A stretch of DNA of 64,000 nt from Polytrichum commune (Eukaryota; Streptophyta; Polytrichopsida; Polytrichales; Polytrichaceae): NCBI GenBank assembly GCA_950295325.1, contig OX485803.1, positions 6,884,001 through 6,948,000 on the forward strand, given 5' to 3'. This document shows positions 1 through 64,000 of this stretch, in pieces. Position 1 is the first letter of the stretch; each line of letters starts with the position of its first letter. The translations under genes and the position numbers were made by a program. The notes below the pieces were generated by a model. The model saw nothing but the letters and a program-made list of their open reading frames with translations, ran no database searches and was not told the DNA's origin.

Positions 1-217
1 GAATGTGTTTGTGAACACAATCAAAGTAAATGTTTATAATTTTTGTATTTAGTTTTCTTGTATTTGAATGCAATTATTTTTGGAGTAGGTAGTTATGCAA
101 ATTTCTATGTCTTGTCGTAACTGATTATAATTCTTGTTTTGTTCTATCCGTGTTTACAACTTGTCTATGTTAGCTTGTATATTTTGTTATCTCCATGTTT
201 ATTGGTAACCCTTTAAC

Positions 218-567
218 CTCGGGGGGGGGGGGGGTAGTCATTGGTTGGAGTAGCAATATACGTGCGAACAAATGATAGGGTATTTTAAAAACATGGGAGC
301 AAAAATTTATAATCGAGCTTAAGAGTAATATAGGGTATCAAAAATGGCACTGGACATCTTTAAAGTACTATAGGGTATGGAATAATAGGTAATTTGAAAT
401 TATAAGTAATGCAAGCCATTTTTATATTAACCCAAAGTAGAAATTTACATAATGATAGCATGTGAAAAAAAGAGGAGAATTGAAAGTAATACCCCCCTAT
501 AAAATAGTGGTTGTTCGCACCTATATCCTTAACTTTTTAACACATTGCCCCCCCCCCCCCCCCCGAG
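218..567. mobile_element. hAT-type MITE with poly-G/poly-C terminal inverted repeats
   Basis: The element begins CTC followed by a run of G and ends with a run of C followed by GAG, so the inverted ends are almost entirely homopolymer. An identical 8-bp duplication, CCTTTAAC, flanks it at 210-217 and 568-575; 8 bp is the hAT target-site size. Just inside the ends lie GTGCGAACAA and TTGTTCGCAC, a subterminal inverted repeat. No coding capacity. Confidence 0.8.
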
Positions 568-575
568 CCTTTAAC

Positions 576-1878
576 TAGTACCCAAATGTTATTGGTTGTG
601 TTTTGAGTGGTACTTTGAATGATTTAGGATTGGTATAACTAATTGAAACCAATTGAATGACAAGATGGATGGTATGGAATGTTTGTTGCTCACATAGTCA
701 ATTTTGCAATGCTATAGTATTCCGTCCACTATTTGGTACTTGTATGATTTATAAAAAAATATGGTGCCAAAATTTAGGCTCTATAAATAATTACAAATAA
801 ATATAGGGTGCTAAAACATATGTCAAAGTAGCTTTATATCTACAAATAAGGAAGAATTTTTTTTGAGAGGTGCATAAATATCCCCCCATTAAATACCCCA
901 TTATCGCACGTGGTTACAAAACATATGGGGGTGTGATCCCTGAGCTCACGACTCATTGCTCGTGTCTTAGCTTCCCTCCTTCTCCGTGATCATTCGGTAG
1001 TTTAGGGTCATCTCAAACTAGCCATATTGCCCTTCTCACTATGGCACCCCAAGTCCCAAGTCCCATGCAATGCATTTTTTCCAAAAAATAAAATCTCTTT
1101 TAGAGCTCACGAGGTCAAGACTTTCATCCCTAGCAAAACCATATGGATTGGGGAACGAGTAGAATCAGTAGATTATCCCAATTAGTGTGTGATATTGTTC
1201 GGAGTTATGAAGTCGATGACATCTTATCACAGGGAGTTTAATTTCTACTAACAAAAGTTCAGTAGGTTATTCAAACATTATAGAACACAAATGACGTTGC
1301 TTGGTAACATTTTACATTCCCATTAATTATTTGTAATATTGCGTGACTCCAGATAGTAACACATACTAATTGGGGTAACCGGTGTAGGTATTTAGTAAAT
1401 CTAGACTTATCCATGAATTTTAAACATAATTGAGCATAGTGTATACACGTGGCTTTATTATAGAATTGGCATAACAAGCCATCGAAATGAACTACAACTC
1501 TTGTTTTAGCCATGTTTTTGTTGATGTAGAATATGTTATTCGTGAAATATATCCATATCGAGTTTTGACCATCATGTTGCTTCTCAAAGCATGTCTAAAG
1601 TATGCATGATTAAAGTCTCTACTACATAGAAGCTCCTATTTTACTCCCCCTAATAAATTATTTTGCAATGCAAATGTATCATCAACGCAAATGATACTTT
1701 CATTTGCATATTCATTTTTGGACTAATATTTTGCCCATATTTGCTTCAATTATAGTTGGTGAATCTACAAAAAAATTTCTTTTCATATACACTTTTGATG
1801 GGCAAAAGAATGTTTTCATTGGTTAATTTTGCTTTATTGTTAACCCAATCAAAGTCAAATGATACATTGTAAGGCTCG
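576..1878. other. Anonymous AT-rich sequence
   Basis: No gene, RNA or complete element recognised. The stretch from about 700 to 930 resembles the interior of the 218-567 MITE (ATATAGGGTGCTAAAAC, a CCCCCC run, GCACGTGG) and may be a decayed relative without clear ends. Short reading frames here lack similarity to any family I know. Confidence 0.4.
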
Positions 1879-2041
1879 TAACATTATTTAGATCCATAAC
1901 AATGTTATGTGGGACTGAAAATATTCCATAGAATATTCCTTTATATATCCCACATTCATTATGAATGTGGGAAAAATCATAGAATATTCTATGGAATATT
2001 GCCAATCCCACATAACACTCTTATGAAACTAAATAATGTTA
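1879..2041. mobile_element. Foldback MITE-like element, ~70-bp arms
   Basis: The left half (TAACATTATTTAG, ATGTTATGTGGGA, ATATTCCATAGAATATTC) reappears as its reverse complement in the right half, with a smaller palindrome (CCCACATTCA/TGAATGTGGG) at the centre. The whole 163 bp can fold as one hairpin. It is non-coding. The target duplication is not clear. Confidence 0.65.
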
Positions 2042-3939
2042 TGCTATGCCCAAATTGATATTTTTATTTTTATTTTTCCTTGTGTACCTTGTGTGTTCAC
2101 CCACATGGCATGCACTCTTATTCAATAGTGGGAGCCAAATGTATGCAAGACCCCTTATTAAAACCTCTTATATACAAGAATTTTACAAGCACAAGTATAC
2201 AATATATAAATATCAATCATAGTTCTCATGTATGTGTATAGAAAATTTGCATGTTAGAGTGTTGACTCAATAACTATGTATACACAACATGAGAGATTGA
2301 AATAAAATCAAATTGTGTACATATGTTTATGTAAGAAATTATTCAACAAAGTCATTATAATATGACATGGGAGATGACAAACATTGTTCATGGATGAACA
2401 CGTGCACATTATAGGGGCACTATAGAGGACTCCTTATTCCGACACAAATAATTATTTTCTCCTCAAAAATTTCCATGCGTCACGTTCACATTTGTAAAGA
2501 CCTACTTGTACCCATGTGAAAACTACATTCCAGCATGTGTAGAGATGAAATAGAGAGCCCTCTGTGGTATAAGGTATGTATGGATGAAATGAACTCCTTC
2601 GTGAGAAACCTTAGTGTTGTCTCAAGGAACATTTACAAAACAATACCCGCCCTGTATATGTATTCTTTGTAAGTCAATGATCAAGAAATACCTTTTTTAC
2701 ACCCACATGGTACCATACATGCTACATTGTAGTGCATTTATTATTATTATTGTTATTATTATTATTTTGTAGTAGATTAGACATTTTGTGATTTTGTGAT
2801 ATTCTTTTGTCAAATTTGAAAACTTAACTCTCATATATTCAACACTTTAGCCCCAAAAAAACTTAATTTACTAGTATGCCAATCTAAGAAGTAAAACATT
2901 AAAAAGGAACATCAATGTTTCTATCCAATTGACATGTGATGTCTATTCATCAATCCCTACCCATATTTGTGTGACCAATCTAATAAGAAATTATTACAAG
3001 TATGTTGGAAAGTATTATTCTTTCACCAACGTGATGTTTAGCTTCATTGTGTCATTTAAAGTAGAATATTGCATATTATAATTGGGTTGTTCTACATATT
3101 TCACAAGCTTTTGTGATATTTTTTATGATATATTTTACACATGACTGTTATATGTGATTATGTGTAATTACACAACATCCCGCACTCTCAAAATTGGGAT
3201 GTGTGGTCGGCCTTTGACTTGAAACTTGGAGATACGGTTAAGGTAGAAGCGCTAATTATGACAGTGACCCCAATTTTGACATATTTTTTTTCTTTCTTCT
3301 AAAGTGGGAAACTACGTATTACAATATGAACATTGATTACATTATTCTAGGGAATTAAAAACATAACTCATTGGCTGAGAGAGACAAAATGTCAATAATC
3401 AACAATGCCCATCATGGGAGGGCTTTTCTAACCACTTTGGATGACAAAGAAATTTTGGTTTTCATGAGTCATATCTAAATCACATAATGTTGAAATTTGA
3501 TGAACTCCACATAAGATTACTTAGCATGCAACTATTGTTTCATGGGCCCTCATAAATAACAGTTGGATGCTTAAAAATCTGCACAAGGAGACTCATATTT
3601 AGACTGAACTCCCAACATTCAAGTGCTATATTATGATCGTTAAATAATATCATGAAGTGCATTGGCTTCTTTATAGGATTTTTTATTTTCTTGAAGCTTT
3701 GGGATATAATTTATACATGTTAACGGTCTTGAGTTCTCAAAGTGTCCGTTATAGGCGTTTCCACCTAAGAGCTCGATGATCTGCACCTTTTCCAGCAAGA
3801 CGAAATTGAAGCCGAGGTGGCGTCCAGCTAGGACTTTAAAGTACCACGGCAGCACGAGGTCAACCTCATCTGATGAGGGACTTGTGCAAATGCGCGAGAG
3901 CACTCGTTCATGTTCCCTGCCTCTTACAGAAGACAAGCC
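2042..3939. other. Anonymous region upstream of the RPI4-like gene, with a TTA microsatellite
   Basis: An imperfect (ATT)n tract lies at about 2738-2767. The isolated sequence CATTGGCTGAGAGAGAC near 3370 matches the conserved core of the hairpin family described at 19.2, 38.65 and 57.9 kb, but no good complementary arm follows. The 200 bp before 3940 are richer in GC and presumably hold the gene's promoter and 5' UTR; I see no convincing TATA box. Confidence 0.4.
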
Positions 3940-6900
3940 ATGGCTATGGCTTCCCACCTCCCGCTCTCGCTCCAGTCCTCTACGTGTCTTCTCTCACACC
4001 GCCGTCCCGCGTCGGAGCCTGTCGCTGCTGCCTCCCTCGCTTCCGGCTCCGGCACATTGTACACCAATTTTCCAACCTCGCTAATAGTCAAACCGTCCCT
4101 CCAATCGTCGCCATTTTGGAACGGAGCCGGGGGCCGTCTGGACTGGAGACGGTCGGTGGCAATTGGCTGTACTAGAAGGATGGAGGGAAGCCCGCTGCAA
4201 ATCGGAGCTACGATGGAGCAACTAGAAGAGGCTGCGAGGACAACGGTTTGTGGCTTCTTGATTGGCCTTGTCTTGTATTGCTTTCTGGCTGTAGAAAATT
4301 AAGGATCACAGTAGCCGCAGTCCGGAGCATCGCATTTGGAAGTATGTTTTTAGATTTGTATATTTTTGTGTTTATCACCAGGAATGTGTCGCAGAACTTC
4401 CTGTTCGGAATGCAATAGAAGTTTCTGGAATTTCTTAGTTGATTGAATCAAGCTCTAAGCATGCCAATTTCATTTGTTGTTACCTCGTTGGCTAATGCCA
4501 GGAGTCTTTGGCTTATGAATGAATCTCTGGACATTGTATTGCTTTTTCGCTGTAGAAAATCAAGGATCATAGGATGCGTAATGTAGAGCATCGCATTTGG
4601 ATGTATCTCTTCAGATATGTGCATTGTTGTGTTTATCACCAGGATTATGTCGCAGAACTGCCTGTTCGGAAAGCAGCAGAAGTTCTGGCAATTCTGAGTT
4701 TATTGAAGCAAGCTCTAAGCATTTCAGCTTCATATGTTGTTGCCTTGTTGGCTAATGCCAGGAATCTTTAGCGTGTGATTCTGAATTTCTGGATACTGGT
4801 TCTCGTGCATTGTTCATAAAAGAGTGTCAGAACTACACAGGGCTAGACAACGTAGGAATAACACTTTGGATTTCCCTTAGATTTAACTAACTGAATTCAT
4901 CAAGTAAGCCTTGGTAAGAAGATTTCGTAACGTACTAAGACACCATAGTCAAAGAAAATCCGTCACACTGCTAAATTAGTTCGCCTGAATTAATACATCT
5001 GTTTGATGATGTCACTTGAACTCACACTTCGGATAGGCACATCATTTAATCGGAAAGTCAGATAACGGACCGCTGTTAGAAAGATGAATTCTACGCTGCG
5101 GTGCAGATTCTTGACATCTTGACGTGCACAGGTGGACTACTTTGTAAGGAGTGGGATGACCGTCGGCCTAGGAACAGGTCTCGCTTCGAGCATGGCTGTC
5201 AACTACATTGGTGAGAAGCTTAGAAGTGGCTCCCTTCGAGACATAATTGGTGTTCCAATGTAAGACTTACCTCCAGCCGAAATAACGTCCAGTACGTGAG
5301 CTCCGTCTTGATCTTCGAGGGACTCTCGACAATTCCTGTTTTAAAGTGATGTTTGATAGACAGGAGTTGTTATCCTTTGAGTCCGTTGACGAAGTTAATC
5401 GTAGTGTGGCTACTGACTAATTGATCTCTCATGTAAATTCAGTTAATTGGATGGATGGTTTGCACTCACTTACGAGAATACAATACATGTCTGTCCATTC
5501 ACTCAGGTCAAGTTCAGGTGCTTCTGCAGCAGCTCAGGCAGGAGTTCCCCTTGCTTCATTCGAAGAACAACCACAGGTATGAACATTTTATATTCGTTCA
5601 GAGTCAATCATTTGATAAACGATAGACTTCGGCTATGAGATAACGATATTTGTTGAGATGTAGCAAGGATACTTTTGCAATAACAGGCATGAAAGGAAAG
5701 AGAGTAGAGAGGATATGCACCATTTTTCTCGGATGTTGCGTTGCGAGTCTGCTTGTTTTCTTATCGTATTACCTGATGGATCGAGAAGAGACATTTTAAT
5801 TTGGATGTGCAACTTCTGGTTGTTACAGTAGGTTTCTTGTTATGAGCGAACTACATTTGTTGAGATGTAGCAAGGATATTCTTGCAATGACAGGCGTGAA
5901 AGAAAGAGAGTAGAGAGGAGATGCGTTTTATTTCTTGGATGTTGCATTGCAAGTGTGTTTATTCAAACATTTTTGTGAATGTTGAATTGCATGACACTTC
6001 TTGCAGCTGGATATTGCATTCGATGATGCAGATGCAGTACAAGAAGGCACTCTCTTTGCAGTTGTAGGACGCAGGGGAGCAGAAGGCCGTCAGTCAATTT
6101 TAAAGGAGAAAGTAAGGTGTGCTGGCCAAATTCATATTCTCCTTGTACTTAATTTTGGAAATATATTTTGAGCTGTATGAATTATCCACAAAGTACGAAT
6201 TAGTAAGTACATTGAGTTTGAGGTATAAGAGAACACACATGCCATGTCTCGCTTTCACTTTGGAGAGTTTCCTTATACGACGCATTTTATGTTCATTTTA
6301 GAACTGGCTTTGGACCACAGTGGTTGTTGTGTATCAATGTTTTTCACAAAGAAAATTAGTAACCTGAACTTGGATACTACTACTTAAATTCTTCATCTGG
6401 AGGAGATAATTCAATACCAGTCTGATGAACAGGCTATCATGAAGGCTGCAAAGCAAATGGTATTCATAATTGAGGAGAAACAGTTTGTCGGGAGCCTGGA
6501 GGGTGCCGTGCCTGTCCTCATTCAACAGGTCTTTTTTCTTGTTCTGAAATGCTTTGCAATGTTTGGCACCGTTTCACAAACTATTATACATTCAGCTTAT
6601 AGATGTGAAAAGGATTCTTTTATATACAATATTAAATAAGAGTTGATTAGATCTATCAACAAAAACATTTCTTTCTACTGTCCATGTGGACAAACCTGTC
6701 TCTGCACTTCTATTTTCTGCAAAGTGACTGTATCCTGCTTCATGTATTATATATTCTTTTAAGTGCAATGTTTCTCGGCTCATGAAGAGGTGGAAACGCT
6801 AAAAAAACCTTTTTATTTACAGGAAGGTTGGATTGACGTGGCAGAAGAAATCGATGACCTATTTTTAGGTGATGCAGAGGTAATTTAGTTCCTCATCTTG

Positions 6901-9005
6901 ATGGAACTCTGTCTGCAAATTTCTGGATCCGATCGTTGCAACACATGAAGTCTTAACTTATTAGCTTGGTTTCTTGGTTCTAGATGCTCTTGGCCATTTA
7001 ATTCATTCTTGTGCGTATAATGTTTTCGTACCAAAGTTCCATAAGTGGGCAATGTCAGCTCACATTGAGTGTGCAAAATGCCTAGTGCCAAATTTTCTTG
7101 CTTAATGCAGTGAAGTCATAGATTTGAGCATTAATCAGGTGACTTATCAGGTTCAAGATAACATATACAGATAGAAAAAATTGGATGCAAGATAGAAATA
7201 AATTTTGCGTGCTTCCTCAGGTCTGCTCCTGTATTGATGTATTTTCTTGTTCATTTTCATCAAACCTTTCAAAAGTCCTTCTCGAAAAGGACTACCCAAA
7301 GGGCTATGGAATATGTTTTTGCTGGAGTCCCAAACTTCTCTCAATAAACGTACATTAACCATGACTTAGTCTAGGGGGCATTGAACTTTTGTGGGGCGGT
7401 CAACCGTACATCTAATGGCTTCTCTCGCAAGTGCTTATATATTGCTCCTGCACAGAATCTGAGAGGATCTCATTGAAGTTATTCATTGTTAATCCACTTC
7501 TCCGTTACATGTAGGAGTTAGTGTAACCTCATATTACCTCCAACATTCTTGGAAATGATAAGTATGATGATATGAACAGTCAATTGTACGAATTCCCCCA
7601 TCTTTTCACATCTACTGTGTTCATTCGGCTTGCTGAATACCAACCTGATTATTTGATTGGTACTAAACGATTTGCCAACGTCCCCTTTCAAACATAGTAA
7701 GAGCTAAATTGAGTAAAATAGTTTTGCTTATAGCACTTCTAAGTCAATCGATTTGTATCAGACCAGCGCTGAACACAGTAGCTTGTGCTCTGCCTTTTAT
7801 TTTATTCCTTTCTTGAGTTAGCTATTCTTGAGTCTCAACTCTTGCTAGCCAGCATGAGAGTCTCCCGGACTACTTGGCAATGAGAAAGAATCACTACAGG
7901 GGTACTTCACTGCTAGAAGTCAGCGGAGATGTAGTGGATGGGACTAGTGACTTCTGCGCTTGTTGTCAGTGGTGGGTCTCTACGTAATTGAGAGATAATC
8001 ACGCTGTATGTTTTTGCTTTCAAAAGTTACTTCAAACCTTTCTGTCTTCTTGATTGAGGTCATGTTCAGAGAAGACAGGTGATACGTTAGCTCCTGGAAT
8101 GTTTATGCCAATGTTTTATTCTAGCTTCATCGGTAACCCATTGGTAAGTCATTGTTCTTCTCAGTACTGAAAAGCGTTTCTCTTCCAGGTCTGGAGAAGA
8201 CCAAGTTTTGGAGAAGCAGGTCCATTGGGTGGAGATAATCCTCTTGTGACACCTGAAGGCCACTATGTGCTGGATGTAATTTTTACTACTCCTATTACGA
8301 CTGCAGGTCTGTTCTACATGATAGACTAACTCAAGCAAAGTCTCAGGAACCTTATGTAGGACTTTTCGAGTTTGTAAATGGTATTGCAAGTGAGTTGTCC
8401 TGTTACACATTCAAGTCCCTTCAGGAATCACCAGAAATGGAGTTCTGTTTTTTTATAATGCTAATTTCCGCTTTCCCCCTCGATCAACTTGATCTGTTCT
8501 GTGTGGGGTCTTACATAAAGAGGGCAATGTGGAATTGTGGTGATATCCTTCATGGGATGTAGCTGTAATATTGCAGCCAACCAATTTTCTGTGCCCACTG
8601 ATTTATTTAGGCCTATCTATTGGCAATGTGCACGCAGCTGAAGTGGTAGAGAACTTGGAGGCAATTGGGGGAGTTATGGGGCACGGTCTTGTGATGGACA
8701 CAGCGTGAGTTCTTTCAAACCTAGTGCAGAAAGACGTGATTGAGATAAGTAAGGGAATGGATGGTGCTCTGTAAATACTGGGCGTACTGATTTTTTGTTG
8801 AAACATCTATTAACTGTAAAGAGCTAAATGTTTCTGCATCCTTCGTCTGAAATTTGTGAGGTTCACTTGCTGTACTTTTCGAGCTCAACACTATTTGTCA
8901 ATTTTGTTTTTCTGGTACTGCAGGTATGCTGCAGCTATTGCAGGTCCCAATGGGGTTAAAATCAGAACGTCTTTGTTCAAAACTGCCTTCACCTCTATGG
9001 AGTGA
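3940..9005 (+). CDS. RPI4-like: Probable chloroplastic ribose-5-phosphate isomerase, RPI4-like (nine exons)
   Basis: RpiA interconverts ribose 5-phosphate and ribulose 5-phosphate in the pentose phosphate and Calvin cycles. Nine exons join in frame across GT-AG introns: 3940-4245, 5132-5259, 5507-5576, 6007-6111, 6433-6528, 6823-6879, 8189-8306, 8611-8704, 8924-9005, giving 351 residues. The start at 3940 has a strong context (GCCATGG); an in-frame ATG at 3910 is the alternative. Residues 1 to about 85 are Ser/Ala/Arg-rich, like a chloroplast transit peptide. RpiA landmarks are [10 protein letters not shown] (109-118), IGVPM (142-146), FDDADA (173-178), [16 protein letters not shown] (243-258), [16 protein letters not shown] (275-290) and IGGVMGHGL (312-320). 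The classical DGADE motif reads DDADA and the catalytic-Lys loop reads VVGRRG (187-192), as in the divergent plant RPI4 clade, so activity is uncertain. The exon series was built by hand from frame, splice sites and family similarity; transcript ends are unknown. Confidence 0.88.
4273..4794 (+). repeat. Tandem duplication (~261 bp x 2) inside intron 1 of the RPI4-like gene
   Basis: Two diverged copies, about 4273-4532 and 4534-4794, both run from TTGTATTGCTTT through GTGTTTATCACCAGGA and GCTAATGCCAGGA to a TCTGGA end. The second copy happens to be open for 65 codons, but it has no RpiA similarity and lies between exons, so I treat it as intron sequence. Confidence 0.8.
5648..5963 (+). repeat. 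Spaced direct duplication (~110 bp) inside intron 3 of the RPI4-like gene
   Basis: Copies at about 5648-5757 and 5854-5963 share ATTTGTTGAGATGTAGCAAG, AGAGAGTAGAGAGGA and GGATGTTGC. They lie 206 bp apart between exons 3 and 4, the second copy ending 44 bp before exon 4. Confidence 0.75.
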
Positions 9006-12000
9006 CTTGATAACAAAGTGCAAGAAACTATACATCCCTTGCCAAATTGAGGTTTGTATTTTTTCCGTATAATGCACTATTTGTCATGGAAAGTAATTTT
9101 CTAATGCTTCACTGAATTCATCCTGGTTGTCTGCAAAACTAATTTTGGTCATGCGGAAGGTGTACATGTAGCGAAAAGACATGCAAATGCCGGTTGTGGC
9201 ATATATCAGTCAATTTTTGGCCCACCAAAGAATTGTGGATCTCTAAGCTTGTTCACGAATATGAATGGAAGAAACAGACTTCGCACTTGGCCATTCTGCA
9301 ACAATGTAAAACACTGTGCTTCATTTTCTTCTTGCTTTGCTTTTGCTCAAACTGATGATGGATTCTACTGGTACAGCAGTTGCTTTACTGGCTGTAGAAG
9401 TATTGCAATGTACGATCATCACAAATTTTCTACTATAGCACCCTATGGGTTTGCTGCAAAGGTTATAATTTGATAAAAATGAGGTTGTATTTAATCTTAA
9501 TATGTAAACTATTTGGCGATTTTGGAAGACTTAGGATCTGAGTTGGTTGTCTTCAAATTCTATCTGTCCACTACCTGCCCCGGGTGGTAGTAATTCATAG
9601 TGCCCATGGGGCTCAGCATCTTTAGAGTTCATGGTTTGGATAAGCTGCTAAAACATTTCTAAGAAGCAGTTGGATCTGCTTTTTTATGGTACAAGTAATT
9701 TTGAGACTAAAAATTCTATGATTTTATATAAAAAATTCTCAGAAGCAGAAACAAATACTGCGAAGGTCTGAATGACGACCCTGCTTTAGAAAGAAACTGC
9801 TTTCCAGTTAGTTCTTCCAGGTGAAACCTAGGGATAGAGAAATTGGATCATTGCAATTAGAGGTAAATGCCTCTTTCTGGAAGCACGCTGATCTGCATTG
9901 CGAAAAGAAAGGCACCAATTCATTAGAAGCATAAGAAGTGATTTCGAAACAACTGTTTGAAATTTGAGGCCCCCTCTTTCTTTCTTCTCATTTGTTCCCA
10001 AAATTACACCACTTGAGTTTGAGGGTACGAATGTGCATCCCTTGTCACCTCTCAACGATAGCTTTGAGAGGCATGTTCTGGAGTTGATGCCCACTGAAGT
10101 CTCTGAGGGCTGATGTCGATGGGGTTGCTCTTCCCTAAGTAGAGGTCAATGAACTTCTTTTTTGGCCAATGGTCCATCTCCCAAATCGTCACCAGTCTAA
10201 ACCACCTATGTTTGATGTTACACTCAAGTGTTGATGATTAATCCAAGTATTGCTGCAAGAGCGGGGGAACTGTGTAGCACTCATGGGTGGGGGGAGGAAA
10301 GGGCGCTGTTGAGCACTTATTAAGCATAGGCTAGAAAGTCTGCAACTTTCAGAGGTAACCTAGAGCACAGCCCCATGTCTATCACATTCAAAGCTACCCC
10401 ACCCACTGCCTGAGGCTTGTTGTGACATAAGTTGCAGTAATTGGGTCCAAGAGTTAGATGCGGGTTGGACCAACGTATCCATAGCCTTGAACCCTCTCGC
10501 ATCAATTTTCTACATTCCACTGATGCTCTCAATTAGCCAAAATTGGTTGTTGTCTGCATATTAAAGATCGGGTATCATGTTAATCTGAACCTGTTGAGTT
10601 AGGCCACCCCAGCTTTGGCAATCATGTACCCAATTCCTTTGATGTTTGAAGTCCATCAAAAGGGAAGAGAGGAGGATGCGGAACCTATTAACCCTTATCA
10701 TTTGTTTTTTTGAAAAGTAGTAGGTTTGGCTACATGCTGAGTTTAGAAGCAGTCAATGTTGCTACAATTGGATGAATCAAAGGGAGTATTTGGCGAATGC
10801 ATGGAACGTATGTGTCCATTTGGGTGATGACTTCTAAACATATATGTAAGCAATAAAAGGTTACATGTATGCTTTCGTAAGGTGAACAATGGCCCCACAT
10901 ATAAAGTAAGAAGTGGTCCCAAATTTATATTTGTAGTCTACAAGTGGCCACACACACCACAAACTAAGGGGGAAGTTTGGCTCTGTATTGAAATTGGCTA
11001 CACAAAAAATAAAATTACACCAACCCCTTAAACCTCTAGAGGCTTCCAAGTTCAACTAGTTTGCAAGTGCATGAGGGGATTGACATGCACATATCATGTT
11101 TCAAGCACTTAGTGACATCGTAGGCTAAACAAGTGTTGCACCAACCCTCTTAAATATCAATGTGCTCCCAAGTTGAGCCAATTCGCACACATAGAAGATG
11201 AACAACGTCGAATCATCATATGCTTGAAGCACCTAATGTATTTCTATACCCAAAAAAATTGGAGCAACCCACTACACCCAAAATGAACATTATTGCTTAA
11301 AAAGATCACTTATACAATCACATGTACAAGTACAAATATGTAGAAAGGGAGGTTCATGTCTTCAACCATCACTAGTGCATTCCACTCCAAAACTTGAAAT
11401 TTGGCACCTACAATTCTTAAACTCCATTACAATCAAAATGTGGTGCTGCTAATCGCCACTATAGAAGCAAAGAGGCTATGAGGTACAAACTGAGAGTAAG
11501 AGGGTGGTGACCACATGGGTGGAGTGTGGCGACACCACTCACCCCACCCAACTAAACTCTGGGCGATGTGAGCCCTTGCATGGGAGGATGGGCTCCATAT
11601 TGGCTCCATCCACAACTCACAATGGAGTTCACTGGCTTTTCCCCATAACGGAGCTTAGAGGCGGTCTGAAGTTTTAGGTGACTCCTCCACCCATGTGAAG
11701 CTAGTTGGCACTGCCTCTTGCGCACAAAAAGTGGAGGTGGCACCTTACAAAGCAAAGTGGCTACTAGTAGCTACAAAATAAAGGTTGGAACTCATCTATA
11801 GGTGGAAGCACAATGACATACTCAATGATCTTCTTCCATATTCATTAATCTTCTTCTAGATGTTTGGCCCTTGTGTTGGGAGGCATTTCCCTGTCGGCCC
11901 GTTGAGTTGGGAGGTTAACTAGGAGGTTCATTGGTTGAGTTAACGTGGAGTAATTTGATTGGAAGATTTGACCAGTCGACTTGAAAATACATGTTGACCC

Positions 12001-12741
12001 GACTGATCAATTTTTTGAGGGGGTTAATTTAAAATATTACTTGAGATAGTCGATTGATCTACTAATTTAGAGAAATCTAATTAGTCAAATTTTCCCTATA
12101 GGAGAAATTTTTAGCCTTGTTAGATAGGGTATCCATCTCGATCTGGGATAGGATTTCCTTACTATCATTTTTTTGGGGGGTCAATTGGCATTATTGTTGT
12201 TTTGAGTTAATAAATAAAATGAAATAAACCAAAATTGAATGTCTACAATGGTTTGTAATATTTTCTTATATTTTAAATGAAACATTTATCAACTATTCCT
12301 TTGAGCTATGAGGTTGAGGAGGTCGACTATGATGGTGGCAACAACCATCCCACACTACTAGAAAAAAAAAGTGTCAACATGTAATCCTTAATAGTCTCAT
12401 CATGTGGTTATCTGCTATCTTTTGAACCTCTCATCTCCGTTCCAAGCTTCTGTTATTACAATTTACTTTGAAGTACATCGTCATGCTTTCTTTCACAAAT
12501 TTTTAGCTTTTTACACTACGAATTCACAACAACAGATGTCAGAACATATGGGAAACCATAAGACATTTGCGCATCTTGTGTTGTGACTTGTGTTGCGTAG
12601 TCTCAATATTTTGATGTCTGGTATGTTTTGAATTCTTTTGTGTTACAAGCGGGAGAGATCTGAATATGGGATATAATAATAGGATCACATATAGTTCTTG
12701 AATCCAAAAATAGGATCCAATGAATGAATATACAAGATATA
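9006..12741. other. 3' flank of the RPI4-like gene and anonymous sequence
   Basis: The first few hundred bases should hold the 3' UTR and polyadenylation site, which I cannot place. Beyond about 9.5 kb there is no recognisable gene. Open frames of 60-88 codons here have no family features. Confidence 0.4.
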
Positions 12742-13296
12742 CAATAATCTCCCGCTTAAGTACACACTTTGAACCGGAGTCGTTGGTGCGCACTTAGTTG
12801 GTAGGTGCTTACTTTGCATATTTCCATGAAACTTGAAAAAATGAGCAGTTTTTAAAATATCGATGATGCAAACAACAAGTAATATTGTGTTGTTATGTTG
12901 GAGGACATTGATGAAGTTCTAGAAGAAGAACCACCTATCAATGACGAAATCCAGCCTATCGAGACATTTATGAATCTAAAAGTGCTACTGACTTCAAAGG
13001 CTTTGAAGCTCTACACACCACTGTCCTCGACATCGACGGCCAATTGCTTTGCTATGATGTTCAAAAGGAAGCTAGACATATACATGATGAATTGCGACGA
13101 TCGTTTGAGATGTTTCAGTGAAATGTTAACAAACTGACATTGAATGTCAAGCGTATAAAATTCATGCATTTGCGGCAAATGACTCTGCATGACATGTTCA
13201 AACAATAGAATACGAACCCTGATTTTTGTCAAAAGAATTGCGCACTTAACCGGTATGCATACTTAAATAGGTGCGTACTTAAGCGGGAGATTATTG
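12742..13296 (+). mobile_element. Short Tigger/pogo-like DNA transposon remnant with TA duplication
   Basis: The 26-bp terminal inverted repeats match at 25 of 26 positions: CAATAATCTCCCGCTTAAGT then ACACAC on the left, and the complement with one change on the right. TA flanks both ends (12740-12741, 13297-13298). Motifs of the type GCGCACTTA...GGT and GTGCGTACTTAA recur inside both ends, as in pogo/Tigger elements. The interior holds an 80-codon frame (12895-13137) rich in acidic residues (EDIDEVLEEEPPINDE), resembling the acidic C-terminal tail of Tigger-type transposases. No DDE core is present, so this is a 555-bp deletion derivative. Confidence 0.7.
12895..13137 (+). pseudogene. Tigger-like transposase C-terminal remnant
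   Basis: An open stretch of 80 codons lies inside the 12742-13296 element. It begins MLEDIDEVLEEEPPINDE, an acidic segment of the kind found after the catalytic domain of jerky/Tigger transposases. The +2 frame from about 12990 is also open for roughly 50 codons (GFEALHTTVLDIDGQ), which suggests a frameshift. No catalytic residues remain. The assignment rests on context and composition. Confidence 0.4.
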
Positions 13297-14630
13297 TATG
13301 TAGAGTATCCTGAGAATTTTCACCACTTTTGTAAAATGCTCAGAGAATATGGGTATTACTTATAGCTCCCCTGAAAATACCCATGCATTGCATGTGAAAT
13401 GAACAGATCACATAGAGTGCACCCCCCAAGAACGGAAATGCTCATCCAGAAGTTTTAGGTGATAATTTTTTTGATCTACACTACATGCAAGTGACTGCAT
13501 TCCCCAAAGTGTCCATCCTAGGAGCTTCTAAGTACCTTCTTGTTGAAGGCCGGGAAACATCCGTGTATGAAGCCATAATTTGCTGAATGCTAAGTAGGAA
13601 GAAGGCGAGGACCGTTTCTTTTGCATTCATGAGGCTATTGCGGTCCGAGAAGGGATGGTTTACAATATTAGCCTTGACATGCGGCACCGAATTAGCACCA
13701 CATCATGACCACATGAATCACTAGTACACTTTGTGGTAAACTTGGCCCAATGATCGGGGAGAACCGACAGTTAGTTACAGATGAACCGCTTGAGTTTGGG
13801 AAATAACCGGTTGAAGTTCAAGACTGCAGGAGAATTACCGACCATTTAGAGGAATTTATGGAATATACCTCAAATTAATATAGAACAACCTAAGGATGTC
13901 AACATGTAACCGGTTGGACTTGCAAACACTAGGATCTCAACCACTTATGCCCAAAATCTCCTTGATCACTAAATTGGTCTTCTGAGTGTACGAAATTTTT
14001 GAAACACTTTCAACATGTAATTATATAATGGTTGACCATGGTGGACATGAGGATGTACTTCTTCACCTTAGTCTAAACCGACCCTGAGATCTACTATGAA
14101 ATTATACTTTTAAACAAACAACATTTAACAAGGATTTCTTTGGTGGGGAATTGGTGATTTTGTTGAATCCTAGTTTTGAATATATAAATAGAATGTTTGG
14201 ATCTTATATCCAAAACTACCCAGGTTAGATCCGGGTAAGATTTAGATCTCACTTTCTTGGAACCCCCTCAAATGTACATTAAATTATTCATCCAATAGAA
14301 ATATTGTAACCTACAACTTTTACCTCCAATCTTATAAATTGTAGGTTGGATTAAGGTGTGCATCCATAATAATGTTCCCAATGTTTTTAGTGTTGGTTTT
14401 CTTGTTTATAGTGTGGCCCATGATGTATACCATAAACAATGTAGTGGTCCTCTAGACTCCTAAATGCAATCGACAAAGGTGATGAACCTAGGGGAGGTGA
14501 TCACCATTGCTACCAAACTGGGGATTCAATTGGCCTCCTTCATTACATCAAATAAGGGTGTACACACCTATTGCGGTTGGTGACCTTGTATGGACATCTA
14601 AAATTCAAGATATAGTGGACATGAAGTATA
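13297..14630. other. Anonymous sequence around MITE B copy 1
   Basis: Apart from the MITE at 13748-13971, I see nothing recognisable. A reading frame at 13481-13687 (minus) has no family features. Confidence 0.35.
13748..13971. mobile_element. hAT-type MITE, family B, copy 1
   Basis: Begins CAATGATCGGGGAGAACC and ends AAAATCTCCTTGATCACTA; the family's inverted end is CARTGATCGGGGAGA. The flanking 8-mers ACTTGGCC and AATTGGTC agree at 6 of 8 positions, a decayed target duplication. The interior carries the family core AACCGGTTGAAGTT and GTCAACATGTAACCGGTTGG. Confidence 0.75.
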
Positions 14631-14938
14631 CAATGATTTCCAAAAGTAATGCAACACCCTCTACAAACATACAAAATTGACATTTTCTCGGAAACAAGGA
14701 AACCTTACATCACATGGTGCCAACATGATCTAAATAAAGTACATAGCTAGCCTCACATCAATTTCCATGGTGATTGGACTCATATGCCAACATGACATTT
14801 GGGGTGCTGCATTGCTTTTCGATCTCTTCAAATTTGTTGAACTATGGGAGCAATCCACGTTCTAGTATGCAATAACTCACTGGCTAACACTTTTGTTTTG
14901 CATTCACAAGGTCCTTGGTTCAATTTCCCCCTTCCACC

Positions 14939-17420
14939 ATGCCCAAAACTCCCTTTAAAATTTGTGCTTAAGGCCCTCCATACCAAACAACAAAGTTGCC
15001 GTACAATAGCTAGGAAACTAGGAACAACATCATCAAGAATATTTAATCACATTATTAAATGTTACAAAGCTATGGGGATGCTTGAGGATAAGGGAAGGTC
15101 AAGGCGTCCGTATGTTCTTAGTGAGAGGGATGATTGTTACTTGGCACAACTAGTGCAAACAAAAGAGCATAGTACTATAGTAAAATGTAAGAGGGTTCTT
15201 CTCGAGAGGTTTCAAATTTGACACCTTCCCCTGACATAACTTAGTAACAACAACACAAAAGCATCAAGGACTATAGTTTGCAATTAAGAAGAAGAAACCT
15301 CTCCTTTCAAATCGTCACAAATAGTTAAGGTATGATTGGGAAAAAAACATAAGGATTGGATGGAGGAGCAATGGAGAAAAGTAGTATCTTAGATGGAATC
15401 AAATTCAACATTGTGGGGTTTGATGGTTGAAATAGTGTTGGAAGGGGCCTGGGGAACCCTTAAGCAATCATGTGGTTAGTAGGACTGCAATGCACAGAGG
15501 AAGGAGCATCATGATTTGGGGTTGCATGAGTTGGGAGGGCATTGGGGAGCTAACCAGAATTGAAGGAAAAAATGAGTAGCGAGCATTATCAGAACATCTT
15601 ACAGGTCAGCATGAGCATGCCATTTGTGAAGTTTGGATAATAAGCGGAGGAGTGGGTGTTCCAACATGATAACGACCCAAAGCATACCAACATGTCAACA
15701 ATCAAATGAATCAACAATTATTATACAATCACATTACTACCACGGAGTTCACAATCCCCTGACATGAATTCTATCAAACACCGTGAGCCCAAATTAGTGC
15801 TCACTTATGTTTTTAATCTCTCAAAACATTAAGACTTAGATTTAGCACTGCATTGAATACTAGAAAAGATAAAAAGGGTTATGTTCTTTCGTGTGGATTT
15901 GAGTTGAGTTAAAAGGCTTGGTAGTGAGTTACCGAGTGCTAAAGGCTTGGGAGAATTAATTTAGGAGTTAATAGTGGGTCGTTGATGCTTGGTGTTACAG
16001 GGGGGAGTTGATTATGGTAGGAGTTACTTAGTTGGGGTGCTAGGATCTTGAGCTTAGGCTAAGTAAAACCTGGGTTTTACTTAAGGGGAATGAAACTCGT
16101 TGATGTCCATTTACGGAGGGGGGCCTCCAAACTGTGGATCGGGACCTGGATTTCCGGGTTGTGGGACGAGGGCGGAGGAGCCTCCAGGAGGCTTGCGGCG
16201 CTGGTTTTCACTCTCTCTTCGAACATCAAAATCCAGGGGCTTGGCAGCAGGGAAAAAACCCTACTAAGGTCGCAGAGAGGAAAATGCTAGGTGATGATCT
16301 GATAAGGGGTTCGGAAGCGTAACAGAAATGCGATGCCGCCGATACTGGCCAGAGGGGAAATATTGGAACAGAAGGGAAGAAATTGGCAAATCACTCAGAG
16401 GGCAGGATTTTGATTCATCTCCGACAGCAACAAACCATTCACGAGGATGGTTCGGGGCGCAGGGGGGTAGGTTTCAGTTGTGGGAGCTGATTCAATCCAC
16501 TCCAAAGTTTACCGCAGTAATTCGAAGGATTGAATGGGGGCGAGACTGGAGCGCATCTGCTGGGAGCAGCAGAAGGCCAGCTGGCTGTGAGAACCGGGCC
16601 GAACAAGCTGATCAGAGAAGGGCCAAAGCTCAAACCTTGGTTGTACTCTGGGTTGTTGCTTCACACGGTCGAAGGGCTGGGCTGAGGGCTAGATAGCAAA
16701 GCTGCCCTCTCAGCATAAGAATCGTGAGCACTGGAGTTCTGGTGGCGATGGGAGGTCCAGCAATGAACAGTAGGACAGGGGAACAACCTAGACTAATGGT
16801 TGGCAATCGAGCTTGAACTAATCAACATCAGTTGTTGAGCATAACTCAAGAGTGTGGTCTTTTTAGCTATGATTTGAATGGTAATAAATAAAATGTGGGC
16901 ATGCCATACTTGTGAGGAGCCGTGCTCTAAGGCCATTAGGGCTTAAATAGGTTAGTTTGATTCTTTGGAAGTGGGGTTGGGGGTTTTTAAGTGTGGTGTG
17001 CGGAAGTTAAGAAGTATATGTGCCTGGGCATTAACACAAGGAAGCATTGTGTTTTTAAACACTCGTCACCTTGTGCTATGGAATAAAGAGTTGTGTGTTC
17101 AATTTTTTATATATGGTTGGGCATGGATTGCTTAATCTTGAGGGCCAAGAGGAGTTGATCAAATACATGTGAGCTCTGAGCTCTCACCCGGATACAGACG
17201 CATAAGGGTGGGGGTTTAGGGCTGACAAACACCTTTGGAACAAAGTGGACCAACACCTCCAACTTTGTAAAGACCTCCCCACTAGCAAGGGTGGCTTTTG
17301 GTAGAAGTCGCAGGGGGAATGGAACAACATTGAGGTGGAAGTTGTATAGAAGCTAGTGAAATCAATACCCAACAAATTGTAGGCATTGTTGAAGGCAACA
17401 TGAGGATACACCAAATATTT
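14939..17420 (+). pseudogene. Tc1-type transposase pseudogene, interrupted at 15783-17225
   Basis: The N-terminal paired-like helix-turn-helix region reads SCRTIARKLGTTSSRIFNH (about 14995-15055) and is open to 15221. Beyond this the frame breaks repeatedly, but landmarks persist: SIMIWGCMSWEGIG (about 15508-15550), VFQHDNDPKHTN (about 15657-15692) and QSPDMNSIKH (to 15782). After the insertion the protein resumes with HLWNKVDQHLQLCKDLPTSK (from about 17230) and ends near GYTKY, the usual Tc1 C-terminus. Several in-frame stops remain, so it is dead. The break point falls exactly inside the NPIEHLW motif that carries the catalytic Glu. Confidence 0.85.
15783..17225 (+). mobile_element. GC-rich non-coding element (family L, copy 1) nested in the Tc1-type element
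   Basis: This 1443-bp insertion is flanked by an exact 8-bp duplication, CAAACACC, at 15775-15782 and 17226-17233, and removing it restores the transposase reading. The outer ends GTGAGCCCAAA and TTTAGGGCTGA form a weak inverted pair. The middle (about 16090-16720) is much richer in GC than its surroundings and has short frames of 60-120 codons without recognisable domains. The 8-bp duplication fits hAT insertion better than a 4-6-bp LTR-element insertion. A diverged relative lies at about 41180-42543 on the other strand. Confidence 0.75.
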
Positions 17421-17819
17421 GCCAAGTAGAATAGCATTAATACAAAATGAGCAACAAGTAAACTACATTTTTCCCGTATGTTCTGCAATGTTTTCAATGC
17501 CATCCAACATGGTTCATGTGTCCCTAAACATAATGATGTCAAAAGTGCCAAAAGTAATGCAACACCCTAAATTCATGTTTTTACTAGTTACCATTGGTCT
17601 ATGAGTATGATCACCATGGCAATTGATGTGAGGCTAGCTACATAGTTTTATTTAGAATGTGTTGGCACCATGTGATGTAAGTTATTTTTCTTTCTTATTT
17701 TTTTTTTCTGGATAAAATGTCGATTTCGTATGTTTATAAAGGGTGTTGCATTACTTTTGGAAGTCATTGTATGTTACATGGTCCCCAAAAAATTTAAACC
17801 AAGGGGAGGTAATTGCATG

Positions 17820-18110
17820 ACCTATGTGCACACACGCCAAGCCCATTGTGTAGCACACCATGCCATAAACAAGTGAGTGGAGGCTCCGCCATATAAGTGA
17901 GGCCATAGATTTGTTGATTTATATAATGCATTGGAAGCAAGTGTGGCATGTCACTAGTGGTCCCACATTCTCACACACAATCACAATATGTGCAAGACAA
18001 GATCATGATACAATACTCAAGAGCACTCCATCCCATGCAAAAGTTGGGGCATGACCAAGATGGGTAGCACAAATAAATGCTCATATCTGACCACAATGGG
18101 TATTGAAACA
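17820..18110 (-). repeat. Dispersed repeat family M, copy 1 (minus)
   Basis: Shares, in inverse orientation, CAAGTGTGGCA, TTGGAAGCAA, CATCCCATGCAAAAG and ATGACCAAGATGGGTAGCA with the copies at about 27690 and 33270. Ends are not defined and it has no coding capacity. Confidence 0.5.
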
Positions 18111-18667
18111 TTTGATTTGAAATTTTATATTTTAAATATTCACAAGAAATATTGTAAAATAAGAAGGAAATAATTTCTCCCTTTGTTGATAAATTACAAT
18201 AATTTCATTTATTTTGATTGAAAATTGTCAATGTTCTATGGACTCTTTTTCTAACCTCAAAGTGTAGATCAATAATGCTAGCGTATTGATTTGATCTTAA
18301 AATCATTAGCAACAACTTTTCTTTTAGGTAGAATTAAAGTTGAGGTTTAAAAAACTTGGGTTTTATAGATGATCTAATGAAATCACAATACGCTCCAGAA
18401 AGTTAAGGGTTAAGAAACCTTAATTAGTTGATGTTATATATACATTTTACTTACAATGACCTTCGCTAAAGTAGCCACATGCATGCCACAATCGTTAATA
18501 CAAGCTTCCAAACCCTTTATATTGGCATGATCCACATTGCCACTACAAGCACAGGTGTTTTGGGCAATTGACTTGCGAAATTGGAAACGTTGTCTTATGG
18601 ACCTCGAAAATATGCAATCTACCATGATGATAAATTTACAATGCTTTGTTATTGACGTAGAACAATT
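18111..18667. other. Anonymous AT-rich sequence
   Basis: No recognisable gene, RNA or repeat end. Confidence 0.3.
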
Positions 18668-18862
18668 CAATGTTCAAGAAGAATTTTGGGCATAATCGGT
18701 CAAAATCCTAGTGTTTCCAAGTCCAACCGATCACATGTTGTGATCTTTCAGTTTTTCCTCATGAATTGGAGGTAATTTTCATGAAGTCTTAAACTTCAAC
18801 TGATTATTTCTCAAACTCAACTGATTCATCTGTGACTAGCGGTTGGTTCTCCACGCTCATTG
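18668..18862. mobile_element. hAT-type MITE, family B, copy 2 (inverse)
   Basis: The right end reads TCTCCACGCTCATTG. The left end is decayed (CAATGTTCAAGAAGA). Flanking 8-mers GAACAATT and GGACGATT agree at 6 of 8. The interior matches family B in reverse (CCTAGTGTTTCCAAGTCCAA). Confidence 0.65.
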
Positions 18863-19203
18863 GGACGATTGCCCAGGGCTCATATGTTGGTTGTGTGCGT
18901 CCAATAGCGAAGCAACACAAACTATTACAGATACACTGATGTGAGCATAGGAAAGGAAACCTTCAAATAGTTTAAAACGAGGTTACATAAGTGAAACAAA
19001 AGCAGCTAAAGTTTTCAGATGTGCACCATCCTCATCCCTTGTCGCCTCCATCGAAACAGGCCACATGCTTATTCAGATCAAGCACTGTCAAACTAAGGGT
19101 CACATATATAACTGTATACACACACAAGGTCACGATGCTCTCCTTTTATATCATTCCAACTTGAAACAAACTTGCAGGTTGCAACACTCGGTCTCCTCTA
19201 TCC

Positions 19204-19313
19204 TGATAAGCATATGGTTGGCTGAGAGAGACCACAAGATCCAAAAGCACAAGATGCAAGTTATTGCGATTAATGTGATCTCTTGCCTCGTCCCAGCCAA
19301 CCATGTGTTTAGC
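19204..19313 (+). ncRNA. miRNA-like hairpin, family N, locus 1
   Basis: The 5' arm contains CATATGGTTGGCTGAGAG continuing AGAC; the 3' arm contains CAGCCAACCATGTG, pairing 14 bp with one G:U. Pairing resumes after an internal loop (AAGATC with GATCTCTT), and the terminal part is about 25-30 nt. The 22-nt 5'-arm core is identical at 38.65 and 57.97 kb, while the 3' arms differ. This is the conservation pattern of a MIRNA family. No expression evidence; a decayed MITE remains possible. Confidence 0.5.
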
Positions 19314-19366
19314 AGGAGAGGAAGATATAACAAAATCGTCAAGTCCATTGCAGTCCTCGGCACCTG

Positions 19367-19391
19367 CACACACACACACACACACACACAA
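19367..19391. repeat. (CA)n microsatellite
   Basis: Uninterrupted CA repeats of about 25 bp. Read on the minus strand they create an artificial VCVCV stretch in a 150-codon frame. Confidence 0.9.
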
Positions 19392-19807
19392 ATACATGCA
19401 GCCCAACAGAACTGGGAAGCAGCGAGCAGGCGCATCGCACAATAATGAAGACTCTGAGCTCCCTTTCAAGTTTACAGGTAAGTGGACTCTTACCTCCATG
19501 TGCACTCTGCATGTGAAGACCGGCTCTCTTAAGTTGAGTGAGTCAAACTTGGCAACCCATTCATACAGTGTGTATGTTTGATTCTTTTTGGATGCCAATG
19601 ACCTTATATGTTCTTTTTTGGCTATGAACTAATATTGTTTCAATTGTCTCAATAAAAAAAAAGGTGCTGTATTAGGGGGGAAAACAATGCTTTGATTGAG
19701 AGTCAACTTTAAACGGCCATAAACGCATATTCTTACATATTGTTTCTTCATTGTGTATGTTTTGAAACTTTCTTCCCTTCTAATACATTAAAATTTGATG
19801 GAAAGTA

Positions 19808-20025
19808 CACGAAATATGATATTCAGTGTCACTTACTATTCAAAGTTACAAATCCTTATAATTTTATATTCATTTAAATTTCTATTAAGTAAAGATGCTA
19901 ATGTTCTATAATGTCCAAACAATCAATTCGGCTTTTGTTGGTAAAAAGTTATGAAATGTACAGTATACAATTACAACGTTGCGTAATTCCAAATAGCAAG
20001 TGACACTAAATATCATATTTAGTGT
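19808..20025. mobile_element. MITE, family H (TTAGTGT type)
   Basis: Terminal inverted repeats of about 40 bp: AAATATGATATTCAGTGTCA on the left and its near-complement TGACACTAAATATCATATTT on the right. The repeat end is itself partly palindromic (AAATAT/ATATTT). Non-coding. The target duplication is unclear. Confidence 0.65.
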
Positions 20026-21046
20026 GGTTATGTGGAAAAGTGAAGGTCCTTGAAAATGTGACAAAGGGCATACTTCCATGTGTTGGCTATCCCAACAAAG
20101 TAAATTAGACTTTATCAATGTGAGCAAAGTGGATGTTAAAGACTTTATATCTTGAGATTTTTGAAAAATGAAAATAAATCTCAAAATATGAAGAGTTTAT
20201 GTAGGGTTTGAGATATTGAGTATATACTTGCATGAAAAAATTAGCATGTAAATACAACAACCTCGGGCTCACAATAACATATTTCTACAAACGCTATTTT
20301 TTCCCAGATCAAATTAAAGTCAATCTTTGACTCGAGAAAAGGAGGCAGTCACTTGCCTCTTCTCAAACTTCAACTTCTCCCTAGAATTGTGCTAGCCCTC
20401 AATTCTCCTTACGGATGATAAACAAGTACACCTCTACGCTAAATGAAGGGTCAATTTACTATCATCTAATCATATTGTAAGTGTCTCTAATGCCCCTCTC
20501 CCACATAACTTTAGCTTAGCCTAAAAGTTCGTTCTAAGAACACGGCCTTCACACCATCGGCTCTATCTAATCCCAAGCCTAGTTGGCAAAGGATGTGGCA
20601 TGGTTTAAAAACGGAGGTTTCAAGCTTCAAGCACTGACCCTCCCATCGGTACCTAGACATGAGGCAACAATGTAGGACCTGTAAAAGTTTTGTGCTCCCG
20701 TCCTTGTGATTGGTTGCTTTTAGTCTTAACTATGAGGACACAAGGAGCTTCATTAACAAAAACCGATGGCAAGATAAATGAGTGGTAAGGCATTTGGGGA
20801 TGGGACGAAATCTATATGTCATTGCTTGGCAGATAAAACAATGAACATGTGTGAACGCCACTTAATTAAAACCTACTCAAAAATCCTTGAAGCAAGTTCT
20901 CTTAGGTGCATTGGGATAGCCGGGTGCCTCAGCTACAACCGAGAGCATTTTACCCGGTTTTTAGGAAAGACTTTGGTTATTTGGTAAAGCCATGTGAGGA
21001 TGGCCCTTAAGTTGGGTGGAGTTTGACCTTCCACGTGCATCCATGG
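20026..21046. other. Anonymous sequence
   Basis: No recognisable gene or repeat end. A 69-codon frame at 20778-20987 has no family features. Confidence 0.3.
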
Positions 21047-21207
21047 ATAGGCCAGCCACAACGGGGGGTCCAGCCGAGGCCCAGCCAACCCAGCCGGTGC
21101 GCCCCCCCCCCCCCGGAGTATACTCCAGCCATCCAGGTGGGAACCCGTGGGACAGTGTCCCTAGGCTAGCTGGGCCTTGGCTGGACCCCCGGTGTGGTTG
21201 ACCTAGG
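21047..21207. mobile_element. GC-rich foldback element
   Basis: The left arm (CCACAACGGGGGGTCCAGCC, then GAGGCCCAGCC) reappears as its complement on the right (GGGCCTTGGCTGGACCCCC, GGTGTGG), giving arms of about 40 bp. A C14 tract sits near the centre. It is GC-rich in AT-rich surroundings. No target duplication is evident. Confidence 0.6.
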
Positions 21208-21571
21208 AGTAGTCATCATTATATTCGGTAATTGGAGACTTTTTCGTGATTTTGAGACTACTTAAGGACATGTTTTCCAAATAAAGAACAAAGAAAACAC
21301 AAATCTATATTCAATGTGACTTAATAAAGCGATTCGCGTGGGCAAAATTGACCAATTTGACACAAATACATGTCATCACAATAAAAAATTGGACTAGATA
21401 TTAAATCATTTGCATTTAATTTGAGACATTTGAAAGTCTCCGATTAACGAATATAGTGATCTGGACACTGGACACCAGGATAAAGATTTTGACAATGGCC
21501 AGGTGTGTGGACTTGCTTATTGAGCCTTCAGAATTTCCTAGCATGCAACCATCCCATCCTCAATGCAAAAC

Positions 21572-22068
21572 CACGGGTAGATCACTTAGTGCATTTTAAA
21601 AACGACGTGCGGCATAATATAGAGAGGATTAAAATCATTTGAAATAAAAATTATAAAGGAATTCCAAATAATGAAGGGGCCATTAAATATAGACAATCCC
21701 ATTATAAGTAAGTTAGATGGACATAAAACGTGGGCCATTATTTTTTTGTAAAATTAATATAGGGGCTGAAGATAAGGATCCTAGAAGGTATGTTTAGTAT
21801 GGTATGTAAATGGGTTTAGGACTCACGGGGATGAATGATAATTGAGATTTCCGTCTGTCTAAAATTACTTAAAAGGAATATAGAGTACAAAAAATTGCAG
21901 TGACTTGGACAATATAAGTAATATAAGGGTGCAAACAAATGGGCCATTTTTGAAATTTAAGTAATTATAGGGAGGCTTTAATTCAACCCTTGAAGGTAAA
22001 TAGCCCCAAAACAAAAAACCCCCAGCCGCACGTGGTGCACAAAAATGCCTTAGAGTGATCTACCCGTG
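21572..22068. mobile_element. hAT-type MITE, family A, copy 1
   Basis: Ends CACGGGTAGATCACTT and GAGTGATCTACCCGTG are inverted repeats of 15-16 bp. An exact 8-bp duplication, TGCAAAAC, flanks the element (21564-21571, 22069-22076). The 497-bp interior has no coding capacity. Two further copies lie at 50715-51284 and 52724-53221. Confidence 0.88.
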
Positions 22069-22187
22069 TGCAAAACCCACATAATGGAAGATAGTTTTAA
22101 CCAATGTTGGGCACTTAACTGGATGAAAAGGTGAATTATGAGAAGGTTAATGGAGCATAAAAGATAACCTTATCCCCCATCAACTAT

Positions 22188-22450
22188 ACTAAATAGGATA
22201 TTTAGTGTTTAATTATATTTAATGTTGTTACCACGCTAACTTGCTCAACACTAACTTTCAATTTTTTGACAATTAGTGTTGGAAGATATGTTGGGATTCT
22301 CCTTTTATCATTGTTATTTTTTTTTGGGTCCATATCCTTACTGACACTAAATTCAAACATGTAACTTCCACATATTACCATAGTTGATATGTAGTGTTTG
22401 AGTTTACATTTAATGTTACTTACTTTCATAGTGTTATTGATATTTAGTGT
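22188..22450. mobile_element. MITE, family H
   Basis: The left end ACTAAATAGGATATTTAGTG and the right end GATATTTAGTGT are related to the ends of the 19.8-kb and 34.4-kb family H copies. The interior shares GCTCAACACTAA with the 34.4-kb copy. Boundaries are approximate. Confidence 0.5.
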
Positions 22451-22558
22451 ATGCATTCGTATTTAGTGTACCAAGATCAATCACCACGAGTAATCTTAAT
22501 CGCCTATGACAAAAAATTAATAATAACCCCACTCTTGCCCTCTTGGAAAAAAAAAGAA

Positions 22559-22841
22559 CTCCCTCCGTCCCAAAATGATTGTCCTACTTCCTGGATATTT
22601 TGGTCCCAAAATGATTATCCGGTTCATTTGCCCGGCTAGAAACTGAGCTCAAAGTCAAAGTATTTTCACACCAAACTTTCTATATCAAGAAGTCTTTCGA
22701 CGCCACAACTTTTGGAGGCATTTCGAAATAGTTGTTATTTTTTATTTTAAGAGTCATACTTACAACTACTCGGTCAATGGTCAATGGGTCTTAATCTCTC
22801 CAAAGTTAGAAACACGGACAATCATTTTGGGACGGAGAAAG
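22559..22841. mobile_element. Stowaway-type MITE (Tc1/mariner-related)
   Basis: The 5' end CTCCCTCCGTCCCAAAATGA and the complementary 3' end CATTTTGGGACGGAG are the classic plant Stowaway terminal repeat. TA follows the 3' end (22842-22843). The expected TA before the 5' end is mutated. 283 bp, non-coding. Confidence 0.85.
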
Positions 22842-22868
22842 TACATTTTTGGTGAAAGTTATCCAAGT

Positions 22869-23097
22869 CTACGTCCGGGGAGAACTGGCGGTTAGTTACA
22901 AATGAACTACTAGTTGAGTTTGAGAAATAATTGGTTGACGTTGGAGACTTCAAGAGAATTACCGACCATTCTAGAGGAATCTATAGAATATGCCTCAAAT
23001 GAATAAAGCAACACCGGAAGATGTCAACATGTAACCGGCTGGATTTAGAATCACTAGGATCTTGACCAACTATGCCCAAGAAACTTCCTGGGCACTT
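22869..23097. mobile_element. hAT-type MITE, family B, copy 3
   Basis: An exact 8-bp duplication, ATCCAAGT, flanks the element at 22861-22868 and 23098-23105, although the terminal repeats themselves have drifted. The interior has the family core (GTTAGTTACAAATGAAC, GATGTCAACATGTAACCGG). Confidence 0.82.
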
Positions 23098-23227
23098 ATC
23101 CAAGTGTTATATCCAAGCAATTTTGTTTTTGTTCTTAACCGCCACTTCTGGCTGTTTGGGTAATCGTGCTTACCTTTTCAGTTCCCATAGTTATCTGTGA
23201 TAACATCTTATAGGAATTTGTAGTAAT

Positions 23228-24501
23228 CAATGATGGCTAGGGTGAACCAGTAGGTACACTCGTACCTTCGGGGGATGAAGGCCTCGCGGATGACACTGAA
23301 AACTTCATCCTTCTTTATGGGGAAGCCCGCTTGACTACAAATCCCATATTGAGTGCACTTCGCCTTCAAGGTCTAAAATCCAATATATATGTGCACTTCC
23401 AATTAGTAAATAAGCAATTCATTGGGATTTCATTCCGGAAGTGAAACCATCAATGAAGCATGTAATCAACTTGGAGGTCAAATAAAATTACAAAATCCTC
23501 ATTAAAATTGAGATTATAATTTTTTTGACTTACCATTTGAAATTGTCTTTGTCATTCTAAAATGACACTTAAATTTAGTGTGCTGATTTAGTATGTATAT
23601 TTTATAATATTTTAATAACGCCGCCTACTTTCACAAGTATTCCTAAATAAATAAATAAATAAACTACTGGAATTAATTAATTAATTAAATGTAATTACTG
23701 GAATTAATTAATTAATTAAATTGCTGAAATGAATTACTGGAATGAATTGGTTCAGTTAATTAAACATTATAATTAATTAGTCTTACTTTATTTGGTAAGC
23801 ACACTTTTCTGATTTATTTGGGCTTAAAAAGGATTCATCAGAATTAATTAAACTTAATGACATTAAATCACACTTAATTGGTTTGAATGTGTATGAATAC
23901 TTGTGAAAGTAGGCGGCGTTATTAAAATATTATAAAATATACATACTAAATCAGCACACTAAATTTAAGTGTCATTTTAGAATGACAAAGACAATTTCAA
24001 ATGGTAAGTCAAAAAAATTATAACCTCAATGTTAATGAGGATTTTGTAATTTTATTTGACCTCCAAGTTGATTACATGCTTCATTGATGGTTTCACTTCC
24101 GGAATGAAATCCCAATGAATTGCTTATTTACTAATTGGAAGTGCACATATATATTGGATTTTAGACCTTGAAGGCGAAGTGCACTCAATATGGGATTTGT
24201 AGTCAAGCGGGCTTCCCCATAAAGAAGGATGAAGTTTTCAGTGTCATCCGCGAGGCCTTCATCCCCCGAAGGTACGAGTGTACCTGCTGGTTCACCCTAG
24301 CCAGCAGTTAGTTACAAATGAACCGGTTGAGTTTGAGAAATAACCAGTTGAAGTTGGAGGCTGCATGAGAATTACCGATCTTTTTTAGAGGAATTTATAG
24401 AATATACCCCATTTTAATAAAGGAAAACCGGAGGATGTCAACATGTAACCGGTTGGACTTGCAAACACTAGAATTATGCCCAAAAATCTCCCCGATCACT
24501 A
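23228..24501. mobile_element. hAT-type MITE, family B, copy 4, carrying a 1.07-kb palindrome
   Basis: The element starts CAATGAT and ends TCTCCCCGATCACTA. An exact 8-bp duplication, GTAGTAAT, flanks the whole (23220-23227, 24502-24509). Between the first 7 bp and AGCAGTTAGTTAC of a normal B element lies a large palindrome (23234-24303), which replaces about a dozen bases of the usual left end. At 1274 bp it is about six times the family length. Confidence 0.8.
23234..24303. repeat. Long near-perfect palindrome with captured exon-like sequence
   Basis: Two 409-bp arms (23234-23642 and 23895-24303) are complementary with only a handful of mismatches, around a 252-bp AT-rich spacer of AATTAATT and AAATAAAT repeats. 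The outer ~140 bp of each arm is GC-balanced. Read on the plus strand at 24165-24302 it is open for 46 codons (including KKDEVFSVIREAFIPRRY) and is preceded by TTTTAG, a possible splice acceptor. I do not recognise the protein. A transcript through this region would form a very long double-stranded hairpin. Confidence 0.85.
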
Positions 24502-24509
24502 GTAGTAAT

Positions 24510-27500
24510 CGGTCATTACCCTTTGGATACCCATGGTGATCCGTGCTTACCCTTATATATCTTAAGGATTATATAAAGGGTAACCTAATTAACCTTACCT
24601 AGGATAACCGTTAACGTTTTGAAGGATAACTGTTGACGTTTTGAAGGACAACTTTAACACTAATTGCTAGGGTTTAGGGTTTCACTCAATGTTGAATGTG
24701 GGAATTTCATGGATAAATTTTGAGGTTAGAAGGGGATTTATCCAAAGGATCTTGAAACATGGAAAATGAGTTATTTCGAAAGAAAAAAATGGGCATGAAT
24801 GATCTTTTGAAATTTTAAATCTAAAGCAATTGATGAAAGGGATGCACAAGAAAAGGCCATCTTTTATTCCATCAAAAGAACTCCGCTTTTACATGAACAC
24901 CCAAAATAATTCACTTTTACCAAAATAAACATCATTGATGTTCATGCAAAGTTTGCTTTGGAGTGGCAACCATTGAGTTGAGTCAACACCCTCACATGAT
25001 CTCCCAACACAACAAAAACATGACTACTTCCCACTTTGATAGTTTTCTACACATTCTAGTCATCTTCGAATTGCATGAACCAAGTACCTATGGGTGAATA
25101 TCTATGTTGGCTTGATGTTTTGTAGTTATTTTTTGATTGCAAATGAATGAGCTAGGTGGGGCTAATGTAGGGGAAAAATCATCAATCGACCAAGAAATGG
25201 TTACTTGGGAAGTTAGGGGTTAAATGCCCAACATTGTTTTCAACCCCTAAACGCTTCTAGAGACTAGCATGTTCACACTAATTGTGTAGTCTCTCTTTAT
25301 ATTGGATCACGGATGATATTGATCTTCATTAAACTCTTTCCAATTGTTATTCTGTGTTCATATGTCAAGAATGTGTTGCAAGACAACTAGCTCTCAATAA
25401 CTACCCAACACTCACATTCCCAAATATATATTTACGTTGTACAATTTTGAAATATTGTATCTATGAGAGAACCATAAACCGGGTTCCAAAAGAGCTGTTG
25501 GGATTACACTTCAACTATTTCAGTACTAGCATTGGTCAAGCCTCATCTTAATTTGAAGATAGATTGGAGGCTATGAAAATATAATTGTGTTGAGCCGTAC
25601 CATGTGAATATGAAAGATCGTAGAATGTACATTGTACGAATGTTGCCCCATGTTACCACCTTGCATGGAAGATCGCCAAGCTTCGAAAAGTACATAGTAC
25701 ATCTCTAAACTAGACATTCAACTTAATTTTGTCCACAATAATCATCTTTGACTATGTGGAGTCAAAAAATAATTTAATTTCTAGCTCAAGTAGAGAAATA
25801 ATTTGAAAAGAGGTAGATTTGAGTTAGCCATTCAATTAAATGTGACATTTTAGGCCATAAGCTAGGAGTTATATAAAAAAATATTTTAAAAGGCCATAGT
25901 CTGATAGAAGTGGACATGATCTTTCATTCCCACACTGCTGTTGGAGAAGGTATCTAAGAGGAGTAGTCTAAGAGGAGAGGGGAGAGCCCAAACCTCCAAT
26001 ATCATAACTTTCTTGAATATTTTGTCTTTGAAAATGAATTGAATTAAATTATCAAATACAACTTGTGTCTTAGCACATTTGTGTGGGATAGATAATTGCA
26101 AGGCAATTGTCTGGAGCTCATAGCAACTTAAGTGAATTCAAGGTGTTTATACTGGATTGCAAGTCGTGTATCTCCTTCTTTGATTTATAATCAATTGTAA
26201 TATCTCAAGTTTGCAAGGAGTGATTCTTTTGTCATAAGTACTAACTCACATAGTCAATAATCATTGAGAGATTGCCTAATTGAACTCTCATTGTATGACC
26301 ACACTATTGTCAGTGATGAAAGAAATTGAGAGATTCGTGACTCGGAGAAGCAAGTTAGTGGGTTGGTGCGGGACTGGTAATCGAACGTCTCCAGCGGGAG
26401 TGATTTACAGGAGTGGAAAACAAACTCAGGGAGACAAGAGACTCTGTGAATAAGTCTGAGGTAGTGAGAATTGAACGGAGCCACGGGCAATAGTCAGAAC
26501 TGCTCACTGAGGGTAGGGGACTAACATTATTCAATTATCACATAGGTTAACTTCGATGGTGAAACTCAAGTAGATTACCATTACCGTTTGTGCCATGATC
26601 TAAGTTGAGAGGGAATTGAAGACATTGTTGGCCTAACAATTGGCATACCCCCTCACTTTGAGCAATTGTTTGGTGTCATTGTAAGATGTTGTGGGAAATT
26701 TCATGCCTCAAGGATAAGCGGCAGTGAACAATGAGTCTTAGAAGAGGAAGAAACAATAGTCTTTGTTTAACAATTTTGAGCCATTGGTATTCTCCCATCA
26801 TTCCCCCGTAGGGAGGGAAGGGACTAGCTAGATGAGACCCTAGGTTGTGAGAGCAAAGAAGAGACGGAGAAGATGAATAGTTTTGAAGCCTAAATCTCGA
26901 TTGATGGACACAATGATAACTTTGACCAAAACCAGGTAAAAAACCATTGCCGCACAATATAATGAAACAATCATTTTTTAAGGAAAATGGAAAATCACGA
27001 AAGGATAACTGCACTGCCATTTTCAAGTTACATCAAAAGGCTAATTAATTCAAGATTATTGACAACACCAAAGTGCCCTTTAACTTTGGTAAAGAGACTA
27101 AAATCGAATACTACATGCAAGACAAGTAACTATGATTGTGCCTTTGCTTGAGCACCGCATGAGGCTCAATTATAATGAATTCAATGCCAGACAATTGCAT
27201 GGGTAAATAGTGTGAGATTGAGTGACCGTCACAATTGCATGTACTAACATTGAGAGATTTTGAAGTTTTTACCTTTAAATCATCACCTAATTGTCAATTC
27301 AAACCCGAAATGATATGAAATAACCATGTATTTTCCTTAAACAAATTTATTTGAGACACTTGGATGATACACAAATCACTTTTTAAGTATTCCCTAAGTA
27401 TTTCCATGGGTTTCTTTGTAACCAAAATCCAAACAACAAACTCACATAAATAGCCTTGCAATCACTGGGTGGCAACCATAGTAAGTTACACAAGACGCTT

Positions 27501-27689
27501 GATGCTAAGGTAACCACACCTATTTTGGACAGTTTGGTGAATTTGGGTTCTTGGAGTGATCTAATTGATGTGCCGATTATGTCATTTAAACAACCTTTCA
27601 AAATGATTTTGGATTTCCTTCAAAAGCCATTCACTTTAAAATATTTCAATCATATTTCAATTTCTTATGGAGTTTCTATGTCAAAAGTT
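24510..27689. other. Anonymous AT-rich sequence
   Basis: Contains a telobox-like TAGGGTTTAGGGTTT near 24666. No gene or element with ends could be recognised. Frames of 65-116 codons on either strand lack family features. Confidence 0.35.
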
Positions 27690-28030
27690 TCCATGCCCCA
27701 TTTTGGTCAAATAAGGGCATCCATTTGTGCTACCCATCTTGGTTATATCCCACCTTTTGCATGAGATCAAGTGCTTCTCAAAAGAAGTATTATGATCTTG
27801 CATGATCTAACTTCATGATTGTGAGAATTTGGGACCAAAAATAACAATGCCACACTTGCTTCCAATTCATTGTATGGATATAGTTCATTGGGGTATAAAT
27901 TTGGCAAATTCATGGCCTTGCCTATGTTTGGAGTCTCCAGTCACTTGTTCAAGGTAGAGGCATACAACCCTGGCAATGACCTAGTTTCGGCACATGTTTC
28001 TAGTCCCTTTAAGGGCTACTACTTCCCCTT
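27690..28030 (+). repeat. Dispersed repeat family M, copy 2
   Basis: Shares GGGCATCCATTTGTG, CTTTTGCATG, TGAGAAT..GGGACCA, TTGCTTCCAAT and TTGGCAAATTCATGGC-like strings with the 33.27-kb copy, and the inverse of the 17.82-kb copy. Ends undefined. Confidence 0.5.
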
Positions 28031-29388
28031 GAAGAAGGTAACCCCCTCCCCCATACAATTAGCTTACCGCACCATCACATCCCCATTTTAATAAGTGATC
28101 ATTGTCCCTGGCTTTAGATAGTCGAGCTTTAGGTTTGACATACAAGATATCATATTTGATTCTAGTGAGCTTGTCCTTGGACAATGTGAGATTGCCATTC
28201 AACTCACTAACCAAGGTAATCTTGTAGAGTTTGGATCCATTCACTTCAACAAATCACAATATAGAGAGTTGTAATGGATTTCCTTCATGCTCATCTAAAG
28301 CATGTCTTAATTCATATTCAATGCTTGATACCATTGTCACTAAATGTCATCAAATACTATAAGCTCAACATGAATGTCTTCTGCTCGGACTAGGTTCATT
28401 GAACCTATATGGTTCATTAATATTTTCCGCACTTCCAAGAACGTGATTAGAATCACATTCTTTCTCCTCCCCCATTTCTCTATAAAGTTGTGCCTCCATG
28501 TGTCTCTCATGCTCCCAAGGAGTTGTCCACCAGCATCTAGGCAAGGTCTTCATCGGCTTCATCCTTAGTTGTGGACATATTGCTTGTGTGTCAACAAAGC
28601 CCTCATGTAGTGTTGCCACAAATCGCTCATTTGTCAAAATACTCGTGTAAATCCCAAATTTGCAAAAGGGACATTTCCATCAAGCTCAAGGTAAGACCAA
28701 ATGTGAGTTTATTTATTATGATCTTTATTGAAACTTTGACCCTTAGGATCAACCTCACATTATGCAATTCTAGCCAATGTACCAACACTTTCTACTAGAT
28801 CACAACCATCATATGTCCTCTTGTTTTGTATCAGACCTCCAACTTTACTAAAGAATACTTCAAAAACATTAAAACCTACAATACTCACTGGTACTCGTAA
28901 ATGAGAAGACCAATCCCTAAACAATTTAACAAGAAACACTACATAGTGGCATGAAATTTGAACATGAACATAAAGGTCTTTCCCCCTTTCATCCTTAACC
29001 CTAAATCTTAGGAATAAATGTGGTTCACATATTGGATGAAATATTATTTGGAGCTCTTGTAGATTACACTTCATTATAATTGACTACAGAACTAAAGGTA
29101 GAATGGTAACTACGATTACATAAATAATACGCCTAGTATATTTACAAAATTAGAATAAAGAATAAAGAATACCCGTACCTTATGTATATTTTGCAACCCC
29201 TAGGCATAATCAATACCCTTTTTGTGCACCCACATGGGCCATATTGAGTGCATCATCCCCTTTCAAATGTCATCCTCTGATGACTCAGTCGATGTTATGT
29301 GACGATTCTAGGGGGTGACAGTGTGAGAAATTCAATGCTACGGGTGTAGGAGCACATGGAAGGAGGAAATGGTGGTGGGGGAGAGGAG
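28031..29388. other. Anonymous sequence with one longer minus-strand frame
   Basis: A 104-codon frame at 28760-29074 (minus) has a protein-like composition (RFRVKDERGKDLYVHVQI) but no recognisable family and no supporting splice context. No other feature seen. Confidence 0.3.
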
Positions 29389-29597
29389 CAGTGATCGGGG
29401 AGATTTTTGGACATAATTAATCAGTTGAGATCCTAGTGTTTGCAAGTCCAACCGATTACATATTGACATCCTCCGGTTTTCCTTTATTAAATTGAAGTAT
29501 ATTCTATAAATTCCTCTAAAATGATCAGTAATTTTCCTACAGTCTCCAACTTCAACCGATTCATTTGTAACTAACTGCCGGTTCTCCCCGATCATTG
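29389..29597. mobile_element. hAT-type MITE, family B, copy 5 (inverse), best-preserved ends
   Basis: Ends CAGTGATCGGGGAGA and TCTCCCCGATCATTG are near-perfect inverted repeats. An exact 8-bp duplication, GAGAGGAG, flanks the 209-bp element (29381-29388, 29598-29605). This copy defines the family boundaries used for the others. Confidence 0.9.
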
Positions 29598-30001
29598 GAG
29601 AGGAGGAGGTGATAAGTCCCCAATGACTTCTTTCTACACATGGTTCTACTCCAGTGGCTACTGTTCTAGTACACTCAACCATGACACCTCTTACCATATG
29701 GAACATCAAACATGAACCCCTTGACTCTAAGACCCAAACGAGCAGGCCATCTGTGGAGGTGACAGAAGAAGGAGTTGTAATTGTTTTTGAAGAATATAGT
29801 AGGAGGAAAAGGCAGACAAGCACAAGTTATCCTACTCGGCGTTAAGGACCACAATTTCATTGCGGCCTTATCCAACGAAAAAGAGAAAGACCTTGTTCAT
29901 TGTAAGAGATAGGTTTCGAAACAAGACATCATGTTACTACACTCTTGTGAAATCCGAGAAATTGGGTATGGTGGGCGACTACAATGCCAGGAAGTCTAAG
30001 G

Positions 30002-30134
30002 GCCACTTCACACATGAGCCAAGAGCCGTGACCTTGTAATGGTGAGGACCCTTGACTCTCATCCAAAGGCCGTACCATGGGTGTTGGGAAAGCCATTTTA
30101 TGTAGTCTTTGGCCCTCAAGCGTAGTGTGAAGTG
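30002..30134. mobile_element. Small MITE-like element, family J
   Basis: Begins GGCCACTTCACACATGAG and ends CTCAAGCGTAGTGTGAAGTG, an inverted pair. Related ends occur at about 30510-30615, 39063-39120 and 40050-40188. No clear target duplication. Confidence 0.5.
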
Positions 30135-30254
30135 AGAATGAACCATGTTGCGGGACCATTGCATATTTTGTTGGCGGAAAAAGAGGGGAGGGTTTGGTTT
30201 AATATAATATGTCTCCAAGTTTATCAATTTAAGATAACTACTTGGTGGTGTTTG

Positions 30255-30338
30255 TCTGTCCTGGAATCTGTCCTGGAATCTGTCTTGGAATCTGTCCTGG
30301 AATCTGCCATGCAGTCTGTCCTGAAATCTGTCCTGCTG
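30255..30338. repeat. 12-bp minisatellite, seven units
   Basis: Units of TCTGTCCTGGAA, the last three diverged. Being a multiple of three bases, the repeat keeps several frames open artificially on both strands. Confidence 0.9.
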
Positions 30339-30357
30339 GAAAAAATATTAAAAAAGT

Positions 30358-30428
30358 CATGGTCTCCCGAAATTTGCGTCAAGCCCACCTCTTGGAGGTG
30401 GGCCTGACGCAAATTCCGGTAGACCATG
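30358..30428. repeat. Tight hairpin, 34-bp arms and 3-nt loop
   Basis: The left arm CATGGTCTCCCGAAATTTGC then GTCAAGCCCACCTC pairs with the right arm GAGGTGGGCCTGACGCAAAT then TCCGGTAGACCATG with three mismatches. A related, more decayed copy (CCACCTCTGGGAGGTAGG, GGGAGACCATGG) lies at about 39897-39943. It is probably a foldback MITE core. Confidence 0.75.
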
Positions 30429-30509
30429 CTCCCTTATCCACAACTAGCCATGTAGGACTCCATGTAGACTTTTCATCCACGAACTTTTCTTTGGGCCTTT
30501 AGGCCTTCA

Positions 30510-30615
30510 CCTCCTAGTGTGAAGTGAACTTGGACGGTCTCCACCTTTTCGACCAATGAGAGCTCTTACATTGCCATGGTCAAGGGCCTTCAGCCTTGTG
30601 TGTGAAGTGGCCCTA
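30510..30615. mobile_element. Small MITE-like element, family J, second copy
   Basis: Ends CACCTCCTAGTGTGAAGTG and TTGTGTGTGAAGTGGCCC share the family J terminus, here both in the same outward sense, so the copy may be compound or truncated. Confidence 0.35.
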
Positions 30616-31237
30616 AGGAGAGAACAAGGTAAATGCTCGAAGAGATGGAGAGAAAATGGGAGGAGGATATGGAGGCCATGAGGGAACAAATCTGAAAGGC
30701 GGAAAAGGCCGACATGTCTAGGATGAAGGAAGAGCTTAGAAAAAAGTTGATGCAGCAAGCCTGAATCTTCCCCAAACATTGACATGCAAAATTGTTCTCT
30801 CAATTCATTGCATGCTAGAAATTCATGCAAGGTCTCCCCCAGCCTTCAGTAGCTCCCATTTCCTTTTAGTTTTCCGTCCAACTTTAGGCTGCTTGGTCTA
30901 AGCCTTCCCTCAAATTTTCCTAATTCTTCACCGCAACCCATCCCTCTAGTACTCCAACCATCAGTTACAGTATTGAAGAATTTCCTCCTAGCTCAAAAGC
31001 ATTGAAAAGATGGTATTTGAGTTCTCAACATGTGACTCCAACTGCTGCTTATTTCTTTAAAGTGCCCATCAACGATTTCATACTTATGATTCTTCACCTT
31101 TTACTAGATGGCTCAAAGTACCCATGTGAATAGAAATCAATCCCAAGGTGTTTGGTTTCATGAATTATCTCAATCAATCAAGAAGAACAATGTTTCCTAG
31201 ATCTTTTGGTGATGCTAGTTTCATAGTGTAAAGAAAT

Positions 31238-31641
31238 CTAGGGTTGGTTCACACAGGGTCCCAAGTCCCAAGTCCCACTCATGTCAGCAAGTCCCAACAT
31301 GGTGACAAAGTCCCAACTTGTGAGCCTCAAGTAATCACTAAAATACAATTAAATATCATGAAAGTTGGATCTTACTTATTTATGCAAAAATATTCACGGG
31401 ACTTGGGTTGAGAGTTGGGTCTAGCTTTTTGCTTGACCCAACTCACAACACAAGTCCCAAGCCTCACCTCCAAAAAATGTTGCCATGTAGGCATCCATGT
31501 CATACGTGGGACTTAAGACTTGGGACCCCATGTGAAGTGGTAAATCCCAACTTCCATGCTCTCAACGGTTGAGATTGCACGGATTGACCTCATGTGACTT
31601 GGGACTTAAGACTTGGGACCTTGTGTGAACCGGCCCCTTAG
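31238..31641. mobile_element. MITE, family I (GGTTCACAC type), copy 1
   Basis: Starts CTAGGGTTGGTTCACACAGG and ends TTGTGTGAACCGGCCCCTTA then G, inverted repeats of about 20 bp. Inside the ends lie iterated AAGTCCC/GGGACTT units. 404 bp, non-coding. No convincing target duplication. Confidence 0.7.
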
Positions 31642-33269
31642 TATCACGTGCACTAATTTCCCACACGCACCGTTAGCCCTCCCTCACTAATCAGGAGAAT
31701 CAATGTAGTAAATTGTCAGCCGGATGAGAAAAAAATCCGATTCGATCCAATGGCAGAAGTTGTGAATGGAATTGGAGGTACCCAAAACATGGATACATAC
31801 CTCACTGCGGTCCGATGTGACCCTAAACTACCGGATGATAGTGGATAGGTACCCTAAACCGAAGTGAGTGGTTGGCGGTTCGATTCCTAGCTGTGAAATC
31901 TTCTCTTTACTTGTCGGAAAAACTAGCTAAGTGGCTATGCGCCTCCTATGTTCCAAAAAAAATACACACTTTACTTATTTTGCACAAGATTTGTCCTTCA
32001 TGATCACCTCCAGCTTGCCATATACATGGGGCTCACCACCAAATAGACCTTGTCATAAAAATAGACCTTGCCCTTAAGTTATGAGGGAAACTGTCCACAT
32101 TTGGTGATGGGATGATGTGTCCCGTAGTATGGCCTCCAATGATGGCATAGCAATATTAGCACCGCCACTTTTGGCCCATTCAAAATGGCTTTTAGGGTTT
32201 CAATTTTACATTATAATTCTCACCTGTATTAGGTTGTTTCTAATTTTTTGTTTCTGTTTTTATATCCAGGGAAATGGAATAGCTGCACTAAATATTGTCT
32301 TTATTGTCACAGGGTAGTTTATGTCACTCTGGTAACTTTTCTAATGACATTTTTTATGAGTGAGTTCACAAGTACTGTCATGGATGATTGAAAGTTGGAT
32401 GAAATCCATGCCAGTTATTGCATTGAATAACTTTGGTATATTTTGCATCCTAACATTTTTGTGATGAAATATTGGCATGGATGATTAAAATTCAGTTGAA
32501 AAATCACTTAGTAAGTACTAAGTGACAGTATTTGTGACATTCTAAATCTATAGTGTCAAAGTGTTCTTTTTTCTTTTTTCCAAAGAGTGACAAATAATAT
32601 AATTAATGTTAGGATACCAATTAGTGTTGGTGACACTAGTACACATGTAGTTTACAATTAGTATTGAGTAAGACAAATAGAGTGGGGTGCAAGCACAATA
32701 AAGTGGACATTTCTTGATCCTTGCACAAGTTCAAGTAAAAGTGTTTCAAATAACTGTGAAAAATTCATAAACATTTAAAAAGCATGTTGATCTACAAAGC
32801 CAAGCAATGTTGAAAAAAAAATCTCAGGAAAAAAAAAAAAAAAATTATAAAAAAAATCTACATATTTAGATGAGGGTGCAAGTGGTGTGCAAGTGATGTT
32901 GTTGAACAAGTATTTGTCAAAAGAATTGTTTACAATACAAAAAATTACATTGAATTGATGATTTTCTACAAAATAAAATAAAAACATTGGATGACGATGA
33001 CCTCAAATTTATAATGATTTCAAGGAATATCATATGAAGAAAATTAAGTTTAAAATAGTTAAGGTCATGAAATTTACATCCAAAACTAGATCTAGCCATT
33101 CCAAATCTACCAAAGGTATCCACACTTATTCCAAACACTTGGCGAGTTTAGGTACATACTTAGGGTAGATCCAATTTATATGCCAATAATGTTGTTGGGA
33201 ATAGCAATCATTCAAAGTGGATCCAGAATCCATGAAACTCAAGACGTTGAGTCATATCTCAATTTCTTA
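31642..33269. other. Anonymous sequence with decayed family H fragments and A-rich tracts
   Basis: TTAGTGTTGGTGACACTAG near 32621 resembles family H interiors. A-rich tracts lie at about 32815-32860. A GGTTCGATTCC box is followed, not preceded, by TAGCTAAGTGGC (31877-31935). No gene recognised. Confidence 0.35.
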
Positions 33270-33600
33270 CAAATGTTACAAGTGAAAAGGTCATGTGACC
33301 CATTGTGGTCACATGGATTGGGCATCCATTTGTGGTGACCATCTTGCCATCTTCAAGGTAGGATCCGGGTATGCTCCAAGCTTTTGCATGGGATAAATTG
33401 ATTTGTGAATGACCTATTATAATCTTGTTTAACACCTCAGTCACGATGTTGAGAATATGGGACCACGAGTTACATGTCACAGTTGCTTCCAATGCTTATA
33501 TATAGGTGTTTGGAGTGTAGAATTAGCAAACCCATGGCTTGACTATGTTGGAGCCTCCATGTACTCTCTTATTCATGTCACTATGTGCTACACAATGGAC
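33270..33600 (+). repeat. Dispersed repeat family M, copy 3
   Basis: Matches the 27.69-kb copy through GGGCATCCATTTGTG, CTTTTGCATGGGA, GAGAATATGGGACCA and GTTGCTTCCAAT, and continues to CCCATGGCTTGACTATG. Ends undefined. Confidence 0.5.
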
Positions 33601-34442
33601 TTGCTATGTGTGCACATACGATATGGTATGTCTCCACTTGGTTTTCATGTATTAGGGATCATATAACATATGCTTTTTGCGTCCGATGTACCCTTCGTTG
33701 AGTATTGATTTTAGGTGTCCACAATGGGTCACAAACGTATATAGATGTGCCTCCTTTAGTGGGACTCAAAACGTGAACTCATAATGTGTGTCAAACTAAA
33801 GTTGTTGAACTTATTTTGAAAACTTTGACAATTTTGGGTACTGAGAGTGATACATTATTTATGTCAATTTCCTATTTGGGTTGGCTTTTTGAAGTCAATT
33901 TGGAGCATGGAGACCACATGACTCATAGTATTTAAATCACATAGCAATTTTGTGCACAATCTTCTAGTTGAAGTGTTCCGAAACCCATTGGTTGGCCAAG
34001 ACTGGCCACATAGGTTTGTGGTTGGTTCACCCCATCTCGATCTTGCTACACCAATTTGTGGAATTTGATGCTAATTATGGGTTCAAATTGGCTACTATAT
34101 ATTCAACTTAATCACAATGTAGATTGCATTTTCACCTTAATTAAGATTGGTGGGGACCAACTCAAAGGATCACTTATCTAGCCTTATCCCATAATGTTCA
34201 AATTATGGAGCGTTGTTTGCTGAATTGCAACATTTAAAATGTTGAAGGGTGAATTCCACCTTCGCTTCAATAGAGTCTTCACCAAAGTCAATACAACATG
34301 AGACAAACTTCTTCCAAAATGTTTTTAATTTGTATTAAACCAAACAACACCCTCCATTATATAGATGTCAACATGCTATCCATCTAGATATTGCCCTACC
34401 CTTTGTGGGATGAGGGATTGTCATGAGGGGATTGAAAAACCT

Positions 34443-34791
34443 TACTAAATATGATATTTAGTGTCTTGCTCAACACTAATTGTAAACGCAGTATAGTGTC
34501 ACCAACAATAAATGTTAACCCAACATTATTTGTCATTCTTTGTAAATATTTCGGGGGATTATAGATTTCCATTGCATTTACACTTACCAAGTGATTCTTC
34601 ATCCAAATTTCAATCATCCATGACAAAATTTCATCACAAGTTGCTGACAAGAGAAGGTAGGGTTTGGGCCAATGGATGAACTCATCCATCATTCATGAAA
34701 ATATTTGTTCACTTATTCATAAGAAGCATCATCCAAAAGGTTACCATATTGGCATTAAATAGCATATGACACTAAATAGCATATTTAGTGT
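34443..34791. mobile_element. MITE, family H
   Basis: Left end ACTAAATATGATATTTAGTG, right end ACTAAATAGCATATTTAGTG, both partly palindromic. The interior has GCTCAACACTAATTG as in the 22.2-kb copy. Confidence 0.65.
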
Positions 34792-34807
34792 AGTTAATTC
34801 CCTCCCA

Positions 34808-34906
34808 AATTAATAAAGAAAAATTGAAAGCTCACAACCTGTAACCGGTTGGACTTGGAAACACTAGAAGTATGACCAATTATACCCAAAAATCTCTCCA
34901 AACACA
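34808..34906. mobile_element. hAT-type MITE, family B, truncated copy 6
   Basis: Only the right half of a B element is present (CTGTAACCGGTTGGACTTGG, ACACTAGAAG, CCCAAAAATCTCTCC). Confidence 0.6.
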
Positions 34907-35443
34907 TCCCAATTTACAATAATGATTCAATTTTCAAGATTATGGTAGAAATGTCTCCTACATACTCCTTTAGTCTACCCTCGATAATTGTTTACACTTC
35001 ATTAGGAGAGGAATGAACTCAAAAGGTGCCCACGAGTTTGGTCCCAAAAAAGGATTTTCGGCTTCCTAATATTTTGTCTTCAAAACTCAACTAAAAACGA
35101 GGTTCGGCTCAAAGGTACTAGAACTGGAACCACTAAACTATTGACACGTTAGGGTGTGGACTTGTCATGACGTAGTCCTCTAGTACTTGTGATGTTGCCG
35201 TGACCTCCACTATGTACTTCCGGAGTCACATCGGTAAGGTTGAGTACGCTAAGCACGACTCCATTGGCTCGGACCCATGGTCCAAAACCATGTGGCACCT
35301 TATGTGCCATGTGAGCTCGTGGGTACGCCCTTGTACTATGGGACTTGGGATATTAAGAATCTATTTTTTCGGTTATTCCAAGGGCAACAACCTTTGGAGT
35401 TCATTCCTCCCCTAATGTGGAGCAAGGAAATTTGTAACACTTA

Positions 35444-37038
35444 AACTGGTTAGCAAAAGTCTTTGGACATGACGCCTTGTTCTACAAAATGAATTAGTAA
35501 TCCTACGGAGTTATCATAAAATTACAAGAAATTTTGCATAAGATCATATAGTTGCAACAAACATGTAGCACAACATTCATACCCAAGAATGTCAATCAAA
35601 AAATTAACCAAAAATGAGACACATGATATGGGGTGTACGATTCTTTATGCAAAAAGTGAAGTTGTCCTTTATTTACTATGGAAATAGAATCAATTTAACC
35701 TTCAGAATCAATTTGATAGCTAGCAAGCACAACCACAAAGCCCTTATAAGCATGTATGGCCACCTTTTGCTTTATAAACATCAACTGCTCTTTCAAGCAT
35801 AGACATAATCAACTTCCTCACAATAGTAATCTCAATGCCATACCAAATTTCCTGTAGTTTTTTCCCACAAATCCTTTTTGTTAGTGGGTTTCTTCTCAAA
35901 CATTCTCATACGACGATCTACTTCATTCCAAAGGTGTTCTATAGGATTTAGGTCAGGTGATTGAGCCGGATGCCAGATAAGTTGAAATTTTTGTGCTAGC
36001 AACCAATCTGTAACATACTTAGAAGTATGTTTGGGGTCATTGTCATGTTGGAAAATGACATTCTCCTCTCCTAAATCATGCATGTGTATAGTGTTCATAA
36101 GCTCCATCTCCAAAACTTCACGATAAACATTGCCAACTCCCTCCCAACTCATGCATCCCCAAACCATAATACTACCCCCCCCCCTGGCCGAATTTGACAG
36201 TAGGTTGCACATGTCGGTCCAAAATACGCTCTCCACTCCAACAATATTGCCGTCCATCTGAGCCAAAAAAATTGAATTTTGACTCATCCAACAAAACCAC
36301 AATAACTCCAGTCCAACTAAGTCGCATGTCTGCCCATGAATATCAAAGTGCCTTGTGCTTTCTGGTCAATAATGGCTTCTTTGTCTTCACACATGCTTTC
36401 AATCCTTGTCTCCGAAGACTCTTTCTAGCCTTATCATCACTCAAATCCAGTCCTTGAGATCACATTTCTTTACCCACTGCTGCAGCTATATCATTAGATG
36501 GATCAAGTAACATCCTTACAACCTCACGATCAACACGTTCATCAAGAATTCAAGGTCTTCCATCCGAATGTGCATCTCTCAAATCACCTCTCATAGTGAA
36601 CCTTCTCACTCTATCATGGTAGGTGCTTCGAGAAATCCCTAACACTATTGAAATTTTAGAGTACGAATTCCCTCTTATGCATTTGAAGAACCAACTTTTG
36701 CTCATCAAGAGACCTTCAGGGAGCCATAGCTAATAAGCTGTAATATCTCTCAAGCTCTTTAAATTTCTAAATGCAGGAAGTCTCAATTTGTGGAGGTTCT
36801 TTGTTAAGATTTTTTGGATGCACAAGTTTTGTGCATATTGAATTGGACACCCCTGGATGACACATTTCCGATTGCTTCACTTGCAGGTGGCTCAATTTTA
36901 ACACCCATACACTCTCTTGACTTCCATCTATCTTTAATATCTTATTTAGCTTAAAAAATCAACTCTATACCAAAGTCAACAATTGTCAATGCTAATTCCA
37001 GATTGCCATTACTATCCGAAGACTTTTGCTAACCACTC
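35444..37038 (-). mobile_element. Tc1-type transposon, copy 2
   Basis: Inverted ends share TGGTTAGCAAAAGTCTT (left from 35444, complement AAGACTTTTGCTAACCA on the right). TA flanks both sides (35442-35443, 37039-37040). The 1595-bp length fits a full Tc1-type element. The transposase inside runs on the minus strand and is broken. Confidence 0.82.
35744..36727 (-). pseudogene. Tc1-type DD34E transposase pseudogene
   Basis: Read from 36727 downward, the protein begins MAP then stop then RSLDEQKLVLQMHKRE, with HTH-region remnants after. The first catalytic Asp lies in DESKFNFFGSDGRQYCW (about 36290-36240). A run of G at about 36176-36185 shifts the frame, and SIMVWGCMSWEGVG follows. FQHDNDPKHTS and QSPDLNPIEHLWNEVDRRM hold the second Asp and the Glu with exactly 34 residues between them. 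A further shift near 35850 leads to the C-terminus KAKGGHTC and a stop at 35744. At least two frameshifts and several stops make it inactive. Confidence 0.88.
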
Positions 37039-38650
37039 TACGTGGTGTTAACACTATAACACTTATCATGGGTAGCATAGACAATTTGCAACACTTACAT
37101 GAATAACACTTATGTGACTTTGGAATTTAAAACTATAACACTTATATAAATAAAGGAAGAATTTACATAAGATATGAACGTCATCATACATCAAAGTGTA
37201 ATGAAAGAACGGATCTATGATAAGCTGATGAGATTTTTGTGCACGCCAAGATCTTATTTCCTTTTGAAGTGTTCAAATGCTCTCAATGAGAAGCGTAACA
37301 TCGGTAGGTATTTGTTCCAAAAATTGTTTTAAGGTCAGCAACGCACTTTCAACATTCTTGAATCCTTCACTATCCACCATCACATCACCAATTCGCACAT
37401 TGTCCAACTTCTACAATGGATTGTCAACTACATCATCTCTTTCATCAACCATGGGTGTCAACTTCAATAATATATAAGAGCTGATCTCATGTACAGTCAT
37501 AGTAGATCCAGTTTCACTCCTGCAGATATGAATGTTAACATATACATATCTCACCACTATCTCACCTCTCACCACCACCCGTCCACTGTGTAACACAATC
37601 TTGTAGGCTTACATCGATGTTCGTAGAAGTTTTATAATCTGTTACGTGATATGGGCAGCATTATCGCCAGATGATTGCCAATGTAAACGGCGACAAGGAA
37701 ATTATAATCAACATTTCTTTCTGCAAGTTCCATTTCTTTCTGAACGTTGTGTTTCATTATTGTTTCAAGAATCCTGAAATGATACTCTTTCTACTTTTGC
37801 GCTGCAAAAACCTCGCAAGCTACACCTGGTTACACACTTCTATGTTAATGCTTTCTCTGCCTGTACAGGTCGATTGCATTATGTGATCCTGTCACCAGAA
37901 CCCAATAACCTTATAAACGGCACTTCGCAGAGCGCATTGATTCCAAAGTGGCTGGCTACAGGGATTGGCTCGCAGGAGATTGAGGGCAATAGTTAAGACC
38001 TGGACAAAAGGCGACAAAAGTGTTTATAAGCAGCCGAAGAGCACTTTTACAAGACAACACTTTGTTATTGACAAGAAAAAGCGCGAGACATCCGACATAA
38101 GAGCCACTTCTTATTGAAGCATATTGCTTGCTGGTCACAACAAACTTACATTCGAGAGACACGCCCGTGGGCTGCTATTGTTTGTTGGTAAGCCAATCCA
38201 GAGACAAAAGGGATATTCTATTACAAATAAGAGAACAATCTCTTACTACTGAGGCACGTCTAATAGTACGCCTGGCACCGTTTACAGACTCCTCTACAGC
38301 TTCAAAAATGTCCAGCATCATGGAGAATAACACAAGCCTGGCTTCGCTTACAACGCCGAGGAGTCGTATCCATTCAAAAAGTGTCGTAGAGCACTCCACC
38401 GCCACCAGCTCTTATCGCATGACATCCTCGCAACCATACACATAATCAAAACAGGATCCAAGGTGAAATCAAAGTGCCAGAGACGTTCACATACGAGGGC
38501 GACACCGATGCTAGACACAGATAGTAAGCCTCCTCTAACCAAAACTGAACAACCAAGAAGTTTCATAGGATGGGGGTAGAACCTTACCACAATGCCCTTC
38601 ATGTTAGGATCCTCGCTCCCCTCTCTCTCTCTATCTCTCTCTCCCTCTCC
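37039..38650. other. Anonymous, GC-balanced region upstream of hairpin locus 2
   Basis: Low repeat content and more balanced base composition than the surroundings, with frames of up to 105 codons but no recognisable domain. It could belong to a non-coding primary transcript or a gene I do not recognise. Confidence 0.3.
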
Positions 38651-38755
38651 CTCCTGTTAAGCATATGGTTGGCTGAGAGAGACAACAAGAGACGATGACA
38701 ACAGCCTCGACGTACTCTGGTTGCCTCTCCCAGCCCCCCATTTGTGTAGCAAGAG
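38651..38755 (+). ncRNA. miRNA-like hairpin, family N, locus 2
   Basis: The 5' arm CATATGGTTGGCTGAGAG, continuing AGACAACAAGAG, pairs with the 3' arm CTCTGGTTGCCTCTCCCAGC, continuing CCCCCATTTGTG: about 31 paired positions with six mismatches and a loop near 25 nt. The 5' arm matches locus 1 over almost 30 nt, whereas the 3' arm differs from locus 1 but keeps complementarity. A CT-rich tract immediately precedes it. Expression is unknown. Confidence 0.55.
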
Positions 38756-40050
38756 GGAGTAAACACGCCGAAGCCCGCGTGCAGCTAAACCTGGAAGCTC
38801 CAGGAGCTTGCCCTCAGCATCCTACAATCAACAATGCCGCCTGCAGTAGAATCAGCAATGCTCCACTACTGTAGAATCAACAATGCCCTACTGCGGACTA
38901 AACCATGCAGCGGGTGAGATGCAAGACGGATGAGAGAGAGAGCCTCGATACACCAAGGATAGGGTTATATACACCAAGGATCCCTTGGTTGGCCCTTGCC
39001 CTTCAGGGCGGGACAAAGGAGGGCTTGGACCCCTCCCGGAGGAGGGAGGAGGAGGCAGGGGAGTCTGGGCCACTTCACACACGAGGCTGAGAGCCCGGAC
39101 TTGGACGCTTTCACACTTGGACTATTTCCAAATATTGTTCTCCCTCTTTAGTATGACACGTTTAGGAAACGCACAAAAAAATCGTATAATCAAGGTGCCG
39201 CCTTCTCATTAATATGACAAATGGCATAGAGTTGTCGTATTATCGAGGGAATACGAAAACATAAGTAATATGTGCTTAAACGTATATACAATGAGGTTAA
39301 GCAATATAGATGGTATGACTTATAACTTATAACTCCAAACAAATACAAATGTTCTCAAAAACTCTTGAAATAGGAGTCCAAAGATCTTTGGTGTTGCCTA
39401 CGCAAGTTAGAAATTGTCATCTTATCTAAATTCCCTACTAACTTTTGAAAACTAATCATTTCACTAACACCAAATATAAAGAGTTCTCTAATGAGAAACT
39501 AAACAACAATGATGCATGACGTTTAGCATCAATATATTGGTGATACTATATCACCCATGTATAAGGCAACATACTAGGCAGGAGGCCACTCTAACCCTAA
39601 CCATGTCCATTCTACGCAAGTAACTTAATTATCATTAAGTTCTCAATGATAAGTGAAGTTTCCAAGTAGTTCCCAAATGAATATGGATGTATTTTAGATG
39701 TACATAACATAGATGAAAGGAATTTTAGCATTAACAACCTCTTTGATATGACAAAACAGAGATTCTAAATGTCGAATTATCGAGTGTCGTATTCGGATAA
39801 AAGAGAGCGTCTTGAACTAAAAAGTTTGGTTGCGCAAAAATGTGGAATAATATTGAGGGTGTTGTATAATCAAGTGTTGTATAATCATGTTAGATTATAC
39901 CACCTCTGGGAGGTAGGTCTAACACAAAATTGGGAGACCATGGCAGTCCAAAATCTCACAATCACTGGTTTATTTTTATTTTATAATGTGTGAGGACCCG
40001 CATGAATAGAAAATCATTGAAATACCATTTGGTTGAGAGCCTAGTCACAT
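38756..40050. other. Anonymous sequence with fragments of families J and K
   Basis: GGGCCACTTCACACACGAGG (about 39067) is a family J end. CCACCTCTGGGAGGTAGG to GGGAGACCATGG (about 39897-39943) is a decayed relative of the 30.36-kb hairpin. No gene seen. Confidence 0.4.
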
Positions 40051-40188
40051 ATGGCTTCACACTACACTTGAGGATCCATGACCACACTACATGATTTTGG
40101 AGGTGTCTTGGGTCGGCCTTTGTACACTTTCTTTTGGGCTCTCACAATTTCAAGGTCACGGTATTTGCCTCATGTGTGAAGTGATCCT
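40051..40188. mobile_element. Small MITE-like element, family J, third copy
   Basis: Begins TGGCTTCACACTACACTTGA and ends CCTCATGTGTGAAGTGAT, an inverted pair related to the 30.0-kb copy. Confidence 0.45.
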
Positions 40189-41179
40189 AAATGCAACCTA
40201 CAACTAGTAAGGAGGATAGGAGGGGTTTATGAGGGGATTTAACGATCATTTCACAAACGAATTAGACCGTCAACTTAATTAGCTTTTAGGATAGGCAAAC
40301 CACATACCACTCAAATATAGCCTATAGGTGTCCCAATATAGAATAAGGATTCTCTACATTAGATGTAAGCAATTGCAACCCTAGACTTACACAACTACCC
40401 CTTGCAATTTCAATAATGCAAGGAATTCAACTATACAAGGATATTAAATACTATTAAATAATTGGATCACATTCATGCTACAAGGTCAAGCAAATCTGAT
40501 ATATTCATCATGTAAGGTTATCCCAAATATGGATATGTCATTATGTTCAATTCGAAGCGTATATTGTCTATTGAGGAAGTTGGATTTGTGAACAATTTAG
40601 ATGATGTGGGAGAAGACGATGTAGTTTCTCCTCCACAAAGCCCTAAATTTAAACCCTCTACCTCCAACCATGGATGATATTGGTGTATGAGATGATAGTT
40701 TTGGTATAGTAAAAGTGCAAGAACAGAAGTCGTGGATCTTCCTCAAATTCAAGTTCGATTGGCAAAGCTAAATGATCTATATGTTGAGTTGGGCGGAGAT
40801 TTCTTCACAACATACAAGATGAAGACTATAGGTTTAGAACATATAGAATACGCAATCATGAGGTTGAATGCCCTAAAAAACAAACTCCAATTTGTCTTAA
40901 ACCCTCAATTAATCACATCCTGGACGTATCTCTTTACCTTGTGCTGGTAGTAATATCGCTTCAGTTCAAGTGGGTTAATCAACTAATGAAGAAATTTGTT
41001 GGTTGTGCGCATATGAGCGTCCCCTCTAGGTTGGGCATCGCCAAAGGGTATAAATCAGAAGATACCTTCTTTGGCAACCTTGGCCAAGTCCCTGGGTCCT
41101 ACCGAAAGGGGGGCCATGCAAGGACACTGAGGGGATCCATACCATCGGATGTACATCTACTGCCAAGATCGATTGCCAT

Positions 41180-42543
41180 TTTTTTGAGTTGGGACAACTC
41201 ATAGCATCCTTCTTTATGTACCACTTTTGTAAACCTTTATGCAATTATTTTCCTAGCCATTTTTGGCCCATTACATAAAGGAGTCTACCACACCCTTCAT
41301 CCCCTAATTTCACTATGCACCCCCTATCCTCGCTAGTTCTACCCCTTACCAACCTACCAACTTGTCCCCCCTTGGTATTCTCACTTAACCTCCTGTCTAG
41401 CCCCTGTCTATACCTTGCTGCTGGTCGAGCCAGTAACTCTGAAGGGCCAACCCCCTGATCCCAATCGGAACCAGCCGTCACCGAGGCCTAGGCTAACCTC
41501 CCACCTCGCTTCAGCTGATCGAGTGCCTCTGGGCTCAGAGTCCACATACTCCCCGAACTTAAGCACATATATCAGCCATCAGCAACCTTCCACACTGTAG
41601 GCAGTTGACAGACCCCTAGAATCAGAACCCTTACAGATTCGGCCCAACCTTCTCCCTTCACCGAATGCACAACCAGCCTGGTTGGGCTCAAATTTCAGTT
41701 GCACCCACCTCAATTCTTGGGTGGCACACTCCGATTGCATGAGGTTGGTCCAATGCGGTACAGAGATTTAGATGTCACAAAATTCAATGGTCCTCCACCC
41801 TTTTTCGGCACTCTGCCATCCTTCCCTTCCGTTCAGCCTTTGAGTAGCCAATGCTCTCTTGAATTCCTCCCTGCTGTCGAGCAACCCTCAGCAGCTTACT
41901 AGCTTCGTCCTCCGTCTAAGCCTCTCACTCCTCGGACCTCCAGGGTCCCCCTCTCACAACATCCACAAAAACTAACACCTGCTTGATGGATGCCTCAGAA
42001 ACCCAAAACCTACATTGGCAACTGCTGCCCTTTCTCCGCCCTTCCGCATTCCCTTGCAGCTGCAGCCTCAACTGCCGCATCAGTCCACACTTCAATTTTT
42101 GGAGCGCCATTCCCCTGTACTTTTACCTTGGAACCGAGACCAGCAAGGGCCTCTCCTCCTCCGGCCGCACACCCACACACACCGAACAGAGAGCTTCCAC
42201 CGAACAGAACAGGGGGTTCCTTCCGAGATCCGGGAAACCAGCGACACCTAATCCGTTTGTAACGGCCTCCCTCCTTAATAAACCTAAGCAAACTTCCACA
42301 ACTCAAAGTGGCCGCTTATTTGAAGCCCAAGCCATGCTCCAACCTTAACCATTATCGGTTATGCGTGACTTAACTCTCATGCCTAAATCCTAGTGACCCT
42401 AGTTGAGTTTCCCACTTCACATTAGTCTAATTATCAAAGCTTCACTCTTTTTATCTTTTTTCGCATTCAATGCAAATCCAAAACCTATAGTTTTTAATGG
42501 TTGTAAGGTTAGGAACACATGTGGGCACTGTATTTGGGCTCAC
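41180..42543 (-). mobile_element. GC-rich non-coding element (family L, copy 2), diverged
   Basis: On the minus strand it begins GTGAGCCCAAATACAGTGCC and tracks copy 1 at 15783 through CATTGAATGCGAAAAAAGAT (copy 1 CATTGAATACTAGAAAAGAT), AAAAAG and the GC-rich middle. The far end is uncertain, being recognised only by ATGCTATGAGTTGT against GTGCTATGGAATAAAGAG. The 60-120-codon frames in the GC-rich part look like composition effects. Confidence 0.5.
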
Positions 42544-43489
42544 ATTGCTCTTCCTCACAATATGCAATATACATTATTCTAACACATTTTGTATTCCCAA
42601 GAAACAACGCTTTCGCACTTGTTGAGTGCACTTCGTGTCTTATAGAGCACCATTGATTTTCTCTTGGATCATACATGTATGTTGTAGTAAGGCAATGATT
42701 TAATTATCTTATAATAAGAAGAGCAACATTGTTTGTGTTGCAGTAGAGCATGATAATATGAAATTTGTAAAGCTTCAACTTGTACAACCTTTTAGAAAAA
42801 ATTGCATTTAGTTTGTATTTTCGTGTATAAATATACATGTATTCTTTGGGGGCAACAAATTAACCTTGCCACCCTAACCTCAACCCAACCTCAACACCGG
42901 ATGACAATTTAGGTTGAAAAGAGGCCACACATCCATACCAACCTCAACCTTATTGAGGTTTTGAGGGCGGGTTGAGATTAAGGTGGGATTCATCTGACCT
43001 CAACCTACGTCATCATCCAATATAAAAATATTGAGTATATTGATCAAAGGGTGGTTAGAAGGTAAAAATGTGCTTTCCCCAACCTATATTGCCATCTAGT
43101 ATGGAGGTTGTGTTAAGGCATGAGTTGGAATTGGGGTGGTAACCTCAACCTCAATATATGTTGCGGTTGTCTTGAATAAACCCCTGTGACAATTTCAACC
43201 CTACGGTAGAGGTACCTAATGCCAACACAATAAGAATATGGACACCTATATTTGAGTGGTACGCTGACGAACAATATTGAATACACTTTGAACAAACTCA
43301 TCTTCAACAAACAAGCACGAAAAATTCACAAGTTTTTTTCCAAATTTGAAAATTGAATATGATATTGCACAAACTTGTGCACATGTATGCAAATTTTCAA
43401 ATTACATTGATAATAAGAAAGTATGTTGCAAAGCCAAACAAGAAACTATATACATATACTCATATTTGTTCAAGTTGCTTACAAAATCT
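42544..43489. other. Anonymous sequence with CAACCT-rich stretch
   Basis: Between about 42845 and 43200 AACCTCAACC-like strings occur on both strands, perhaps a decayed MITE. No gene seen. Confidence 0.35.
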
Positions 43490-44501
43490 TTAGTAATTGG
43501 TCCGGTTACCCCCATTCTTCAACACATTGTCAATTCTTCGTGGGATGCTCTCATAAAGCGTCATGCAATCTTATTCACTGAAATTGGGATACACTGAACA
43601 CACATGCTCCCACAATTCTTGGTAACCTCTTGGAGGTGTCATAAATTCATTCAAGCACCCTTTGAGAAATGTCCATAAGTGTTCAATGGGATCCAAATCC
43701 AAAAATTATTTAGGTCATTGAAGGAGTTGAAATGATTGTGATGCCAACCATTCTTGCATGATCTTGCTTGTGTGCTTGGGATCATTATCATGTTGAAAGA
43801 TCAACCTACTTGGATCCAATTTGTAATTCTGCATAGTGGACCACAAGAAAATTTCTAAAATAAATTTATACAAATGCCTATGCATCCTACCTTCAATTCC
43901 ATACCAAGCTTCCAGCCTAAAACCCCTCATGCATCCCCAAATTATCATTGATCCACCATCATGCCTCATGCTCTGATGGACATGTTGAGGTCCAACGCGT
44001 TCTCTAGCTCCAATCCAACACCATGACCTTTCATTTTGAGCTAAACCCATTTATCTTTGTCTCGTCAGTGAAAATCACGCGTTTCCAATTATCAATGGTC
44101 CGATTCTCATACCTTTGAGCAAACCTCAAGTGAGAACATGTTTACGACTTATAAATGACTTCCTTTGCTGCATTTGTGCAACCAATCCAACCTCTCTCAA
44201 TGCATGCCTCACGGTGATGTCAGACAACAATATACCTATTTCAGACAGAAGTTGTTTTGATGTCGCAAAATGAGTTCCAAGTCGACCTTCAGTAACAAAA
44301 ATGACACAACACCTCTTTTCTCGGTCTGGAAGAAGCTTTGGATGCCATCCTCTTTGTCTCTCCAAATCGCCCCCTACATCCTTCCTCATATGCGCTACAA
44401 AAGATTGGCACATGCCCACTAAAGCAACAACTTTGCGAGTAAGCACTGTTTCTAAGTTGTACCAAAGCTCGGTGCTTTTGTTCTTGAGACGACAGAGGCA
44501 T
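43490..44501 (-). pseudogene. Tc1-type transposase pseudogene, copy 3
   Basis: Read downward from 44501: start MPLSSQEQKHRALVQLRNSA, a shift into DLERQRGWHPKLLPDREKR and ITVRHALREVGLVAQM (second HTH), then WKRVIFTDETKINGFSS with the first Asp, SMIIWGCMRGF, FQHDNDPKHTSKIMQEWL with the second Asp, a broken NPIEHLW region, and the C-terminus LYESIPRRIDNVLKNGG with a stop at 43490. At least four frameshifts are visible. It is a different subfamily from the copies at 14.6 and 35.4 kb. I could not define terminal repeats. Confidence 0.85.
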
Positions 44502-44859
44502 ACGGCTATGAATGATTCTACAAATTGCACCTCACATACTATGGAACCAAGGCTACACAATGCAAAAGAAATCTCACAATGTTCTCAACTACACAATGCA
44601 CACAAAGTTGTCAATGTTGGAAGAGTGGCGGCAAACAAAAGCAAAACTTGTAACCCTAACCACTTCGACATTTCCTATTTTAGAAACCTGGAACCCTTTT
44701 CACTTTCTGGTTTCATATTTATGCAATTGATTACTTGGACTCTTGCTTTGATCACTTGATCACTTTGTTTTCTTATTTGAATCAACTGACAATGGGAGCC
44801 GAAGTTGAGTTTGTGTAGAACGTACTCAATTTTTTTCATAAATGTATGTGGTTAGGTGT

Positions 44860-45290
44860 GGATCTAAGAATGGATCCAAGAAGACATGTATTTAAAAGAG
44901 GTCAATGGAGTACATGCTCAAAATAGTCAACATAATGGGGCGGGGGACCTATATGACCACTTAATGAGCACAAGAATCTTCACTTTGATAATCATATGAA
45001 GTCCAAGGCACTGAGAAGACATTTATTTAAGAGAGTTTGGACTATGTGCCCAAAATATGCTAACCATTCTAGGCCCAATAGTGAACATGACTGGGGGGGG
45101 GGGAGGGGCTTTGACCACTTAATGAGCATGAGAATCTTCACTTTGATAACAAATGACATATTCGTATGAGCTCAAAAATTTACGAGGGAAACGGCTATGA
45201 GCATGATCGGGATTCGCTAATCATCTCGCACTAATCGCATGTTTCATAATCTATGAGAAGTTGGTGTAGAGAAAAAAAAATCCGATTGAT
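44860..45290. repeat. Dispersed repeat family O, copy 1, with internal tandem duplication
   Basis: Two tandem subunits (about 44878-45000 and 45010-45150) both carry GACCACTTAATGAGCA, GAATCTTCACTTTGATAA and a G-rich tract (the second 10 G in a row). The second subunit and its flank match 62345-62650. Confidence 0.6.
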
Positions 45291-48200
45291 ACACGTCTAC
45301 CTCGGTTTCAAGGTAGATGGGTCTTAAGTGGCCCGTTTTTTTAATCGGACCCTTAAAATTGATTCGTACGTGGTTTATGAAGGATCAAAGAGCAAACATC
45401 ATAAAGAAAAAAGTTTTAAAAAACTGAACTACATCTTCAAATATTAATAACTACTCTACACTATACAGTGAACTTAATTGGGAGAACATATATATCTAGT
45501 TGAGAAATCAACAAACATGCACTTCCAATAACCATAACTAGATCAACAGAATTTTGATCTTTAATCCGATTTTTTCATAAGGTTCATTGTAGATATTGCT
45601 AATGCAACACAAGTTTTGTTGTGTAACTCTAATCGGTAGAACCTGGAAAACATGAAAAACGAACCAAATAACACCCACGTACCTTACGTGAGAGCATGAG
45701 TGTGGCCCTCAATGAATCCCACCTCAAGCAATCCAGTCTGATTTGATAGCAGGTCTATTATATGAAACGTGAGGTGCCAACTAACGTGATTTCTGCCTGC
45801 AGGTGGTAATAATTCACATGCAAAACATGAAGGGACATTTCGACATGATGTAACTTATACGCCAACTTCCATTATTTATGGTTGAAGGTTCCTATTAGAG
45901 AGGACTAGTACATCTTGAGCAATTGTTGTTATTTATCTATATTGGCATTTGGCATGAAATTTCTATTTCATGTAGAGAAATCGTACAAATATTTGTCATA
46001 ATTGTTTGTAATTAAATAATATTTTTTGAATTTGTTATGAATTTTAAAATGTTTTGTTAGAGTGTGTTATAATAGATTTTAAAAAGTTTTATTTTAGACT
46101 TGAACAATTCCTATCATAGAATCAAACCTTGTCTATCTATTACCTCTTCCTTTATCTCTACACACTCATCATGTGTTTTGGAATCAACACCTAATGAGCT
46201 AATTACACATTAACTTAGTTCTCAATCTCCTCACCAAGTATCTGACACCCTAGCCAACCTAAACAACAACAAAAATGGGAATGAATTTTTGTGTCCTTGA
46301 AACCATGCTTACCCATAACATTGTTCAGCCTTGGTGGGGGGATATGTGGGGTGAGAATATGCCAAAAGTATTCAAGAATAAAATAAATGTGATGCTTTAA
46401 CCACCAAATTGAATACAATGTGAATATGGTTCATATCATGTAGTGAAAGCGACTAGCAAGTGGACATTACATTCAACAGGGTCTTGCCCTAGAACCCCCT
46501 ACATCCAATACAGTTGGATTTCTACCCACCATGAGGTCACCACTAGAGGTTTTCTACCTATGTGGCCTATGTTAAGCAACGTCATTAAATTCCCATGATA
46601 TGCCTATAACTTTGGGTGGTTGTGCTGTCATTTTGGTGATGCCACTACGGAGTTACTTCGATGTCCACATGCCAAAATCTCATTCCAGGAGCCTTCATTT
46701 CCATTCCCGTGATGTATAATTCATAGACATGTTGAATTTCATTAAATTTAAACATGCATTGAGTGGGAATTGTTTGGGTTTCCCTCACCACATGGCATGC
46801 ATTTCATTGGATGGGTACAAGTACCTTGCAATGTAACCACCCCCTCATCACACTACATGTTCCCCCTTTACTAGGGTTGCAACACGGTGGTACCCACTCC
46901 TCCTCCCGGCCATAAACCCGGCCTCACCTTCCAAAACTTATACATTGGATCTCAACCACACCCATTTTTTTTCCCCATGTCAAAGTGCATTCACATTCTC
47001 TCCATCAATTTCCATTGCGCCGTTTCCACTTTCATAGGTGTATTTTTGCATTTCTTATGTTCCACAAACTTGTTTTTAGTTGTGCATAGTAAGTGTTGTT
47101 TTCTTACGTGGTCACTCTCTCGTTCAAGTTTTGTTCAAATTGGAAATTGTGTTTTGTTCTTTATAGTCCTTAATTCTTTTCTCTAATTTGTAGGCTTATC
47201 ACAATAATTTAGATATTTTTAGTGACTCTATGGTTGCTTGTCATGCATACTTTAAAAAATAAACCCAAGCATGTTGAATGTTGTGAGAAGTTTTTTGGTT
47301 TTTTTTTAAAAAAAAAATCTCTTGTTTTGGTGAGCAATAAACCCATACCTCATTTTGGTCCACATGTTTCTTCATGGATGCCCTCTCTTCTGAAACTAGT
47401 ATTTTGCAAACATGTATGTGAGAAGATCTTCCTCCCCCTCTCCCCCCTTGGACTAGAACCTTGACTTTCACAATTACAACAATTGACCTCGGTTGTGCCC
47501 CCCCTGCTTGTGTGTGCTCTGTTGTGGTAAACCCCTGTCACATTCTGTATGTGGACATCATAATACTTTGTTATTAACTGTTTGAGGTTTTTTTGTTTGT
47601 GGATATGTGCCCCGTCTCCCAAGGTCAACTATAATATTCTAATTCATCCCCTCTCCACACACTTTTTCATTAAGTTTTATTGATTTCGGATGGTCACATC
47701 ATCTTGCATAGCAAACTTTCATTTCTGGTCATGCACTAGCACTGCCCCTGTGTGGGCAATCATTGCAATATTGTGGTCTTGGGTGTAGGTTTGGACTTCA
47801 TCTAAGTTTTGTTCATATCCTGGCTATAAAACCATCCTATTGAATGCCCTAGTTTAAACAAGTTGGGTTTGTTAGGGAACCTTCCATATAATAATGTGGG
47901 GAGATTTCATCTTTGGGAATCTTTTGTGTGTGGACTCAACCTTTGAGAATAGAAGCCTCATTTTTCATCCCACATTCCATTAGAACCATAGTGACTCGTT
48001 GTAATTTCAAAATGTAAGTAGTGCGCATTGCATGCAAAGCACACAATTTAATGTTGTCTATGTCGACCCATCCAAACCCAATGTGAAAAAAATTTGAATT
48101 TATTTATAGTTCCACAACATTTATTTTTATACAATTTGCATCATTTAATGACATCATAGACCCTTTATTGCTATTCTATGTAACTTTTTTTTCCGTCTAG

Positions 48201-50714
48201 GAAACTTTTACTATTGGAGGGGGAAACACTATATGGTATGGGGGTGTTATTATTTTGTTGTGACATCACATATTTCTTAGAAGGGGGAAACACAATTCTT
48301 GTGTGTCTAGGGTCATATGTGGCACAACGCGCATTTGACAATGTGGAGCGGGTTGTGGAGATAGTCAAGTGTTTGGTAAACACACGCAATGACTACCACG
48401 TTATCCTTTGTAGATATTTCCTTGATTAGGAAGACGTGGAGAGGATCGGTTACGATATCTCAACCATGGCTCATGGTGGTGGTGGTTGCAAGTGCCTACA
48501 TCAAGAGTATTTTTATGTCACGTATTCAATATTGTTGCCTTTCTTTTGTGTGCAAGGTACATTCAATTTTAGCTACCACTCTTGTGTTCATGTTGATCTT
48601 CTTTAATAGCATTGATTTTTAATTTTTTTCCCCTTTGGTGTTTGTGTTTGTAGATCTTGTGGACATATTCTTCAAACAACATCTTATAGCGTTTGGTTTG
48701 GACATGTGCATTTGCACTAGGCCTACTTTTGTAAGTACATGGTTCACTTGCGTGGGAGTGTTTCAAAATGGGGGGTCTTGGATACCATGGGTGCTTTAAA
48801 TGTAGTTCAACATCCCCTTGCCACTAGTCGTGTTTTCCACCTTGATAATGTGCTTATTTTTTCCATATCCCAACCACACATGAGGGCTATTATGTGATTG
48901 GCATCTACAACCAGCCTTCCATAGGACCATATGGACAGTGAGAGGCACCATCATGTATCCACATCATGGTCCTTTGTGGATGTGGTGTGCAATAATGATA
49001 CATGGTTTCTAGTATTTGGATGTGTCATACCTCATGCCCTTTTGGAACACCATGCTACATCCATCACATTGCGCATGTTCAAGTATGATACTTTGCAACG
49101 CCATTTTTTTTAGGGCATGGTCCATGTTCCCAGATCGATTGTTTTCCTCTATATTACCCAATCATCCTCACTCAACACAGGCAAGGGTAAATTGATGTGT
49201 GGTCTTCTCTTTTTACCCATTGTCTAGATGGTCTCTGCACCTATGGGCTAATTTCACTTGGAACACATACACATGGAGTCATGTTCAGCTATGCTATGTT
49301 TCCGCCAGACCCATTCACCGGACATTCTGGTGACACTTATGCATTCATCATGTAGTGTGATTATGATTGTATATGCATGAACACGTATATGTACAATGCA
49401 TTTCTTTTTTACATTCGTAATTGATTGATTAATATATCAATGTCCATGTTTTGGTGCACGTTTTGTTGGTTTTGTGTTATAATTTCTATTTGCATGTACA
49501 TGTCACTTTTGGAAAATGTCATAACGGAACAAACATGTACCACAATTGTACAAGTACCCATGTATGTTTGTGCATTGTAGCACAAAGAAGGCACACATCA
49601 ATTGTGGTGAGGAAGTCGTTCTATAATTCGGAAACCCCATACAGTTGTTGTACAATTTAAACCTCATGCTATAGAAATAATGCAAACCATAAAAACAAAG
49701 TCAATTTGTCAAGTTACCAAAGTCAATGGCACTTTGGTTTAGTCAAAAGTCTCATTTTTAGTGGAGCTTAATAAAAGAATGCAATCATCATTTCTCCATT
49801 CCAATCTTCACCAATTAAAACTTTTGTTCATTACAAACTTTGATAATTGTCTTTTGCCTTGTCTCCACTAGAGTAACCAAGTGCCATCATGGTTGTAATC
49901 ATAAGTCAATACCATAATGCTTGATAAGAGCCCATGGGTTTAGTTTCTTAAACTACCTATTTGAGTTTTTAGGTATATGTTTATATGTATGTCATTGTGA
50001 ATAACCACCACTAAGATTTACTTAGTAATATAATTTCCATCATGTCGGGTGTCATTAAACCCTAAACCCTTGAATCAAACCAGTGCCCCACAATAATGTA
50101 GAGTTGATTTATTTAGCACAAATATGTATAACATGCTTAGATGTTACCAAATGCAAACCATCCTCTAGTTCTACATTAACAACCAATCACTGACTATAAT
50201 TTATATTGTTATTTCCCAATGAACAAGATTTGGCTATATTATGTACACCACAACATACATATTGTGTTTGGAATGCTATCCACATAATCTACAAAGGTAC
50301 TCAAAACGTGTGGTTGTATCTATTACAATGTATAAGGAAATATGTTCATAAGTGTAGACATGGCTCACATGTACCTAGCTATAGTTGTATATCCACACCA
50401 ACAAAAATGTGAGACACGACTTCCATACTCATGTGGTTTATGAGAAAACCAAACCCAAATTGCTACGTTACGTAGGCTAACATACGTACATAAAACCACT
50501 ACTCCAATGACCGGTGTGGTGAACATCAATGAACGTGTACCTCGTCCACCTAGTTGCGTGCCACCCCTTTGTCCACATGAGGTGTTGTGACCCGGAAACT
50601 CACAATGGGTCCCTATGGTCCCCATATCCCCATTTGCTACTACAACTACAATTGGCTTCTTCTTCATATGCCTAGACTTGTTCTTGGCGCTTTCAACTTC
50701 TAATGTGGATCCCA
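45291..50714. other. Long anonymous stretch
   Basis: Mixed AT-rich sequence without elements whose ends I can define. Some frames near 47.0-49.1 kb (for example 48931-49113, plus, 60 codons) have a protein-like composition but carry no recognisable motif and are broken by stops. They may be decayed transposon or gene sequence. Confidence 0.3.
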
Positions 50715-51284
50715 CACGGGTAGATCACTTAGTGCATTTAAAAAACGACGTGCGGCATAATATAGAGAGGATTAAAATCATTTGAAATAAAAATTATAAA
50801 GGAATTCCAAATAATGAAGGGGCCATTAAATGTAGACAAACCCATTATAAGTAAGTTAGATCGACATAAAACGTGGGTCATTATTTTTTTGTAAAATTAA
50901 TATAGGGGCTGAAGATAAGTTTTCATCATAACAGTGTTTGCAATGGTATTACTTTGCTATGGTCTCCTATGTGTTTTCTTCATAACTATGTTTGCAATGG
51001 TATTATTGTTTGCACCTTTCTTTGTTTCCATGCTTTCCCTCAACACTCGTCAATTGTGTTAGGAAGTAGATTAGTTTTTTTTACTTAAAAGGAATATAGA
51101 GTACAAAAAATTGCAGTGACTTGGACAATATAAGTAATGGAAGGGTGCAAACAAATGGGCCATTTTTGAGATTTAAGTAATTATAGGGAGGCTTTAATTC
51201 AACCCTTGAAGGTAAATAACCCCAAAACAAAAAACCCCCAGCCGCACGTGGTGCACAAAAATGCCTTAGAGTGATCTACTCGTG
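50715..51284. mobile_element. hAT-type MITE, family A, copy 2, with replaced centre
   Basis: Starts CACGGGTAGATCACTT and ends GAGTGATCTACTCGTG. An exact 8-bp duplication, GGATCCCA, flanks it (50707-50714, 51285-51292). Compared with copies 1 and 3, the segment after GGGGCTGAAGATAAG is replaced by unrelated sequence (about 50919-51080) containing two TGTTTGCAATGGTATTA-type repeats. The outer parts are nearly identical to copy 1. Confidence 0.88.
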
Positions 51285-52723
51285 GGATCCCATAACCTTT
51301 CACGACTGTCAGAGTAACCTACCTATCTTCATATTGCATATGCAACCCACAACATGCAAAATTGGTAATATTCAACAAGGTGCTCACAAAGCCTTGCATG
51401 ATGCAATGCAAGTGTATGGAGTGCATACACAACCACATGCAATAGTAGGTGGAAATAACTGAAGAGGTGAGACAAATGGGGACAAGACTTAGTCTCATGA
51501 GTATGTTTGTATGCCCACTTCCTAAAAGTCTAGTAAAGAGTTGCATGCATGACGGATGGACAACAACTACACCTTGTCCACTCCAATCTCCAACAAGCCT
51601 CATCAAATAAAAAAAAATCTTTAATGCAAGCTTCAATTTATGCTCGTGGTGCCATTTTTTTGTTTTGTTTTTTCGACATCATAAACGCCATGGGCATCAT
51701 GGACTGTGGTTTGATATTTCATGCTTGCCAACAAGGCCATGGAGGATGCATTACAAACAACATGTGTGTTTAACTTATTTCAAGTTTTTGTACTATACCG
51801 GAAAGCGTATCCTCATAAGGCATGCACAAATGCATATATATTGAGACATGAACTCTTCTTGAATGTCCATCTTGTCCCACTCTAATGTTTGTAAAAAAAA
51901 TTAATGGAACGAATTAGGAATGTTGCACAACAATGTGCTTAAATCACCTAGCACATAACATAAACCATGCAACAACAAATAGACATTGTGTTTGATGAGA
52001 TTACCCCAATGATCTATCCTGACAGGCCACCCAACTTGCTCCTTGTGTTGTGTGGGGGTTTTTGAATTCTCAGTGCTTGCACTCAACTATCTCATTCTTC
52101 AATTGTCCTAGTGTGAGGGTTGCGGGCAAGGTCTAGGATATGGAAGCTATGTGGGGCACTTGTATGTGGATGTAAGGTGTGAAGTGGCCAAAACACTAAG
52201 ATGCATAGTAGGCAAAGTCCTTCACCATAATAGAAATCCTACAAGATAGTTTTGGATTGGAAAATACTTCAATACCACAAGGCATTTACCATATGACTAC
52301 ATTCATGGTTTAATCTTATAGGTGCACATGAAGGTTTGAGAACATACATGTGAATGAATGGTGTCTGTAAGTTAGCTTGCACAAGCTCATATAGTTGTTG
52401 GAGCTCATTGAAACGCCTATACGACATCCACATGTGCTCGATGTTGCGCATGACCACGACAATGGGCGCATCACCCATGACATATTAGACAAACAAAGTA
52501 ACACACTATAGTTGTACACAATGTGCATAGAACCAAAAAATTAGGAAAAAATCACTTAGAACGACTCAACACAAAAAGCAAAGCATGAAATGCTTATAGC
52601 TAGGAGTAACTCATGGTGTTGGATAATGTGATCGCTCGCAACACCATTGGACTAGTCGTAGGAAAGCCTATCGAAAGAAGCCCCACCTTGTGTCTTTGTA
52701 GATATTGTAATTTGAACAGGGAG
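51285..52723. other. Anonymous sequence between two family A MITEs
   Basis: No gene or element with ends recognised. Confidence 0.3.
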
Positions 52724-53221
52724 CACGGGTAGATCACTTAGTGCATTTTAAAAACAACATGCGGCATAATATAGAGAGGATTAAAATCATTTGAAATAAA
52801 AATTATAAAGGAATTCTAAATAATGAAGGGGCCATTAAATGTAGACAATCCCATTATAAGTAAGTTAGATGGACATAAAATGTGGGCCATTATTTTTTGT
52901 AAAATTAATATAGGGGTTGAACATAAGGATCCTAGAAGGTATGTTTAGTATGGTATGTAAATGGGTTCAGGACTCACGGGGATGGATGTTAATTGGGATT
53001 TCCGTGTGTCCAAAATTACTTAAAAGGAATATAGAATACAAAAAATCGCAGTGACTTGGACAAGATAAGTAATGGAAGGGTGCAAACAAATGGGCCATTT
53101 TTGAAATTTAAGTAATTATAGGGAGGCTTTAATCCAACCCTTGAAGGTAAATAGCCCCAAAACCCAAAAAAACCCCAGCCGCACGTGGTGCACAAAAAAA
53201 CCTTAGAGTGATCTACCCGTG
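52724..53221. mobile_element. hAT-type MITE, family A, copy 3
   Basis: Starts CACGGGTAGATCACTT and ends GAGTGATCTACCCGTG. The interior is nearly identical to copy 1. Flanking 8-mers ACAGGGAG and ACACAAAG agree at only 5 of 8. The right end lies within a 158-bp tandem duplication. Confidence 0.85.
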
Positions 53222-53520
53222 ACACAAAGGGGTGGTTTCTATTCAAGACAATAGCATAATTTCATGGCATCCCACATCATCAACCCAAATTCAAACCAAA
53301 TATTACAAAGGCAAGAGATTTAGGAATTTCTACAATGAGAACATCCTGCATCAACTAGAATTAGAGTGATCTACCCGTGACACAAAGGGGTGGTTTCTAT
53401 TCAAGACAATAGCATAATTTCATGGCATCCCACATCATCAACCCAAATTCAAACCAAATATTACAAAGGCAAGAGATTTAGGAATTTCTACAATGAGAAC
53501 ATCCTGCATCAACTAGAATT
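53203..53520 (+). repeat. Exact 158-bp tandem duplication spanning the end of a MITE
   Basis: The sequence from TTAGAGTGATCTACCCGTG, the last bases of family A copy 3, to CATCAACTAGAATT occurs twice in a row with period 158 bp and no difference that I can find (53203-53362, 53361-53520). The second copy therefore repeats a stray MITE terminus. Confidence 0.92.
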
Positions 53521-56500
53521 CGGAAATTCCAGACAGTTTGGGCAATGTGGCATCCAGGCTCTACGCAAGAATTTCAAGGTGTGTGAATAGTTTTTGAATT
53601 GTCATGATTTTGGCGTGCCATGCGTAGTACACCAATTCCTACATAAGAGGTGATGTGATCTATAAGATACATATAACAATGCAAGAATCATAATTAACAA
53701 TAGATTTGAATAGTAACAATACAAAGTACTGGACCGCAAAATAATTATTGGAATTTGCATTTGCAATATAAATTGCATTGCATGGAAGTACCTCATGGTT
53801 GTTTGGCCGATCCACATGCTAATTGTGCACTACACACACCGATGGAGACAAACCATTGCGGGAAAACGAGATGACCACAAGAGGAACATTCTTCGGGAAT
53901 TTATGTGGAATGATGCGGTTTAGTTCTTGTTCACATACAAGCACAATATTCCTTCAATGAAAAAACAAAAAGAAAATTAAGAAAGTATATAACAACCTGA
54001 AAACATAGTTGGAGCATCAAAAATTTGCAAGATACAATTAACACCTTGAACAAAGTCTCTATTATTCCCCCCAATTGCATGCAATATTAGCAATTAATGA
54101 TGCCACTACATTCAAGAGGGATCAAAATGAAAGTGTTGCCCAAGAGCAACGGTCTAGCCTCTTGTAACCAAAGCATACGTGGAAGCCATGTCATGGCATT
54201 CAAATAATTTGAATTGCAACACCCGATCACCCACGTGGAGGTTGTTGTCCATCAAGCTCTGCAAGTAGTAAAAAATTTGGCCCCCTTACAAGAATGCCTT
54301 GGCATTGGCCACGTGGGTGTGAACCTTCACTTTGAGTTTTTGCCTTCAAATTTTGTTAATGTAATGCAATAAATAAGCCCTCAGTCATGCAAGAGTTCCA
54401 AAAAGACCTCGCAAACATACATGCACAACCACACATATAACATATGGAATGGCAACAAAAACACATGTAAAGGCACATCAATACAACCCACACAATTTGG
54501 AATGTTAAATGTGGATAAACAACACAAAATTGCAACAAGATAGATATTTTGCCTTACCCCCCAGGTGGACTTTTCATTGGACACCTAAATGATGTGCGTG
54601 GGTCACTACGAAACCAAACCCTCTACATACGGGAACTTTGTAGGGAGAAACAAATGTATATGTATACATAATACGTATACATGCTAGAAAACAGAGTCAT
54701 GTATTTATACTAAGCTTTTCAATTGAATGCGACATATGCCTCCACACATATGCAAAATATAAATCATGATTTTGAATAGGCCCTTATTACATACGAAATA
54801 CACTTTCACTTTCCAATGAGAAAGTCATTGAACATGTTTTCATCCATAGCACGTAACCCAACATTTGCATCAAACAAACAAAGATTAGAGCACAGTAACT
54901 CAAACAACAATCTAGAGAGAAAAGCTCAGGGGAGCCCTTAAGCCATCCAAGAGCCTTTCGTTTTGTACAAACCTAGGAGCCAATTTGCAGACCGTAACAA
55001 GAATAGACAAGGCTCTTGAGGACTATAACTATACGACAACAATGGATAAACTGTGAATTGGATGAAATTACCGCACATGTTGCTAATTTTTCCTCTAAAC
55101 CTTAAGGGCCCCTTTTGTACATCCACCTTTACCTCAAAATTCTTGATAGTTCTTTTAAATATACACACTAAAGAAGAAGAATACCTCTCCCTTACGTATG
55201 CTATGTACAACAATGCCTCAAAATAATACCCCTATTCCAAATACTCCAAATCTAAAAGCAATAATCATGCCCTAAAAGCATTGAGTTCATCAGAATCTTT
55301 CGACCTTATTGGTCAATGGATAGTGCTAACGGCGTAACGCTATGAAAAAAATTTCATGTCAGTTAAGGAAGAAGGGTTATACACTACCTGGATGTAAATT
55401 TGGCACTGATCTCAACACCTAGAATCAATTGGGTTCCAACCTCATGAGCAATTTTGAAATCAGTTGAAGCACCAACCATTGTATCTTGTGAAGAGGCTGT
55501 GAAGAGTGGCCGAGAGGATGTTTGTGTTTGGGTTTGTATTTGTGATGTGTTTGTTCCTGACAAATCCTGATATGCCCAAACAATTTGCACTGAATGCTCC
55601 CTAGCTTGAACAACTATGAAAGGGCTACCTTCTACATTCAAAATCCTGTTGTGGGCTACATAGATTGCCCCTTTTTTGAAGGTGCGGTGGAGAGCAAAGC
55701 CTAGAATTTAGATTAGCAATACTGATGATACGTTGGGTAGGCATGCATAAATCATTCACTAAATTTGTGATGAATGGTAGTATGCATATAAATATGGTGG
55801 TAGTTTTGATGGTAGTTGCGGGTGCAAGCATGGTAAAGTGGACCAAAAAGGTGCTTCGGTATACTAGAACCATTATTTTTTTGGTCAAAGGCTTAAAAGT
55901 AGTAGCAAAGTTTGATTTGAAATTGAGTTTTTTTTATGATGACCTCTATTGTTGTGTTAAATACTCAAATGTAGAATATCAAGTTGAGATTTTCAATACT
56001 TAGCATCAAAAGTGATGCTCAAAAGCAAATGGTTGAGTCTAGTTTTGGACATAGATTTCATAACCCTAACTATTTTGAAGTTGGATTTTTTTAAAAAAAA
56101 TTCCTTGAATACATATTCTACTTGAGGGCATCATCACAAAACTTTGTAGAAAACCATCACTTACCGTAATTTTATCGTATTTTGAACAAAGTTGAAACAA
56201 TCACTTGTTCAATATCACCTACTTGCACACCACTTGCACCGTCTTCTAAAATATGTAGACTTTTCTTGGAATTTTTTTGGTCGTCATAAATTGCTTGGCT
56301 TTGTAGATAAATATGTTCTTAAAATGTCTATGATTTTTTTCTTCACAAAATTTAAAGTTAGTACATAAAATTGAATCACTTTGACTTAATAGTAGGCAAG
56401 CATCAGGAGTTGTCCACTTTACCATGATGCACCCTTGCATGCAATGACTATGACATTTCATTTCTTGCTTGAGTTGCGGGTTTGCCTATCGCATGTTTCG

Positions 56501-56845
56501 AGATCATTTTTCTAGAATTTGAAGAATAGAATTCAATGTTGGTTACGTTATCTTTGTGTGTGTACCATATGTGTATTGTTTGGAAAGAACTTGAATACTT
56601 ATGTTTTGATTAATTTATTTTTCCTCAATGTTTGGTTGTGAGTTGTGACTTAGTGAATTATGATATTTGGAGCAAGGGGGAAGTTGCATAAATTTACAAG
56701 TGACATCTCAAATTTTACGTCAATGATACATGTATTATTGCAATGACGTGGCCACGTGATGCTAGTAGTGAACTTACAAGGACATGATGATGGGGTGGAT
56801 TGGGGGTTTTAGTCAGGGAGGAATGTCCTTGTTAGGAATCCCAAG
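53521..56845. other. Anonymous sequence with weak minus-strand coding character
   Basis: A frame at 55386-55641 (minus, 85 codons; EGSPFIVVQAREHSVQIVWA) is flanked by a possible acceptor (CACAACAG) and donor (CCAG then GTAGTG). Another open stretch lies near 53850-53945 (minus). I recognise no family, and adjoining exons could not be linked. Confidence 0.3.
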
Positions 56846-57516
56846 CTAGGGTGGGTTCACATGGGGGTCCCAAGTCCCAAGTCCCACTCATGTTAGCAAG
56901 TCTCAACATGGAAACAAGAAAACGGTAGAACTGTGAGGCTCTGTCCATTACTATGAAAGACTACAATTGTAGATGTCCACTTTGCTCATGCCAATCCATG
57001 GCTATTCACTATACAAAACCTTCCTTGGATTTTGTGCACCTTCTTCTCAAATGCGGGTCAAGGATTGAAGCTACTCATTTATCACCCGAAATTTTTAAAA
57101 TGAATAATCAAGAATTGCCGAAATAACTATAGTTAACTAGATTTCTTCCAATGCATTCAACTTTCTCTCTGTCTCTAGAGAGAGAGAAAGAGAGAGAGAG
57201 AATCCACATTAAATAAAGTGGACCAAAAATAACAAGAACAAGTAACTTTCAAGTGTGAACGCAAAGTGGTTAGGAAATTTGCTCTTGAAACGAAGAAGTT
57301 GATGCATAGTCTCTGTCCTACTGACAGAGCCAACAAATTCCCAACTTGTGAGCCTCAAGTAACCACTAAAATATGGTTAATTATCATTAAAATCAACTCT
57401 TGATTATTTTATGGAAAAAAAATTCATGGGTCTAGCTTTTTGCTCGATCCAACTTTCAGCCTCAGCCTCACCTCCAAAAAGTAAGTATTGCCATGTAGGC
57501 ATGTTGCCATGTAAGG
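56846..57516. mobile_element. MITE, family I, copy 2, truncated and carrying a nested insertion
   Basis: Starts CTAGGGTGGGTTCACATGGG and follows copy 1 to CTCAACATGG, resumes at TTCCCAACTTGTGAGCCTCA, and loses similarity after GCCATGTAGGCATG. The right terminal repeat is missing. The foreign 414 bp at about 56918-57331 is bordered by AACAA on both sides, a possible 5-bp target duplication. Confidence 0.65.
57162..57201. repeat. Palindromic CT/AG microsatellite
   Basis: A TCTCTCTGTCTCT stretch meets AGAGAGAGAAAGAGAGAGAG, making a locally self-complementary tract within the insertion in the family I copy. Confidence 0.85.
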
Positions 57517-57873
57517 TTCTGTAGTCGACGCAGCACCGATCCTTCTGGAGTCTACGAAGCATCGATGTACTGCATCATCACAGGACTTAAGAGGCACACT
57601 CAAGATGTTTCGGTTAGGCCGTAACGACTTGGTCCCGTAATCATGTTCCCACTTCTGATGAATTATTGATCAACTATTGGTGCGATGATTGATCTTGTAA
57701 CATCGTTGCGGCTTCTGACTGTGTCAAGACGATGATTAGCTAGCTTATCTGGCTTCAACTTGGGCTCACGCTACTTCATCTTTGAATCGGATGCCTATGA
57801 TCTCACTTTTAGCTCCGGATCGGCATTATTGGCTCGAGATGTGGATTCCCATGTGGCAATCTAATCCTCGTTT

Positions 57874-57985
57874 CACACACCTGTGGATGGCTGAGACAGA
57901 CGATTTATCATTCTAGATCTCCCTTGTTCTGATGAGCTTGATTGAATGATCGATCTGGTCTCTCTCAGCCAACCATATGTGTGTG
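57874..57985 (-). ncRNA. miRNA-like hairpin, family N, locus 3a
   Basis: On the minus strand the 5' arm reads CACACATATGGTTGGCTGAG then AGAGACCAGATCGATCATTC. The 3' arm pairs with it over about 38 positions with around five mismatches or gaps, and the loop is about 30 nt. The 22-nt core is identical to loci 1 and 2 and again sits on the 5' arm. This is the best-paired of the set. Diverged copies follow at about 58205-58285 and 58481-58547. Confidence 0.55.
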
Positions 57986-58204
57986 TTGGTTTGAGGAAGG
58001 AGGCTAGGGCGCCAAACGAATGTCCAGGGACACATCTATTGCATCTACGTCGAATCATTTCACGGTTGTACGAGAGGGAAATGGTGAACGGATCAACCAA
58101 GGTTGTGTCGTGACCCCACTTCTATGATGATGTGCGGGGAAAATGGTCGTCCTGCAGGCACTTGTTGATATTGTTACCCCTCGGTAATGGATCCTCATTT
58201 TCAC

Positions 58205-58285
58205 AGATGTAACATAGATGGCTGAGAGGTATGACAGTTTCTACTCATCTTCATCGAGTCTCTCAGCCTTCATCCAATTGTGGAA
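58205..58285 (-). ncRNA. miRNA-like hairpin, family N, locus 3b (diverged)
   Basis: On the minus strand, GGATGAAGGCTGAGAGACTC (5' arm) faces the complement of GATGGCTGAGAGG (3' arm). It lies about 300 bp from locus 3a, in a unit that also shares TGATGATGTG and a GTCCTGCAGG/GTCTTGCGG string. Confidence 0.4.
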
Positions 58286-58480
58286 TGAGTCATGATTGCA
58301 CACGACATGAGCGGATCCACTGCACCAACGTTTTTGTAGTGGCATTTTGGTGATGATGTGGTGAGAAAATGCTCGTCTTGCGGATTGATGATGGATAGAT
58401 ATAAACGCCGACTCCTGATGGAGCAAGCGTGAATGCCTGCATTATCACCCTTTCTGGAGTGAGTCTTTCCTCATTTCAAA

Positions 58481-58547
58481 AATGCATAAATGACTGAAAG
58501 GAACGGGCTTTTCTGATCAACTTTGTCTCTCTGAGACTTCATTAGCG
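58481..58547 (-). ncRNA. miRNA-like hairpin, family N, locus 3c (strongly diverged)
   Basis: On the minus strand, GAAGTCTCAGAGAGACAAAG (5' arm) partly pairs with the complement of AAATGACTGAAAGGAAC. It is recognised mainly by its spacing from locus 3b and the AGAGAGAC core. Confidence 0.28.
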
Positions 58548-59230
58548 AGGGCACGAAGCACTGCAGGGTGAAATGATTTCAGTTATGAAATCTTTCAATG
58601 AGGGGACTGAATTGTCATGAGAGAGAAGGATGCAGAGCGAGAGAGCTGACAACACAAGGTTGACGTGATTGAGAGACGCTTTGCCCTTGATCAGACTTCT
58701 TAAAATCAAGTTTACAAACTGGATGTGTTTACTTGAGTGACTTGTCATGTGCTTGATTACTGCTCATCCAGAAGAAGAGCACCTGTTTCAATTGGTCTTG
58801 ATCTTTTAAACGTGTTCACTTTTATGAACTTTTTAGAGTGGAAATTTCTTGGGGAAGTAGACACTGGTGAATCATAGCTAATAGGAAAGTCTCAGACTCG
58901 ATTGCTAAAGGATGGCCCATGTGCTATTTAGTAGTGTTTTTTCGTGCGATGTGTCACTGCAAGTGTCTGTAGCGTGCATCCAATTCTTCATCGCCCATGG
59001 TTATCAACTTATCCACATTCTGACTTGGACATTCTTCAGGACACAATTACCAATTCTACCCATGAAAGAAAATATCAGACCTATTGATGCCAATAGGTAG
59101 CACCTGGCGTACTAGTACTGGGGTGCTAATTCTTGTGATGAGTCGCAATCTGTATGATGCATCAATTTAATCATCATCATCCATGGTTTTTGTGTTATCC
59201 ACATTGACGCATGCTAACCTCATATTCTCC

Positions 59231-59354
59231 AGAACTCGACCAAGAAATCACTGTACTGCAATTTCAAGAATTTATTTAATGGGGTCTTGCTGAGAACTCG
59301 ACCAAGAAATCACTGTACTGCAATTTCAAGAATTTATATAATGGGGTCTTGCTA
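59231..59354 (+). repeat. 62-bp tandem duplication
   Basis: AGAACTCGACCAAGAAATCA through AATGGGGTCTTGCT occurs twice in a row (59231-59292, 59293-59354) with one or two differences. Confidence 0.92.
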
Positions 59355-61514
59355 AACAACATGTAATTCTTTGCAACATCTTTGCTAAGAGTGTCGCTTG
59401 TTCGCTTACAAGAGTGTCCGAATGTAAAAATTGGCAGTTTTAATGTCATTTAGGGTATGCCTAGGATCCCCGTGTTTCCGGTCTAAGTTTAATCAGCTGG
59501 AAGCTACATATTGTATATTCAAGTTCCCACAAATTGAGAAGATTTGGGAATGAAAATCTGAATGACAAAGTGGTAAATGAAATGATAAATGTGGGAATCG
59601 TTACATCAACTCATGTGGAGGCCACACACATTCGAGAACGGCAGTCTCAAGATGGAGTTTGGTAAAACCAAGGTAAAAGGATTTCGGCCTATCTTGGTTT
59701 CAAGGTTGGTCCCTCTCTTGAACATCCATCTTCAACTCCAATCCAAGGCAACGGTCTTGCAAGGCTTAAAATTTGAAGTTGCTTATGATTGGAGTTGGAA
59801 GGAGAGGTCACACTCGTTCAAAAATGTTAGTTTCGAAACAAAGATTGGTGGGATCTTGAATTGGAATTGAAAACAAACGAAATTACTCAATAAAAGAGGG
59901 ATCAACTTCGAAACCAAACTCCCCAAGGTTAAGCACATGTCAAAGCTAAATTTCTTTTACCTTGGCTTATCAAACTCCGTTTTGAAACCGGCGTTTTGAC
60001 ACCCTACTGTTGAAACTTGCATTTAGGGTTTTAGTTTTGGGTATGCTTTAGACCATTAGTTGTGTTAGGGGTGGCAACTCATCTTTCAAGAACAACTCCT
60101 TATAATGTATTAGGATGTAAATACAAACAATATGTGTAGAAAAAGGACATTGATAGGAATACAATTGCATTGCAAATGTTCAAATTGGGAAGGTATAAAA
60201 ATTATTTTTAAAAACCTGCCAAATTCTATTTTGAGAACTTATAAAAAGTGATTTTCTTATGTAGGGATCACCATCTATACCCCCTAGCTTTTAATTTCCA
60301 TTCTCATAATTATAACAACTTATAATTATGAAAAAACCACAATTGTAAGAAGTACATTGATGTTGATCAAGGTTGAACACTTGCCCCTTGTAGACAATGT
60401 TGTTGTGCATTTGATATTTTACATACATCTAATGTTGGGTATTTGATTCATGTTGTAGGCATGGGTACTCAACTCCCATATTTAAAGGACTTGATTGTAA
60501 TCACTTAAAATGTATTTTAGTCTAATATCGAGTGATATAATTTGTTATAATGTAGGAAACTCTTGTAGCCCTTCTAACAAGGAATCCAAAAATGTAATTA
60601 TATATAGGAATGAATAATTCTTGAAGCATGTAATTGCATTAAAAACCTAATTATATGAGTTTTCTAACACAAGTACCATAGGCCAAACTACCCAACTTTT
60701 TGGATTTTTTTTATTAAAATTTTAAGATTTTTTATTACATATAAAACATTGCCAATGACTTTATTTTTAATTGGAGACAACTACTCATGTGGATCTTTTA
60801 GAATTAAATACACTACAAGGTTAAAAAATAGGTATTTCATTGCTTTATATATGTTGTGGAGTTTTTTGTATAAAATAAATATGCAACCCAACTTTTCCTA
60901 CATCTCATTTTATTTGATTTGGGATTCACCCAATTTTTTGGTCCTTTAATTTTGGTATAATTTTGGTATAATTCTTATAGAGCCATCCTCTAAGTCAATT
61001 TAATGTTGATGCCCCCTGCGTATAATATGAGAGTTGCGTACCCGGGTTTGTAGGTTGATTTGGTTGTCATTTTTAAAAACATTACTTCAATGTGAGATCC
61101 ACACTAATTAAACAAAAAAATGTAGGAGTTGAAAAGTTTAGGGCCACATGGTCAATGATAAAAGACATGCAATTACATCATCACATCCAAGTTCTAACTG
61201 CATGTACTCCCAACTCCAAAAGCCACCCCAATTACTTGCTCCCCCACACACACACAATCAAACTAGTAAAGGTCAAATGAGTTTTCTGACTTTGAGCATT
61301 TTTACATGGAATAGATAAGCTCGTGTTCATCTGATTTTCATATCTTTAAGCTCGTGATGTAATAATTGCTAAAAAAAATCACTTTTAAGAACTGATAAAA
61401 TTATCATGATAGGTAAGGGATTGTAACTTGGTCAAAGTGTCGTAGACATTCTACCTTCCATTAGATATGCTTTTATGCATGTGGATCTCAATGTCTTTGT
61501 GGTCGTAATGTACT
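59355..61514. other. Anonymous AT-rich sequence
   Basis: No recognisable gene or element; a 93-codon frame at 59589-59870 (plus) has no family features. Confidence 0.35.
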
Positions 61515-61527
61515 TGCTCATTCAAAA

Positions 61528-61901
61528 GGCACCACGGGCCTTGGCTTGGTGGTTAGGGCTCATGGCCCCCAATGAGGAGGTTGTGGGTTCTATTCCCCAT
61601 GCCAGCGTGGTGCTCACCACCTTAGTCCACCCAACTATGGTGGGGGGTCCTTGGACCTTGTTGTATGGGTACCTCAAAGCCCTTTGGGGGGATACCATGT
61701 CCGGTATCTTCAAGGCACTAGTGGCTAGCTAGGAACTAGTATAGTGTGTCATTATAGTGCCCATCCTCGAAAGGGGAGAGTAGTATTGCCCCAATGTCCC
61801 TTTGTCCGGTGGGCATCGGGTCATTGACATTACAAACGGACACTTTATTCACGCCGGCCCCTTGCTAAAAAGGGACCGGAGTTTCTATCTATCTATCTAT
61901 C
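61528..61901 (+). mobile_element. tRNA-derived SINE with 13-bp target duplication
   Basis: The internal RNA polymerase III promoter is visible: box A TGGCTTGGTGG (61542-61552) and box B GGTTCTATTCC (61586-61596) with tRNA-like spacing. The 374-bp element ends in a (TATC)n tail rather than poly(A). TGCTCATTCAAAA is duplicated exactly at 61515-61527 and 61902-61914. The body has no coding capacity. Plant SINEs are moved by LINE enzymes; none is present here. Confidence 0.92.
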
Positions 61902-62344
61902 TGCTCATTCAAAAACCAAATCCTATAAATAATTGTCCAAATTAGGTACATGGTTGTAGTGCTCCAAAGTGTCCATCATAGGTCCTTCTACCTTACAGAT
62001 GGAAACAGCTAGTTAAGTTACGTGTTAGATTAGCTTTGAAGCTAAGATTTCCTCTTCGTGTCAACATTGACAGCACATGGCTTGCAAACTCTCTGAAATG
62101 CCAGTTGCTAAACTGTCAAGCAAGTTGTTGTCAAACAGCATCAAGCTTACGCATGTCATTCTCCAGTGCTTCCAGATGTGTAGCATGTGATTCACGAATT
62201 GCTCTTCAAATCTTTTTGTCATAGTCCTCACGAGACTCATTCACAAACGAACATATCTTAATAGCAACTCGTACTTTGGACACTAGGGTAGACGTGTTCA
62301 ATTCAGTTACTTCTCTTAATCGAACACCTCTATTTGAGCACTAC

Positions 62345-62650
62345 ATATGTGCATTGGTCTGGCATAAAGAACAAATGCCAAAAAGATATGTGTTTGAACG
62401 AGATTGGCCTACGTGCTCAAAATATGATAACCATTTTAGGTTCAATAATCAACATATTTGGGCGAGGAGGAAGGGGGGGGGAGCTGTATGACCATTTAGT
62501 GAGCACGGGAATTTTCACTTTGATAATGGATAAGATATTCATATGAGCTCCATAAATCATGAGGGAAGTGGCTACGGCCTTGGTTTCAATTTGCTGACCA
62601 TCTCATACCAATCGCACGCATCATATACTAAGAGAACTGGGCTAGTCGGA
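62345..62650. repeat. Dispersed repeat family O, copy 2
   Basis: Shares GTGCTCAAAATATGATAACC, GACCATTTAGTGAGCA, TTTTCACTTTGATAA and CATATGAGCTC with the 44.86-kb copy, including a G-rich tract. Ends undefined. Confidence 0.6.
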
Positions 62651-64000
62651 AGAAGTAACCATGTGAACCCATTCACCTTACGTATTTGGACCATGTGTGG
62701 TCACGTTCGTAATCATGCACCAATTTTGAGTGGTACGAAGCAAAGCTTATAGTTAAGAATGGACATCAAAAGACATGTGCTACGTTGAGATTGCACTATG
62801 AATTGCTCAAAATACATTCATTATCTAGGTTTAATAGTTAAGGCAGTCGAGAGGGCCTGATCAACCATAACATTACTAAGTGAAGTGTACAAGTTACGTG
62901 GGAATTGGAATAAAGCGAAATTTGTGCCCATATTATTCATCAGATATACTTGCCCGCCTAGACTCAACATTGGAACTGGACATGGACCGGTTTGTATATA
63001 GATTTTCACATGTTCGTGAAATGTGAGAAGAAATTGGGAGCTAGAGGTGGACAAGATTAGCAAGATTAGCATTGGGTGGTTGGGTGGTTGGGTGGTTGGG
63101 TGGTTGGGTGACAAGTTAAGGTCATGTCACAACCGGTTAATATCGATCTTAGGACATGACATTTCTAAACTATCCCCTTCCTAACATCTAAACATAATAA
63201 TGATGATGATAGGCCTAATAAGTAATGATATGTCACTTAAGAAGCAAGAGAACATTCACTTTGATCTCGTCTAGCTACTAAATCTCAACTCCGATTTGAA
63301 ATCTTGGAATGACAATCTGTGTTATTTGTCATTGCTAATCAAATGAGTTAATATCCAATGCGATCCAATGCTCAAATTTGATTGTGGAGTTGTAAGTGCC
63401 CGCACGTCCATTATCTTGAACTTGAGCTCCTATTCACACCAAGTATGATACCATTTATATGTTATTGAAATATGCGGATAGGTTTTTGGTTTGGGTTTAA
63501 TTGAACATAACACACATGGAATGTTAAACAAGAGTCAATTTGGGGTTCTAGGTGTCATTATAAGGTTGATTGATAGGTCTAAATGAGTTTTAAGTAAGAA
63601 TTGGGTATCAAAACCAGTATTAGACTTGGTTCCGGGTGATTTTTATGGGGTAAGGTGAGATTAAAATGTGGATCACAAGGGTCACTCAATGCAATACATA
63701 CAATTGTGCAATCTCTCCCTACCATCCAACCATAGTCCAATAGTGTTGACTCACTATACCATGGATTTCAATGCAAGGAGTCTCAACTCATCAATTGTCC
63801 CTTCAGTGCCAATAACATCATATAATCAAGGCCAAGGGCGCCCTAATATGAAGCCGTTTGGACCATGCCATATGGGTGTTTTTGGACTACACAATGACAT
63901 GTGCAACATGGACTTGACACTTACTAATCCCACTAATTGGTGTCACAGGATGTTGACATGTGTTTAGGACAAACATAGTATTCCGAACAAACTCTTCGCA
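62651..64000. other. Anonymous sequence with a G-quadruplex-capable minisatellite
   Basis: At 63073-63111 an 8-bp unit GGGTGGTT repeats about four and a half times. No gene recognised to the window end. Confidence 0.4.

Follow-up and report, generated by a model that had tools for sequence, protein, structure and literature searches.

To our knowledge, the small RNAs of mosses are known mainly from Physcomitrella. In other plants, large clustered MIRNA families often act on fast-changing gene families. The annotation criteria associated with the names Meyers 2008 and Axtell and Meyers 2018 reportedly call for a stem-loop precursor shorter than ~300 nt with the candidate on one arm, for a miRNA/miRNA* duplex with at most 5 mismatches, and for precise excision, seen as reads with a constant 5' end and a partner strand leaving a 2-nt overhang. 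Here we describe about 20 hairpin loci of a moss genome that share a short conserved word. Judging from sequence, it is quite likely that they constitute a MIRNA family, which has grown largely by local duplication in few clusters and is best read as lineage-specific and matching no Rfam family. If so, it would represent a large lineage-specific MIRNA expansion in a moss other than Physcomitrella.

The CU-rich moss miRNAs miR473 and miR477 have been described in Physcomitrella (PMC1838911). The opposite-strand word of the present family starts with a similar CU-rich run, but the best ungapped identity comprises 11 bases and was equalled by 241 of 300 shuffled queries, in a comparison against every one of the 59 rows that the paper lists in its two miRNA tables. 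No Rfam 15 family exceeded its gathering threshold in the window, i.e. the whole 64-kb stretch of DNA analysed here, and the 18 fetched loci together with the segment at 57.7–58.7 kb gave sub-threshold matches only, in agreement with the preliminary description, which had placed the word in no known miRNA family. Weak matches to MIR1507 appeared on the opposite strand of two loci (L012, 30.5 bits, E 0.0015; L015, 27.7 bits, E 0.011). These scores are far below the gathering score of 73; we read them as generic hairpin resemblance and rejected membership. A text search of open papers for short forms of the word returned nothing that appeared related, and an earlier description elsewhere, for instance in miRBase or in supplementary files, is possible.

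Three hairpins in the window share a 22-nt word

The word CATATGGTTGGCTGAGAGAGAC occurs exactly at 19211 (plus strand), 38662 (plus strand) and 57979–57958 (minus strand) of the window. Its 18-mer (19211–19228, 38662–38679 and, on the minus strand, 57962–57979) is followed by AGAC in all three cases, so that 22 nt are identical. With up to 3 mismatches the 18-mer has four matches in the window versus 0.06 expected from shuffles, the fourth lying on the second arm of the hairpin at 19.2 kb. Segments of 123 nt (W19), 111 nt (W38) and 125 nt (W57) were folded and compared with 200 shuffles each. Each forms a foldback, and the 3' arms differ between the loci yet stay largely complementary to the word, all as reported in the preliminary description. 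The features are:

19197–19319, either strand: hairpin W19, candidate MIRNA precursor (−51.7 kcal/mol, z −7.2, 0/200 shuffles)
19211–19232, plus strand: conserved 22-nt word of W19, of which the first 20–21 nt are the family-wide block
19287–19307, plus strand: opposite arm of W19, pairing with the word (pairing offsets; 3-mismatch word match at 19290–19307)
38648–38758, either strand: hairpin W38 (−53.8 kcal/mol, z −7.3, 0/200 shuffles)
38662–38683, plus strand: conserved 22-nt word of W38 (sequence match)
38723–38744, plus strand: opposite arm of W38 (pairing offsets)
57869–57993, either strand: hairpin W57 (−50.1 kcal/mol, z −6.5, 0/200 shuffles)
57958–57979, minus strand: conserved 22-nt word of W57 (sequence match)
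57880–57901, minus strand: opposite arm of W57 (inverted repeat and pairing offsets)
58214–58268, minus strand: putative decayed copy next to W57, GGCTGAGAG / CTCTCAGCC (not significant)
3369–3385, plus strand: isolated partial word CATTGGCTGAGAGAGAC (family model 8.8 bits, E 4.2)

The foldback at 58.2 kb did not differ significantly from shuffles (z −0.93; 31 of 200 fold as well) and scored 10.0 bits with the family model (E 2); a foldback at 58.5 kb was likewise not significant (z +0.45). Both lie within the interval given in the preliminary description. The isolated core near 3370, which had been listed alongside the three loci, does not join them: it has no hairpin, a complementary-arm search gave nothing above shuffles, and the model score is weak. 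It is therefore probably a chance match outside the hairpin family. Remains of mobile elements and further inverted repeats are also present in the window.

Most members of the family lie in three clusters

The genome comprises 408 Mb and is that of a moss to judge from its LEAFY genes, although a fourth LEAFY match gave no clear type. When up to 3 mismatches are allowed, the word occurs 25 times in it, and never in the reversed control. Strong folding was detected at 16 of these loci (core strand, 100 shuffles each), with hairpins of 108–160 nt and z-scores from −4.6 to −9.1, as asked of a stem-loop precursor. At four further loci (L002, L004, L007, L013), with loops of other lengths, a complementary arm lies downstream whose score beats all 30 shuffles; the arms of L002, for instance, are ~256 nt apart and would need a longer loop. 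No complementary arm was found at the remaining five, which leaves 20 hairpin loci, 17 of them in three clusters. The arm search is lenient, as upstream arms of W19 (score 28) and W38 (24) likewise beat all 30 shuffles. The main argument for including L013, whose arm score of 22 is only just above its shuffles, is therefore its similarity to L004 (87% over 806 bases). L036, also with a score of 22, failed the test against 30 shuffles.

Between subfamilies only ~31–51 nt around the word could be aligned, and for W57 and L010 not even that; exceptions are a weak 36-nt match of the 3' arms in the W19 group to those in the W38 group, and an alignment at ~70% between two related subfamilies. No common element ends between subfamilies were seen. 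Some loci form near-identical pairs, namely W19/L001 (93% over 591 bases) and W38/L008 (86% over 913 bases). The preliminary description had set the conserved unit at 22 nt including AGAC, which holds for the window loci and some others; genome-wide, the last bases vary and the conserved block comprises 20–21 nt.

A longer query, consisting of the L005 hairpin and ~480 upstream bases, also retrieved L027, which has lost the hairpin (z +0.9), and L030, which matches at 81% over 69 bases adjoining and including the 3'-arm sequence, and in which no word is present. The lost hairpin of L027 and the retention of 3'-arm sequence without the word in L030 count against a MIRNA family. A genome search with a hairpin pattern gave 20 matches versus 2 in the control (12 within known loci, 8 elsewhere), and a search with a variant word gave 27 versus 1, some of them new and non-hairpin where examined. 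Further family members may exist beyond the 20 hairpins.

Divergence largely spares the word, and the basal stems covary

Among eight subfamily representatives the core shows 7/560 differences (0.01 per site), the opposite arm 187/553 (0.34 per site) and the surroundings of the core 0.60–0.66 per site. The opposite arm was more different than the core in 28 of 28 pairs, and column swapping yielded 0 in 2000. Conservation is thus concentrated in a block of 20–22 nt with freer star and loop, although the loci were retrieved by word match, so that conservation of the core is partly built in. The seven loci that make up the two related subfamilies showed less contrast (0.09 in the core, 0.18 in the opposite arm and 0.10 in the 5' basal stem).

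Changes on both sides that keep a base pair were counted in 15 aligned hairpins and amounted to 26 cells versus 8.4 in shuffles (0/500) and 2 to 12 in slid-alignment controls; the basal stem holds 24 of the 26. One-sided conservation with kept pairing, proposed earlier from the three window loci, is thereby borne out in the family. Scored as unpaired bases of 21, without a limit on bulge asymmetry, the duplex has at most 5 in 14 of 16 hairpins on the core strand (exceptions L008 and L005); on the opposite strand only L001 exceeds this number, which leaves 15 of 16. L012, L014 and L026 are fully paired (0/21).

A known MIRNA family and a MITE as controls in the same genome

MIR160 served as positive control and was searched with the miR160 sequence from PMC1838911. 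Of 13 genome matches with up to 3 mismatches, the five with at most 1 mismatch correspond to three hairpins and two open frames. Differences among the hairpins amount to 0/63 in the mature sequence, 12/63 (0.19) in the star, 25/42 (0.60) in the basal stem and 10/39 (0.26) on the loop side. The two paralogous frames (166 aa), presumably ARF-like targets, gave no Pfam or NCBIfam match and, in the case of L050, no PDB-sequence match. Invariant mature sequence, freer star and diverged basal stem are features common to MIR160 and the present family; however, the word of MIR160 is a known one and its loop side is less diverged, and the family described here has more members, occurs in clusters and lacks a recognised target. 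The loop-side difference and the lack of a recognised target weigh against the MIRNA reading. miR166, also tried as control, yielded one locus only.

As negative control we used a Stowaway-like MITE at 22558–22843 of the same window, likewise an inverted repeat. In nine copies its arms are alike (0.07 and 0.09; interior 0.14), the copies align end to end, and TA adjoins 8 of 9 at each end. A first look found 435 candidate copies genome-wide, of which the 40 scored (at least 83% identity) are dispersed over all seven large contigs. Both controls suggest a read-free way to separate MIRNA families from MITEs within one genome.

Proposed processing and alternative explanations

We infer that each family locus would be transcribed, that a Dicer-like enzyme would cut the foldback at the same place in each locus, and that a 20–21-nt small RNA would be loaded into Argonaute and silence transcripts carrying a complementary site. 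Alternatively, the loci could be inverted repeats whose long foldbacks are diced into mixed siRNAs with no single mature product, as the perfect or nearly perfect duplexes of L012, L014 and L026 and the lack of a target would allow. This is unlikely, because mixed dicing would not select a conserved block of 20–21 nt. It is highly unlikely that the word is kept as a protein-binding site, as part of a structured RNA or for another DNA- or RNA-level reason: a few copies do lack a hairpin, among them L017 with all 19 of 19 letters kept, but 20 of 25 loci have the complementary arm and basal stems covary.

A decayed foldback transposon family, i.e. non-coding inverted repeats (MITEs) copied about the genome and now diverged, would explain strong inverted repeats of 108–160 nt in a window with mobile-element remains. 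We consider it very improbable indeed, since there are only ~20 copies, 17 of them in three clusters, subfamilies share no homology extending to common ends, and the arms are very unequal (0.01 versus 0.34), whereas those of the window MITE diverge equally. The preliminary description, too, had set the word apart from a decaying MITE and had named hundreds of copies with shared ends and target duplications as grounds for abandoning its proposal; there are 25 genome matches, no shared ends were seen between subfamilies, and the divergence profile resembles that of MIR160. Recent copying or gene conversion, which could have made the word identical without selection and for which the near-identical pairs speak, is scarcely credible as a general cause, as neighbouring columns differ at 0.60–0.66 beside an almost invariant 20-mer across subfamilies and tracts of just word size in eight subfamilies are implausible.

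Candidate target and mature strand

If the loci are a MIRNA family, its target is worth finding because large clustered families of this kind in other plants often act on fast-changing gene families. Ten of 30 matches of the 19-mer lack a convincing arm. In the open frames and translations covered here no recognised protein-coding target was found: Pfam accepted no domain in the open frames at L021–L024 (identical with L004, L002, L007 and L017), and no protein was recognised when L011, L016 and L020 were translated on the complementary strand. L002, L004, L007 and L013 were dropped as targets on account of their complementary arms. L017 (C2, 59.125 Mb), which keeps 19 of 19 word letters without complementary arm, is the best candidate target site, though without a recognised protein.

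Placement of the word on the 5' arm, as originally proposed, is correct for the strand read, but does not fix the strand, because in an inverted repeat the word or a close variant occupies the 5' arm on both strands; the product may lie on the other one. From pairing and the 5' U we favour UCUCUCUCAGCCAACCAUAUG, located in the 3' arm of the opposite strand, as putative mature product at most loci. Juxtapositions of G:U versus A·C indicate different strands in different clusters, which is suggestive only; such cluster-specific signals are unexpected for a simple family and count against the MIRNA reading. It is conceivable, if rather doubtful, that L003 and L009 (C3, 48.9 Mb) make the word from the 5' arm and the C3 50.3-Mb group, perhaps with most others, the complement from the 3' arm. 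A single hairpin, once duplicated, would in that case give rise to two small RNAs complementary to one another, either of which could bind or cut the precursor of the other.

Genomic distribution of the hairpin family

The three window loci described as carrying an identical core were borne out by exact sequence matches, and the foldback at each has an energy better than 200/200 dinucleotide shuffles:

19197-19319: hairpin W19
38648-38758: hairpin W38
57869-57993: hairpin W57

An 18-mer of the word, i.e. the conserved block on one arm of each hairpin, matched the window four times at ≤3 mismatches versus 0.06 expected. When the window was searched with a family model, W19, W38 and W57 (each also on the other strand) were the sole matches above background, the next-best score being 12.2 bits (E 0.62); the core near 3370, which the preliminary description had noted as isolated, is not a member. 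Beside W57, a short stretch (58383-58435) belongs to another dispersed repeat with 8 similar genomic places, and a 61-nt tandem duplication, 98% identical, lies at 59231-59353.

We then searched the genome (407.8 Mb, 64 contigs), nearly all of which is contained in seven large contigs, C1 to C7 (77.9, 70.3, 59.2, 59.1, 52.9, 44.7 and 42.1 Mb). The 22-mer gave 25 matches at ≤3 mismatches and its reversed control none. Strong hairpins, with z from -4.6 to -9.1 (core strand, on which the word reads; 100 shuffles each), form at 16 of these 25: W19, W38, W57, L001, L003, L005, L006, L008, L009, L010, L012, L014, L015, L018, L019 and L026. At L002, L004, L007 and L013 a downstream complementary arm scored above 30/30 shuffles, with loops of ~12 to ~256 nt; this arm test is lenient (it was also passed by upstream sequence at W19 and at W38, one stretch each), and the margin of L013 is small. 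Ordinary folding of the four spans was weak or absent (z -3.1 for L004, -1.7 for L013, positive for L002 and L007). The arm search found no complementary arm at the other five matches (L011, L016, L017, L020, L028).

Locations of hairpins
C1 6.71-6.94 Mb: cluster of 5, three inside the window
C3 48.92-48.98 Mb: cluster of 4
C3 50.29-50.87 Mb: cluster of 8
C1 68.90, C1 54.19 and C4 38.71 Mb: 1 each

A 19-mer at ≤2 mismatches matched 30 genomic places (control 0), of which 20 are the hairpins. The other ten, nine of which were examined (all but C2:69.91 Mb), are without a convincing arm; among these, L017 keeps 19/19 letters within a CT-rich stretch lacking an arm, in which no recognised protein domain was found. 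No Rfam family reaches its threshold, and no relevant match to the word was found in open-access main texts. The 59 rows of the two Physcomitrella miRNA tables in PMC1838911 resembled the word no more than they resembled shuffled words.

Divergence between loci and covariation

Stretches of 1 kb fall into the subfamilies {W19, L001}, {W38, L008}, {W57}, {L003}, {L009}, {L010}, {L005, L006, L014, L018} and {L012, L015, L019}. The last two align with each other at about 70%; the remaining ones share an alignment of only ~31-51 nt around the word, or none at that threshold.

The hairpins were aligned in 15 rows (without L026 and the four weaker hairpins), and 8 rows were taken as representatives. 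Among the latter, pairwise difference was 0.01 in the core (columns 15-34). It rose to 0.34 in the opposite arm, to 0.60-0.66 on the loop side and, in the two basal arms, to 0.64 and 0.66. The core figure alone proves little because loci were picked by the word; the unequal arms, the kept pairing and the drop in conservation at columns 35-36, within the searched 22 letters, were not selected for by locus choice. Column by column, the constant block runs from 15 to 34 or 35, with columns 12 and 14 fairly constant too. Core and opposite arm are less unequal, at 0.09 and 0.18, within the seven loci of the two subfamilies that align with each other.

Over 26 named pairs, 84.2% of cells are paired versus 77.4% in shuffles. 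Both-side changes occupy 26 cells versus 8.4 in shuffles and 2-12 in slid versions; 0/500 shuffles reach this count, which is not a probability, as the shuffles ignore relatedness of loci. The basal stem holds 24/26 of these changes, and departures inside the core come mostly from the opposite arm. RNAalifold gave 14 pairs, 7 of them with double changes.

Strand and candidate product

The word had been placed on the 5' arm, which is true as read. However, either strand of an inverted repeat has the word or a near copy on its 5' arm, and therefore the strand needs other evidence. Folding energy is better on the opposite strand in 11/15 hairpins and on the core strand in L001, L003, L009 and L010. 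When only the 21-mer of columns 15-35 is considered, pairing is better on the opposite strand in 9/16 hairpins, better on the core strand in 4 and equal in 3. On the opposite strand this 21-mer, which in the window loci reads UCUCUCUCAGCCAACCAUAUG, has a 5' U in 14/16 hairpins. The ratio of G:U to A.C is 1:26 in the seven related loci at C3 50.3 Mb and C1 68.9 Mb, favouring the opposite strand, and 9:1 in L003 plus L009, favouring the core strand; other loci are near balance. When distinct column states are counted instead, the two groups lie closer together, at 2:7 (C3 50.3-Mb/C1 68.9-Mb group) and 7:3 (L003, L009, L010), and the window cluster stands at 4:6. A product from the opposite strand appears likelier for most loci; window loci may use either strand.

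Comparison with MIR160 and a MITE

As controls from the same genome we used MIR160 hairpins and a window MITE. The miR160 word has 13 genomic places at ≤3 mismatches, and the control was drawn from the five with ≤1. Three hairpins differed at 0/63 mature, 12/63 star, 25/42 basal and 10/39 loop-side positions. Two of the five places have no hairpin and lie within paralogous open frames, presumably ARF-like; these frames had no match in Pfam and NCBIfam, nor in PDB sequences (L050, one of them, searched).

22558-22843: Stowaway-like MITE, end CTCCCTCCGTCCCAAAATGATTGTCC

This element, whose ends we take to resemble angiosperm Stowaway elements, gave 435 first-look genome candidates; 40 scored copies, window copy included, are at least 83% identical and are spread over C1 to C7. 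Across nine copies the arms differ alike (0.07 and 0.09), the interior by 0.14 and the outside by 0.71, and TA flanks 8/9 at each end. Judged by sequence, the family behaves more like MIR160 than like the MITE.

Sequence evolution in this one genome thus gives good support to a candidate lineage-specific MIRNA family, which we regard as the probable reading. That the loci are instead inverted-repeat siRNA loci is unlikely, but gained some weight, with confidence in a MIRNA family slightly lowered, because a 622-base query (the L005 hairpin and ~480 bases upstream) contains the word and is not independent of it. Its eight other word-reaching places were seven known loci and L027, which has lost its hairpin; at L030, also found with this query, the 3'-side sequence is present and the word absent.

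Neighbouring repeats and LEAFY genes

23231-24306: inverted repeat, 433-nt arms, 97% complementary, 210 nt apart
35832-36365 and 44126-44584: Tc1/mariner-like transposase fragments (DDE_3 above cut-off, HTH_Tnp_Tc3_2 below)
29338-29826: open frame with a FRGIYRI...NRL(D/E)L(Q/R)TLGSQ-like stretch

The last stretch is common to open frames in L023 (7524-7808; the stretch at L007) and L033 (3548-3865), which probably represent a dispersed repeat; the window copy had no Pfam match. L034 has adjoining open frames at 6975-9554 that encode RNase H and PCIF1_WW domains and may belong to a mobile element of atypical composition.

Of four LEAFY matches, the three typed (C1:40.57, C7:8.64 and C1:62.30 Mb) all have LDYLFDLYEQC with aspartate, presumably at LFY site 312. 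Aspartate marks type II LFY, and the genome is read as that of a moss; seven large chromosomes would fit Polytrichopsida. According to PMC6588583, sites 312, 345 and 387 define LFY types, type II genes occur primarily in mosses, plus one liverwort, and both types are reported from non-Bryopsida mosses; here, the three typed genes show the aspartate form only.
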